Positions 1-48,347 of a stretch of 48,347 nt of DNA are shown here, in pieces; positions within the stretch are counted from its first letter, which is position 1, and the number at the start of each line of letters is the position of its first letter. Under the pieces are notes generated by a model. The model ran no database searches, was not told the origin of the DNA, and saw only the letters and a program-made list of their open reading frames with translations. Made by a program: the position numbers and the translations under genes. The DNA comes from Candidatus Hydrogenedentota bacterium (GTDB lineage: Bacteria; Hydrogenedentota; Hydrogenedentia; Hydrogenedentales; SLHB01): contig CAIYET010000399.1 in assembly GCA_903925285.1 (NCBI GenBank), positions 1 to 48,347 on the forward strand. The letters are read 5' to 3'.

Positions 1-125
1 CCTTCATCCTTCATCCTTCATCCTTCATCCTTCATCCTTCATCCTTCATCCTTCATCCTTCATCCTTCATCCTTCATCCTTCATCCTTCATCCTTCATCC
101 TTCATCCTTCATCCTTCATCCTTCA
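1..125. repeat. CCTTCAT heptanucleotide tandem array
   Basis: Seventeen uninterrupted copies of the 7-base unit CCTTCAT plus a partial eighteenth unit; the array runs off the left edge, so its true length is unknown. Read on the minus strand the unit is ATGAAGG. The stop codon (TGA, complement of 123-125) of the neighbouring permease lies inside the last unit, so the array begins exactly where that gene ends. Short relatives of the same unit occur at 35486-35506 and 42235-42250. The perfection of the copies implies recent expansion by slippage or active maintenance. Confidence 0.97.
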
Positions 126-1115
126 CCCCTTCAACCCCGTCAGCGTGATGCCTTGGATGAAGGTTTTCTGCGTGAGGAAGAAGACAATCACGATGGGGAT
201 CGTGATGACGGTGGACATGGCCATCAGGGGCCCCCACATGCTTTCGTGTTGGCTCTGGAATTGTTCGAGGGCGATAGCGAGCGTGTACTGCCGGTCGTCC
301 TGCAAAAAGACGAGCGGATTGAGGAAGTCGCCCCACTCGAAAAGGAACGTGAACAGCGCGGTCGTGGCGAGCGCGGGCTTCGACAGCGGCAGGATGACGC
401 GCCAGAAAATGCCGAACTCGTTGCACCCGTCGATGCGCGCTGCGGCGCTCAGATCTTGCGGAATGCCTAGAAAGAATTGTCGCAAAAGGAAAATGTAGAA
501 GGGAGCGCCGAAAAACGCCGGGACGATCAACGGCGCGAACGTGCCGACCCAGCCGAGCTTGCTGTATACCGCAAACAGGGGAATCAGCGTGACTTGATAG
601 GGCAGCATCATGGTCGCGAGGACGAGCACGAACGCCACCTCGCGGCCTTTCCACGGAATGCGCGCGAAGCTGTAGGCCACGAGCGAACACGACATCACGA
701 TGCCCAGCATGCAGAACGTGCAGATGAACAGCGTATTGCGCAGGTTCAGAAAGAAATCCATCTTGCGGAACGCGTCGCTGTAGTTCTGCCAATGCAGCCC
801 GATTTTCTGGCGGACGTCGAACTCTTCGGGCCACAGCGCTTGTTGATGTCCCTCGATTTCCACAATGTGCCGTCCCACTTCGTCCCGTCCGATTTCGACG
901 CCGGAGTGGCCGTCGCGCGTAACGAGTGGCCGCCCCTGTTCGTCAACGATGTCCGTCGTCGGAATCCACTGCGGCGGATGGCCGGGCTTCGGAAAAATAC
1001 GGCTCTCGGCCTTGAGCGAGGTCGACAGCATCCACGCGAACGGTGCGATGAACAGGATCGACGCGGTCATCAGGACCAGATGCGCTTTCCAATGGATCTT
1101 GAGTTTTCGAGCCAT
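123..1115 (-). CDS. Carbohydrate ABC transporter permease, MalG type
   Basis: Inner-membrane subunit of a sugar importer. The 330-residue protein has a first membrane helix near residues 10-32, further helices after residue 125, and the cytoplasmic EAA-type coupling loop (AAARIDGCNEFGIFWRVILP) that docks on the ATPase. This is characteristic of the MalG/UgpE branch of binding-protein-dependent permeases. It is longer than the usual 270-280 residues because of an extra soluble stretch of about 55 residues after the first helix (roughly residues 45-100). It starts 9 bases after the stop of the LAB_N gene. No MalF-type partner, binding protein or ATPase is in the window; they may lie beyond the left edge, past the repeat. 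Its stop lies in the heptanucleotide array. Confidence 0.93.
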   Translation of the reverse strand: MARKLKIHWKAHLVLMTASILFIAPFAWMLSTSLKAESRIFPKPGHPPQWIPTTDIVDEQGRPLVTRDGHSGVEIGRDEVGRHIVEIEGHQQALWPEEFDVRQKIGLHWQNYSDAFRKMDFFLNLRNTLFICTFCMLGIVMSCSLVAYSFARIPWKGREVAFVLVLATMMLPYQVTLIPLFAVYSKLGWVGTFAPLIVPAFFGAPFYIFLLRQFFLGIPQDLSAAARIDGCNEFGIFWRVILPLSKPALATTALFTFLFEWGDFLNPLVFLQDDRQYTLAIALEQFQSQHESMWGPLMAMSTVITIPIVIVFFLTQKTFIQGITLTGLKG

Positions 1116-1124
1116 GCGTGACGT

Positions 1125-1817
1125 TTACTCGACTGTGTTTGCCGCCGCTTCCGGATTACCGTAAATAAACCACAAGTTTCGCGCGTAAATGAAAAGGGTC
1201 GCGACCATGCCAATGCAGTTGACCCAGTCGCCGCGTTGCGCGAACGCGGTCGATTGGAGTGTCGCGGCCACGAGACTGAGATACCAAAACGCCGGTGGGA
1301 CGACGCTCTTGCGTTTGAACTCGGTAACGATCCACTGGACCAGAAAACGTGAGAAAAAAAGAGTTTGCCCCACGCCCCAAACGCCGAGCCAGAGCCAGTT
1401 TCGCGCCGCCTGCTCGGGCGCGATCGCCTGGTTGACGTGGTATTCCTTGACCCACGTCCACGCCATGAAACCTGTGGCCACGACGACGATGAGCGCGGCC
1501 ACGGCGTGCGTCGCGAGGTTCAACGTAGCGGTGAGGCGTCCCTTTTCGCGCCAGATATGCACGAGATTACGCGCGTACACGACGATGTTGAAGCACTGGC
1601 CGAACGCCGCGCCGGGACTGCGAATAATAACGCTATAGACGAAAATCATGATCGAGCCGGCGCAACTCATGTACCAGAACGCGATGGGGATGACGCTACG
1701 CTTCTTCAGTTCCGACGCGATCCACTGCACGTAGAAGCGCCCGTAAAAAACAATAGCGCCAACCGTGCCGAATACGAGCCAGAACGTGCCGGGCGCCACG
1801 CTGTGCGCCGCCGCCAT
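1125..1817 (-). CDS. Tandem LAB_N (lipid A biosynthesis N-terminal) domain membrane protein
   Basis: A 230-residue integral membrane protein made of two copies of the same module. Copy 1 (about residues 13-90) has FYGRFYVQWIASELKKRSVIP followed by AFWYMS and VYARNL. Copy 2 (about residues 140-222) has FFSRFLVQWIVTEFKRKSVVP, AFWYLS and IYARNL. These are hallmarks of the LAB_N domain, seen alone or fused ahead of lipid-A-disaccharide synthase in Gram-negative bacteria; its biochemical role is not established. The ATG directly abuts the stop of the upstream glycosyltransferase (TAGATG), so the two are probably translationally coupled and act together on lipid-linked sugars. That role is inference. 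Confidence 0.88.
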   Translation of the reverse strand: MAAAHSVAPGTFWLVFGTVGAIVFYGRFYVQWIASELKKRSVIPIAFWYMSCAGSIMIFVYSVIIRSPGAAFGQCFNIVVYARNLVHIWREKGRLTATLNLATHAVAALIVVVATGFMAWTWVKEYHVNQAIAPEQAARNWLWLGVWGVGQTLFFSRFLVQWIVTEFKRKSVVPPAFWYLSLVAATLQSTAFAQRGDWVNCIGMVATLFIYARNLWFIYGNPEAAANTVE

Positions 1818-2534
1818 CTACTCTTCTCCCTCGACCTGGAACGTCACGTAGCGACGCTTGAGCCACGCCACGCCGATCAGGTCGTAGATGCCGCGCCAAA
1901 GCCGGTTGCCGATGCCATATTTCGACACGCCGTGGATACGCGGATGATGGGTCACCTCGCATTCGGCGATGCTGAAGCCTGCGGTGCGCATCATGACGGC
2001 AAGAAACCGATGTACTCCGTTGAAAGGGACGACGTGCTCGACGCAACGTCGGCGAAAACCTTTCGACCCGCAACCCGAATCGCGAATCCCGTCGTTCAGA
2101 ATGGCATCGCGGACCTTGTTGGCCACACGGCTCGACATTTTGCGCACCCAATTGTCGTTGCGCTTGGCGCGATAACCGAACACGCAATCGTACGTCTTAA
2201 GCATTTCGAGCATCTTCGGGAAATCGCATGGGTCGTTCTGGAGATCGCCATCGAGGATAAACACATACTCGCCCTTCGCGCGCTGCATCCCCGCGACCAA
2301 CGCGGCGGATTGCCCGCGATTCTGGACTAGATGAACCGGGCGAATGCGTGGATCCGCCACGTGAAGCCGGTCGATCTCTCGCTGCGTACCGTCGGTGCTG
2401 CCGTCGTTCACGAACAGGCATTCATGCTCGTACTCCTGCGAATCTGCGAATACCGCCGCAATCCGCTCCGCCAACGGCGTCACGTTTTCCTCTTCGTTGT
2501 AGAACGGCACCACGACCGATACCAATGTCTTCAT
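1818..2534 (-). CDS. Family 2 glycosyltransferase, dolichol-phosphate-mannose-synthase like
   Basis: A 238-residue GT-A fold enzyme expected to transfer a nucleotide sugar to a polyprenyl phosphate at the inner membrane. Visible features are the N-terminal VVPFYNEEENV strand, the nucleotide-binding VNDGSTDGT, and the metal-binding LDGDLQNDP. There are no obvious C-terminal membrane helices, unlike the GtrB/ArnC subgroup, so it probably relies on a partner. The next gene, a LAB_N membrane protein starting at the very next base, is the natural candidate. First gene of a three-gene minus-strand run. The acceptor and sugar cannot be read from sequence. Confidence 0.92.
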   Translation of the reverse strand: MKTLVSVVVPFYNEEENVTPLAERIAAVFADSQEYEHECLFVNDGSTDGTQREIDRLHVADPRIRPVHLVQNRGQSAALVAGMQRAKGEYVFILDGDLQNDPCDFPKMLEMLKTYDCVFGYRAKRNDNWVRKMSSRVANKVRDAILNDGIRDSGCGSKGFRRRCVEHVVPFNGVHRFLAVMMRTAGFSIAECEVTHHPRIHGVSKYGIGNRLWRGIYDLIGVAWLKRRYVTFQVEGEE

Positions 2535-2741
2535 GCAAACGCCCTCACACCTGCGTGATTGCGGTTAGTATAACCCATTCCGAATGCACGGGCCAAAGAG
2601 CGGTGCACTCGCGCGCTGGACTGACCCCGATGGTGGTCCGTATACTTCCGGTTATTCCTTAGAACGTGTTCGAGAAGTTGTCAATGTACGCGAACTTGTG
2701 GGGCGGACTGTTAGGCTGCCCTCGCAGGGCCGACCGTTTCC

Positions 2742-2762
2742 GAGCAGGCTAACAGCCTGCTC
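2742..2762. repeat. 9-bp hairpin, GAGCAGGCT-AAC-AGCCTGCTC
   Basis: Perfect 9-base inverted repeat with a 3-base loop in the gap between the divergent glycosyltransferase and ABC-F genes, 40 bases before the ABC-F start. No U-tract follows, so an intrinsic terminator is unlikely. It could be a leader hairpin of the ABC-F mRNA or part of a repeated element. The remainder of 2535-2802 shows nothing I can identify. Confidence 0.6.
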
Positions 2763-2802
2763 TACGGACTTTCCAAACACGCTCTTAGACTTGAGGTGTT
2801 CG

Positions 2803-4698
2803 ATGAGCTTGGTACGATTCGAGAATGTGACGAAATCTTTTGGCGGAAGACCGACGCTGGACAGGATCGCCTTTCGCGTGGAGGAAGGCGAGAAGATCGG
2901 CCTGATTGGCCGGAACGGCACGGGCAAATCGACGATATTCCGCTTGATCACGGGTGAACTCGAGGCGGACGGTGGGACGGTCGAGCGGATGCGGCGGGCA
3001 CGTGTGGCGTGTCTGGCGCAGATGCCGGACCTGAGCATGAGCGACACGATTCTCGACACGGCGATGATGCCGTTTCAGGATCTTGTGGCGATGGAGGGAG
3101 AACTCGAGACGTTGGAACATCGCATGGCTGCGGGCGACGAGTCGGTCCATGATCGCTATGGCGAACTGCAGGAGGGGTTCTCGGCGCGCGGCGGGTATAC
3201 GTTTCATACGACGGTGAAGCGTGTGCTTCATGGGCTGGGCTTTCGCGACGACGATTACGGGTTGCCGGTCATGGCGCTGAGCGGCGGACAACGGACGCGT
3301 CTTATGCTCGCGCTGATCTTGCTGCAGGACGCGGACCTGCTGCTGCTCGACGAACCGGAGAACCATCTCGATATCGAGGCCCAGGAGTGGCTCGAAACCT
3401 TTCTGCTCGAATCGCCGAGGGCGATCGTCATCATCTCGCACGACCGGCGCATGCTCGATCACGTGGTTACGCGAATCGTCGACGTCGAGCGTGGGCAGTT
3501 GACGAGTTATTCAGGTAATTATGAATTCTATCGCACCCAGAGGGTATTGACCCGCGAGCAGCAACAGAAGGCGTTCGAGCGCCAACAGACGTTCATCGAA
3601 AAGGAACAGAATTGGATCGACCGGTTCCGGTACAAAAATACGAAAGCGGACCAGGTGCAAAGCCGTATTTTGCGGCTCGAAAAACTCGAGCGGCTCGAGG
3701 CGCCGCCGCCGGAATCGTCTTCTGCGAAGTTCGCGTTCGGCGAGGTCGTCCGTAGCGGCCACTGGGTTCTCAATGCCGAGAAATTGTCGATGGGCTACGG
3801 CGGCGTTCGGCTCTACGGCGGGCTGTCGTTCCAGGTCGGGCGCGGCGAGCGCATCGGGATCATCGGACCCAACGGTTCGGGCAAAACGACGCTGTTGCGC
3901 CACCTCGCGGGACGCCTCCCGGAAGGAACGGGAATGGTCACGCTGGGACACAAGGTCCGGTTGGGTTTCTATCAGCAGCATCACGATGACATGAATCGCG
4001 CCAATGACATCTTCACCGAGATCCGTTTGTTGCGGCCGGATATGACGCCTGAGCGGGTGCGCAGCTACATGGGACGGTTCCTGTTTACCGGCGACGACAT
4101 TTTCAAATCGTTGTCGGCGTTGAGCGGCGGCGAATTGAGCCGCGTGGCCATTGCGAAACTAACCCTGGGCGGCGCGAATGTGCTCTTGCTCGATGAACCG
4201 ACGAACCATCTCGATATCGCGTCGCGCGAGACGATCGAAGGCGCGCTCGGCGATTTCCCCGGCACGCTGCTGCTGGTATCGCACGACCGTCAACTCATCG
4301 ACCGGCTCGTGAACCGGCTCATTGTCGTCGAGGACGGCGTGGCGTCGGTACACCTCGGCAATTACACGGATTACCGGCGCAAGACCGATGAAGAAAAGCC
4401 CGTTGCTGCGCCCAAGCGCGTCGATGGCGCGTTGGCCATCCGCAGGAAGATTTCACCGAAGGACAAGTCCGCCGAACGCGAGAAAAGCAAGCGGCGCAAG
4501 CATATGGAGGATGTCGAGCGCGACATCGAATCGATGGAACAAATGGTCGAGGAATTCGAGCAGCGGTTCACGGCGATCGATCCGAACGATTACCAGCGCG
4601 CACGCCAACTCAAGGAAGAGTATGACGGCCTCAAGCAGGACTTGCAGGCGCTGTACGACGAATGGGAACAAATCGTCGCGGCGGAAACGGGGCGCTAG
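2803..4698 (+). CDS. ABC-F family ATPase
   Basis: Soluble 631-residue protein with two ABC domains and no membrane segments; ABC-F proteins act on the ribosome (translation factors and antibiotic-resistance proteins). Domain 1: Walker A GRNGTGKST at residues 36-44, signature LSGGQRTR, Walker B LLLDEPENHLD. Domain 2: GPNGSGKTT, LSGGELSR, LLLDEPTNHLD. The charged interdomain linker follows domain 1, and the C-terminal 90 residues are a Lys/Glu-rich coiled coil as in Uup/YheS-like members. The reading frame is open back to 2584, but the family N-terminus MSLVRFENVTKSFGG starts at the ATG at 2803. Odd point: the first Walker B loop has Glu where ABC-F proteins almost always have Thr (DEPTNHLD). 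Confidence 0.95.
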   Translation: MSLVRFENVTKSFGGRPTLDRIAFRVEEGEKIGLIGRNGTGKSTIFRLITGELEADGGTVERMRRARVACLAQMPDLSMSDTILDTAMMPFQDLVAMEGELETLEHRMAAGDESVHDRYGELQEGFSARGGYTFHTTVKRVLHGLGFRDDDYGLPVMALSGGQRTRLMLALILLQDADLLLLDEPENHLDIEAQEWLETFLLESPRAIVIISHDRRMLDHVVTRIVDVERGQLTSYSGNYEFYRTQRVLTREQQQKAFERQQTFIEKEQNWIDRFRYKNTKADQVQSRILRLEKLERLEAPPPESSSAKFAFGEVVRSGHWVLNAEKLSMGYGGVRLYGGLSFQVGRGERIGIIGPNGSGKTTLLRHLAGRLPEGTGMVTLGHKVRLGFYQQHHDDMNRANDIFTEIRLLRPDMTPERVRSYMGRFLFTGDDIFKSLSALSGGELSRVAIAKLTLGGANVLLLDEPTNHLDIASRETIEGALGDFPGTLLLVSHDRQLIDRLVNRLIVVEDGVASVHLGNYTDYRRKTDEEKPVAAPKRVDGALAIRRKISPKDKSAEREKSKRRKHMEDVERDIESMEQMVEEFEQRFTAIDPNDYQRARQLKEEYDGLKQDLQALYDEWEQIVAAETGR

Positions 4699-4746
4699 GA
4701 ATTACGGTCTTTGTGGCACTCGCGTAATGTTCCTTGTTCAATTTGT

Positions 4747-6222
4747 TCAGATCTCATAGGGTCTTCTTTCCGGGTTCGGAGTGGGGGATTTGGCGCCGAC
4801 ATCTTCATGCCAGCGGTGCAACATGTCGCGCAGTTTGTTTGCCTTTTCGGGCTTCTCCAACGCCATGTTGCTCTTTTCGGAGAGGTCGGTTTTCAGGTTG
4901 TAGAGTTCGACGCGTTGGTCTTCGAAGAACTCGATGAGTTTCCAATCGCCCACGCGAATCGCCGCGCCCGGCGTGCCGCCCTGGTTCCCGTAATGCGGGT
5001 AATGCCAGTACAGTGCTTCGCGTTTGGGCGCGTGCTTTCCCCGCAATAACGGGGCAAAACTCATGCCGTCTACCTGTTGCGCCGACTTCGGTGACAACCC
5101 CGCCATGTCGAGCATGGTGGGATAGAAATCCGTGCTGATGACGGGCGTCGCGCACACGCTTCCGGGTTTGGCGACGCGGGGCCACTTGACGATCATCGGC
5201 TCGCGAATCCCGCCTTCGTAGAGCCAGCCTTTTCCCGCGCGCAAGGGCAGATTCGAGGTTGGGTGGCCTTCAGAGGTGCTCAGACCGCCGTTGTCGGACA
5301 TGAAGAAGACGATGGTGTTTTCGGCGATGCCCAATTCGTCCAACGCGCCAAGTACAGCGCCCACGGCTTGATCCATCGCGTCGATCATGGCGGCGTACAC
5401 GGGATGATTTTGCACAAGACGCACATCACGGTCGCCTTCCTTGCCCCACGCGGGTTCGAGTGGCGCCAACGCCGCCGCCTTCTTTTCGTACTTCGCTTTG
5501 AGATCCTCGCGCGCTTGCAGTGGGATGTGTACCGAGTGGAACGACAGATAGGCCAGAAACGATTTGTCGCGGTTGTCGCGAATGAAACGCACCGTTTCCG
5601 CTCCCAATCGCCCGGGCAGGTGTTCGCCCTTCGGGCCGTCTTCGAGTTTGGGGTTCTTGTAGGGCGAAAAATAGCCGCCCGGCGGACTGCCGAAACTGTA
5701 TCCGCCCTTGTTGATGTCGAAACCTTGGTCTTCGGGCAGAAAACCGTCTCCGCCCAAGTGCCATTTGCCCGCGAAGAAGGTCGCGTATCCCGCCTCCTTC
5801 AACGCCTCCGCGATAGTCGTCTCCTCGAGTGGCAAATGGTTGAGGTAGTGCGCGGGCAACAACGGTTTGTCCTTCGTCCAATGGTTGCCCATTTTTTCGG
5901 GCTGCGGTGCGCCGAAATAATCCGTCGTGCCCAACCGCGCGGGATACTTGCCGGTCATGATGCTCGCGCGTGTGGGACTGCACACCGGGCACGCCGCATA
6001 TGCGTCCGTGAAACGCACGCCCTCGCGCGCGAGACGGTCGATATTCGGCGTTTCGTAGAACGTGCTGCCAAAACAGCCCACATCGCGCCAACCCAGATCG
6101 TCCGCCAGAATGAAGACGAAGTTCGGACGTTTCGGTGTCGCGGCGGTTGCGTCCCACGCCGCGCCCGCCCAATACGCGGCGCCCAACCCCGCAACCTTCA
6201 AGAAATCCCTGCGCGTCAACAT
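4747..6222 (-). CDS. Tat-exported sulfatase (arylsulfatase A family)
   Basis: A 491-residue formylglycine-dependent sulfate ester hydrolase. The N-terminus MLTRRDFLKVAGLGAAYWAG is a twin-arginine signal, so it is exported folded. Metal ligands DD occur at residues 41-42 (FILADDLGWRD). The nucleophile motif CSPTRAS puts the cysteine to be converted to formylglycine at residue 81, and GKYPARLG follows as in the family signature. FFMSDNGG near residue 310 supplies further ligands. No sulfatase-maturing enzyme is in the window. Likely substrate: a sulfated polysaccharide, as in Planctomycetes-like degraders (inference). An SD-like GGAGG precedes the ATG. Convergent with the ABC-F gene. Confidence 0.96.
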   Translation of the reverse strand: MLTRRDFLKVAGLGAAYWAGAAWDATAATPKRPNFVFILADDLGWRDVGCFGSTFYETPNIDRLAREGVRFTDAYAACPVCSPTRASIMTGKYPARLGTTDYFGAPQPEKMGNHWTKDKPLLPAHYLNHLPLEETTIAEALKEAGYATFFAGKWHLGGDGFLPEDQGFDINKGGYSFGSPPGGYFSPYKNPKLEDGPKGEHLPGRLGAETVRFIRDNRDKSFLAYLSFHSVHIPLQAREDLKAKYEKKAAALAPLEPAWGKEGDRDVRLVQNHPVYAAMIDAMDQAVGAVLGALDELGIAENTIVFFMSDNGGLSTSEGHPTSNLPLRAGKGWLYEGGIREPMIVKWPRVAKPGSVCATPVISTDFYPTMLDMAGLSPKSAQQVDGMSFAPLLRGKHAPKREALYWHYPHYGNQGGTPGAAIRVGDWKLIEFFEDQRVELYNLKTDLSEKSNMALEKPEKANKLRDMLHRWHEDVGAKSPTPNPERRPYEI

Positions 6223-6386
6223 GACATCCCGCCTCCACGGTTTGCTTGATGCGCTATGCTACCGTCGGCGTTGGGCGGATTCAACGTGGGCGTGGCGGTG
6301 GGTGCGGCGAAGCACGGACGACTGCCTTCCAGGAGAGGACAAATCAGCGCGAACATTTCAGACGGAGCGAGTAAGCCGCAGGTATG

Positions 6387-6415
6387 TTGACTTCTTCAGG
6401 GTGGCTGAATATACT
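6387..6415 (+). promoter_or_regulatory. Sigma70-like promoter of the antitoxin-toxin operon
   Basis: TTGACT (6387-6392) and TATACT (6410-6415) are separated by exactly 17 bases, each box one mismatch from consensus. Transcription would begin near 6422, about 50 bases ahead of the antitoxin GTG at 6474. This is the strongest promoter match in the window. A second TACAAT lies at 6443-6448 without a good -35 box. Confidence 0.72.
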
Positions 6416-6473
6416 TTCAGTGCGTACTTATTCAATATGTGTTACAATTTAGACAAGATTGGAGGTGAAAGAA

Positions 6474-7031
6474 GTGTCGTTCGTCTTTTCGCCAGAGAGG
6501 GCCGCACAGGCGGCTTCATTCTTTGTTAAGCGCTCCCCCGGCAATATGTTGACAAGGGGAAAACTGATCAAGCTTCTATATTTGGCGGATCGCGAAAGTC
6601 TTTCCCAACGTGGTTTTCCAATTACCGGAGACGATAGCTACGCCATGCACGACGGACCGGTTCTCACTCAAGTTTATGATCTGATTAAGGGCTCATCTCA
6701 CAAACCCGATTTTCAAGAGATATGGTCGCGTTTTTTTGAATCGGCGGGATCCAATGTTGTGCTAAAGGCAGACCCAGGCGACACCAAATTGTCCGAGAAC
6801 GATTTCAGCATCCTGGACGCGGTATTCGCGGAATTTGGACATGTGAATTTTCGCCAATTGAGCAGCTATACGCACTCCCTGGATGAATTCAAAAACTCCT
6901 ATCGCAACAATACGTCGACCAGAATTACGACGGAGACAATGCTTGATGCTATTGGCCAGAAGGCCGACGCTGAACGAATTGAGCGCACGAAGAAATTTGA
7001 CCAGAATCAAGCAAACCTCTTCGGGTGCTGA
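6474..7031 (+). CDS. Panacea (DUF4065/SocA-like) domain antitoxin
   Basis: A 185-residue soluble protein with the Panacea signature: LTRGKLIKLLYLADRESL, then GFPITGDDSYAMHDGPVLTQVYDLI. Panacea proteins are antitoxins that neutralise many unrelated toxins encoded next to them. The frame is open from a TTG at 6459, but GGAGGT at 6461-6466 is 7 bases from a GTG at 6474, which I take as the start. The gene sits 60 bases after a near-consensus promoter, overlaps the next gene by 7 bases, and is visibly AT-richer than its flanks, as expected for a transferred toxin-antitoxin module. Autoregulation is possible but no operator was recognised. Confidence 0.85.
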   Translation: MSFVFSPERAAQAASFFVKRSPGNMLTRGKLIKLLYLADRESLSQRGFPITGDDSYAMHDGPVLTQVYDLIKGSSHKPDFQEIWSRFFESAGSNVVLKADPGDTKLSENDFSILDAVFAEFGHVNFRQLSSYTHSLDEFKNSYRNNTSTRITTETMLDAIGQKADAERIERTKKFDQNQANLFGC

Positions 7032-7405
7032 ATGTGAATCCGGGAGACGCCTTCAAGGATAGTCCGATTCTCGGCACCCCGCATCTTCATATCGTCGCCG
7101 TTCTCATACCCGTTGCACAAGAGGTTCTTGTTGTAAGCGTTACAAGTTACGCCGATGAAAAGGATTCCACTTGCATGCTTGACGTTGGCGACCATCCATT
7201 CATCACGCACAAGAGTTGCATTTCCTATCGCCACGCCAAAGTAGTTTCTCTTGGCGCTTTGGAGGGATACTTGAACAAGGGCAGGTTAGTTCTCCAACCG
7301 CACGTCTCTCAATCTGTTCTGGAAAGAATAATCGCGGGCCTCAGCATATCCAAGGACGTAGAGTCTGGAGTAAAGGGTTGGCTTCGACGTTATCAGCAGC
7401 TCTAG
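7025..7405 (+). CDS. Candidate toxin partner of the Panacea antitoxin
   Basis: A 126-residue protein of no family I can name with certainty. It starts at a GTG at 7025, overlapping the antitoxin stop (a second GTG at 7034 is possible). The first two thirds alternate short beta-strand-like segments (HLHIVAVLIPVAQEVLVVSV) followed by MLDVGDHPFITHKSCISYRHA. The last 40 residues look helical and end in SGVKGWLRRYQQL. The compact beta-rich core with a conserved-looking GDHPFI turn recalls the SH3-like barrel of PemK/MazF-type toxins, but the similarity is by eye only. The gene order (antitoxin first, overlapping) supports a toxin role; that is inference. Confidence 0.6.
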   Translation: MLNVNPGDAFKDSPILGTPHLHIVAVLIPVAQEVLVVSVTSYADEKDSTCMLDVGDHPFITHKSCISYRHAKVVSLGALEGYLNKGRLVLQPHVSQSVLERIIAGLSISKDVESGVKGWLRRYQQL

Positions 7406-7500
7406 TGCTTTGACCCAATTTCCAAAGAACGTACCAGTGCAGAATGGCAGAAGAACGAACGTAGGACAAGTCGCAACATTCAACGAGAAGGGAGTGAATC

Positions 7501-8166
7501 ATGTACGCATGGCCATGTGTTGTTCTTACTGCAATCCTAGGCTTCATGCTATTGTTCCGTAAGGATATCAGCGGAATCCTCTTACGAATACGGACAATCA
7601 GTATACCAAAGATTGCTTCGTTTGCAACAGGTGAAGATCAAATCGCTGAAGCAAGGAAGACAGGAGCCGGCGGCACCTTGCTGGAAGCTCCGGCCAAATC
7701 GAACGGAGGCGAGAATACCAAGCGTTCGAACTACGACGAAGCTCAGGAAACCTTTCAGAATCCGATGGTATTGGAGCAGGCACGACTGCTTGAAGGGTAC
7801 CTCGGTAAGCTGGCGCTGGAATCCAAAGAGCGAGAGCAATTACTTCTGAAGACCCTGGCGACAAGCCAGATCGCGCTTCAGTTTGAAAAGACTTACCGAA
7901 TTATCTACGGCAGTCAAATCGAGTCGCTCCGGTTTCTTGCCCGCCAATCAGCACCCCTCTTGGAAGTCAACGTTCTCAGTTCCTTCTACGACCAAAGCGT
8001 GCTTCGTGGATTGAAGGCAGAGAACTGGACCTTCGACAACTGGCTCGGATTTCTGGAGACATCGCTCTTGGTTCAGCGCCAGGGAATTCTAATAGGGTTG
8101 ACAGTGCGAGGACGGGAATTTCTCAAGTACCTGATTGACGAGCGGCTTCCTGATAAGGGGTTGTAA
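7501..8166 (+). CDS. Membrane-anchored hypothetical protein of the antitoxin island
   Basis: A 221-residue protein I do not recognise. The ATG has AGGGAG 8 bases upstream. Residues 3-20 form one hydrophobic helix, followed by a Lys/Arg-rich segment, giving an N-out, cytoplasmic-body anchor. Residues 55-80 are polar and probably flexible, residues 85-140 are likely coiled-coil helix, and the C-terminal third (from about residue 145) alternates helices with a wing-like ILIGLTVRGREFLKYLI, which resembles a winged-helix fold. It lies 95 bases after the candidate toxin, same strand and similar base composition, so it may belong to the same transferred segment as an effector or accessory. No catalytic motif is visible. 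Confidence 0.7.
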   Translation: MYAWPCVVLTAILGFMLLFRKDISGILLRIRTISIPKIASFATGEDQIAEARKTGAGGTLLEAPAKSNGGENTKRSNYDEAQETFQNPMVLEQARLLEGYLGKLALESKEREQLLLKTLATSQIALQFEKTYRIIYGSQIESLRFLARQSAPLLEVNVLSSFYDQSVLRGLKAENWTFDNWLGFLETSLLVQRQGILIGLTVRGREFLKYLIDERLPDKGL

Positions 8167-8190
8167 GTATTCCCCTTAAGTGCGCGAGGT

Positions 8191-8202
8191 CTCACTAGTG
8201 AG
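8191..8202. repeat. 12-bp palindrome at the island edge
   Basis: CTCACTAGTGAG is a perfect palindrome between the membrane-anchored hypothetical gene and the convergent acyl-CoA dehydrogenase. A weak 7-base stem (TAAGGGG with CCCCTTA) overlaps the end of the hypothetical gene just before it. It may mark the boundary of the inserted segment or a bidirectional 3' structure; no matching copy was seen on the left side of the island. Confidence 0.35.
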
Positions 8203-8220
8203 CCGTAGGCGACTACCTTA

Positions 8221-10023
8221 TCAGAACCACGCGGGGTTGAAATCGAGGGCGGTGCGCTCGTTGGCCTTGAGAATAGTTGCCGTGGCGATGGCGTGCGGGA
8301 GGACTCGGTTGGCGTAGAAGCGGGCCGTGGCAATTTTGCCTTGATAGAAGTCCTGCTCGTTCGAGCCGGCGTCGAGCGCCTTTTGCGCGGCGACGGCTTG
8401 CATGAGCAGTTGCCAGCCCACGGCCAGCCTCGAGAACATTTCGAGGTAGTCGGACGCGTTGCAGACGTACAGCGCCACGTCGCCGGACATGCCGACGCCG
8501 GCGAGGTGCATGGTCACGCCGACAACGGCGTCTTGCGTCTCGCGAACCTTTGCGGCGATGTCTTTGAGCGCCTCGATTGCGTCGGCTTCATCGAGCGTGG
8601 CGGCCATTTCGCCCATGAGAACGCGCACGGCCTGGCCTGCTTTGAGCGGCACTTTTCGTCCGAGCAGATCGAGGGCTTGAATGCCGTTCGCGCCTTCGTA
8701 AATCGAGAAGACCTTGTTGTCGCGAAGCATCTGCGCAACGGGAAATTCCTCGGAGTACCCGACGCCGCCGAAGACTTGCATGGCTGTGCGAATGGCGTCG
8801 AATGCGCCGTCGGCGCCGTGGGCCTTGCAACAGGGCGTGAGCAGTTCGAGCAGCAGGTCCGTACGCTCGAATTCGTCGGGGTCGGTGGTCGCTTTGCGTA
8901 CGTCGGCCTTGCCGGCGCAATAGAGGATCAGGCCGAGGCATCCCTCGACGAATGCCTTCTGCTTGAGCAGCATGAGGCGCACGTCGGGGTGGTTGACGAT
9001 GGCAATGGGCGGCATTGTGGGATCCTTGCTCGTGATCTCGCGTCCCTGAAGTCGCTCGTTTGCGTATCGCAACGCGCAGTGATACGCCGCCGACGCCTGG
9101 CCGACGGCCTGGATGGCCGTGAACACGCGGGCGTGGTTCATGAGTTCGAACATGTACTTGAGGCCCTTGTGCGGTTCGCCGAGCAGCCAGCCGCGGCAAT
9201 CGTTCTTGTCGCCGAACACGAGCGTGGCCGTGGCTTGGCCCTTGAGGCCCATCTTGTGCTCGATGCCCGTCGTGGCAACGTCGTTAAACGCGCCCGGCGT
9301 ACCGTCGGGATTCGGGCGGAACTTGGGGACGATGAAGAGGCTGATGCCCTTGACGCCGGGCGGTGCGCCCTCGATGCGCGCCAAGACGGGATGCACGATG
9401 TTTTCAGTGATATCGTGATCGCCGGACGAGATGAACCGCTTGGTACCGTTAATCAGGTAATAGTCGCCGTCCGGGGCTTTGACGGCCGTCGTGATGATAT
9501 CGCCGAGCGACGTGCCGGCGTCTGGTTCCGTCAAGGCCATCGTGCCGGCCCACTCGCCCGAATAGAGCTTGAGCAGATACAGGTCTTTTAGTTCCTGGCT
9601 GCCGCAACTTTCGAGGAGACGTCCGGTCCCGCCTGTACCGTTGAGGTACATGCAGGCCGCCGTGTTGCCGCTGTTGAATAGGAACAGCGTAGCGGCGTAG
9701 ACCGCGAGCGGAAATTGTTGGCCGCCGTTTTCATATGTGGCGTCGGGTGCGAACCAGCCGCCCTCGCGGAACTGACGCCAGATCTCGTGCATGGCTGGCG
9801 GCGCGGCGACGTGTTGTCCATCGAAGCGCGCCTCTTCGCGATCCATCGTCTGAAATGCGGGCCAGAAGATCTCATGTGTCATTTGGTATGCGGTTTCGAG
9901 CGCAAGCTCGAAGGTTTCCTTGGAATGGTCCGCGTAGTAGGGAAATCGGCAGAGGTTTTCCACATCGAAGACTTCGTATAGCATGAATCGAATGTTGCGC
10001 ATGTTGACAAGCTGGTCGTCCAT
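8221..10023 (-). CDS. Acyl-CoA dehydrogenase
   Basis: A 600-residue FAD enzyme that oxidises an acyl-CoA to the enoyl-CoA and passes electrons to ETF. It belongs to the long (about 600 residue) subgroup resembling DmdC and AcdB-type dehydrogenases rather than the 380-residue short type. Visible features are AGTMALTEPDAGTSLGDI (FAD/substrate loop), INGTKRFISSGDHD, the GIEHKMGLKGQATATLVFGD segment, and QVFGGVGYSEEFPVAQMLRD with YEGANGIQALDLLGRK near the C-terminus. It is last in the operon etfB-etfA-quinone oxidoreductase-dehydrogenase, with an AAGGAG about 12 bases before the ATG. Substrate chain length cannot be told from sequence. Confidence 0.95.
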   Translation of the reverse strand: MDDQLVNMRNIRFMLYEVFDVENLCRFPYYADHSKETFELALETAYQMTHEIFWPAFQTMDREEARFDGQHVAAPPAMHEIWRQFREGGWFAPDATYENGGQQFPLAVYAATLFLFNSGNTAACMYLNGTGGTGRLLESCGSQELKDLYLLKLYSGEWAGTMALTEPDAGTSLGDIITTAVKAPDGDYYLINGTKRFISSGDHDITENIVHPVLARIEGAPPGVKGISLFIVPKFRPNPDGTPGAFNDVATTGIEHKMGLKGQATATLVFGDKNDCRGWLLGEPHKGLKYMFELMNHARVFTAIQAVGQASAAYHCALRYANERLQGREITSKDPTMPPIAIVNHPDVRLMLLKQKAFVEGCLGLILYCAGKADVRKATTDPDEFERTDLLLELLTPCCKAHGADGAFDAIRTAMQVFGGVGYSEEFPVAQMLRDNKVFSIYEGANGIQALDLLGRKVPLKAGQAVRVLMGEMAATLDEADAIEALKDIAAKVRETQDAVVGVTMHLAGVGMSGDVALYVCNASDYLEMFSRLAVGWQLLMQAVAAQKALDAGSNEQDFYQGKIATARFYANRVLPHAIATATILKANERTALDFNPAWF

Positions 10024-10046
10024 GGTCCCGCGTTGCTCCTTATTGT

Positions 10047-10074
10047 AATTTCTAATTCCTAATTTCTAATTCAG
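10047..10074. repeat. TAATTTC/TAATTCC heptanucleotide array
   Basis: Four tandem 7-base units (TAATTTC, TAATTCC, TAATTTC, TAATTCA) between the quinone oxidoreductase gene and the acyl-CoA dehydrogenase gene. The stop codon of the oxidoreductase (complement of 10071-10073) lies in the last unit, so the array follows the gene with no gap. Confidence 0.85.
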
Positions 10075-12044
10075 ATTCGTTGTGCCACGATCTCTGCAAT
10101 ATCCATTACTTCGACGCTTCGCGCGTCGCCCTTCGCGGCGTCGGTCAGCATCGTGATGCAGAACGGGCACGCTGCGGCAATCCGGCCTGTGCCGTTCGCC
10201 GCAAGCTCGTTGAACCGGAGGGCGTTGATCGGTTCGCCGAGATGTTCTTCGAGCCACATCCGCCCGCCGCCCGCGCCGCAGCACAAACCTTTCTCGCGTT
10301 CGCGCGTCAACGGAACGAGCCGCTGTCCGGCGGATTCGAGCACGCGGCGCGGCGCATCGTAGATTTCGTTGTATCGGCCCAGATAGCACGAGTCATGATA
10401 GGCCGCGAGGGGTGGCGGATTCTCGTTTGCATTCAGTTTCAGGGCGCCGGAGTCAATAAGTTCTTGAATGAACGTCGTGTGATGGATGACGTCGTATGAT
10501 GCGCCGAACGCGGGATACTCGTTTTTGAACGTGTTGTAGCAATGTGGGCATGTGACGAGTATACGTTTGAAGGTGTGAGACTTAAACGTTTCAATGATTT
10601 CCTGCGCGGCTGTTTGGTAGAGGTATTCGTTTCCGAGACGCCGCGCGCTCTCGCAGGTGCAACGTTCCGCGTCGCCGAGAATGGCGAAATCGATGCCCGC
10701 CGCCTTGAGAATGCGCACCACCGCTACCGAGATCTTCTTGCAGCGGTCGTCATACGAGCCGCTGCATCCTACCCAGTAGAGGACGTCCGTACTTCCCTTT
10801 TCGGCTAGGATGGGCACATCGAGTCCCGCAGCCCACGCCGTGCGGTCGTTGCGCGCGAGGCCCCACGGGTTGCCAGCGGTCTCCATGTTGCGGAACGCCG
10901 TCCCGGCGGTTTCGGGAAAATCCGATTCCATGAGGACCAAGTGGCGTCTTAGATCGGTCAGTTTGTCGACGTGCTCGATGGCCATGGGACAATGCTCGAT
11001 GCACGCGGCGCATGTCGTGCATGCCCAGATCGCGTCGGGCGCAATCGCTCCGCCGACCAGCGCCGGGGTTTCCTGTTTGCGGAGTAATACTCGTGTGTTT
11101 TCGAGCAGATGATGCTTCAGATCGACGACGAGTTTTTTGGGACTCAGCGGTTTATTGGAAACGTGCGTGGGACAGAACTCTTGGCACCGGCCGCACTCGA
11201 TGCAGGCGTAAAGGTCGAGCGTCTGCTTCCACGTGTAGTCCGCGATGCGCGATACGCCGAAAGACGTGGCGGTTTCGTCTTCGAGATCGAGTTTCGTCAT
11301 TTGCCCGCGCGGGCGGAACCGGCGGAACAGGAGATTGAATGGCCCGGCCACGAGATGGACGTGTTTCGTCGGGATAACGAGCAGCCATACCAGCACAAGA
11401 TGCATCAACCCGTCGCACCACCACACGACGTGCGCGGTTGCGGCGAGCGGTCCATGCTCGAGTTGCGCAAACCCTCGCGCGAGCCATGCCGCTACGAAAT
11501 GGAATTGCGGATTAGGGAGTTCGCCGAGTGCGATTTCGGTGGCCTTCGTCGCGAGGTAGGCGGCCATCGCGCCCGCGATGAATGTGAATACCAGGACCGA
11601 TTCGGGTGAAGGCCGCGTCAGGTTCTCCGGTCGCAAGACGTGACGTCGGAACGCAAGCCCCAGAATTCCGAAGATGATCAAGACTGCGAAGAGGTCCGCC
11701 AAGGCAGCGTAGTACAAGGCTAGCCGCGTCGATCCGAACAGGTCGAAACCCGGCAAGAAGGCGCCCACAAAGTGGTCGATCGTGTTGACGGCAAAAACGA
11801 AGAAGCCCCAAACGACGAGGAAGTGTAGCGCGCCTGCCCACGGCTTGCGAAAGACGCGACGTTGAAGGAGTACGTCCAAGGCGGCGTCGATGACGCGCCT
11901 GCCCAACTCGTTGAGGCGGTCTTCGGGTTCGCGTTTGTCCGCACGAAGCAGGAGTTGCACGAGAACGTACGCACGGTATGCGAAGTAGGCAATCGAGCTT
12001 GCTATGATGACTGCGAACAGGGCTTTTTCGGGAAGCGTCAACAT
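10071..12044 (-). CDS. Membrane ETF:quinone oxidoreductase (EMO-type Fe-S protein)
   Basis: A 657-residue fusion of a NarI-like membrane domain (about residues 5-240, several hydrophobic helices) with a heterodisulfide-reductase-like part. Cysteines 281, 284, 287 and 291 (CIECGRCQEFCP) and 342, 345, 348 and 352 (CTTCAACIEHCP) bind two 4Fe-4S clusters. Two CCG domains follow, with CPHC at 499-502 and GLCCGAGGG at 587-593. This architecture next to etfAB is the bacterial ETF:(mena)quinone oxidoreductase that moves acyl-CoA dehydrogenase electrons into the quinone pool, replacing the mitochondrial-type flavin enzyme. It starts 9 bases after the etfA stop. Confidence 0.92.
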   Translation of the reverse strand: MLTLPEKALFAVIIASSIAYFAYRAYVLVQLLLRADKREPEDRLNELGRRVIDAALDVLLQRRVFRKPWAGALHFLVVWGFFVFAVNTIDHFVGAFLPGFDLFGSTRLALYYAALADLFAVLIIFGILGLAFRRHVLRPENLTRPSPESVLVFTFIAGAMAAYLATKATEIALGELPNPQFHFVAAWLARGFAQLEHGPLAATAHVVWWCDGLMHLVLVWLLVIPTKHVHLVAGPFNLLFRRFRPRGQMTKLDLEDETATSFGVSRIADYTWKQTLDLYACIECGRCQEFCPTHVSNKPLSPKKLVVDLKHHLLENTRVLLRKQETPALVGGAIAPDAIWACTTCAACIEHCPMAIEHVDKLTDLRRHLVLMESDFPETAGTAFRNMETAGNPWGLARNDRTAWAAGLDVPILAEKGSTDVLYWVGCSGSYDDRCKKISVAVVRILKAAGIDFAILGDAERCTCESARRLGNEYLYQTAAQEIIETFKSHTFKRILVTCPHCYNTFKNEYPAFGASYDVIHHTTFIQELIDSGALKLNANENPPPLAAYHDSCYLGRYNEIYDAPRRVLESAGQRLVPLTREREKGLCCGAGGGRMWLEEHLGEPINALRFNELAANGTGRIAAACPFCITMLTDAAKGDARSVEVMDIAEIVAQRI

Positions 12045-12053
12045 GCGGTCACG

Positions 12054-13019
12054 TTATGATCCCGCACCGCCGGAGACGGCTTTCGTAAAAAGCGGAACCA
12101 CTTCAAGGAGATCGGCGACGATGCCGTAATCGCAGATCTTGAAGATCGGCGCGTTGGGGTCCTTGTTGATGGCCACGACAATCCGCGAGGTGCGCATGCC
12201 GGCCTGATGCTGGATCGCGCCCGATATGCCGCACGCCACGTACAAGTCCGGGCTGACCACTTTGCCGGTCTGGCCGACTTGGTGGTTCGAGGCGATCCAC
12301 TTGGCGTCGACCGCTGCTCGGCTCGCGCCAAGGGCCGCGCCAAGCACATCGCACAACGCCTGCAACACGGGCCACGCCTCCGGCCCGCCGATGCCGCGTC
12401 CGCCGGAGACCACGCGCTTGGCTTCGGTCAGTTCGACCGTGCCGGGGGCAGCCATGACGGCTTCTTTCAGGACGGTGCGAGCGCGCGTGGCCGATACATC
12501 GCGCTTTACGAGCGTCGGCAGAGCCGTGCCGTCGCGGACAATCGGCGTGACGTTCGGTCGCAGGGACGCCATGGCGGGCGCATTCGCTACGCGGATGTCT
12601 GTGAGCACCTTGCCTGCAAAGATGGGCTTGCGGGCCATCAAGGCGCCGTCCCACCACACCTCGATGCAGTCTTGGATCAACTCGACATCGAGCCGCGCCG
12701 CGACCGATGCGCAGAGTTCTTTGCCCAAGGCCGTGGCGGAGCCTAACACGACGGTTGCGCCCAATTCGCGAACCAAGTCCGCGACAATCGAAACGTACGC
12801 GTCGTTCGTGTAGCACGCGAGGGCCGTGTCCTCGAAACAGAACACGCGCTTGATGCCCAGACCGGCCAACTCGGCGGCCTGTTCGCCCAGCGACTCGCCG
12901 ATGTAGACCGCGTCGAGTTCGAGGCCCGCCTCGCTCGCGATCCGGTTGGCGGCCGAGGCCGTTTCCAGCGCGCATGGTTTCAACGAACCGCGTTGTTCGA
13001 GTATGGCAAGTACGCTCAT
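12054..13019 (-). CDS. etfA: Electron transfer flavoprotein, alpha subunit
   Basis: A 321-residue large ETF subunit carrying the electron-transferring FAD. The C-terminal FAD domain shows SGGRGIGGPEAWPVL, then ASNHQVGQTGKVVSPDLYVA, GISGAIQHQAGM and INKDPNAPIF, all matching the ETF-alpha family. The N-terminal domain begins MSVLAILEQRG. It lies between etfB and the quinone oxidoreductase; a large inverted repeat fills the 91-base gap to etfB, and AAAGGAA precedes the ATG. Confidence 0.96.
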   Translation of the reverse strand: MSVLAILEQRGSLKPCALETASAANRIASEAGLELDAVYIGESLGEQAAELAGLGIKRVFCFEDTALACYTNDAYVSIVADLVRELGATVVLGSATALGKELCASVAARLDVELIQDCIEVWWDGALMARKPIFAGKVLTDIRVANAPAMASLRPNVTPIVRDGTALPTLVKRDVSATRARTVLKEAVMAAPGTVELTEAKRVVSGGRGIGGPEAWPVLQALCDVLGAALGASRAAVDAKWIASNHQVGQTGKVVSPDLYVACGISGAIQHQAGMRTSRIVVAINKDPNAPIFKICDYGIVADLLEVVPLFTKAVSGGAGS

Positions 13020-13033
13020 GTCAATGTTCCTTT

Positions 13034-13108
13034 GAGGCTGTAGGAAGTGAGGCTGTAGGCTGTAGGAAGTGCGGGCCTACAGCCTACAGCCTCACTTCCT
13101 ACAGCCTC
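13034..13108. repeat. Perfect 33-bp inverted repeat built of GGCTGTA heptamers
   Basis: Left arm 13034-13066 and right arm 13076-13108 are exact reverse complements; the 9-base loop is AAGTGCGGG. The arms contain the 7-base unit GGCTGTA and an internal GGAAGTGAGG. The structure fills almost the whole gap between etfB (stop at 13111-13113) and etfA. In RNA it would form a very stable stem inside the operon message, able to affect processing, subunit ratio or termination. No U-tract follows. Confidence 0.95.
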
Positions 13109-13110
13109 GT

Positions 13111-13890
13111 TCATAGGACTTTTTCCTGTTCGCGCAAGATCCTAACGAGTTCGTGGACCTGCTGGTCGAGGTCTCCCTCGAGGACGCGGCCCAACCGGTT
13201 TTGCCGTGGTAACGACGTTGATTCGATTGTCATGCCCGGCGTCAATGCGCCTTCGGGAAGATCGAGACTGCTCAGCGCAACTTCGCGAATCTCTTTTTTC
13301 TTGGCCTTCATGATGTTGGGAAGCGTCGGATAGCGCGGGACGTTGATGCCTTTTTGCGTCGTGAACATGGCGGGGAGCGGCGTCTCGTAGACGTAATACC
13401 CGCCTTCGATTTCGCGTTGGACGGTGGCGGTCGCTCCGGCCAAGACGAGTTGCGTGATCGTCGACACGTGCGGCCAGCCCAACAATTCGGCGACGCGTTC
13501 GGGAACCTGCGAAGCGTCGTCGTCCACCGCCTGCTTACCCGCCAACACAAGGTCCGGCGCCAACTCGCGCAGCACCGCCGCGAGTGCATGCGCAACGCTA
13601 CGCGGCGTGAGATTGTTTGGGCCAGGGGGGTGTACGACCAATACACCCGAATCGGCCCCCATGGCGAGTCCCGAACGGATCACGTCCTTGGTTTCCGCCG
13701 GACCGAGGCTCAGCAACACCACATCCACACCGGACGCGTCCTTGAGTTTCACCGCCTCCTCGACGGCGTGCTCGTCGTACGGACTCATCACGTACTTCAG
13801 TCCCGCCAGGTCCACCGACTTGCCATCGTCGGCTACCTTAAAGACCGATGCCGTGTCCGGTACGCGTTTCACGAGAACGACAATTCGCAT
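13111..13890 (-). CDS. etfB: Electron transfer flavoprotein, beta subunit
   Basis: A 259-residue small ETF subunit of the adenine-nucleotide alpha-hydrolase fold. It begins MRIVVLVKRVPDTA, has SPYDEHAVEEAVKLKD and GKQAVDDDASQVPERVAELL (dehydrogenase and nucleotide contacts), and ends with the ETF-beta signature PRYPTLPNIMKAKKKEI. An AGGAGGCGAT ribosome site immediately precedes the ATG. First gene of the minus-strand operon 13890-8221. Whether this ETF bifurcates cannot be decided from these residues alone. Confidence 0.96.
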   Translation of the reverse strand: MRIVVLVKRVPDTASVFKVADDGKSVDLAGLKYVMSPYDEHAVEEAVKLKDASGVDVVLLSLGPAETKDVIRSGLAMGADSGVLVVHPPGPNNLTPRSVAHALAAVLRELAPDLVLAGKQAVDDDASQVPERVAELLGWPHVSTITQLVLAGATATVQREIEGGYYVYETPLPAMFTTQKGINVPRYPTLPNIMKAKKKEIREVALSSLDLPEGALTPGMTIESTSLPRQNRLGRVLEGDLDQQVHELVRILREQEKVL

Positions 13891-14019
13891 ATCGCCTCCT
13901 ACGATGGGGATACCATCCGATGGGTGCTAGATTATGCAATTGGTCCAATCTCCTGCAAGTTTTCGCGAGCGCAATCGTGTAGCCATTCCATTGAGCTATC
14001 GAACTGACGAAAAAACATG

Positions 14020-14081
14020 TCGATCTTCCGCGCGTACGAATACGTGTTCTCAACGCCCGTCGCGGCGACAAATGACGCGCC
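14020..14081 (-). pseudogene. Fragment of a DUF362 gene
   Basis: Read on the minus strand these bases encode GASFVAATGVENTYSYARKID, which matches the internal segment GAPLIAAAGVANTYSYARKIN of the intact DUF362 gene at 33034-34140; the two DNA segments agree at roughly five of every six positions. Both ends are broken: upstream it joins a transposase fragment in a different frame, and downstream the frame continues for 27 codons with no DUF362 resemblance. The rest of 13891-14019 holds nothing I recognise. Confidence 0.7.
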
Positions 14082-14197
14082 CCGACCAGACGGCCGCACA
14101 ACGCCTCATTGGGGAAAATCCCGATGACGTGCGTGCGCCGTTTAATCTCTTCCATGATCCGCTCCAGCAGGTTCGTCGTGTACAGCTTGCGCCCCGT
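14082..14197 (-). pseudogene. 3' remnant of an IS256-family (mutator-type) transposase
   Basis: The minus strand encodes TGRKLYTTNLLERIMEEIKR then RTHVIGIFPNEALCGRLVGA, the characteristic C-terminal region of IS256-family transposases (TTNLLER...EIKRRTRVVGIFPNEAS). Only about 40 codons remain; the conserved DDE residues lie upstream and are absent. The remnant ends at GGGGCGCG, where it runs into the DUF362 fragment. No terminal inverted repeats were found, so it is inactive. Confidence 0.82.
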
Positions 14198-14272
14198 TGA
14201 TTTCCGTATCCGTAGTGGCTATGCTCCTGTCATGAAAATACGCTCGCCTGATGGGAGATCCGGGGGGGGCAC

Positions 14273-16453
14273 ATGAGAACACCGGGATTCATGCAATTGA
14301 CTTGGTCCAGAGAAAAAGAAATCGGCCGTTTAGTGTGGGCGCGTTGCCAGAGATGCTCCGAGGCCGTCTTGATCGCCGCATTGATGCTCATCTGCGCCGT
14401 GGGTGGACTGTCTTATCTCCTGGCATACAACAAGTCGCCTTCGTTCCAGATTACCTTGAACGCCGAACATTTCCTACCGTCCATACTGTGGGCTTCAGGC
14501 CACGGATTCACTCGTCCCGCGGGAGCGCCTGAAGGAGCGCTCGCCAACTTTCTCCAGGGCGGCCGGGAGGAGTTGTTGCCGAAACAAATTCCGATCGATC
14601 TGCCTACCGTAACCGCCGATCCGTTTAGCCGCATGCACTTGTACCTCTTCGGACTGGTTGCGTTGGCATGGCATTTCTTTGGCATCTATTGGGATGTTTT
14701 GAAACTAATTTCACTACTTTTTGTGTTATGTACAATACCAATTGTCTATCTGATTTTCCGTTTGGGAATGAACCAAGCATTCAGCGCGGCCGCCACGCTG
14801 CTCTTTGCCTTTTCGCCGGGCGTATTGTCCATCACCCCCTTCATTCGCGATTTTGCCCGTGCGCCATTCATCTTGTGCGTGCTGCTCATTCTCGGTTTTC
14901 TGCTGAAACGTCCGCCAAGCCTCAAGGCGCTTTCGGTATGGGGGCTGATGCTAGGGCTGGTGCAAGGGGCGGGGCTTGGTTTTCGCCATGACGTAATCAT
15001 GTGCCTGCTCCCGAGCGTGTTCGTGCTCTTGGGATGCCGGACGGCGTCGGCCAAACGAGTCTGGGTGCGTCTTGGAGCGGCCCGTTGCGCCGCCATTGCG
15101 TCGATGTGTGCGGGGTTTGTCTTGGCCGGTTTCCCAATCTTATCCGTGATGCGCCACGAGGGCTCTGACTCCTACCACAATGTCATGATGGGCCTTGCAA
15201 CGGAAATGAGCGACGTGATCGGCCTTGAACGTGCGTCCTATGAGATGATGCCGATGATGAACGATGGGTACTGCAATCTTGTCGCGCGCAGTTTCATGCA
15301 ACGCACCCACGGGGCGACGCCAGGCTATCTGACACCGGAATCCGCCCGCGCCAAGCGCGAATGGTTGCGTGAGGCGGTGGAGACGTTTCCGGCGGACTTC
15401 GTCACGCGGGCGTATGCCGCCTCGCTGTGGGTACTGCGCGGGCCAAGCCCTGAAACGAACAACGTCCTTTCTGTCCCGTTGCGAGAGGGCCACGGCGCTT
15501 GGTTTGTGCCATTTGGCGCCCATATGGAACGCTATGGCCCGTGGTATGTCGCGGCGGCGCTGCTGCTGTTGAGCGCATACGACCTTCGATTGGCTGCAAT
15601 GGTGTTACTGCTGGGCAGCTATTTCTGTTATACCGCCAGCCTTCAAGCCATGTACCGGCACGTTTTCTACATGAATATATTATCTCTGTGGAGCGCGGGT
15701 TTCGTACTCGAACGGAGCGTTTTAGCCGCAAGAAGCGTGATGCAATTGTGTTTACGACGGGCAAGGGATGACGGTTCCTTATCGTGGCGCACTGCTTGTT
15801 GGCGGCCCTTGGGAAGAGTTTTGTTTTTTTCCTTGGGGTTGATCGTTTGGATTTTCGTTCCCCTTTATCTGGCGCGCGCCTGGCAGTACCATACGGCGGG
15901 AACCGTCAGGGAGCGGCATGCTTCCGCACGTGTGCGGTCTATCGGCACCGAGGCGGTGGCGGCGGGTGACTGGGTGCTGTTCAAGCCAACCGAATGGGGC
16001 ACGCCCGTGCCACCGGAAGCCTTCCCTGGACTGTTGTTGACACACTATTTAATGGTTGAGTTCGCACCCCGCGACAACAAGGCGCCATGGCCCATCCGCG
16101 TGGAATGTTCCGGCAGCGATGTCCCGTATAGCTTTGGTGCGTTCACCGTGCTATGGGTGAACACGCTTGGCCCGACACGTTGTTTTATGCCAGTCTACGA
16201 ATGGTTTATCGGCCATAGCTTTTTCAAGTTCACAGGCATCGCCGTGCGCAAGGAAAATGCGCCGGACGTGAAGGGACTGTATGAAGTCACCGACTTGACG
16301 CCATTCCCGTTGTTGCTAGATCTGATATTGCCGTCCGACCCAGCGGCTTTCCGTCGTTATCTCACATTTTCGGCCAACCCACAAGCATGTAAACGATATC
16401 CGCCCAGCCTGCCGGCGCTGGATATGGCGCCCTCGGTTCTTGCTCCGCATTAA
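14273..16453 (+). CDS. Polytopic membrane protein, probable GT-C type glycosyltransferase
   Basis: A 726-residue protein with about ten hydrophobic helices: one near residue 33, a group from 125 to 290, and a C-terminal set between 420 and 535. A soluble tail of about 190 residues follows. The layout (early helix, first extracytoplasmic loop with acidic residues, many helices, soluble C-terminus) fits GT-C enzymes that use polyprenyl-linked sugars, but no family motif is decisive. The ATG follows a run of eight G that serves as ribosome site. The next genes encode a polyprenyl-sugar synthase type GT2 and a sugar acetyltransferase on the other strand, suggesting one glycan locus. It could instead be a structural polymerase-type protein. 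Confidence 0.7.
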   Translation: MRTPGFMQLTWSREKEIGRLVWARCQRCSEAVLIAALMLICAVGGLSYLLAYNKSPSFQITLNAEHFLPSILWASGHGFTRPAGAPEGALANFLQGGREELLPKQIPIDLPTVTADPFSRMHLYLFGLVALAWHFFGIYWDVLKLISLLFVLCTIPIVYLIFRLGMNQAFSAAATLLFAFSPGVLSITPFIRDFARAPFILCVLLILGFLLKRPPSLKALSVWGLMLGLVQGAGLGFRHDVIMCLLPSVFVLLGCRTASAKRVWVRLGAARCAAIASMCAGFVLAGFPILSVMRHEGSDSYHNVMMGLATEMSDVIGLERASYEMMPMMNDGYCNLVARSFMQRTHGATPGYLTPESARAKREWLREAVETFPADFVTRAYAASLWVLRGPSPETNNVLSVPLREGHGAWFVPFGAHMERYGPWYVAAALLLLSAYDLRLAAMVLLLGSYFCYTASLQAMYRHVFYMNILSLWSAGFVLERSVLAARSVMQLCLRRARDDGSLSWRTACWRPLGRVLFFSLGLIVWIFVPLYLARAWQYHTAGTVRERHASARVRSIGTEAVAAGDWVLFKPTEWGTPVPPEAFPGLLLTHYLMVEFAPRDNKAPWPIRVECSGSDVPYSFGAFTVLWVNTLGPTRCFMPVYEWFIGHSFFKFTGIAVRKENAPDVKGLYEVTDLTPFPLLLDLILPSDPAAFRRYLTFSANPQACKRYPPSLPALDMAPSVLAPH

Positions 16454-16516
16454 CGGGCGCATGCTGGCTCAATGCTAGAGCATGAGATAGTGGTTGTCCT
16501 TGCGAATCCGTCGGCG

Positions 16517-17542
16517 CTACCGCAACTCATCCGGGGGTTCTTCCGAAGCGTCTTCGGAACGCAAATCGATCTCGAAGTTCAGCGATTCCACCACAAGGAA
16601 TGCGGGCCGTCTTCGCGATGCATTCAGGATGCGCCACAGGTATTCTCCAATGATGCCAAGCGAAAGAAGAGTGAGTCCGGACATTACCAAGAGCACAACC
16701 ATCAGGGAAGCCCATCCGGGAGGAATCTTGTCGCTGGTGAGGCGCAAAATCGTTATGAAGATGGCGTACGCCAGGCCGCACATCATTGCGAAAAATCCCA
16801 TCACCTCGACAAACCGAATCGGAAGGCGTGAAAACGACACCAGCGAATCGATCAAGAGTCCAACCTTCTTGCGCAATGTCCACCTTGATTTACCGTGGGT
16901 TCGGGCTTTCCTTACATAAGAGATACTGGACTTCCGGAAGCCCAGCCACAGTATCTGCGCCGTAAGCGACGTATTCGTCTCGTTAAGACGGGTCAGGGCG
17001 TCGATCACGTGACGGTGTATCAAAAAACAATCAAACCCACCCGAAGGAAATTTCGCATCGCTAAGCGTTCGCATAATCCAGTAATAGCCGTTGGCGAGAT
17101 GGGTTTTCAGGGCTGGCTCCTCGCGGGCATCACGCACGGCAAGCACCACGTAGGCCCCGTCCAAACGGGCTTGTTCCAGCATACGCGCAATAATTTCGGG
17201 GGGATCTTGCAGATCGGCGCTCAACATGGCCGCATATCTGCCTCGGCAGGCGCTTAATCCAGCGAGAATCGCCGCGTGCGACCCAAAGTTGCGGGCCAGC
17301 CGCAGAACGCGCACGCGGCAGGGATCTTTTTTCGCCAAAGCGCAGAGCACATCGAAAGACCCATCGCCCGAACCGTCATCCACGAAAACAATCTCGAGAT
17401 CATCCGGCAAAAGGATCGGCTCGAACGTGGCGACGACGGTAGTATAGAGAGACTCCAAACTCTGCTCATTGAAATAAACTGGCACTACTATGGACAGCAC
17501 AGGGGCACGGGCCGCCGGGCCGGGCAACACGCGATTCACCAA
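16517..17542 (-). CDS. Polyprenyl-phosphate glycosyltransferase (GtrB/ArnC-like GT2)
   Basis: A 341-residue inner-membrane enzyme. The N-terminal GT-A domain carries LSIVVPVYFNEQSLESLY, FVDDGSGDGS, and the metal motif SADLQDPPE. About residues 235-300 form two membrane helices (VEVMGFFAMMCGLAYAIFIT and a second after PPGWASLMVVLL), ending in IIGEYLWRI as in GtrB/ArnC enzymes. These load glucose or a modified sugar onto undecaprenyl phosphate. A short acidic tail (SEDASEEPPDE) ends the protein. It follows the acetyltransferase on the same strand by 27 bases, so the two are probably co-transcribed. Confidence 0.92.
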   Translation of the reverse strand: MVNRVLPGPAARAPVLSIVVPVYFNEQSLESLYTTVVATFEPILLPDDLEIVFVDDGSGDGSFDVLCALAKKDPCRVRVLRLARNFGSHAAILAGLSACRGRYAAMLSADLQDPPEIIARMLEQARLDGAYVVLAVRDAREEPALKTHLANGYYWIMRTLSDAKFPSGGFDCFLIHRHVIDALTRLNETNTSLTAQILWLGFRKSSISYVRKARTHGKSRWTLRKKVGLLIDSLVSFSRLPIRFVEVMGFFAMMCGLAYAIFITILRLTSDKIPPGWASLMVVLLVMSGLTLLSLGIIGEYLWRILNASRRRPAFLVVESLNFEIDLRSEDASEEPPDELR

Positions 17543-17569
17543 TAGATACCTCTCATCTCCGCAGGAGAC

Positions 17570-18154
17570 TCATGTGCCTTCGACAGGCACGCAATATTCG
17601 CCATTTATTCTATAACGCAATCCAGACTGCGGGCATACGCCAATCCCATCGGCGATTGCGAGTTTGTTCCCGTAGCGGCTTACAAACCCGACAACACGCG
17701 CGGGGCTGTGACAGACCAGCGCGTAATCGGGTACATTTGCAGACACGACCGCACCGGCTCCCACCATCGCATATTCACCGACGGTAAGACCGGCCAATAT
17801 CGTGGCATTGGCGCCGATACTTGCCCCTTTTCGCACCAACGTTTCTATGGGTTGCTCCAAATACTGCCTGCTTCTGGGATACAGGTCATTCGTAAACGAT
17901 ACGTTGGGTCCGATAAAAACATCATCCTCGCATGTCACGCCCTGCCACAGGTAGACTCCGCACTTGACCGTAACCCGGTCGCCAAGGCAAACGCCCCTTT
18001 CAATAAACGTGTGGGCGCAGATATTGCAGTCCCGACCCACCTGACACCCTTCCGTCACGTGGGCAAATGCCCAAATTCGCGTTCCCGGCCCTACCTGGTC
18101 TGTTTCGACAATCGCGGCCGGATGAATAAAGACTCCGTCTATTTTAGTCATCAT
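17570..18154 (-). CDS. Sugar N-acetyltransferase, left-handed beta-helix (WlbB/WbpD-like)
   Basis: A 194-residue hexapeptide-repeat acyltransferase. Repeats run from [20 protein letters not shown] through [37 protein letters not shown] and [20 protein letters not shown], ending [21 protein letters not shown]. Its closest known relatives acetylate UDP-2-acetamido-3-amino-2,3-dideoxy-glucuronate in O-antigen pathways (WbpD/WlbB). The residues [16 protein letters not shown] match the substrate loop. The C-terminal extension after [10 protein letters not shown] has a [15 protein letters not shown] segment that might bind zinc or simply be disulfide-linked. The matching aminotransferase and dehydrogenase are not in the window. 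Confidence 0.88.
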
Positions 18155-18490
18155 GCTTGACGCACTTTCTCCTGATAATCTTCTGGTGCACGTCTGGCAT
18201 CCCGGTTCAGCGCGGAATAGCAGGTCTATCGTCCGATGAAAGTCTTTGGGGGAGGGGATGACACCGCTTTCCTGTCACACCAGATCTCTACTCATCATCC
18301 GTGAGCCTGATCAGGTCTTCCTTGGCCGGTTCGTCGCCAGGACTGTTAGCCTCCGTTTCGCTCAGCATCGTCAGCTTGCCATAACGATCTGTGGGATGCA
18401 AGTTTCTTCCCTGACTTGAGGTTTTTTTTGCGCTTTACTTTTTTGCGATTGTATGTTAGTCTGTAGGTGAAGGTTAGGATGGGGTGTATT
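18155..18490. other. Divergent intergenic region without a gene
   Basis: A 336-base gap between the acetyltransferase (minus) and the CsgG-like lipoprotein gene (plus). No coding potential is convincing. T-rich sequence at 18420-18445 precedes a weak promoter-like pair for the plus-strand gene: TTGCGC at 18428-18433 and TATGTT at 18452-18457 with an 18-base spacer. Nothing else recognisable. Confidence 0.5.
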
Positions 18491-20599
18491 ATGAACAGAC
18501 GAATCATGGCAGTACTGCTTCTAGGGTTATTGGCTTGTGCCGGTTGTGCCGCACCGGGCAAGGTTGAGAAAGACGGCCAAGCCTACGGCGTGACCAAGGG
18601 TGTATTTCGCGGCCGCTGGTGGAGCTATTATGAGCGGGCGGATTCTTACATCGCCGGCGAGTTCTACAAGGAAGCGGAAGCGGACCTCAAGAAGGCGCTC
18701 AGCGGACGCACGGAAGATGCGTGGCAAACGCGCACGTATGGGCTGCATTTCGTCGAGTATTTCCCGAACCGCGAAATGGGAGTGGCCTGTTTCCATCAGG
18801 GCAAACTGGATGATGCCGAGAAATACCTGAAGAATTCGCTTGGGCAAGTGGATACCGCGCGTGCGCGCCATTACCTCGATCTGATTACGCGCGAGCGAAT
18901 CGCGAAGGGCGAGGTCAAGAGCGATACCCCACCCGTAATCGAGACGTCTGTGACGGATGGCGCGGTGATTGCTACAGCCGAAGTCGCGGTCGAGATCAAG
19001 GTGGCGGACTCCGTCGGTGTAGCCCAGGTCAATTTGAACGGCAATCCGTTACCCCAGCGCAATAGCTCCGAAGCCATTGCGTTCAAGGAAAAAGTCCCCC
19101 TCAAAGAGGGACCGCAGGAAATCAAGGTCGCCGCAGGCAACTTGGGCGACAAAGAGACGACGAAGATCGTCAAGGTCGAGGTGGACTTGAGCGGTCCGAC
19201 GATCGGCATCTATACGCCTGCCGACGCGATGATCACGGAGTCTGCCATGACGCGGCTCGAAGGGACTTCGGTCGACAAGAACGGCGTCGTGGCCGTGACC
19301 GTAGGCGATAAGGCCCTCGCCCAGTCGGCCAAAGGCGAAAAGCGGCTGCCGTTCGCTATGGACCTTCCGCTGCATGACGGCGAGAACACGTTTATCGTCA
19401 TCGCCAAGGATGTGGTGGGCAATGAGACGCGTTCCGCAGGTAAGGTGTTCAAGGGCAAGCCGAATTCGGTCGCGGCGCGCCTGTGGCTGCTCAAACAGCG
19501 TACCCCGAAGCTGATGTATGTGGCGACGGCTGGCAATCTCGGCGCGTTGGCCGAGTTGCTGTTCGGCCAGGACGCGACAACAGCGGCCCCGCTTATGAAT
19601 ATCGCCCTGAAATCGCCTGATCCCGAACGCCCATATCGCCATAGCAGGACGTTGACCGTCTGCGGCGACGCCGTGTCCGCCAGCAAGGTGGCCTCGCTGA
19701 CCATCAACGGCCAGCCCGTTGCCGAACTTACGGGCGCTCCGAAGGAAAGCTTCAACAAGCGTATCCCGATCGAGGTCAAGGAAGGCGTCACTCAGACGAA
19801 GATGGTGGTATCGGTCAAGGCGACGGACGATCAGGGCCATGAGGCCAACAAGGAATTCCAGGTCGCCTTGCAGCCGGTCACCATGGACAAGCCGGAGTCG
19901 AAAATGCCCGTTGCCGTGCTCGGGTTCGCGGGACAGAACGTCGACCCTGCCACATCGGAACTCATGCGGATTACCACCGAGAGCAAGCTGCTCGAAGGGA
20001 AGCGCTTCCGGGTGATCGACCGCCAACACCTGCAACAGGTGCTGACTGAACAGCAACTGGCGGCGGCATTGGCCAATCCGAAAGACGCGATCAGCCTTGG
20101 CAAGCTGACCAACGCGCAGGTGTTCGTGGTGGCGGACGTGTTCGACCGCGACCAGAAGGGCATCGAGATCAAGGCGCGCGCGGTCAGCACCGAAACCTCC
20201 GAATTCGTCGGTGGGCCTCTCGACGTGTATATCGACGACAAGGCCGACAAGGCCAAAGTCGATGCAGGTTGCAATGCCTTGGCCGATATGTTTGGGAAGA
20301 ACTTCCCGCGCTTGTCCGGTGAAGTGACGGCCGTGAAGGAAAAGCCGGATGGCGACGAAATGCTACTCAATTGGACAAAGGAAGATGGCCTCCAGCCGGG
20401 CGCGTACCTGTTGATTGTGAAACAGGGCGAACCGTGGGTCGATGAAAAAACGGGAGAGGTTTTGGAACCGGGCGAGACCGTGGAGTTCGGCCGTGCGCGA
20501 ATCGAAAGCATCTTGACCAACGCATCCAAAGCCAAAGCAATCAAACGGGAAAACGAGAATGTTAAGTTCGAGAAGGGGATGGCGGCTATTACCATGTAG
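18491..20599 (+). CDS. CsgG-like lipoprotein with TPR and Ig-like domains
   Basis: A 702-residue secreted lipoprotein. The ATG at 18491 gives MNRRIMAVLLLGLLACAGC, a lipoprotein signal with LLAC or CAGC as the lipobox; a GTG at 18467 is less likely. Residues about 45-130 hold TPR-like helices (YIAGEFYKEAEADLKKAL, CFHQGKLDDAEKYLKNSL). About 150-310 hold two Ig-like beta domains (DGAVIATAEVAVEIKVADS; LSGPTIGIYTPADAMI), and a third lies near 375-455. From about 470, MPVAVLGFAG, LLEGKRFRVIDRQHLQQVL and LGKLTNAQVFVVADV are the CsgG/curli-secretion fold. The last 100 residues are a separate beta domain. Probably an outer-membrane-associated partner of the porin-like protein encoded next. Confidence 0.85.
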   Translation: MNRRIMAVLLLGLLACAGCAAPGKVEKDGQAYGVTKGVFRGRWWSYYERADSYIAGEFYKEAEADLKKALSGRTEDAWQTRTYGLHFVEYFPNREMGVACFHQGKLDDAEKYLKNSLGQVDTARARHYLDLITRERIAKGEVKSDTPPVIETSVTDGAVIATAEVAVEIKVADSVGVAQVNLNGNPLPQRNSSEAIAFKEKVPLKEGPQEIKVAAGNLGDKETTKIVKVEVDLSGPTIGIYTPADAMITESAMTRLEGTSVDKNGVVAVTVGDKALAQSAKGEKRLPFAMDLPLHDGENTFIVIAKDVVGNETRSAGKVFKGKPNSVAARLWLLKQRTPKLMYVATAGNLGALAELLFGQDATTAAPLMNIALKSPDPERPYRHSRTLTVCGDAVSASKVASLTINGQPVAELTGAPKESFNKRIPIEVKEGVTQTKMVVSVKATDDQGHEANKEFQVALQPVTMDKPESKMPVAVLGFAGQNVDPATSELMRITTESKLLEGKRFRVIDRQHLQQVLTEQQLAAALANPKDAISLGKLTNAQVFVVADVFDRDQKGIEIKARAVSTETSEFVGGPLDVYIDDKADKAKVDAGCNALADMFGKNFPRLSGEVTAVKEKPDGDEMLLNWTKEDGLQPGAYLLIVKQGEPWVDEKTGEVLEPGETVEFGRARIESILTNASKAKAIKRENENVKFEKGMAAITM

Positions 20600-21992
20600 C
20601 TTGTTGGCGGTCGGAATACTGCTGGCGACTGGCGCGGAAGCACAGAGGGTTAGTTCGTCGCCCAATTTCGTGGGCAGCGGTGCACGCGCCCTCGGGATGG
20701 GCGGTGCATTCATCGCTGTGGCCGACGACGCGACGGCTGCCTCCTGGAACCCAGGCGGTCTGACGCAACTCGAACGCCCCGAGTTTTCGATCGTCTATAG
20801 CTGGAAGTGGTTCAACGAGCAATTCGCTGAGACGCAACACATTATACCGGACGGCATGTATAGCGTCGATCTGGATGAACTCAATTACATGAGTTTCGTC
20901 TACCCGATCCCGTGGACGCTGGACGGACGCAATCTCGTGCTCAGCCTCAATTACCAAACCAAGTACGATTTCGACCGCTCGCTGAGTTTCAGAGCCCAGA
21001 AAGCTACCCGTAACCCCAATAGTATCATACCGTGGACCCATGTATCGGGTTATATCGACTTCGACCAGAAGGGAAGCTTGGCGACGTTGTCGCCCGCCGC
21101 CGGCATCGAGATTACCGACAAGCTATCCGTCGGCATGGCCGTGAACATTTGGGACAGTTCGCTCATCGGCGGCAACGAGTGGGAATCGGTTACCAAAAAC
21201 CGAAATGTGGTGAGTTTGATCGTCCCCGGAGGCGCCACTTCCGGCGCTGGCACCCTAGCCACTTACGAGAAGTACGATAACGTCAGTGGACTCAACTACA
21301 CGTTCGGCGCGCTCTACAAACCGACCGGACGCTTGAGTATTGGCGCGGTGTATCACACGGCCTATTCGACCGATGTTGACTTTACGCGTTCCGTGGCTAC
21401 CCGCGGCGGCGTTTTTGGGCGCGAGGAATTCACGCGGCTGCGTATCGACTGGCCAGCGTCCATGGGCCTCGGTGTAGCGTATCGCTTCGCGAAGGACAAG
21501 CTGACCCTCTCGCTCGACGTGACCCGCCGGAACTGGGACTCGTTTGTTAAGACCTTCCCAACGGGCGAGCGGCTGTCGCCGCTCACGGATTCTGACAAAA
21601 GCGTCAGCCCCGCTCAATCCACGTATGCGGTCAGGCTGGGCGGCGAATACGTCTTCTTTAATGCCGACAAGGCCCGGCAAAAAATCCTGCCGAGTCTGCG
21701 CGCGGGCATCTTCTGGGATCCCCAACCCGCCACAGGACGTAGCATTACCGAATCCGGCAGCATTACGTCCGCTGACGGCGATCCGGACAACTTCTACGGT
21801 TTTGCGGTTGGCGTCGGCGTCCTCATGTACAACCGCGTCAATGTCGACCTCGCCTACGAATACCGCCGAGGCGACAAAGTCCGCCGCGACACGCTCTTCA
21901 ATGAATCCTTATCAAACCCAACTCTTATATCCGGCTTCTATGAAAACGTCGAACAACACCTCCTCTACCTGTCTACGATAGTCTACTTCTAA
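20559..21992 (+). CDS. OMPP1/FadL/TodX-type outer-membrane protein
   Basis: A 477-residue beta-barrel. A signal peptide (CSLLAVGILLATGAEA) precedes the mature N-terminus SSPNFVGSGARALGMGGAFI, then AVADDATAASWNPGGLTQLE, which is the hallmark N-terminal plug of FadL-family barrels (gating channels for hydrophobic compounds). The chain ends in TIVYF, with the terminal aromatic used by the BAM machinery. The ATG at 20559 lies 41 bases inside the end of the CsgG-like gene in another frame, so the two are translationally linked. No closer start keeps the signal peptide intact. The cargo is unknown. Confidence 0.9.
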   Translation: MLSSRRGWRLLPCSLLAVGILLATGAEAQRVSSSPNFVGSGARALGMGGAFIAVADDATAASWNPGGLTQLERPEFSIVYSWKWFNEQFAETQHIIPDGMYSVDLDELNYMSFVYPIPWTLDGRNLVLSLNYQTKYDFDRSLSFRAQKATRNPNSIIPWTHVSGYIDFDQKGSLATLSPAAGIEITDKLSVGMAVNIWDSSLIGGNEWESVTKNRNVVSLIVPGGATSGAGTLATYEKYDNVSGLNYTFGALYKPTGRLSIGAVYHTAYSTDVDFTRSVATRGGVFGREEFTRLRIDWPASMGLGVAYRFAKDKLTLSLDVTRRNWDSFVKTFPTGERLSPLTDSDKSVSPAQSTYAVRLGGEYVFFNADKARQKILPSLRAGIFWDPQPATGRSITESGSITSADGDPDNFYGFAVGVGVLMYNRVNVDLAYEYRRGDKVRRDTLFNESLSNPTLISGFYENVEQHLLYLSTIVYF

Positions 21993-22095
21993 CACCACAA
22001 TGCTATGTTTTCTCGCGCGTTGTTTGAGGCAATGCGCATAAATACCATTCTATATCAACTACTATCTCTAGGATAGAGCATTCGACTGCTGGAAT

Positions 22096-23436
22096 CTACC
22101 TGTTTTTCTTATCGAGGTTCCGCGCCTTTAGTACGGCTTTATACACGTTGAGGCGGCCATAACCGTAGGTTTGGCTGTATCCCTTCTTGTAACTGCCCGG
22201 GGGGCCGATCTTATCGGCGGTTTCGTGGAGGATCCTGCGAATCTGAGCGGGATGCAACGCGGGATTGACGGCACACATGAGGGCGCACGCGCCGGAAACA
22301 AGCGCGGCGGAACAGGAAGTTCCTTCGCCGGTCGTTTTTTTGTCGTCCGGTCCGATGGACACGATGTTGCGTCCAGGCGCGACGAGGTCGAGTCCGGGAC
22401 CTCGGTTGCTGCCGATATTGTAGACGGGGTCACTCCACAGCCGGTCGTCGTCGGTCGCTCCGACGGAGATTACGTGGGGCGAGGAGGCGGGCCAGGCGAG
22501 ATGTGATTGCTTCTGGTTGCCTGCGCTAACGACGATGACGACACCGGCGTCGACGGCGCGTGCGAATGCATCGTCGAGCAGGGGGCTTGGGCTTGGAAGT
22601 GCGAGTCTGCCGGAAATATTGATGACGCGGGCACCGGCGCGTACGGCGAAATCGATGGCCTGCACCCATACGGCGACACCACCTTCTGCCGCCTTGATGG
22701 GAAGAATCTGGCAATGCCAGTCGATGCCTGCGATGCCGGCGGTGTTGTTGCCCGTGGCGGCGATAAGCGCGGCAATGGATGTGCCATGCCCTGCGGCGTC
22801 GGTGCTATCGGGGGAGTCGTCGACAAAATCGTAGCCGGGAAGAACGCGTCCCTGCAAGTCTTTGATATTGGCGTTGCATCCGGTATCGAGCACGGCGACG
22901 GTGACGTCTTGCGAGCCGGTAGTGATGCGCCAGGCGCGCGGTGTTTGTATCTGACGATGATAGTACTGCAAAGGAAATAGCGGGTCGTCCGGTACCAGTG
23001 CGTCTTCATCGGCGCGTGCGGCTACGGCCGGTTCGCCGGGTGATTTCCATCCAAAAGCGTCGTAGTCCGGTTCGGCGTAGCGTACGAGCGGCGAGTAATA
23101 GAGTCGGGCGACGATATCGTCGAGCCGGTCTTGTTCGCCCGGCATGAGCCGAAGGATGATGAGCATCCAGCGCGAGAAGTCGACGTCGCCGCCTTGCTGC
23201 TCGCGCAGCATACGCGCAATGGTGGTTTCTCGCAGGTCGGTATTTTCGGGCAATTCCAGCGCGTCGATTGCGCGCGCGCAGATGCAGTCGAAGGCGCCGT
23301 CGCAACCGAGCTTGGCGATTTCACGGGAATCGAACTGGACTAGTACGGGGGCGTCAATCGGTTGTGGTGGCGGGGCATCGCCCTGCGTCGCGCCGTACGC
23401 GGCAAGACACAGGAGGACATGCCAGACGGCGTTCAT
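22096..23436 (-). CDS. Secreted S8 family serine peptidase (subtilisin-like)
   Basis: A 446-residue exported protease. The start is the ATG at 23436, which overlaps the stop of the C25 peptidase as ATGA and gives the signal peptide MNAVWHVLLCLAAYGA; an upstream in-frame start would lack this. A propeptide-like region precedes the catalytic domain. The triad is Asp184 (AVLDTGCN), His217 (AGHGTSIAALIAATG) and Ser374 (EGTSCSAALVSG), with oxyanion Asn306 (SAGN). All subtilase motifs are intact, so it should be active. Translational coupling to the C25 enzyme suggests a joint function in extracellular protein processing. Confidence 0.95.
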   Translation of the reverse strand: MNAVWHVLLCLAAYGATQGDAPPPQPIDAPVLVQFDSREIAKLGCDGAFDCICARAIDALELPENTDLRETTIARMLREQQGGDVDFSRWMLIILRLMPGEQDRLDDIVARLYYSPLVRYAEPDYDAFGWKSPGEPAVAARADEDALVPDDPLFPLQYYHRQIQTPRAWRITTGSQDVTVAVLDTGCNANIKDLQGRVLPGYDFVDDSPDSTDAAGHGTSIAALIAATGNNTAGIAGIDWHCQILPIKAAEGGVAVWVQAIDFAVRAGARVINISGRLALPSPSPLLDDAFARAVDAGVVIVVSAGNQKQSHLAWPASSPHVISVGATDDDRLWSDPVYNIGSNRGPGLDLVAPGRNIVSIGPDDKKTTGEGTSCSAALVSGACALMCAVNPALHPAQIRRILHETADKIGPPGSYKKGYSQTYGYGRLNVYKAVLKARNLDKKNR

Positions 23437-26261
23437 CTTAGCGGGATCCCGCCAGGATCGGGTTGCGTCGGGGCCAGCGACATCCATTCGGACCAGGCGC
23501 CCTCAATCCCGCGTTTCCGGTATCGGGCGCGGATTTCGAGGGAAGTGTTTATGTCTTGGGGAGCGTGCTTGTAACGCGGTGCATCCAGCCATGCGGTATC
23601 TTCGAGTATCTTGTCGGGTTGTGACTTGTCTCGTACCTGGAACTGGGTCTGGACGGCCTTGGGGTCCGCCAGCGGTCCTTTGGCGCGCGCAATGCATTCA
23701 AGGGTGTCCATCTCAGGCCCTTTCGCCTGGGCTTTGCGAATGCGGACGATCGGAACGGACGGTGTGCCGCCCTCCTGTAGGATTCGGGTAGTCGTCCAGA
23801 CTGTTTCAGGGGCGTTGGGATGCCGTTCGACAACGCGCAATTCGAAGACGCCGCCGTCCTTACCGAGCGCCGCCGAATCGAATGGGATCGGGTTAGCCTC
23901 TGGGTGCAGCGGCGCTTCGAGCGCGAGTGCGCGCCACGGTTCGGCCCCGGTAGGCCGCCATTGTACCGCGATGCGATCCTCGGCGAAGGAGGAAGCCTCC
24001 CACGGACCGTAGAATTGGAGCGAGAGCGTGGCCGGACCCGGCGGCAAGACCTGCCTCTGCTTCTGTCCCTGCGCGCTGGGTTGCTGGAACTCGGTCTTTC
24101 GCGGGGGCGTGGTGAACACGCGCGCGGCGGGATCGCCCAGCAGACTGTATGCGTCGATCGTCTTACGGTCCCTGGGGATGGAATTCCTCAGGAACGCAGG
24201 CGTATTCGGGTCCTTCATGGTCTCTTCGCACAACGGCAGATTCTTCTTGAGATACTGCATCATGCCGCCCCAATCGTCTTGTGGGTTCTTGAGAAGATTC
24301 TCGACGAAGCGGCGGACGACCTGGTCTTGCTGGTCATCTTCGCCGACGCTCGACGAGGCAATCGCATTGACGCAGCCCCCTTTCGGCGCCGTCATCCAGT
24401 CGCGGATGTACACGTCGTAGTCGGCGTGGTAGTAGGCGGCGTTGCATGTGGCGAGCAGCCAGCACGACTCCGGCATCGATGCGGCATGGGACTTGTCGAG
24501 CAGTTCTTTGTCGAGTTCCCAAGACTGGGCGTGACCTTGGTATATTACCAAGCGGGAGCCAGCTTTCATCAGGTCGAAAAGCTGCTGGCGCACTTTTTCG
24601 GGAGGCTGGCCCTCTGCTTCGAGCAACGCTGCCGGCACTTTGCCGACATACTGGCGCTGATAGGCGGAGAAATCCGCCTTCTTGTTCTGGCCGGCAAAGA
24701 GGACGAGGGCATCGCTGGTTTCATGACGTGCGGCCTTCGCGGCCCACGCGCCAAGCTCTTCCTTCGTGCGAACGGGCACGCGTCCCACCTTAACCGTGAG
24801 ATCGAGCGTGTAGTAGTCGTCCGTTACGGTCAGTTGCTCGACCTGCCGCATCCGCGCCGGAATGCCAGGATGCCAGTCTGGATCTTTGGCGCGACGGTTC
24901 AGATGGTCGCGGCAGTCGCGGTTGAAGCCCGCCGCCAGCAATACGTAGGCCGGTTTTGCGCGTTGGAGCATCGTCACGACGCCGTCCGGACCATACATGC
25001 CGCCGTTGTAAACGTTCATGACGTCTTCAAAGGCGACACACGCCGGATGCAGTCCATCCGAGGTTTTGCGCTGCAACAATGGGTCGAGCGCCGACAACAT
25101 CGCACGCAAACCGACGCACACGTAATCTTTGCCGTCGAGATTTGGTTCGGCCAACTGAATCTCAGGTCCGAAGTCCAGCGCACCAAGTTTGTCGGAGAAA
25201 TAATACAGACGTCCCGCCGCGAGTTGGAATGTCCCCTCCTTGGCATCCACGGCACGCTCCGCGCCGAAATCCGTGATATCCACGGCATAGCGTGCTCCGG
25301 GCAGCGCGAGGACGGCGTCCTCTTTTGCCAGCACGACAAGCGAGCCGTCCCGCAGGCGCGGCTGGGCTTCCGTCACGATTTCCACCCAATCCAGGTACTT
25401 GATATACACCGCGTCGCCCAACAGTTCGACCGCATTCGCGCCGTCCTTCAACAAAGACGCGGCGAAATCGAGTTCGATGACCCGATAGCCGGGACCTTTC
25501 CAGCCGATGTTCTCAGCCAACGCCGTTCCGTTCAATCGCACCGTGAGCGTGTTGTCTTTGTCCGCCACCGCATTCGAGTTCAATGCGATCCGCAACGTGG
25601 CCTCTGCGCTCGCGAGGGGCGCATAGACCTGCACATCGACCTTGACCGGATTCGGATGCTGATCGCCGTTTTCGTCTTTGCGCACGCCGATAATGTCGAA
25701 CGCCTTGGGGAAGTACCAATTCGGCGAGCAATCTTTGAGCGCGTTATGCTGGAATTCCGCGTCTTGCTCGGCTCTGAAGACGGCGGTCAACGCCGGTTTG
25801 CCTGCGGCAAAAGCCTGCGCGGTGGGGGGAGGTATCGCGCCCGGCTCGCCTTGAACGTCCAGTTTCCCGGCCCACACAACCGTTTCACCGGTATAGAAAT
25901 CGTCGACGCCGCGCACGAATACCGCGCCGTCATAGAGCACCGGCAACCGCCGTCCTAGACAGTACGCCGCGTCCTGGTCCCGCGCTGGATCTGGAGCCTT
26001 CTTGTATAGGCCCGTCGCATTTACTTTTGCACATCGGGCCACGCCTGTTTGGACCGGCGCTGTGAACGACTGTACCGGCGCCGGGAAAGACGGCGCTTCG
26101 ATGCGCGGCTCCGAAGCGTGTGCCGCGCCACCTAGTCCTGGTAGAAAAGCACCAAATACGCTACAACACGTTAATACCATGCACGCCAATCTCACCTGCT
26201 GCCGCGTCCGCGCGGGTTCGGCCAGACTTCGTGCGGCACATATCTTCCGTCGAAAACGCAT
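23433..26261 (-). CDS. Secreted C25 (gingipain-like) cysteine peptidase
   Basis: A 942-residue exported protein. The signal region (about residues 25-50, CMVLTCCSVFGAFLPGLGGA) follows a basic N-terminus. The peptidase C25 domain contains the catalytic histidine 577 in IYQGHAQSW and cysteine 606 in LLATCNAAYY, followed by GGCVNAIASSSVGEDD, as in gingipains and PorU. Before it lie beta-rich segments; after it are two Ig/FN3-like domains (from about residue 720). Some relatives are sortases of type IX secretion, but no PorSS genes are here, and no C-terminal sorting domain was recognised. GAGAGG stands 8 bases before the ATG. It is co-transcribed with the S8 peptidase. Confidence 0.9.
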   Translation of the reverse strand: MRFRRKICAARSLAEPARTRQQVRLACMVLTCCSVFGAFLPGLGGAAHASEPRIEAPSFPAPVQSFTAPVQTGVARCAKVNATGLYKKAPDPARDQDAAYCLGRRLPVLYDGAVFVRGVDDFYTGETVVWAGKLDVQGEPGAIPPPTAQAFAAGKPALTAVFRAEQDAEFQHNALKDCSPNWYFPKAFDIIGVRKDENGDQHPNPVKVDVQVYAPLASAEATLRIALNSNAVADKDNTLTVRLNGTALAENIGWKGPGYRVIELDFAASLLKDGANAVELLGDAVYIKYLDWVEIVTEAQPRLRDGSLVVLAKEDAVLALPGARYAVDITDFGAERAVDAKEGTFQLAAGRLYYFSDKLGALDFGPEIQLAEPNLDGKDYVCVGLRAMLSALDPLLQRKTSDGLHPACVAFEDVMNVYNGGMYGPDGVVTMLQRAKPAYVLLAAGFNRDCRDHLNRRAKDPDWHPGIPARMRQVEQLTVTDDYYTLDLTVKVGRVPVRTKEELGAWAAKAARHETSDALVLFAGQNKKADFSAYQRQYVGKVPAALLEAEGQPPEKVRQQLFDLMKAGSRLVIYQGHAQSWELDKELLDKSHAASMPESCWLLATCNAAYYHADYDVYIRDWMTAPKGGCVNAIASSSVGEDDQQDQVVRRFVENLLKNPQDDWGGMMQYLKKNLPLCEETMKDPNTPAFLRNSIPRDRKTIDAYSLLGDPAARVFTTPPRKTEFQQPSAQGQKQRQVLPPGPATLSLQFYGPWEASSFAEDRIAVQWRPTGAEPWRALALEAPLHPEANPIPFDSAALGKDGGVFELRVVERHPNAPETVWTTTRILQEGGTPSVPIVRIRKAQAKGPEMDTLECIARAKGPLADPKAVQTQFQVRDKSQPDKILEDTAWLDAPRYKHAPQDINTSLEIRARYRKRGIEGAWSEWMSLAPTQPDPGGIPLR

Positions 26262-26485
26262 AGCATCGACCTCTCTTCATTGGTTGCCAAGATGCATCAG
26301 TGTACAAGAGAGCAAAACGTTGTTACAAGATGCTTTTGAGCCGGTCCGCACGGATAGGTATTTGCTTCTTGGATGTATTGAAAAAGATGGGTCATTTCCC
26401 AGAAGTACAAGAAAACTTTACAGGGCATAGATCCTATGGCTATCCGTTTCTTGGCCAGTGCGCGGAGTCCTGCTACAATTCCGCC

Positions 26486-27949
26486 ATGCTCTTCAATTCC
26501 ACGCGGTTCATTGTCTTCTTCGCGGTGGCGGTAACGTGCTACTTTGCGATTCCCCGCCGGTTCCGTTGGTGTTTTCTGCTGGCGGCCAGCTACTATTTCT
26601 ACGCATGCTGGAAGCCGGGATACGCCGTTCTGATTGTATTTTCGACGTTGGTCGATTACGCGGCGGGTTTGTTGATGGGCGCGACATCCGATACGCGCGT
26701 ACGGCGTCGCTATCTTATCCTGAGCTTGTGTTCGAACCTTGGCCTGCTGTTCTTCTTCAAGTACTACAACTTTTTCAACGACGCATTGCAACCGATCTTC
26801 GCACACATAGGCCTGCATCTACCCGCGAGCCATTTCCTGCTGCCGGTCGGATTGTCGTTCTACACGTTCCAAAGCCTGACATATACCATCGGGGTCTACC
26901 GGGGGATCGTCCAGCCGGAACGTCATCTCGGCGTGTTCGCATGCTTTGTGTGTTTTTTTCCGCAACTGGTTGCGGGGCCGATCGAACGCGCGCAGAACCT
27001 GATTCCGCAATTTCGCGAGGCGCATACGTTCGACTACGCACGTGTCTCCGACGGGTTGAAACTGATGGCGTGGGGCCTGTTCAAGAAAGTCGTGATCGCC
27101 GACCGCATCGCAGTGCTGGTCGATCAGGTGTATAGTCATCCATCGCAGTATCCAGGCGTCGGCGTGACGCTCGCGACGGTCTTTTTCGCGTTTCAGATCT
27201 TCTGCGACTTCTCCGGTTACTCGGACATGGCAGTCGGCGCGGCGCAGGTGCTCGGTTTCCGGCTGACGATCAACTTCGGGCGTCCGTATTTCGCGACGTC
27301 CGCCGCAGATTTCTGGCGGCGGTGGCACATCTCGCTGTCGACGTGGTTTCGCGATTTCGTTTACATCCCGCTGGGCGGAAATCGGACGGGCGCGCTTCGC
27401 TGGACCGCGAACATCGCAACCGTGTTTCTCTTGAGCGGCCTGTGGCACGGCGCGAACTGGACCTTTCCGATCTGGGGCGCCCTGCACGGCGGATACATGA
27501 TAGCCGGGCGTTTCTTGCGTCCATTCCGCGCCTCGGCCGTGCAAGTCCTGCGTTTGGATCGCGCGCCATGGTTGCTTCGCGCCTTGCAGACGGCGTTCAC
27601 GTTCGCACTGGTATGTTTCGCATGGATTTTCTTCCGGGCGTCGTCTCTCGACAACGCCATCGAGGTCATAGGAAACCTGTTTCGAGGCTGGGGCGTCATC
27701 GCGCAACCCGCGCGGCTTTGGGACACGCTACTGTCGATGGGTCTCGAACGCGATGATTTTCTGATCGCCGTGGCGATGATGGCGGTGGTGGCGGGCGTCC
27801 ACGTGTTTCAGGAAACGCGCGGGAGCGTACGCGCGGCGTTGTCCCGCCAGCCGGTTTGGGTGCGCTGGAGCGCGTACTCGGCGCTGCTTTGGAGCATTTT
27901 CCTATTCGGCGTGTTCCAGCACAAGGAGTTTATTTACTTCACATTTTGA
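26486..27949 (+). CDS. MBOAT family O-acyltransferase (AlgI-like)
   Basis: A 487-residue polytopic membrane enzyme that transfers acyl groups, usually acetyl, across the membrane to an extracytoplasmic polymer. The ATG at 26486 begins MLFNSTRFIVFFAVAVTCYF, the standard AlgI N-terminus. Later motifs are CFFPQLVAGPIERA, CDFSGYSDMAVGAAQVLGF, FWRRWHISLSTWFRDFVYIP, and the presumed catalytic histidine in LSGLWHGANWTFPIWG. AlgI-type proteins work with an SGNH partner that completes acetylation; the neighbouring SGNH gene lies convergently, overlapping by 16 bases at the 3' ends. The target could be an exopolysaccharide or cell-wall polymer. Confidence 0.94.
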   Translation: MLFNSTRFIVFFAVAVTCYFAIPRRFRWCFLLAASYYFYACWKPGYAVLIVFSTLVDYAAGLLMGATSDTRVRRRYLILSLCSNLGLLFFFKYYNFFNDALQPIFAHIGLHLPASHFLLPVGLSFYTFQSLTYTIGVYRGIVQPERHLGVFACFVCFFPQLVAGPIERAQNLIPQFREAHTFDYARVSDGLKLMAWGLFKKVVIADRIAVLVDQVYSHPSQYPGVGVTLATVFFAFQIFCDFSGYSDMAVGAAQVLGFRLTINFGRPYFATSAADFWRRWHISLSTWFRDFVYIPLGGNRTGALRWTANIATVFLLSGLWHGANWTFPIWGALHGGYMIAGRFLRPFRASAVQVLRLDRAPWLLRALQTAFTFALVCFAWIFFRASSLDNAIEVIGNLFRGWGVIAQPARLWDTLLSMGLERDDFLIAVAMMAVVAGVHVFQETRGSVRAALSRQPVWVRWSAYSALLWSIFLFGVFQHKEFIYFTF

Positions 27950-29490
27950 GCGGCGAGATCGGGGCGGCGCAATGCCTCCAAGGAAAGCGCGTCGTCGGGA
28001 TACAACGCGAGCGTGCGCGTATAGGCGCGCTTGGCCCCGTCCGCATCGCCGGTGCGTTCGAGCGTTTGCGCAAACAGGCGGTTCGCAGCGCGCATTTCGG
28101 GAAAGCGTTTCACGAGTTCCGCCGATTCCCGTTTCGCGCGTTCCATGTCGTTGCGATCGAGCAACCATCGCATGAACTGCATGCGCAACACATAATCGTT
28201 GCCGTCCAAGAGTAACGCCGCCTCGAAATCGGACGACATCGCCTGACGCGGATCGGACCCGGCTTGCTCGATCAGGCGGGCCGCGAGCGCCTTGAGGGCC
28301 TCGTGCGCCGCCACGGCTGCGCGTTCGTTGGAAGGAGGTCCACTTTTCGCTTCGGGTTCGACGAGCGACAGCTTGCACGCCGCGCCCAATCCCATACGGC
28401 GTTCGCATTCAACTTGAGTGAGTGGCGTCGTTCCTACGCGGCGGCATCCCTCCTCGGCGAGGAACGCGGCCGTATCCGGGAACACCGTTGCCGCCGCAAT
28501 GTAATTGCCGTCGAATCTGAAATGCAGCGGATCGCAGAAGAGATCGTATCCCGGCGGGACGATCTTGCCGCTGTATTCCCAGAACCCCCGGTCCACGTCC
28601 ACGAGACGCAGTGTTTTCGACGCGTTTCGGCGTGCGAACGCCAGGATGCGCTTGTTGAAGGAGGTGCGGGGAATAGACGTCGCATCGGCGACCTGCGGTG
28701 GTTGGCCATTTTCGAAAGCATTGCGCCCGAGCGTGCAGAGCACGACGCGTGCGTCCACGCGCCGGGCCGAGTTGGCGATCACGCCGAGATTGGCTTCGAA
28801 ATCGTTGAGCGCAAGACTGTCCGGCGTGTCTTCCCGCGGCCAGATGAGTGGCGGCGCTTGCTCGTGCCTGCGGCTTCTGGCGAGTTGGACCATGCGCAGC
28901 CGGTTGAACGCGACCTCGGCGCGAAACAGCGCAGGACGCGGGATGAACGGGAGGATCTTGGAAATGGCCGGGCTGACGAAGGGCGGATTGCTTTCGTTGT
29001 TACCCATGTAGAGGAGGACGAGGTCCGGTTCCAACTGAGGGAAGTACGAGGCCAAGACTTGCAGCACGTTCGAGTTCGTTCCGGGCACGGCGGCATTGAG
29101 CACTTCGACGCGCGTGTCGGGAAACGCGTCGCGCAACATCTTTTCCAAATAGCGGGGGAAGCCGTAGCCGCCGTACGGGCTGCCGTAGGCGGCCGATTCG
29201 CCCAATACGACGATGCGGTACGTCCCGGCCGGTTTTGGATGAACCGCAGCGAACTCGGTTATCTCCCACCCCATGATGAGATTCACCGGCAGCGCGAAGA
29301 ACTGCTGATGGAACGCCGGGTTCGGTCTGTACGCGGAATCGACGGGAAGCAGATAACGTGTATCAGCCCCATATCCAGCGGCGCGCACGGTGCATTCGAC
29401 TGCCACAAGCAGCAGCACCGGCGCGATGATCGATATCCATGCGGCCGCGAGTATGCGCCACTTCCAAGAATGCGGCATGCAGGTGCTCAT
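27934..29490 (-). CDS. SGNH/GDSL hydrolase with C-terminal TPR region
   Basis: A 518-residue membrane-anchored protein: one N-terminal helix (about residues 11-33), then an SGNH-type domain. The block I serine sits in VVLGESAAYGS, the block III Asn in LLYMGNNESNPP, and the block V Asp-His in DPLHFRFDGNY. The final 130 residues are helical repeats (ALLLDGNDYVLRMQFMRWLL; TLERTGDADGAKRAYTRTLA), TPR-like. Paired with an AlgI-type acyltransferase it probably carries or transfers acetyl groups on a secreted glycan, as AlgX/AlgJ do (inference). The gene faces the GT39-like gene across only 56 bases, so promoters must overlap. Confidence 0.86.
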   Translation of the reverse strand: MSTCMPHSWKWRILAAAWISIIAPVLLLVAVECTVRAAGYGADTRYLLPVDSAYRPNPAFHQQFFALPVNLIMGWEITEFAAVHPKPAGTYRIVVLGESAAYGSPYGGYGFPRYLEKMLRDAFPDTRVEVLNAAVPGTNSNVLQVLASYFPQLEPDLVLLYMGNNESNPPFVSPAISKILPFIPRPALFRAEVAFNRLRMVQLARSRRHEQAPPLIWPREDTPDSLALNDFEANLGVIANSARRVDARVVLCTLGRNAFENGQPPQVADATSIPRTSFNKRILAFARRNASKTLRLVDVDRGFWEYSGKIVPPGYDLFCDPLHFRFDGNYIAAATVFPDTAAFLAEEGCRRVGTTPLTQVECERRMGLGAACKLSLVEPEAKSGPPSNERAAVAAHEALKALAARLIEQAGSDPRQAMSSDFEAALLLDGNDYVLRMQFMRWLLDRNDMERAKRESAELVKRFPEMRAANRLFAQTLERTGDADGAKRAYTRTLALYPDDALSLEALRRPDLAAQNVK

Positions 29491-29546
29491 TCGGCTATGC
29501 TATCCTTACCCTATGTGATGCCAACGGACCCGGAAATGAAACGCCT

Positions 29547-31241
29547 ATGAACGGCGAACCGAACGAGGCCGGATTCTCCGCCCGCGACGGGCTTCTCCTC
29601 GCGGCGGCGGTCGCGTTGGCCGTCGCCCTTCGCTGCATTCACTTATCGGATCAGTCGGTCTGGTACGACGAGTATATTACCATTCGATTCGCCGACGCTC
29701 ACAGTCTCATCGAATGTCTCCGCGAACAACTCAAGTGGGACTGGCATATGGTGCCCGTGTACCACATCCTCGAATACTTCATGGCGCACCTGTTCGGCGG
29801 CAGTATACTTGCCGTGCGTGGCCTGTCGGTACTGTTTGCCGCAGGCGCGGCGGCGCTCATCTACCTCATCGGACGCCACCTGTTCGGGACGTGGGCCGGG
29901 GCAGTCGCCGCCGCACTTTTTGCGATGTCGCCGTTTCACATCTTCCATGGCCAGGAGATTCGGCCTTATTCGCTGGTCGTGATGCTGGCGATGTTGTCGG
30001 TCTACTCCTTCGTGCGCGCCGTGTCCGGCGATGGACGGCGTTGGTGGGCGCTGCACGTCGCGGCCAACGTTCTATTGATGTGGACGCATTTGCTTGCCGC
30101 GATCATCCTGGCGCCGATGGGCCTGTTTCTGTTGTTGTTTCGTTTTCGGTCATGGCGCCGCAACGCCTTGTGGGGGGCGGTACACGTCGCGTTTCTCGTG
30201 CTGGTCGTGCTGTGGATCCACTCGCTGCAAGGCGGCATGGACAGTCCGAAGGCCACGCCGCCACCCATGCAGGCGCTCTGGCAAGATCTGTTTCATCGAG
30301 ATGCGGTGTACCTGCATTGGATGTTCGGTTCAATGCCCTTGTCCACCACCCCGGCAGAAATCGGCTCGCTTGTCCACAAAATCCTCATCGTCCAGCCGCG
30401 CTACGAGAACGCCTTGACATGGACCTTCGTGGCGGCATGCCTATTCCTGGCAACCGCTTCAGTAGGCTTCAAGTTTCAGCGGCAATCCGAAATCCAAAAT
30501 CCAAAATCTTTCCAATGGACCGTCCTTCTATTTCTTTTGTTCGCGATACCGAGCCTGCTACTTTTCGCGCTGACGTGGGCGACGCGCCTCGAACTGTTCC
30601 AAGTGCGCTTTTCCGTTTACAGTTCGCCTGCGCTGTATCTGATAGCCGGCGGCGCCGTGTCGATGCTGCAAATCCGGCGACGGCGCGTCTCTAATACGGA
30701 TCTCGGATCTCAGATCTCAGATCTCGGATCTCAAATCTCAGATCTCAAATCTCAAATCTCAGATCTCAAATCAAAGCCTTCAGCCTTCAGCCTCTTCCTA
30801 CGCGTGCCCGCTGCCGCCGCGATTGTGGGGCTTATGGGCGTGCAGACTATCCTTGGGGTGGAATTGCCGGTTCGCCACGGATATCTCGCCGCCGCCAAGG
30901 TGCTCCGCGCCGAAAAACGCCCCGATGAACCGCTCGTTGCGCACAGCCTCTATACGCAATGGCTACTCGCGTACAACCTCGGCAAACCGCCCATTCCAAC
31001 CATCGAAACGCGCGGATACGACGGGCTTTGCAACACGACGGACGAACTCGTGGGTTCCGGCAAAGCGTTTTGGGTCGTCATGACGGCCGTACCGCCCCAC
31101 TGCCCATCGCCTCCCGATATGACCGGGCTGGCCGAACACTACGCGGACTACTTAACGCAACATGGCGCTCATTTCGCTTCGCGGCGATTCCTGGGCCAGC
31201 AAAACGTCCACGTGTTCCACGTCGAAACGGTGAAGAAGTAG
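29547..31241 (+). CDS. GT39/ArnT-like membrane glycosyltransferase with in-frame heptanucleotide repeats
   Basis: A 564-residue membrane enzyme of the GT-C class. The first loop after helix 1 has SDQSVWYDEYITIRFADAHS, the acidic motif that binds the polyprenyl-phosphate sugar. About ten helices follow, e.g. GGSILAVRGLSVLFAAGAAA and GAVAAALFAMSPFHIFHGQE (the catalytic-loop region). Between two late helices a hydrophilic insertion consists of repeats of a seven-residue unit SQISDLK/G, encoded by ten tandem 7-base units; a smaller repeat lies 190 bases earlier. The start at 29547 is the first ATG fitting the family. Sugar and acceptor are not predictable. Confidence 0.85.
   Translation: MNGEPNEAGFSARDGLLLAAAVALAVALRCIHLSDQSVWYDEYITIRFADAHSLIECLREQLKWDWHMVPVYHILEYFMAHLFGGSILAVRGLSVLFAAGAAALIYLIGRHLFGTWAGAVAAALFAMSPFHIFHGQEIRPYSLVVMLAMLSVYSFVRAVSGDGRRWWALHVAANVLLMWTHLLAAIILAPMGLFLLLFRFRSWRRNALWGAVHVAFLVLVVLWIHSLQGGMDSPKATPPPMQALWQDLFHRDAVYLHWMFGSMPLSTTPAEIGSLVHKILIVQPRYENALTWTFVAACLFLATASVGFKFQRQSEIQNPKSFQWTVLLFLLFAIPSLLLFALTWATRLELFQVRFSVYSSPALYLIAGGAVSMLQIRRRRVSNTDLGSQISDLGSQISDLKSQISDLKSKPSAFSLFLRVPAAAAIVGLMGVQTILGVELPVRHGYLAAAKVLRAEKRPDEPLVAHSLYTQWLLAYNLGKPPIPTIETRGYDGLCNTTDELVGSGKAFWVVMTAVPPHCPSPPDMTGLAEHYADYLTQHGAHFASRRFLGQQNVHVFHVETVKK
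30484..30508. repeat. AATCCAA heptanucleotide array inside a gene
   Basis: Units AATCCGA, AATCCAA, AATCCAA and a partial fourth, in frame within the GT39-like gene (encoding SEIQNPKS). It is the same period as the larger array 190 bases downstream but a different unit. Confidence 0.7.
30698..30794. repeat. ATCTCAR heptanucleotide array with adjoining CCTTCAG units, inside a gene
   Basis: Ten full 7-base units varying only at the first two positions (GGATCTC, AGATCTC, AAATCTC), then a partial unit, followed at 30776 by GCCTTCA units of another heptamer family. Three heptamers make 21 bases, so the translation repeats every seven residues (SQISDLK). The insertion lies in a loop of a membrane protein, where it can be tolerated. 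Confidence 0.93.
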
Positions 31242-31274
31242 GCTTGCGTATGCCCTGCTTGCTTGTGTGGCGAG

Positions 31275-31305
31275 TTGCGAAAGGGAAGGCGCTTGTCCTT
31301 ATACT
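31275..31305 (+). promoter_or_regulatory. Possible promoter of the ceramidase-like gene
   Basis: TTGCGA at 31275-31280 and TATACT at 31300-31305, spaced 19 bases (longer than ideal), about 57 bases before the ATG at 31362. The -10 box is good, the -35 box weak. Confidence 0.35.
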
Positions 31306-31361
31306 GTGCGCAGACGCGTGTTTCGTGGAAACCGTTTTGAATACAAAGAAAGGGAATAGCG

Positions 31362-32735
31362 ATGCGTGAGGGACGCGACGTAAGCCGTCGGGGGTTTCTG
31401 GCGGCAGGCATGGCAACGGGCGGCGTTTTGATTTCCGGCAAGGGCATGGCGGCAACCAAGTCCAAGCAACGCATCGCGACGTTTCGATGCGACGTGACGC
31501 CGCCTTTAGGTACGCCGATCTATTCGGGTTACAAGCCGCTCTCCGTCATCGAGCACCCGCTCCTGGCGAAGGGGATCGTACTCGAAGATCGCGGCAAGCG
31601 CTATGTGCTGTGCGCCGTCGACTGGTGCGAACTCAACAACGGCTCGCACACCTTGTTCTGCAAGGCCGTCGCCAAGGCTGTCGGCACGGACCCGGAATTC
31701 GTCGCGATACAAACCGTCCATCAGCACACCGCGCCCATGGCCGACGCGGATGCGATGCGCATGGCCGAGCACACCGCCGAACCGCCCGCCTGCACGCCTT
31801 CGGCATGGATCGAGGCGATGGGCGCACGGATCGCCGAAGCGGCGGGTAAGGCCGTCGAGGCGCTTGTCCCGTTCAACCAAATCGGTACAACCACTGCGAA
31901 GGTCGACCGCGTGGCGTCCAACCGGCGCGTGCCCATCGGCGATGGCAAAATCGCTGTCCGCTACAGTTCGTGCAAAGATCCTAAGTTGTGCGAGCTGCCC
32001 GAAGGCCTGATCGACCCGATGCTCAAGACCGTCACTTTCGGCATGGACGGCAAACCGCTCGTCCGGCTGCATTACTATGCGGTGCACCCGCAGAGCTTCT
32101 ACGGCGATCCGCGAACAAGTTATGACTTCGTAGGCATCGCGCGCGAACGGTTGCAGGAAAAGGAAGGCGTGTTCCAGATCTACTTCACCGGGTGCGCAGG
32201 CGACATCGCGGCGGGCAAGTACAACGACGGTACACCGCAGGCCCGCGCGGAACTGGCCAACCGAATCTATGCGGCGATGGAGGCCTCCGTTGCGGCCACA
32301 CGATTCGCGCGAAGCAAACCCATTCGTTGGAGCCACACGGCACTCGTGATGACCCCGCGCAACGACGGCGAATACGATGAAGCCACAAGTCGCAAAGCCC
32401 TCGATGACCCCAAGGCGGCAGTCCTGACCCGGCTCGGCTCGGCCAGCAATCTGGCGTTCCACGCGCGTCAATCCGTCCCAGTCGAACTCAGCGCCCTACA
32501 TATCGGCCACGTCCACATCGTTCATCTGCCCGGCGAACCGATGATCGAATACCAGTTCTACACGCAAGAACAACGCCCAAAAGATTTTGTGGCCGTCGCG
32601 GGTTACGGCGACTGCGGAATGGGCTACATCTGCCTCGAAAAATCCTTCGCAGAAGGCGGCTACGAACCCACCGCCTCGGTCGCAATCCCCGCGACGGAGA
32701 AGATCTTTCGCAAAGGTATATGCGATCTGTTCTAG
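31362..32735 (+). CDS. Tat-exported neutral-ceramidase-like protein
   Basis: A 457-residue exported protein. The twin-arginine signal SRRGFLAAGMATGGVLIS is followed by KQRIATFRCDVTPPLGTPIY, the N-terminus typical of neutral/alkaline ceramidase-like proteins that are common in Planctomycetes-type genomes. The presumed zinc-site segment is IQTVHQHTAPMADADAM; HYYAVHPQSFYGDP and FTGCAGDIAAGKYNDG match further family positions. It is much shorter than true neutral ceramidases (about 650-700 residues) and lacks the C-terminal domain, so the substrate may not be ceramide. AGGGA stands 7-8 bases before the ATG. Confidence 0.85.
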   Translation: MREGRDVSRRGFLAAGMATGGVLISGKGMAATKSKQRIATFRCDVTPPLGTPIYSGYKPLSVIEHPLLAKGIVLEDRGKRYVLCAVDWCELNNGSHTLFCKAVAKAVGTDPEFVAIQTVHQHTAPMADADAMRMAEHTAEPPACTPSAWIEAMGARIAEAAGKAVEALVPFNQIGTTTAKVDRVASNRRVPIGDGKIAVRYSSCKDPKLCELPEGLIDPMLKTVTFGMDGKPLVRLHYYAVHPQSFYGDPRTSYDFVGIARERLQEKEGVFQIYFTGCAGDIAAGKYNDGTPQARAELANRIYAAMEASVAATRFARSKPIRWSHTALVMTPRNDGEYDEATSRKALDDPKAAVLTRLGSASNLAFHARQSVPVELSALHIGHVHIVHLPGEPMIEYQFYTQEQRPKDFVAVAGYGDCGMGYICLEKSFAEGGYEPTASVAIPATEKIFRKGICDLF

Positions 32736-32767
32736 CCGGGCGCTACGGATTTCGGAAGGTCTCGGCT

Positions 32768-32977
32768 TCATGCATGTTTCTTGCGCAGATGCCGATAGTA
32801 GGCATCCCGCTCGCCCTCACTTCGCGGAATGATCCCAGCATACCGCTCGACGTCCGGATGATGCCGACCCGTCGGCGGTTTCACTTGGACAAATTCCACG
32901 AGAGTGCCTTCAGGAAGATGCGAAGCATCGTCCAACACGATAACGCCCTTCTCGACGTGTCCTTTCAAATGCGCCAT
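32768..32977 (-). CDS. Small AF2212-like antitoxin-type protein, no partner seen
   Basis: A 69-residue protein beginning MAHLKGHVEKGVIVLDDASH then LPEGTLVEFVQV. The pattern of a short beta barrel with GVIVLD and LPEGT is that of AF2212/DUF104-like proteins, usually the antitoxin half of a VapBC-type pair. The C-terminal half (DVERYAGIIPRSEGERDAYY) is polar and helical, as expected of a toxin-wrapping tail. No PIN-domain toxin lies in the gaps on either side (32736-32767 and 32978-33033), so it is a solitary copy, either a relic or acting on something distant. Confidence 0.72.
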   Translation of the reverse strand: MAHLKGHVEKGVIVLDDASHLPEGTLVEFVQVKPPTGRHHPDVERYAGIIPRSEGERDAYYRHLRKKHA

Positions 32978-33033
32978 GGCACATATCTCCCTTGCTCGAC
33001 TGCCAATTAACGGCGGCCCTCATGTTCTCGCGG

Positions 33034-34140
33034 CTATTCGACGCTTTCCAGGCGGTACGCGCGGTGGCCGAGGCCGATTTCTTCGGCGCACTGGACTTGG
33101 AGGTAAGGGTCTTTGCCGTGGATCTGCTCGAACAGGTGGGCGCCTTCGCTGAGCTTCATGGATTCGGGCAGCGAACTACGGATGAAATCTTCCGTCTTCA
33201 CGAGGTCGAGGCTGGCCTGTTCGACGGCCACGACGTCGGTCGCGGCGAGGATGCCGATATCGGGCACGAGCGCGGGCGTCGAGAATCCCCAGCAGTCGCA
33301 GAACGGCGTGATACTGAGCATCACATTGATAAACAGCACGCGATTCGGCTCGAAGGTATCGAGGACCGCCTTCGTCGTGAGCGCCATCCCGCGCTGGAAG
33401 TAGTACGTCCCTTTACTGTCGATCTTGATGGCCCCTTTCGGACACGACTCTTCGCAGTGACGGCAGTAGCGGCAATGATGGTCGAACCAGTGCAGGTCGT
33501 TCTTGTCGTCGAAGGTGATCGCGTCGGGCGATGGGCAATTCTCGGCGCAGGCGCGGCAGCGGGTACACTTGTCCGGGTCCCACGTGAACTGCTGGCCCTG
33601 CAAGCGGTGGAGTTTGCTGCGGCTGTCGCGCGCAACGCAGCCCATCGCGAGGTTCTTGATCGCGGCGCCGAACCCGCTGTTGCCATGGCCCTTGCCGTGG
33701 CTCAGGACGATCATCGCGTCGGCATCGACAATATTGCCGCAGAGATCGACGCTCTTCAGGCTGCGATAATTGATTTTGCGCGCGTACGAATATGTGTTCG
33801 CAACGCCCGCTGCGGCGATCAATGGCGCGCCCAGCACGTCCTCGGTGTATCCGCGTGCCTTGGCGTTGTGCATCGCGCCCGAACCGTCGGTGATGAACGG
33901 TTTGCCGCCCGCCTTCTTGACAGCCGCGACCAGGAGGCGGATAAACAGCGGATGAATCGTCGTGAACCCCATGTCCGAGCCGACGTGAATTTTGATGGCG
34001 ACCTGTTTGTCGGCGAACATCTTGTCGAGTGGATAGCTCGCAAGCTGTTTCTCGAACTTGACCGGCAACGTGGCATGCCGCCGCAGTTCCTTCACCTTGC
34101 TCGATGCAAACGTCACAATCGAGAATTTCTTCGTGGGCAT
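33034..34140 (-). CDS. DUF362 protein with two 4Fe-4S clusters
   Basis: A 368-residue soluble protein. A DUF362 domain (about residues 1-180: DKMFADKQVAIKIHVGSDMG, PFITDGSGAMHNAKARGYTE, VLSHGKGHGNSGFGAAIKNL) is followed by a bacterial ferredoxin domain with CTRCRACAENCP and CRYCRHCEESCP, each a full 4Fe-4S motif. Function of the family is unknown; a redox role is inferred from the clusters. AAGGAG lies 8 bases before the ATG. A fragment of a close relative is present at 14020-14081, so the genome has or had at least two copies. Confidence 0.93.
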   Translation of the reverse strand: MPTKKFSIVTFASSKVKELRRHATLPVKFEKQLASYPLDKMFADKQVAIKIHVGSDMGFTTIHPLFIRLLVAAVKKAGGKPFITDGSGAMHNAKARGYTEDVLGAPLIAAAGVANTYSYARKINYRSLKSVDLCGNIVDADAMIVLSHGKGHGNSGFGAAIKNLAMGCVARDSRSKLHRLQGQQFTWDPDKCTRCRACAENCPSPDAITFDDKNDLHWFDHHCRYCRHCEESCPKGAIKIDSKGTYYFQRGMALTTKAVLDTFEPNRVLFINVMLSITPFCDCWGFSTPALVPDIGILAATDVVAVEQASLDLVKTEDFIRSSLPESMKLSEGAHLFEQIHGKDPYLQVQCAEEIGLGHRAYRLESVE

Positions 34141-34304
34141 ATGATGTCTCCTTATTTGAGAGTACCGTGTTCTCGTCTATTTTGTATTCGTCCGAGTCGT
34201 CCTGAGTTTACACAACTCGATGGCGAGATTCACCCATTCTTGAGTTGGTCTCTGAACTTTACGATTGCGAGCGGTTGGTTCGGGCGCGTCGAGTAGAGTA
34301 TGCT

Positions 34305-35522
34305 ATGGGCATGAGCGCGCCATTGCCGCTAGTATCCGTTGTATTCCCGTGCCTCAATGAGGAAGGCACGATAGGGCGTTGCGTGGACGCCGCGCGCAAG
34401 GCCCTCGATGCGGCGGGCATCGAGGCTGAAATCGTTGTCGCGGACAATCGCTCGACGGATGCTTCGCGCCGGATCGCGGAGGAAGCGGGCGCACGTGTGA
34501 TCGAAGCGTCCGCGCCGGGGTATGGCAGTGCGTTGCGCGCGGGATTGCGCGAGGCACGGGGGCGTTACCTGATTTTCCTTGACGCGGACATGTCATACGA
34601 CTGCGGCGATATCCCGCGCTATGTCGACGCGTTGCGGGAGGGCGTCGAGTTCGTCATGGGGTCGCGTTTCCGCGGAACGATAGATCCTGGTGCAATGCCG
34701 TGGTCGCACCGGCGCTTCGGCACACCGTTGATGACGTTCCTGGCCAACATATTGTTCGGCAGCCACATCACGGACATCAATTGCGGGATGCGCGGCATCG
34801 CGCGCGAGGCCTTCGACCGGCTCGAACTGCGGTCGCAAGGCATGGAATTCGCATCTGAAATGGTGATCAAAGCGACGCGGGCCAAACTGCGTATTTGCGA
34901 AATCCCCATCGCGTTCCATGCGGATCAGCGTGGGCGTCGTCCGCATCTGCGGTCGTTCCGCGACGGATGGCGGCACCTGCAACTCATGCTGCACTTCTGT
35001 CCGATCTGGCTGTTCCTGTTGCCCGGACTGCTTCTTTGCGGGGGTGGTTTTGCGACGATTGCCGCGCCCTTCTTCGCAGGGGATCGTCATTTTGGCTTGT
35101 TGACCTATCTGCTTGCTTTGTTGGGTACGGTCGTCGGCGTGCAGATCTTGTTGCTCGGCTTGAGCGCGCAGGGTCACGTACCGTATTCCAAGTACGCGCC
35201 ATGGGGTGACCGCCCACTGGTACGCACGCTACGGGCGTGGGTGCGCATTGAAAAGGCGTTGGTCATGGGCGCCATGGCCACGGTCATCGGTGCGGGCATG
35301 CTTGGATACGCCGGGTGGCGCAGCGCATGGACGCCCGGCCCATCGGGAGGCGCGCTCATCCAGTTCGATGCCATGGCCGTCCGAATGGCGCTGCTCGGGA
35401 CGGCCGTCTTCGTCAACGGTCTCCAGGTATTCTTCACGTCGCTGGTTATGGGCCTGTTCGGACTGCGGTTACCCGAGGATGAACCAAGGATGAAGGATGA
35501 AAAAGGCCGTGGGATAAAGTAG
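34305..35522 (+). CDS. Membrane-associated family 2 glycosyltransferase
   Basis: A 405-residue enzyme: an N-terminal GT-A domain with SVVFPCLNEEGTIGRCV, VADNRSTDASRRIAEEAGA and the metal motif FLDADMSYDCGD, then GYGSALRAGLREARGRYLIF typical of dolichol-phosphate-glucose-like GT2. After residue 230 come four hydrophobic helices (LFLLPGLLLCGGGFATIAAP; LLTYLLALLGTVVGVQILLL; VMGAMATVIGAGMLGYAGWR; AVFVNGLQVFFTSLVMGLFG). The start at 34305 (MGMSAP) or 34311 fits best. The last residues (EPRMKDEKGRGIK) are encoded by two copies of the ATGAAGG heptamer and a degenerate third, so a repeat has added or replaced the C-terminus. Confidence 0.88.
   Translation: MGMSAPLPLVSVVFPCLNEEGTIGRCVDAARKALDAAGIEAEIVVADNRSTDASRRIAEEAGARVIEASAPGYGSALRAGLREARGRYLIFLDADMSYDCGDIPRYVDALREGVEFVMGSRFRGTIDPGAMPWSHRRFGTPLMTFLANILFGSHITDINCGMRGIAREAFDRLELRSQGMEFASEMVIKATRAKLRICEIPIAFHADQRGRRPHLRSFRDGWRHLQLMLHFCPIWLFLLPGLLLCGGGFATIAAPFFAGDRHFGLLTYLLALLGTVVGVQILLLGLSAQGHVPYSKYAPWGDRPLVRTLRAWVRIEKALVMGAMATVIGAGMLGYAGWRSAWTPGPSGGALIQFDAMAVRMALLGTAVFVNGLQVFFTSLVMGLFGLRLPEDEPRMKDEKGRGIK
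35486..35506. repeat. ATGAAGG heptamer pair at the 3' end of a gene
   Basis: AAGGATG AAGGATG followed by a degenerate unit AAAAAGG, forming the last coding residues of the glycosyltransferase. Same unit as the large array at 1-125. Confidence 0.6.
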
Positions 35523-35579
35523 GATACCTCGCAGTTCCTACAGCGCGCGCTACAGTCTTACTTGGAGTATTCGCATTCA

Positions 35580-37001
35580 ATGAAGGTCGTGTTCGTACTG
35601 CCACCGTACGATTATTCGAGTAGCGTCGGCAACACGCGCAAGAAGGTCCAGATTGGATTGTTGCCGCCGTTGGGTGTGGGCTATTTGGCGGCGTATCTCG
35701 AAGCACGCGGCCACGAGGCGGCGTTGGTGGACGCGATTGCGGAGCAACTCGATGTGCCCGAAACGGTCGAGGCCGTGGCGCGGCTTCAACCGGGCTTCAT
35801 CGGGATATCATCGTTTACCACGATGGACCAGAATACTTCGTATGCCTTGGCCGAAGCGCTCAAGGCGCGGTTTCCTGCGATCCCGATCGTCATGGGCGGC
35901 CCGCACGTCACGTCGTTCGCGCGCCGGATTCTCGCCGAGTGCCCGCATGTGGACGTGCTGGTTCCCGGCGACGGCGAGGTGGCCCTTGGCGAATTGGTCG
36001 AGCGTTTCGAGCGCGGGCAGTCGTTTGCGGACATCCCCGGCATCCTGTTTCGCGACAAACGCGGCCAAACCGTTGCCACGCCGTTGGCCGAGCCGTTGCG
36101 CGATATCGACCAATTCCCGCATCCCGCGCGGCACATCTACAAACACGACCTCTACTGTCCGTTGCCGAGCCTGAGCGCGCGTCGGCCCGTTACCTCCGCC
36201 ATCACTTCGCGCGGGTGCCCGTGGGCGCGTTGCCGGTTCTGCTATCAAGGGGGTGATTACGCGGTATCGTACCGGCGGCGTTCGCCTGAAAACGTGGCCG
36301 ATGAAATCGCGCGCCTCGTATCGGATTGGGGCATCCGCAACGTGGTCTTTTGGGACGACAATTTCTGCGTGATACCGGAGTGGATAGATCGTTTCTGCGA
36401 CTTGCTCGATGGCCAGGGTCGGCCTATCGTGTGGTCCGTGCTCGCCCGTGCGAACACCGTATCGAAGGCCATGCTCGAACGGATGGCGCGGTCGGGATGT
36501 TACAGCGTGCAATACGGCATTGAATCCGGCAACGACGCGATCCTCGAACTGATCCGAAAGGGCATCACCCGCGATCAGTGCCGCGAGGCTGTACGATGGG
36601 CGCGCGAGGCCGGCATGGAAACGCGCGCATTCTTCGTGCTGGGATTCCCAACCGAAACGCCGGAGATGGCCGACGAGACGATTCGATTCGCATGCGAACT
36701 GAACGTCGACTATGTCGTGTTCTTCTCGTACCACCTACATCCAGGCACGGAACTCGCCGAATTCGCATTGGGACACGGCTACAGTGGTCCATACAAAGGT
36801 CAGCACCGTCCCTCGTTCGTGCCGACCACCTACCCCAGCGAAGCGGAACTCGCGCGCAAGGTCAAGGACGCCTATCGCCGCTATTACATGCGTCCGGCCT
36901 ACGTGCGACACCTGCTCGAACGTACGTTGCGCAATCCCAGCCTGCTTAAGAATCACCTTCGCGGTTTCTACTACTGGCTTGGCCTCATGGCCGGACGCTA
37001 A
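35580..37001 (+). CDS. B12-binding-domain radical SAM protein
   Basis: A 473-residue enzyme with an N-terminal cobalamin-type Rossmann domain (MKVVFVLPPYDYSSS, PLGVGYLAAYLEARGHEAAL, FIGISSFT, DVLVPGDGEVAL) and a radical SAM barrel. No DxHxxG axial-ligand motif is seen, so cobalamin may bind without a histidine ligand or not at all. The cluster cysteines are 213, 218 and 221 (SRGCPWARCRFC), that is C-x4-C-x2-C instead of the canonical C-x3-C-x2-C. GIESGNDAILELIRKGITRD and FFVLGFPTETPEMADETI match the BchE/hopanoid and methyltransferase-type superfamily. The ATG at 35580 is preferred to an upstream TTG. The reaction is not predictable. Confidence 0.9.
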   Translation: MKVVFVLPPYDYSSSVGNTRKKVQIGLLPPLGVGYLAAYLEARGHEAALVDAIAEQLDVPETVEAVARLQPGFIGISSFTTMDQNTSYALAEALKARFPAIPIVMGGPHVTSFARRILAECPHVDVLVPGDGEVALGELVERFERGQSFADIPGILFRDKRGQTVATPLAEPLRDIDQFPHPARHIYKHDLYCPLPSLSARRPVTSAITSRGCPWARCRFCYQGGDYAVSYRRRSPENVADEIARLVSDWGIRNVVFWDDNFCVIPEWIDRFCDLLDGQGRPIVWSVLARANTVSKAMLERMARSGCYSVQYGIESGNDAILELIRKGITRDQCREAVRWAREAGMETRAFFVLGFPTETPEMADETIRFACELNVDYVVFFSYHLHPGTELAEFALGHGYSGPYKGQHRPSFVPTTYPSEAELARKVKDAYRRYYMRPAYVRHLLERTLRNPSLLKNHLRGFYYWLGLMAGR

Positions 37002-37011
37002 GGAACAATGA

Positions 37012-37035
37012 AGTGACAACGTGACAAGTGAAACG
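37012..37035. repeat. GTGACAA heptamer tract after a stop codon
   Basis: AGTGACAAC GTGACAA GTGAAAC, beginning 10 bases past the stop of the radical SAM gene. Weak, with one unit of eight bases, but of the same period and position relative to a stop as the other heptamer arrays. Confidence 0.4.
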
Positions 37036-37086
37036 TCGCGTTACTCGAAGCGCGCGCCCCGCTAGTCGCGGTTTCTTCACAATTAC

Positions 37087-38640
37087 TCAGGTCTTACTTG
37101 CGGCGTTCCCGCCTTCGATGCTCATTTCGCGCAGCTTTCGCTTGAGCAGTTTGCCTGTTGCCCCTTTAGGCAGTACGGGCAAAACCTCGATGTAGCGGGG
37201 CACCTTGTATCGGGCCATGCGTTCTTCGCAGTATTGACGCAAGTCTTCGGACGTCGTCGTGGCCGCTTTGGTCAAGGACACGTACGCCTTGACCTCTTCG
37301 CCGCGTGCTTCGTCGGGCACGCCGATTACGCAGGCCTCGACGATATCGGGATGTCCATAAAGCGCCTCCTCGATCTCGCGCGGATAAATGTTCATGCCGC
37401 CGCGTATGATGAGATCCTTCTTGCGGTCGACGATGAAGAAGTAACCGTCTTCGTCCATCTTGCCGAGGTCGCCGGTATGGAACCATCCGTCGATGATGAC
37501 CGATTCGGTCGCGCCGGGGCGCTTGTAATAGCCCTTCATGAGATTGTGTCCGCGCAACACGATTTCGCCTACTTCGTCGACACCGCCGAAGGTCCCGTCT
37601 TCGCGCATGATCCGCATTTCGCAGCCCCAGATCGGCGTGCCGATCGAGCCGGGTTTGCTTGGGCGATCAGGCATGTTGAACGAGGCCACTGGACTGGTTT
37701 CGGTCAGCCCGTAGCCCTCGAAGATTTGCAGGCCGAAACGCTCACGGAACCGGCTCAGCACGTCGACCGGCAGCGCCGAACCGCCGGATACGACCATCTT
37801 GAGCGACGAAATGTCGTGCTTGTTTTCGTCGGCATTGAGCATCCAGAAGAACATCGTCGGCACCGCCGCGAGGAACGTTACGCGGTCGCGCTGGATAATT
37901 TCGAGCGTCTTGCCTGTATCGAACACGGGCATCATCGTCAGCGTCGCGCCGGACATCAAACCGACGTTCATCACGCAGGTCTGGCCGAAGGAATGGAAGA
38001 GGGGCAAGACGACGAGGCCCACATCGTCCGGCTTGACCTTGACGATGTAGTCCTTCGCGAAGAAGGCATTGAAGAAGACGTTGAAATGCGTGAGTTCGGC
38101 CCCCTTGGGCGTGCCGGTCGTGCCGGACGTGTACAAGATGACGGCCGTGTCTTCGGGCATGGTCTGCACCATGTCGAAGTGGGCCGACGCCGCGTCGAGA
38201 GCGGGTTCTAGCGCCTCGCCCACGGGTGGTGACGAGGATGCGGGACCGCCCACCAGGATCAGATGGCGGCAGGTCTCGGTTTGCAGGAATGCCTTGCGGG
38301 CTTCTTCCTCGAAGCTGTGCCAAGCTATGAACACGAACGCGTCCGAGTCCTCGATTTGATACTGGATTTCGAGCGCCTTCATCATGCAGTTGATCGGGAC
38401 GACCGTGCCGCCGGCGTTCAGGATGCCGTAGTAGGCGATGGGGAAGTGCGGCGTGTTCGGCAGCATGACGGCAACCTTGTCGCCTTTCTTGACTCCGCGG
38501 TCCCGCAGCACATTGGCCATTTTCTTGACGGCCGCGACAAGTTCCGTGTAACTCAACTTCCACTTGTCGAGAATAAGGGCCGTCTTGTTCGGATACCGCT
38601 CTGCGGATGCATCCAGAAAATACGCCAGATTCAGACTCAT
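37087..38640 (-). CDS. Long-chain acyl-CoA ligase (FadD-like)
   Basis: A 517-residue member of the ANL adenylating superfamily that activates a fatty acid to acyl-adenylate and then acyl-CoA. Core motifs: ILYTSGTTGTPKGAELTH (P-loop), GYGLTETSPVASFN (A5), GWFHTGDLGKMDEDGYFFIV (A7), DRKKDLIIRGGMNIYPREIE (A8), and PKGATGKLLKRKLRE with the catalytic lysine near the C-terminus. AAGGAG is 7 bases before the ATG. It could supply the acyl-CoA dehydrogenase and ETF system encoded at 8221-13890. Confidence 0.95.
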   Translation of the reverse strand: MSLNLAYFLDASAERYPNKTALILDKWKLSYTELVAAVKKMANVLRDRGVKKGDKVAVMLPNTPHFPIAYYGILNAGGTVVPINCMMKALEIQYQIEDSDAFVFIAWHSFEEEARKAFLQTETCRHLILVGGPASSSPPVGEALEPALDAASAHFDMVQTMPEDTAVILYTSGTTGTPKGAELTHFNVFFNAFFAKDYIVKVKPDDVGLVVLPLFHSFGQTCVMNVGLMSGATLTMMPVFDTGKTLEIIQRDRVTFLAAVPTMFFWMLNADENKHDISSLKMVVSGGSALPVDVLSRFRERFGLQIFEGYGLTETSPVASFNMPDRPSKPGSIGTPIWGCEMRIMREDGTFGGVDEVGEIVLRGHNLMKGYYKRPGATESVIIDGWFHTGDLGKMDEDGYFFIVDRKKDLIIRGGMNIYPREIEEALYGHPDIVEACVIGVPDEARGEEVKAYVSLTKAATTTSEDLRQYCEERMARYKVPRYIEVLPVLPKGATGKLLKRKLREMSIEGGNAASKT

Positions 38641-38658
38641 GCGTGCTCCTTCCCATCC

Positions 38659-38726
38659 AGGCTTCAGGCTACAGGCTTCAGGCTTCAGGAAGTGCGATGT
38701 AGCCTGAAGCCTGAAGCCTGAAGCCT
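38659..38726. repeat. GGCTTCA heptamer inverted repeat, loop GGAAGTGCGATGTAG
   Basis: Left arm 38659-38689 and right arm 38703-38726 are made of GGCTTCA and its complement TGAAGCC; the innermost 17 bases pair perfectly. The loop AAGTGCGATGTAG is nearly identical to that of the next element at 38877. Upstream of the acyl-CoA ligase start, in the 303-base gap to the RND pump gene; the spacer 38735-38876 holds no gene. Confidence 0.9.
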
Positions 38727-38876
38727 TTCCCTAGTTAACTTCTGCCGACCATCCAACCATGCGGTTATCCTCGAAGCCCCAGCATACTATTCAAAATCAA
38801 TCGGGAAATCAAGACGTTGGCGTCCGCCATTTGGCAATCCAAGCTTCAGGCCGCACGCCGAAGCCTTGCGCGCGGG

Positions 38877-38935
38877 CCTACAGGCTTCAGGAAATGCGAT
38901 GTAGCCTGAGGCCTGAAGCCTGAAGCCTGAAGCCT
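38877..38935. repeat. GGCTTCA heptamer inverted repeat, second copy
   Basis: Short left arm 38877-38891, loop AAATGCGATGTAG, right arm of four TGAAGCC-type units 38904-38934. The RND pump stop codon follows 8 bases later (complement of 38944-38946), so on the minus strand the element sits directly after that gene. Confidence 0.88.
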
Positions 38936-38943
38936 TTCCCTGT

Positions 38944-42213
<3,270 letters not shown>

Positions 42214-42234
42214 GAGCGGCATCCTGTCGCGCAA

Positions 42235-42351
42235 GGATGAAGGATGAAAGAGGCTTTAGGCTTTAGGCTGTAGGCTTTAGGAAGTGCGTCGATCACGGGC
42301 AATTTATCCTTCTTCTTCATCCTTTAGCCTAATGCCTAATGCCTAATGCCT
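42235..42351. repeat. Compound heptamer repeat between adaptor and pump genes
   Basis: 42235-42250 has two ATGAAGG units; 42251-42281 has four GGCTTTA/GGCTGTA units; 42282-42290 is GAAGTGCGTC, the shared loop motif; and 42321-42351 has CCTTTAG and three CCTAATG units. Left and right arms are imperfect complements, so a branched hairpin in the operon mRNA is likely. The adaptor stop follows 6 bases away. Confidence 0.88.
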
Positions 42352-42357
42352 CTTCTT

Positions 42358-43554
42358 CTATTCGACGCGCATGCCGTCTTGGATACGGTCGAGGGCGCCG
42401 GTTACGATGATTTCGCCGTCGTTCAAGCCCGACAATACTTCGACGCGCGCGCCGTATTGTTTGCCGGTCTTGATGAGGCGCAACCGTGCGATTTGGTCGT
42501 TGCCTACGACGAATACGCCGGTCAACTGTCCGCGTTCGACAACCGCCGCGCTCGGCACGGCAAGTGCCTGCTTTTCGCTTGCGACGTACCGCACGCGCCC
42601 GAATAGTCCCGAATGCAGATTCGGAGCGGCAGGCAAATTGACCTTGACGACAAACGTGTGACTACCGGTGTCGGACGAGGGCACGACCTCGGCCACCGTT
42701 CCCGCGATCGGCTGCTCGCCGAGGGCGTCTATCAGGACGGAAATCGCATCGCCCACGTGGAAAAGACCTACCCGGCCTTCATCGATATTGGCTTCGAGAC
42801 GGTACTGCCGGTTGTCTTCGATCTCGAGCAGGGGCATGTTCGGGGCGGCCAAGTCACCTACTTCGGCGCTCTTGCGCGTGACAACGCCGTCCATGGGACT
42901 GGCGATGCGGGCGTATCCGAACATGACCTTGGCGTTGGCAACCTCCGCCTGGGCCTGCTCGATCCGTGCGGCGGCCTCCGCTTTCTTGGCCTCGAACGAC
43001 TTGAGCATCTCATCGGCCTGGCTTGCTTCGGCCGTTGCGCCCTTCTGTTTCGCATTGGCCTCGTCATACGCCTGGCGGCTGATAGCCTTATTCGTGGCAA
43101 GCCCCTTCAGACGTTCGAGCGTTGCGTTGGCCAAATTCTGAGTGGCTGCTGCAGCGCCCTTAGCCGCTTGTGCACCGCTGAAGCCTTTCTCGACTTCGAG
43201 CAACGCGCTCTGCGCTTCGAGCAACGCGCTCTCGGCCTTCTGGGCCTGGGCGGCCACCTCTCGGTCATCGATATCGATTAGCGGCATGCCCGTCGTCACC
43301 GGAGTCCCCTCGGCCACGTGGACGGCCATGATATGCCCCATGAGCCTGCTTTGAATCGTAGAAGCGGCCTTCGACCGGACCGCGCCAACGGCTTCTTCGG
43401 GTACTTGGACCGTTTGTAGGACAATCTTCTCCGTTGCGGCCTTGACGGTGGCAACCGGCGCTACGTTACCGGAGGTCGGCGTCGTCTTGTGACACCCAAC
43501 CGCCCACACCGTCAACGCGGCCATAAGCATCGCAACCGCCAGACTTCGATTCAC
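42358..43554 (-). CDS. RND efflux periplasmic adaptor lipoprotein
   Basis: A 398-residue membrane-fusion protein linking the pump to an outer channel. The start is the GTG at 43554: GGAGGA lies 7 bases upstream, and an ORF start at a TTG further up includes that ribosome site. The lipoprotein signal ends at WAVGC. Lipoyl/barrel-sandwich halves are split by a long helical hairpin rich in Ala, Lys and Glu (AQKAESALLEAQSALLEVEK...NATLERLKGLATNKAISRQA). ASPMDGVVTRKSAEVGDLAAP and VFVVGNDQIARLRLIKTG are typical later elements. Precedes the pump gene in the same operon. Confidence 0.93.
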   Translation of the reverse strand: MNRSLAVAMLMAALTVWAVGCHKTTPTSGNVAPVATVKAATEKIVLQTVQVPEEAVGAVRSKAASTIQSRLMGHIMAVHVAEGTPVTTGMPLIDIDDREVAAQAQKAESALLEAQSALLEVEKGFSGAQAAKGAAAATQNLANATLERLKGLATNKAISRQAYDEANAKQKGATAEASQADEMLKSFEAKKAEAAARIEQAQAEVANAKVMFGYARIASPMDGVVTRKSAEVGDLAAPNMPLLEIEDNRQYRLEANIDEGRVGLFHVGDAISVLIDALGEQPIAGTVAEVVPSSDTGSHTFVVKVNLPAAPNLHSGLFGRVRYVASEKQALAVPSAAVVERGQLTGVFVVGNDQIARLRLIKTGKQYGARVEVLSGLNDGEIIVTGALDRIQDGMRVE

Positions 43555-43723
43555 CGATTTGTCCTCCAACCGCCATACCCAGTTGCGTTTCCGGTGGCTA
43601 TCTTAAGACAATTCAGAGGGACTTCGCCACATTTTACCCCGCCAAGGTAACGCGCACACGTGCCGGGGAATTCCCGGTGGGCCAATCGTGTTAGAATCGC
43701 TAACTAAGGAGTACGTGGACATT

Positions 43724-45103
43724 ATGGCGGATAGCGGCGCCAAAGATTTTGGATCGAGTCCTTTCTTCGAATTCGTGCAGGAAGATGCTTCGGGAGATAC
43801 GTTCTCGCCGGAGGAGATCTCGGTACTCGATCGTGTCAATCAAAAGATTGCAGCGGGCCAGTCGCTCGACGACGTCATGAACTTCGTGTTCGATGCGACG
43901 CGGGAAATTATCCCGTGCGACCGTTTAGGTCTGGCGTTTGTCGAAGACGACGGCCGCCGCGTCATCGCGCACTGGGCGCGGGCCACTTATGCGCCGCTGT
44001 TGCTCAGGGACGGTTTCGCGCAGGATATCGAGGGCAGTTCGTTGAAAGCCGTCCTCGATACGGGTGAGCCGCGGATCATCGACGATCTCGAACAGTATGC
44101 GCGGGAACATCCGGATAGCATCTCGACACGCGCTATCCTCCAGGAAGGCATTCGTTCGAGCATGACGTGTCCGTTAAGCGTCGAGGATCGCCCGATAGGC
44201 TTCTTGTTCCGCAGTTCGCGGCAACCCAACGCGTACGCGCGCCATCACGTCCGCCTGCATCAAGCGATTGCCGAGCGGATAAGCCAGGCGGTCGAGAAGG
44301 CGTGGCGGATCGAACGCCTGCGCGTGGCCAACCGGGCCTACTTCGAGATCCTCGGTTTCGTCAGCCACGAACTTAAAAGCCCGCTGGCGTCCATCGTGAT
44401 GGATGTTTATGCGCTCAATAACGGGATGTTCGGCCCCCTGTCCGACGCGCAACGCGACAAGCTGCAACGTATGGTGGGCAAGGCGCAGTATCTCTTGGGG
44501 ATGATCGAGGAATACATTGGTCTGTCGTGCATCGAGAGCGATGGATTCGAAGGATCGTTTCGCGCGGGCGTCGATTTTTGCGCCGAGGTGATCGAACCGG
44601 CCCTCGGCATTGTCGACAGTCTCGCGCGCGACCAACTCATGAGGATGGACAGCGAATTCCCCGAAACGTTGGCGTTTGCGGCGTGCGATACGGGGCTGAT
44701 GACCATCGTCATGGTAAACCTGTTGGGCAATGCGATAAAATACGGGACGCGCGAGGGCAAGATACGGATTCGCGCCGGTACGGCCAACGGACGCTTGTCC
44801 GTATCGGTGTGGAACGAAGGTCCCGGCTTCCCTCTGGAAGAGAAGCCGCGTCTTTTCCGCAAGTTCTCGCGATTGCAGACGCCCGAACTGCTCAAACGTA
44901 AGGGTACGGGCGTCGGTTTGTATTCGACATGGCGTATCATTCAGTTACATGGCGGCCGGATTTGGGCCGATTCCGAGCTTGGACAGTGGGCGGAATTCTC
45001 GTTCGAGATTCCGCTTGCGCTCGGTGGAACGGCCGACGCGGAAGCCTTGCGCGCGGCGGAAAGAAAGGATCGGGTGTTCGATGAAGACGACGACCAGTTC
45101 TGA
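43724..45103 (+). CDS. Soluble GAF-domain sensor histidine kinase
   Basis: A 459-residue cytoplasmic kinase with no membrane helix. A GAF-like sensor (about residues 25-190) shows CDRLGLAFVEDDGRRVIAHW and MTCPLSVEDRPIGFLF. The HisKA box has FVSHELKSPLASIV, with phospho-acceptor His215; the ATPase has MVNLLGNAIKYG (N box), VWNEGPGFPLEEK (G1 region) and GTGVGLYSTWRIIQLHGG (G2). The ATG at 43724 or a GTG at 43688 could start it. It overlaps the hydG start by 23 bases, so it is translationally linked to hydrogenase maturation and may report redox or hydrogen state; this role is inference. No response regulator is in the window. Confidence 0.9.
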   Translation: MADSGAKDFGSSPFFEFVQEDASGDTFSPEEISVLDRVNQKIAAGQSLDDVMNFVFDATREIIPCDRLGLAFVEDDGRRVIAHWARATYAPLLLRDGFAQDIEGSSLKAVLDTGEPRIIDDLEQYAREHPDSISTRAILQEGIRSSMTCPLSVEDRPIGFLFRSSRQPNAYARHHVRLHQAIAERISQAVEKAWRIERLRVANRAYFEILGFVSHELKSPLASIVMDVYALNNGMFGPLSDAQRDKLQRMVGKAQYLLGMIEEYIGLSCIESDGFEGSFRAGVDFCAEVIEPALGIVDSLARDQLMRMDSEFPETLAFAACDTGLMTIVMVNLLGNAIKYGTREGKIRIRAGTANGRLSVSVWNEGPGFPLEEKPRLFRKFSRLQTPELLKRKGTGVGLYSTWRIIQLHGGRIWADSELGQWAEFSFEIPLALGGTADAEALRAAERKDRVFDEDDDQF

Positions 45104-46487
45104 GGGAGTTCCCATTCGCGAAGAGGAAATCGACGCCGTATTGGCGGCGGGCGCGACGCGCGACGCGGCGCATGTGCGCGAGGTCCTGGCCAAGGCAAAG
45201 GAGCTGAAGGGCTTGTCCGCGTCCGACGTGGCGGTGTTGATGCCGATCAGCGATCCTGAACTGCTGGGCGAGTTGTTCGCAACGGCTCGCCAAGTCAAGG
45301 AAGAAATCTATGGGCGGCGCCTAGTCTTGTTCGCGCCGCTGTACATCTCGAACCTGTGCGGTAACGAATGCCTGTACTGCGCCTTCCGCGTGCGCAACAA
45401 GGATGTCAAACGCCGCGCCCTGTCACAGGAAGAGATCGCGCAGGAGATCACGGTCCTCGTCGAACAAGGCCATAAACGCGTGCTGCTCGTCGCAGGCGAG
45501 TCGTATCCCCAGGAAGGATTCTCATATGTCCTGCGAAGCATCGAGACGATCTACGCGACGCGTAGCGGCAACGGCGAGATCCGCCGCGTCAATGCCAACG
45601 TCGCGCCGCTCACGCTCGAAGAATTCCGCCAACTCAAGGCGGCCCGGATCGGCACCTATCAGGTCTTCCAGGAAACGTATCACCACGCCACGTATGCGAA
45701 GATGCACCTCGGCGGCAAGAAAATGGATTACAACTGGCGCGTGACCGCCATGGACCGCGCCATGGAGGCCGGCATCGACGATGTAGGCATCGGCGTCCTG
45801 TTTGGGCTGGCCGATTGGCGATTCGAGGTTCTCGCGATGATGCAGCACATCGCCCATCTCGAAGAGCGGTTCGGCGTCGGACCGCACACGATCAGCGTGC
45901 CACGTCTCGAACCCGCGACCGGTTCCAATATCGCCGCGCAGCCGCCGCACGCGGTTGGCGACCTCGACTTCCGCAAGATCGTCGCGATCCTCCGGCTCGC
46001 GGTACCATACACGGGGATCATCATGAGCACGCGAGAGACCGCGAACATCCGGCGTGAAACCTTCGCGCTGGGCGTGTCGCAGATCTCGGCAGGCAGCCGC
46101 ACGAACCCCGGCGGCTATGTCGAGGGCGACCCCGTGGCCGTGAGCGAACAGTTCTCGCTCGGCGACCACCGTGGGCTGGACGAAGTCGTGCGCGACGTAG
46201 CCTCGCTCGGCTATATCCCGTCGTTCTGTACCGCCTGCTACCGGCTCGGACGGACGGGGCATGATTTCATGGACATGGCCAAGCCGGGGGCCATCAAGGA
46301 CCATTGCGATCCGAATGCCCTGTCGACGTTTCTCGAATACTTGACGGACTACGCCTCGCCGGAGACCCAAGCGGCGGGCGAAAAGCTGATCGCCGATACG
46401 CTCGAACGCATGAACGATGGCGTGCGCCGCATTTCGCAGAACCTCTTGGCCAAGGTCCGCGAAGGCCAGCACGACGTGCTCTGCTGA
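45081..46487 (+). CDS. hydG: [FeFe]-hydrogenase maturase HydG (tyrosine lyase)
   Basis: A 468-residue radical SAM enzyme that cleaves tyrosine to p-cresol and makes the CO and CN ligands of the hydrogenase H-cluster. Cysteines 93, 97 and 100 (NLCGNECLYC) bind the SAM cluster. A second cluster sits on the HydG-specific C-terminal CTAC (383, 386) with Cys409 after 22 residues, giving CX2CX22C, followed by NALSTFLEYLTDYA. Length and both clusters are complete, so it is predicted active. Start ATG 45081 is within the kinase gene end. It implies an [FeFe] hydrogenase elsewhere; hydE and hydF are not in the window. Confidence 0.96.
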   Translation: MKTTTSSEGVPIREEEIDAVLAAGATRDAAHVREVLAKAKELKGLSASDVAVLMPISDPELLGELFATARQVKEEIYGRRLVLFAPLYISNLCGNECLYCAFRVRNKDVKRRALSQEEIAQEITVLVEQGHKRVLLVAGESYPQEGFSYVLRSIETIYATRSGNGEIRRVNANVAPLTLEEFRQLKAARIGTYQVFQETYHHATYAKMHLGGKKMDYNWRVTAMDRAMEAGIDDVGIGVLFGLADWRFEVLAMMQHIAHLEERFGVGPHTISVPRLEPATGSNIAAQPPHAVGDLDFRKIVAILRLAVPYTGIIMSTRETANIRRETFALGVSQISAGSRTNPGGYVEGDPVAVSEQFSLGDHRGLDEVVRDVASLGYIPSFCTACYRLGRTGHDFMDMAKPGAIKDHCDPNALSTFLEYLTDYASPETQAAGEKLIADTLERMNDGVRRISQNLLAKVREGQHDVLC

Positions 46488-46495
46488 AAAGGAAT

Positions 46496-46550
46496 TAGGC
46501 TTTAGGCTGTAGGCTTTAGGCTGTAGGCACTGCCTACAGCCTAAAGCCTA
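46496..46550. repeat. GGCTTTA/GGCTGTA heptamer hairpin after hydG
   Basis: Left arm 46510-46528 and right arm 46532-46550 form a perfect 19-base stem with loop ACT; two further GGCTTTA/GGCTGTA units precede. It starts 8 bases past the hydG stop codon. A hairpin in this place could stabilise the 3' end of hydG mRNA or cause partial termination before the regulator gene. Confidence 0.93.
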
Positions 46551-46553
46551 GTA

Positions 46554-46628
46554 GGAATTGTGAATTATGAATGTGGAGTGGCAGACGACTTTCGCTCATG
46601 TCCATTCCTAATTACTAATTACTAATTA
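46554..46628. repeat. GAATTRT and CTAATTA heptamer arrays
   Basis: GAATTGT GAATTAT GAATGTG at 46555-46575 and CTAATTA-type units at 46608-46628 (CATTCCTAATTACTAATTAC) flank a 32-base unique stretch; the two arrays are partly complementary. They lie in the gap between hydG and the TM1266-type regulator gene. Confidence 0.75.
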
Positions 46629-46652
46629 ACCGGAACCGAAGGGAAACGAACC

Positions 46653-46907
46653 ATGGACAAACATATCATTCTCGGCATTCACGTCACGGACCGGCTGCGG
46701 AAAGTCGAAGAGGTGCAGCGACTCTTCTCGCAATACGGCTGCAACATCAAGACGCGCCTGGGCCTGCACGAGGTGGCAAACGTCTGCTCGCCCAACGGGC
46801 TGGTCCTGCTCGAAATGTACGGCGATGAAGCCGTGTGTCTCGAACTGGAAGAGAAACTCGAAGCCATCGAAGGTATCGAAGTCCAGAAGATGATCTTCGA
46901 GCACTGA
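46653..46907 (+). CDS. Iron-only hydrogenase system regulator, TM1266 family
   Basis: An 84-residue ACT-like protein. MDKHIILGIHVTDRLRKVEE, then SQYGCNIKTRLGLHEV and SPNGLVLLEMYG match the TM1266/iron-only hydrogenase regulator family, which is encoded next to hydE/hydF/hydG genes; its exact ligand is unknown. AAGGGA precedes the ATG. It lies between hydG and the ammonia-lyase, with the lyase starting 8 bases after its stop. Confidence 0.9.
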   Translation: MDKHIILGIHVTDRLRKVEEVQRLFSQYGCNIKTRLGLHEVANVCSPNGLVLLEMYGDEAVCLELEEKLEAIEGIEVQKMIFEH

Positions 46908-46915
46908 AGGAATCG

Positions 46916-48331
46916 ATGGATCCGGTGCACCGAACAGAGCGTGATTTGCTCGGCGAGAAAGCCGTTCCGGCGGACGCATTTTACGGCGTCCATACGGCAC
47001 GCGCGATCGAGAACTTTCCGTTGGCTGGGTGTCCGGCGCATCCCGCGCTGGTGGCGGCCTACGGCGACGTGAAGCTCGCGTGCGCGCTGACGAACCAGGC
47101 CATGGGCGTCTGGGCGGACGACGTTGCGAAGGCGGAGGCGATCATCCGCGCATGCCGTGAGATGGCAGCGGGCGATTTGACGCGACACGTCGTCGTCGAT
47201 GCGCTGCAAGGCGGCGCGGGCACGAGCCTCAATATGAACGTCAACGAGGTCGTCGCAAACCGTGCGCTCGAAATCCTCTGCGAACCACGCGGCGCGTACC
47301 ATCGCGTCTCGCCGCTCGATGACGTCAACCGCCATCAATCCACGAACGACACGTATCCGACCGCGTTGCGCCTGGCGGCGATCCGGTTGCTGCACGAACT
47401 CGAAGCGCGCGTCCTCGGATTGCAGGAGGCGTTTCAGGCCAACGAGAAGGCGTTTGCGCACGTCGTCAAAGTCGGGCGCACGGAGTTTCAAGATGCCGTG
47501 CTCACCACGCTCGGACGCGAGATGGGTGCGTACGCCGAGGCGTTCAATCGCGACCGCTGGCGCATCTACAAATGCGAGGAACGCCTACGCGTCGTCAACC
47601 TCGGCGGGACGGCGATCGGTACGGGACTGGCCGCGCCGCGGACGTACATTTTTCGCGTCGTGGAATCGTTGCGCGAGATAACGGGCCTCGGTTTCGCGCG
47701 CGCCGAGAACCTCGTCGACGCGACGCAGAACGCGGATGTATTCGTCGAGGTCTCCGGCATACTCAAGGCCTGCGCGACGTCGCTCTTCAAGGTCTGCTCG
47801 GACTTGCGGCTGTTGTCGTCGGGACCGGATGCCGGGTTCGGCGAAATCCGCCTGCCGGAACGCCAGGCCGGATCGTCCATCATGCCCGGCAAGGTCAACC
47901 CGGTCATCCCGGAAGCAGTCAGCCAGGCGGCGATGCTCGTTATGGGCCACGACGCGACGCTTGCGATGGCATGCGCATCCGGCAGTCTCGAACTCAACGC
48001 GTTCATGCCGCTCGTCGCGATGTGCCTGCTCGATAGTTGCGAACTGCTCGCGCGGTCGTGCGAGATCCTCCGCACGCATTGCGTGGAAGGCATCGAGGCC
48101 AACGAGGCGCGTTGCCGCGCACATGTCGAAGGTTCGACGGCAATCGCGACCGCCCTGTTGCCCGCGCTCGGATACGAAGGCGCGTGCAGCGCGGTACAGG
48201 AGGCCCGTGCAACCGGCAAGACGATCCGCGAAATCGTCGTCGGCAGCGGACGCCTGTGCGCAAAAGCATTCGACGAACTCGTCACGCCCGAAGCCGTCTG
48301 CCGTCTTGGCACGCAAGAAGTGAGGCTTTAG
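46916..48331 (+). CDS. aspA: Aspartate ammonia-lyase
   Basis: A 471-residue enzyme that removes ammonia from aspartate to give fumarate. The start is the ATG at 46916 (AAGGA 5 bases upstream), matching MDPVHRTERDLLGEKAVPAD. The family signature GSSIMPGKVNPVIPE begins at residue 319 with the catalytic-loop serines; VNRHQSTNDTYPTALR and VGRTEFQDAVLTTLGREMG are substrate-site motifs, and NMNVNEVVANRALEI is the helix next to the active site. Aspartate ammonia-lyase is often placed with hydEFG in anaerobes, in keeping with the neighbours here. The last codons and the stop (TAG at 48329-48331) are formed by a GGCTTTA heptamer array. Confidence 0.95.
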   Translation: MDPVHRTERDLLGEKAVPADAFYGVHTARAIENFPLAGCPAHPALVAAYGDVKLACALTNQAMGVWADDVAKAEAIIRACREMAAGDLTRHVVVDALQGGAGTSLNMNVNEVVANRALEILCEPRGAYHRVSPLDDVNRHQSTNDTYPTALRLAAIRLLHELEARVLGLQEAFQANEKAFAHVVKVGRTEFQDAVLTTLGREMGAYAEAFNRDRWRIYKCEERLRVVNLGGTAIGTGLAAPRTYIFRVVESLREITGLGFARAENLVDATQNADVFVEVSGILKACATSLFKVCSDLRLLSSGPDAGFGEIRLPERQAGSSIMPGKVNPVIPEAVSQAAMLVMGHDATLAMACASGSLELNAFMPLVAMCLLDSCELLARSCEILRTHCVEGIEANEARCRAHVEGSTAIATALLPALGYEGACSAVQEARATGKTIREIVVGSGRLCAKAFDELVTPEAVCRLGTQEVRL

Positions 48332-48347
48332 GCTTTAGGCTTTAGGC
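48316..48347. repeat. GGCTTTA heptamer array overlapping the aspA stop
   Basis: GAAGTGAGG followed by GGCTTTA units to the right edge of the window (at least three). The stop codon of the lyase is the TAG at the first CTTTAG. The leading GAAGTGAGG matches part of the inverted repeat between etfB and etfA, so the array is a family member; its right end is cut off. Confidence 0.9.

What the first reader, a model, noticed from the sequence alone, without database searches (positions are those of the whole stretch)
1..48347. A family of heptanucleotide repeats concentrated at gene 3' ends
At least ten places carry tandem repeats of period seven but differing unit sequence: CCTTCAT (1-125), TAATTTC (10047-10074), GGCTGTA (13034-13108), AATCCAA and ATCTCAR (30484-30794), GGCTTCA (38659-38935), GGCTTTA and CCTAATG (42251-42351), GGCTTTA again (46496-46550, 48316-48347), CTAATTA (46608-46628). 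Eight of these start within 0-10 bases of a stop codon on the coding strand, or supply it. Chance would not fix both period and position. Heptanucleotide STRR repeats are known in cyanobacteria, but their placement at stop codons and the change of unit sequence with constant period seem new.
Basis: partly seen in the sequence, partly recalled or inferred. Interest (0 to 1): 0.82.

Follow-up and report, generated by a model that had tools for sequence, protein, structure and literature searches.

The report
Foldback elements built from seven-base repeats
This bacterium's genome holds roughly a thousand clusters of seven-base repeats, at least half of them mirror-image (hairpin) elements and many of them sitting on gene stop codons, so what looked like simple repeats is largely a set of small dispersed DNA elements.

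Summary
Period-7 arrays are nearly the only tandem repeats in this genome; other periods are almost absent apart from multiples of 7. They sit at gene 3' ends: 53 of 126 clusters lie within 10 bp of a stop codon against 22±4 expected for random intergenic placement, and only 8 near starts against 25. An unrelated complete Bacteroidota genome shows the same.

About half of the clusters are inverted pairs: a G-rich heptad array, a short core, then the complementary array (56 of 109). Same-unit pairs within 150 bp are 47 inverted to 7 direct; 42 have the G-rich arm first and none the C-rich. Families share non-repetitive cores: 27 copies of a ~115-bp AAGGATG element, and 26 of a GGCTTCA core absent from 67 other genomes of the phylum. 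This points to dispersed, MITE- or foldback-like elements with slippage-prone heptad arms. Arrays deep inside genes are all stop-free in the sense strand (12 of 12), so selection explains part of the 3'-end bias.

Heptads at stop codons, some in inverted pairs, were reported in Xanthomonas in 2015; this is a richer variant. Mobility is inferred; no transposase was found.

The parts
1..125 (-). (CCTTCAT)18, read on the minus strand an (ATGAAGG) array that supplies the stop codon of the permease gene 123-1115; one arm of an AAGGATG element cut by the contig end
   Evidence: that it is a half element is inferred from the complete copies
10046..10072 (.). TAATTTC/TAATTCC array overlapping the stop codon of gene 10071-12044 (minus strand)
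13034..13108 (.). Perfect 33-bp inverted repeat of GGCTGTA units with a 9-nt loop, lying between the two ETF subunit genes (13111-13890 and 12054-13019, minus strand); a non-heptad interruption is mirrored in both arms
   Evidence: RNA fold -68.9 kcal/mol, z -14
30482..30510 (+). AATCCAA array read through in-frame inside a PMT_2-type gene (29547-31241)
30697..30795 (+). GATCTCA/AATCTCA array followed by AGCCTTC units, in-frame in the same gene; free of stops in the sense strand
35486..35501 (+). AAGGATG pair near the 3' end of glycosyltransferase gene 34305-35522, followed by AAAAAG as in AAGGATG elements
38659..38726 (.). GGCTTCA hairpin element with the conserved core GGAAGTGCGATGTAGCC
   Evidence: fold -49.5 kcal/mol, z -9
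38876..38937 (.). Second GGCTTCA element with core GGAAATGCGATGTAGCC, ending 7 bp from the stop of the ACR_tran gene 38944-42222 (minus strand)
42233..42248 (+). AAGGATG pair directly beside the GGCTTTA element; no long complementary partner
42248..42354 (.). GGCTTTA/GGCTGTA arm, 37-nt loop and CCTAATG arm; an imperfect hairpin 4 bp from the stop of gene 42358-43530 (minus strand)
   Evidence: fold z -5.9
46496..46550 (+). GGCTTTA/GGCTGTA hairpin with a 20-bp perfect palindrome and GGCACTGCC core, 9 bp after the stop of the radical SAM/BATS gene 45081-46487
   Evidence: fold z -5.2
46555..46630 (+). Imperfect hairpin: GAATTATG-like arm and CTAATTA arm, ending 22 bp before the next start (46653)
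   Evidence: fold z -2.9
48323..48347 (+). GGCTTTA arm that supplies the TAG stop of gene 46916-48331; partner beyond the contig end

Best explanation
A large share of the heptad arrays are the arms of small dispersed inverted-repeat elements: a G-rich heptad array, a core of a few to about 60 bp, and the complementary array. Shown: the inverted architecture, the fixed polarity, the conserved cores in many copies, the similarity of the two arms, and the placement. Inferred: the elements spread as non-autonomous mobile DNA (MITE-like, with terminal repeats made of tandem units as in eukaryotic Foldback elements). The arms then lengthen and shorten in 7-nt steps by replication slippage, and stay complementary because a strand folded on itself copies one arm onto the other. 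Copies land widely but persist where harmless. Most units stop translation in all three frames of at least one strand, so they persist at or just behind stop codons, including between genes of an operon short of the next ribosome site; inside genes they persist only when stop-free in the sense strand. A transcribed copy would form a very stable hairpin that could affect mRNA decay, but no dedicated function is needed to explain the pattern.
For: Inverted against direct same-unit pairs within 150 bp 47:7, G-rich first 42:0; 56 of 109 clusters are hairpins. Conserved cores: 27 copies of the AAGGATG core and 26 of the GGCTTCA core, none in 67 other genomes of the phylum and none for the reversed control. 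Arms match unit by unit, 67 of 91 against 43% shuffled, and 47 of 77 innermost units against 30 expected without selecting for hairpins. Arm copying: a non-heptad interruption mirrored at window 13034-13108, core sequence mirrored into the far arm in L262 and L279, a GGCTTTA/TAAAGCC version of the GGCTTCA core (C332). Nested elements of different unit (L049, L074, L275). Placement: 53 of 126 at stops against 22; 12 of 12 deep intragenic arrays stop-free in the sense strand against 21% of intergenic array strands.
Against: No target-site duplication was seen, no partner transposase was found, and Y1 transposases do not track the repeats. No close relative was available for empty sites in this genome; transposition is inferred from copy number alone. 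About half of the clusters are not hairpins by my threshold, and the same period and placement occur in genomes whose close pairs are direct, not inverted, so foldback elements cannot be the whole cause of the heptads. The arm-matching test is biased because hairpins were selected for pairing.
Confidence: 0.55

Rival explanations
1. Ordinary heptanucleotide microsatellites: polymerase slippage favours 7-nt steps (the polymerase-contact idea of Mrazek et al. 2007 as cited in PMC4679880), arrays arise locally and are tolerated at gene ends.
For: Period 7 dominates in three sampled genomes of two lineages. Within one genus the same gene end carries about 45, 5, 3 and 0 related units in four species, as expected of slippage and decay. 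Arrays in genes are stop-free.
Against: Does not explain conserved non-repeat cores at dozens of sites, the excess of inverted over direct close pairs, the fixed G-first polarity, or the same unit at hundreds of sites.
Confidence: 0.25
2. The hairpins are functional RNA structures at mRNA ends or between cistrons (terminators, or REP-like protection against exonucleases), maintained by selection.
For: Very stable folds, position at gene ends and inside apparent operons such as the two ETF genes, complementary arms.
Against: No excess of G-U over A-C mismatches in the sense strand, 9 against 12, a small sample; no terminator-like hit at the elements; a separate terminator-like hairpin sits beside an array in G036 and is kept where the array is absent; no Rfam match; sister genomes lack the repeats.
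Confidence: 0.13
3. Binding sites with a 7-nt step for a DNA- or RNA-binding protein, whose spread between lineages carried the repeats.
For: Constant period with a restricted set of units; MacGregor 2015 raised this idea for TAACTGA repeats.
Against: Many unrelated units in one genome, no single position or orientation relative to genes, scattered presence even within one genus.
Confidence: 0.05

Closest known systems
GGGNATC / GGGGA(C/T)T heptad repeats of Xanthomonas and Nostoc (Rehm et al. 2015, PMC4692102)
   Same: Period 7, mostly intergenic, close to or overlapping stop codons, under-represented between divergent genes, many inverted pairs, length variation at orthologous sites
   Different: One unit type per genome was studied; no conserved non-repeat core, nesting or mirrored arms described in the sections read; there interpreted as G-quadruplex repeats. 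Here at least 15 units, and not G-quadruplex-type for the most part
TAACTGA repeats of Beggiatoaceae, Cyanobacteria and Bacteroidetes (MacGregor 2015, PMC4679880)
   Same: Heptad arrays, scattered across phyla, mixed with other heptads in Microcystis, Gramella and others
   Different: Mostly direct repeats just upstream of start codons in the main genome studied; here at stops and largely inverted
Cyanobacterial short tandemly repeated (STRR) heptamers
   Same: Seven-base tandem units dispersed between genes (from my own knowledge)
   Different: Different units; the inverted core-bearing form was not compared here
MITEs, and REP/REPIN elements with RAYT transposases
   Same: Short dispersed intergenic inverted repeats without coding capacity
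   Different: Terminal repeats made of variable heptad arrays; no target duplication or partner transposase found
Eukaryotic Foldback (FB) transposons
   Same: Inverted terminal repeats built of short tandem repeats around a core (from my own knowledge)
   Different: Bacterial, far smaller, 7-nt units, mobility unproven; an analogy only

Membership tests
Heptameric simple sequence repeats | Tandem units of exactly 7 nt in excess over other periods | tested here: met
Heptameric simple sequence repeats | Array is a stand-alone direct repeat without associated unique sequence | tested here: not met
   About half of the clusters are inverted pairs, and two families have cores with 26-27 copies
MITE | Short non-coding element with terminal inverted repeats, many dispersed copies | tested here: met
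MITE | Target-site duplication | tested here: not met
   None evident by eye in the flanks of the aligned AAGGATG copies
MITE | Autonomous partner with the same ends | tested here: inconclusive
   None recognised among longer inverted pairs in 733 kb; the whole genome could not be read
REP/REPIN with RAYT | Dependence on a Y1 (RAYT) transposase | tested here: inconclusive
   4 Y1 genes in this genome; relatives with no GGCTTTA arrays have up to 18
Intrinsic terminator | GC-rich stem followed by a run of T | tested here: not met
   No terminator-like hit at the elements in window 37000-47000; the scan allows loops of 3-8 nt only
GGGNATC quadruplex repeats | Units with runs of three or more G | tested here: not met
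   Most units lack GGG; only the AAACCCC/GGGGTTT family and a few minor units have it
Foldback element | Inverted arms composed of tandem short repeats | tested here: met
Foldback element | Demonstrated transposition | not testable with these tools
   Needs strain or passage comparison

The most novel reading that the evidence does not exclude
Many bacterial phyla share one undescribed process that writes 7-nt tandem units from a restricted common lexicon (GGCTTTA above all) at gene 3' ends, spread by transfer of an unidentified enzyme or templating RNA. In this lineage it has evolved into self-copying foldback elements with heptad arms.
Probability: 0.15. Interest if true: 0.88.

Novelty: new variant of a known kind. 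Interest (0 to 1): 0.62.

Why it matters
It turns an apparent microsatellite oddity into testable element families: dispersed inverted repeats whose arms can change length by slippage and stay matched by arm-to-arm copying. It also shows that period 7, stop-codon placement and even the same unit, GGCTTTA, recur in unrelated phyla, which sharpens the open question of why bacterial simple repeats favour seven bases. Practically, such arrays lie at assembly breaks, contain 31 predicted stop codons in 733 kb, and can be misread as coding sequence.

Tried and rejected
Loss of the palindrome nuclease SbcCD as the permissive cause: no genome of the phylum passes the SbcD cut-off, so the test does not discriminate. 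Y1/RAYT transposases as the driver: counts do not track heptads. An autonomous parent flanked by heptad arms: the few long-range inverted pairs enclose ordinary-looking gene calls or nothing; those genes were not checked by domain search. The right half of the AAGGATG core as a separate element end: 6 matches, five of them at contigs already known to carry the left half. RNA-level selection through G-U pairing: no excess. Known RNA families: none in the window. Species name: not resolved; the one genome-collection scan went to the repeat pattern, and it leaves out the window's own records. Part of that sample was chosen for carrying GGCTTTA: the period and density figures are from the unselected part, while the placement and hairpin figures use the whole sample.
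Full report
WHAT WAS CHECKED. The window is contig C399 of an unnamed, fragmented 8.28-Mb genome (1133 contigs). I could not lay out the whole genome, so I drew 733 kb from it: some contigs chosen because they carry GGCTTTA, and a set chosen by contig number alone. In the latter, 33 exact period-7 arrays stand against none to four at each other period from 2 to 30, except 14, 21 and 28. Shuffled sequence gives no period-7 arrays. The unselected contigs give about 14 clusters per 100 kb, or roughly 1,170 in the genome, and 9 of 54 contig ends lie in an array. The units form a restricted set: AGGCTTT, AGGCTGT, AAGGATG, CAGGCTT, AGGAGTT and others.

PLACEMENT. With a gene caller trained on this genome, 53 of 126 clusters lie within 10 bp of a stop codon; random intergenic placement gives 22±4 (maximum 34 in 200 trials). 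Only 8 lie that close to a start, against 25±4. In 31 cases a stop codon lies inside the array. In codirectional spacers whose element-free remainder is at least 60 bp, clusters crowd the stop end (KS p = 0.0006). Of the arrays deep inside genes, 12 of 12 have no stop in any sense frame, against 21% of intergenic arrays per strand. Selection therefore explains at least part of the placement; the crowding at the stop in long spacers may need something more, such as target preference or avoidance of promoters.

The arrays are largely arms of inverted repeats. Among same-unit array pairs within 150 bp, 47 are inverted and 7 direct. Of the inverted ones 42 have the G-rich strand first, 5 are neutral and none is C-first. 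Between 500 and 3000 bp the inverted and direct counts are about equal (11 and 12). 56 of 109 clusters away from contig ends reach a hairpin score of 16, against a 95th percentile of 10.5 for random segments. Arms match unit by unit counted from the loop (67 of 91, shuffled 43%, with a bias because hairpins were selected). The innermost units, taken without that selection, match 47 of 77 against 30 expected (some overlapping matches are counted twice). GGCTGTA tends to lie near the loop and GGCTTTA further out.

CORES AND FAMILIES. Different sites share sequence that is not part of the repeat. GGATGAAAAAGAACACAGCCTCGTTCC has 27 copies in this genome within 3 mismatches, with no reversed-control match. 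Their alignment gives a consensus element of about 115 bp: (AAGGATG)4 AAAAAGAACACAGCCTCGTTCCGTCCGTAAGACTCTTCGATTGCGCACCCGGCATTT (CATCCTT)4, with variable copy number and occasional inserts. GGCTTCAGGAAGTGCGATGTAGCCTGAAGCC has 26 copies here and none in the 67 other genomes searched in the phylum. GGCTTTA hairpins share short cores such as GGCACTGCC and GGCTTCCTTCC. Shared cores at many unrelated sites mean copying between sites, not independent slippage. Elements of different unit are nested (L049, L074, L275).

ARM COPYING. The hairpin at window 13034-13108 contains a non-heptad interruption reproduced exactly in the other arm. In AAGGATG copies L262 and L279, part of the normally asymmetric core is mirrored into the far arm. 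One GGAAGTGCGATGTAGCC copy carries GGCTTTA instead of GGCTTCA in both arms (C332). These are what intrastrand template switching would leave; that mechanism is inferred.

RELATIVES. GGCTTTAGGCTTTA is found 468 times in this genome, 91 times in G036 and 10 times in G035 (another family of the same order), and not in the remaining genomes searched in the phylum. Within that second genus, one gene end has about 45 AGTTGAC-type units in G036, about 5 degenerate units in G038, about 3 in G037 and none in G035, each directly behind the stop codon. At another site a 240-bp array is present in G036 and absent in G035 and G038, beside a terminator-like hairpin present in all three. So differences in presence and length at orthologous sites are visible there, for arrays that are direct rather than foldback.

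OTHER PHYLA. Four or more tandem GGCTTTA units occur in Cyanobacteria (Chamaesiphon), Bacteroidota, Patescibacteria, Planctomycetes, Calditrichota, Acidobacteria and more (the list was cut at its limit). In 20 such genomes, selected for having the repeat, counts of the two-unit pattern run from 3 to 328, while the reversed control is zero in 19. A complete Bacteroidota chromosome (Chitinophagaceae bacterium DXS, CP128386.1), sampled over 400 kb partly at known GGCTTTA sites, shows the same period-7 dominance and 3'-end placement (37 of 109 clusters within 10 bp of a stop against 14±3; 2 near starts against 14±3), but its close pairs are mostly direct. Period and placement are therefore general; the foldback form is strongest in this genome, with scattered cases elsewhere and in Xanthomonas.

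MECHANISM. I favour non-autonomous, MITE- or foldback-like elements whose heptad arms vary by slippage and stay matched by arm-to-arm copying, kept where they do no harm. Mobility is not demonstrated: no target duplication was evident, no partner transposase was recognised and no sister strain was at hand. RNA function is less likely: G-U mismatches are not preferred (9 against 12, a small sample), there is no terminator signature and no Rfam match, although the hairpins are very stable and could influence mRNA decay.

KNOWN WORK. Mrazek et al. 2007, as cited in PMC4679880, found heptanucleotides the commonest class in most repeat-rich genomes of the long-unit kind and suggested a polymerase-contact explanation. 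Rehm et al. 2015 described GGGNATC heptads near or over stop codons, with inverted pairs, in Xanthomonas. The present case differs in the many units, the conserved cores, the nesting and the mirrored arms. I therefore call it a new variant of a known kind.

Noticed in passing
L038:17325-17407, L041:29-111, L049:184-266, L062:3138-3220: A separate dispersed element of about 83 bp with ends CGACCCTGGAAGGGTCG...CGACCCTTCCAGGGTCG and a similar interior, at least four copies in the sample.
   Followed up: no
L034:15301-15428, L044:13586-13713, L047:18672-18787: Inverted repeats whose arms look like nine-base units (GTGGACnnn), with a core containing GCGCAAGGCTTCCGCGCCGG; a possible period-9 counterpart of the heptad elements.
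   Followed up: no
window:45034 (minus strand); L041:15362; L031:10666 and others: A REP-like sequence CGCCGCGCGCAAGGCTTCCGCGCCGG is dispersed in the genome and also sits inside the core of several AAGGATG elements.
   Followed up: partly
window:30482-30795: Two different heptad arrays are read through in-frame inside one PMT_2-type gene, adding repetitive peptide to it.
   Followed up: partly
L048:4870-5067: A 97-bp perfect inverted repeat including non-repeat flanks at a contig end; probably an assembly artefact.
   Followed up: no
L037:1758-2338: AATTATG arms in inverted orientation enclose 527 bp with one predicted gene (1827-2195), a possible larger composite element.
   Followed up: no
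L234, L235, L236: Three IMG/VR viral contigs carry three or more tandem GGCTTTA units.
   Followed up: no
L098:16913-17262 and L091:9589-9858: In the related genome G036 a GGCTTTA array and a GTTGACA-type array flank a palindromic sequence with shared parts (GGGCACGGTCAA...), a different composite arrangement.
   Followed up: no

Follow-up and report, generated by a model that had tools for sequence, protein, structure and literature searches.

Tandem repeats with a seven-base unit are known from several bacterial lineages. Heptamers of the GGGNATC type in Xanthomonas and Nostoc occur genome-wide, are over-represented between genes and vary in unit number (Rehm et al. 2015, PMC4692102), and at 70-75 sites per Xanthomonas genome two arrays form an inverted, convergent pair (PMC4692102). 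The TAACTGA direct repeats of the Beggiatoaceae are mostly intergenic, and their unit is common to distant lineages (MacGregor 2015, PMC4679880); read forward the unit has stops in all frames, whereas its reverse is open and is found in 11 ORFs (PMC4679880). Rickettsia palindromic elements, about 150 bp long and encoding a conserved peptide, lie in frame inside metabolic genes (reviewed in PMC10969869). The heptanucleotide tracts of Haemophilus influenzae, which occupy hmw promoters or the ORFs of hmw and TonB-receptor genes, differ between strains (PMC2651432).

The DNA considered here (the window) is the whole 48,347-nucleotide contig C399 of an 8.28-Mb assembly of 1133 contigs from a Hydrogenedentes bacterium, and it includes a predicted glycosyltransferase gene with heptamer arrays in its coding sequence. 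These arrays probably belong to a heptamer repeat that disperses genome-wide, turns over rapidly and is tolerated in genes when it is stop-free and keeps the frame.

The glycosyltransferase gene and its heptamer tracts

Three arrays lie inside this single ORF, with the following coordinates in the window.

29547-31241, plus strand: glycosyltransferase gene, PMT_2 (PF13231)/GT39-like membrane enzyme of 564 aa (Pfam, ortholog, codon score)
30484-30508, plus strand: array 1, AATCCRA x3.6, encoding QSEIQNPKS (period-7 run, translation, hydropathy)
30699-30772, plus strand: array 2, ATCTCRR x10, encoding (SQISDLK)n, residues about 384-409 (TRF, period-7 run)
30775-30793, plus strand: array 3, AGCCTTC x2.7, encoding KPSAFSL at the end of the array 2 loop (period-7 run, translation)

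The ORF matches PMT_2 in Pfam (E=1e-13), has 10 transmembrane (TM) segments by hydropathy and starts at ATG 29547 as judged by codon score and ortholog match; by sequence its product is a PMT_2/GT39-type membrane glycosyltransferase with predicted sugar transfer. A sequence search found no solved structures with a close match.

In TRF, array 2 has period 7, 10.6 copies, 88% matches and a score of 106, and a period of 21 over a nearly identical stretch scores 117. A sequence-only reading of this DNA had counted ten ATCTCAR units; ten is right for the looser unit ATCTCRR, but only eight are strictly ATCTCAR and the other two are ATCTCGG. That reading did not mention the AATCCRA unit of array 1. 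Array 3 is AGCCTTCAGCCTTCAGCCT, and the repeat region translates as TDLGSQISDLGSQISDLKSQISDLKSKPSAF. At the threshold used, 12 period-7 runs occur in the window versus 0 in 60 first-order Markov sequences of the same length modelled on it; with TRF, these runs bear out the claim that the coding sequence contains heptamer arrays. Translation and hydropathy likewise agree with the proposed seven-residue repeat (SQISDLK) in a loop between predicted helices.

Hydropathy places array 1 in a loop at residues 309-324, bounded by predicted TM segments 290-308 and 325-343, and arrays 2 and 3 in a loop at 375-413, which starts QIRRRR. Both loops are predicted, from hydropathy and the positive-inside rule, to be cytoplasmic. 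Their placement relies on hydropathy since the AlphaFold2 model, built from a two-sequence alignment, was poor (pLDDT 43).

A genome-wide family of heptamer arrays

Across 563 kb of the source genome there are 74 arrays of period 7, versus 0-7 for each other period. A larger sample of 1.10 Mb (83 contigs, many picked because they bear arrays) contains 232 period-7 arrays, and 229 kb from 40 contigs picked by number alone contain 17, which extrapolates to about 600 per genome. The 232 arrays fall in only 38 of 1170 possible unit classes, 12 of which account for 85% of arrays, and they divide into 196 that are intergenic, 19 at contig ends and 17 in predicted genes. By this census, made with the author's codon-usage ORF caller on contigs partly selected for arrays, 17 of the 213 non-end arrays are in genes (about 92% are intergenic) although 79% of bases are coding. 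Predicted genes hold far fewer heptamer arrays than their share of the sequence would give, and the array-bearing glycosyltransferase gene is no special locus, being one of hundreds of repeat sites. Other arrays of the window include the following.

1-125: related array CCTTCAT x17.9 at the contig end (TRF)
46495-46628: intergenic arrays TTAGGCT (46495-46528) and ATTACTA (46604-46628) (period-7 runs)
48323-48347: related array AGGCTTT at the other contig end (TRF)

The window begins and ends inside heptamer arrays, and ends of other contigs lie in such arrays too; the assembly is probably broken up by the repeats.

Because 7 shares no factor with 3, the three forward frames of a perfect period-7 array are either all open or all closed. 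A stop-free array can thus be read through in any frame, and only its orientation and total length are filtered. A strand test of the common units found ATCTCAR, AAACCCC, ACAGCCT and CATCCTT stop-free in the sense in which they occur in genes; one of the commonest families, AAAGCCT/AGGCTTT, has stops whichever strand is read and is not among the arrays found in genes. Coding constraint explains the orientation bias of in-gene arrays, and the bias adds no independent evidence of function.

In-frame arrays in other genes

Arrays within genes occupy loops of conserved proteins or separate their domains; one is an insertion inside a DAO domain. Proteins with in-frame arrays include a GlpD-like protein to which a diacylglycerol-kinase-like part is joined, a DsbD-like protein (array between DsbD_N and DsbD_TM), a protein with GT2 and GNAT domains (an array pair between the two), a further PMT_2 protein, which has TPRs, and a membrane protein whose array follows its beta-lactamase domain; another in-frame array separates cytidylate kinase (Cmk) from RecJ. 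Some of the 17 in-gene arrays (C495:7870, C230, C368) lie at the edge of a gene and are weak cases that may be intergenic or a mere tail. A further GT39-like gene (L067, C368:1638-3149) has a C-terminal tail that consists of an AATTCAG/ACTCCTG array.

In the Cmk-RecJ case (L125, contig C1077 of G000, positions 10745-13225, minus strand) an open frame of 857 codons runs through both genes, and an ATCTCAR plus AAACCCC array of roughly 170 bp fills the gap between them. Adjacent cmk and recJ matches on one strand are found in 22 of 24 family relatives, and in one genome, G014, an open frame of 818 codons spans both matches too. The frame in the source genome could encode one predicted fused protein, or two, as an internal GTG could start RecJ.

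A seven-residue period in a predicted cytoplasmic loop between helices might suggest selection for the heptapeptide repeat as a structural element of the glycosyltransferase, such as a cytoplasmic tether, coiled or flexible. The repeat is missing, however, from an ortholog of 63% identity, and the same peptide occurs in unrelated proteins (an ABC ATPase, the DsbD-like protein and the Cmk-RecJ frame) because of the DNA repeat that they share, and we regard such selection as very improbable.

Comparison with the ortholog and turnover among relatives

The search yielded a single true ortholog of the enzyme, from the nearest named relative at this locus, a Candidatus Hydrogenedentes MAG (L021); the two proteins align end to end at 63% identity. 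The helices that flank arrays 2 and 3 are conserved and in register, and the region of these two arrays is 27 residues longer than in the ortholog, a net in-frame gain of 81 nt. Given that the ortholog's loop is shorter by this amount and has no array 2 repeat, the array 2 tract is, as the alignment indicates, an insertion specific to the lineage and not an ancestral feature. The array 1 loop is variable in sequence and similar in length between the two. Near the ortholog, the relative's locus has a 13-bp tandem repeat, TTCGACTTGGGGG x11 (L021:2211-2349).

Presence of arrays also differs between other relatives in a comparison set of 68 genomes of the phylum. A 185-bp array in G059 is missing from the matching site in its congeners G060 and G061 (about 77% DNA identity). 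G065 and G064, two congeners of a separate genus, also differ: an ABC ATPase has GTSEISNLKSQIS, derived from an ATCTCAA array, where its 85% identical counterpart has GDLF, a net difference of 27 nt. Match counts vary strongly among genomes: ATCTCAR x4 has 165 matches in the source genome, whereas seven further genomes of the phylum have 1-6 each, and AGGCTKT x3 has 598 in the source genome, 90-99 in two species of another family and 0 in two congeners of the latter. Such counts indicate that the heptamer expansions are patchy and recent. ATCTCAR x4 is also present in 11 IMG/VR stretches of varied G+C, and the recurrence of the same units in distant lineages may reflect either transfer or convergence. 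One IMG/VR sequence listed as viral (L200, IMGVR_UViG_3300037422_000670) has eight heptamer arrays of several families, and two of these eight, with the unit TGCCATC, encode the start region of secreted-looking proteins. The source genome and its relatives show the features of genome-dispersed heptameric repeats, namely an excess of period 7, a mainly intergenic location, few units and varying presence.

Inverted pairs

Of the 213 non-end arrays, 115 lie within 400 bp of an inverted partner and 11 have a direct one, and within inverted pairs the polarity of the arms is almost always constant for a given unit family. Two such pairs lie in the window.

38658-38726: intergenic inverted pair CAGGCTT/AGCCTGA with an 8-base spacer; a further array at 38904-38935 (period-7 runs)
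42251-42351: intergenic AGGCTTT (42251-42281) with inverted GCCTAAT (42327-42351) (period-7 runs)

In these pairs and in those elsewhere in the genome (L050-L157) the spacers of intergenic inverted pairs measure 0-380 bases; the pairs are often nested with other heptamer families and could form long hairpins. Two AAACCCC pairs (L053 near C343:28061-28195 and L136 near C586:8372-8554) enclose a related spacer, GATGTCAGCGGTAC..GGTTCTGCAAGAGGCTC, which is perhaps a dispersed repeat of its own. A role of inverted pairs as terminators is not favoured, arrays being borne by 19% of convergent, 21% of divergent and 17% of co-directional regions.

The abundance of inverted partners and the fixed polarity of their arms raise the question of whether the arrays are parts of inserted mobile elements, palindromic or MITE-like, comparable to the Rickettsia elements, which often lie in frame in ORFs (PMC10969869). 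Some in-gene cases are indeed inverted pairs (C495, C343 and C968). Against this origin, the AGATCTC/AAATCTC class that includes array 2 has an inverted partner in 0 of 26 non-end arrays, and no common sequence is seen beyond the unit itself; insertion of such elements is an unlikely source of the arrays.

Frame arithmetic and phase variation

The sequence-only reading had noted that three 7-base units make 21 bases and preserve the frame, and this is confirmed by computation: a change of three units in array 2 leaves the frame intact, and a change of one or two units makes the protein stop at 455-516 of its 564 residues. It had also likened the locus to phase-variable surface genes. Slippage of a heptamer in the coding sequence could in principle toggle the glycosyltransferase on and off and vary a surface glycan, given that the unit length is no multiple of three, and heptanucleotide repeats with such a role are described in Haemophilus influenzae (PMC2651432). 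The likeness does not extend to the tract itself, which is impure (88% matches), lies late in the gene (codons 384-409 of 564, or 68-73% of the ORF) in a predicted cytoplasmic loop, and is missing from the ortholog. Contingency tracts are usually, though not universally, pure and located in the promoter or close to the gene's 5' end. The same repeat families also occur at hundreds of other sites, including the frames of housekeeping enzymes. The assembly has a single copy of the locus, a search for one that differs in unit number having found none, and the source species is the only one of its genus in the comparison set. Phase variation has its precedents, but nothing in the present data supports it, and a contingency locus seems improbable here.

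The better score of the 21-bp register in TRF also speaks against a switch, as a hint of retained frame-keeping changes. This higher-order register gives p=0.021 at the three-unit lag, a value that shifts to p=0.085 with the choice of unit cut, and array 2 does not differ significantly in this respect from arrays outside coding sequence (Fisher p=0.125). Frame-keeping duplication as the cause of the register was accordingly set aside, and the register is only a hint that such changes were retained.

A model for dispersal and tolerance

If the arrays are a dispersing, fast-turnover repeat, they would lengthen and shorten by slipped-strand mispairing, and a small stock of unit families would seed new sites through template switching or ectopic copying. 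Most arrays would persist between genes; a stop-free array that lands in a permissive loop or linker with a net length that is a multiple of three would be tolerated as a flexible heptapeptide repeat. In the glycosyltransferase the arrays fill two predicted cytoplasmic loops and lengthen one of them, most likely with little effect on catalysis and near neutrality. Length changes that break the frame would truncate the enzyme, and selection would purge them; they would not serve as a switch.

An ORF that enters a stop-free array would read on, the array being open in all three frames, so that linkers could be inserted and neighbouring genes fused. It is possible, though we hold this more tentatively, that such arrays are frame-indifferent raw material for linkers and for fusions of neighbouring genes, and that one expanding family can remodel many proteins of a single lineage; if true, the Cmk-array-RecJ frame would be an example of repeat-driven gene fusion. 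The tolerance model itself gives a neutral or selfish-looking repeat a route into conserved proteins. It also implies that heptapeptide repeats of the SQISDLK type in predicted proteins from environmental genomes are footprints of DNA repeats and not domains, and congeners that differ by whole arrays provide a system in which to measure the birth, spread and loss of repeats.

Comparison with known systems

The tracts of H. influenzae resemble those described here as 7-bp tandem repeats near or in genes, but here the host genes include housekeeping genes. Rickettsia palindromic elements share with the glycosyltransferase arrays an in-frame position within genes; array 2, in contrast, is a simple tandem repeat with no inverted partner. 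The closest published cases are the Xanthomonas/Nostoc heptamers, including their inverted pairs, and the TAACTGA repeats of the Beggiatoaceae. With the former the present arrays have in common a period of 7, a genome-wide and mostly intergenic distribution and inverted pairing, and they differ in that about a dozen common unit families replace one G-quadruplex-forming unit type and a minority of arrays lie inside conserved reading frames. As in the Beggiatoaceae, the heptamers are mainly intergenic and repeats in the open orientation enter ORFs; there, however, a single unit is involved and is found in ORFs mainly at protein ends, whereas here many units occur and are found in loops midway along proteins and in the frame that cmk and recJ share.
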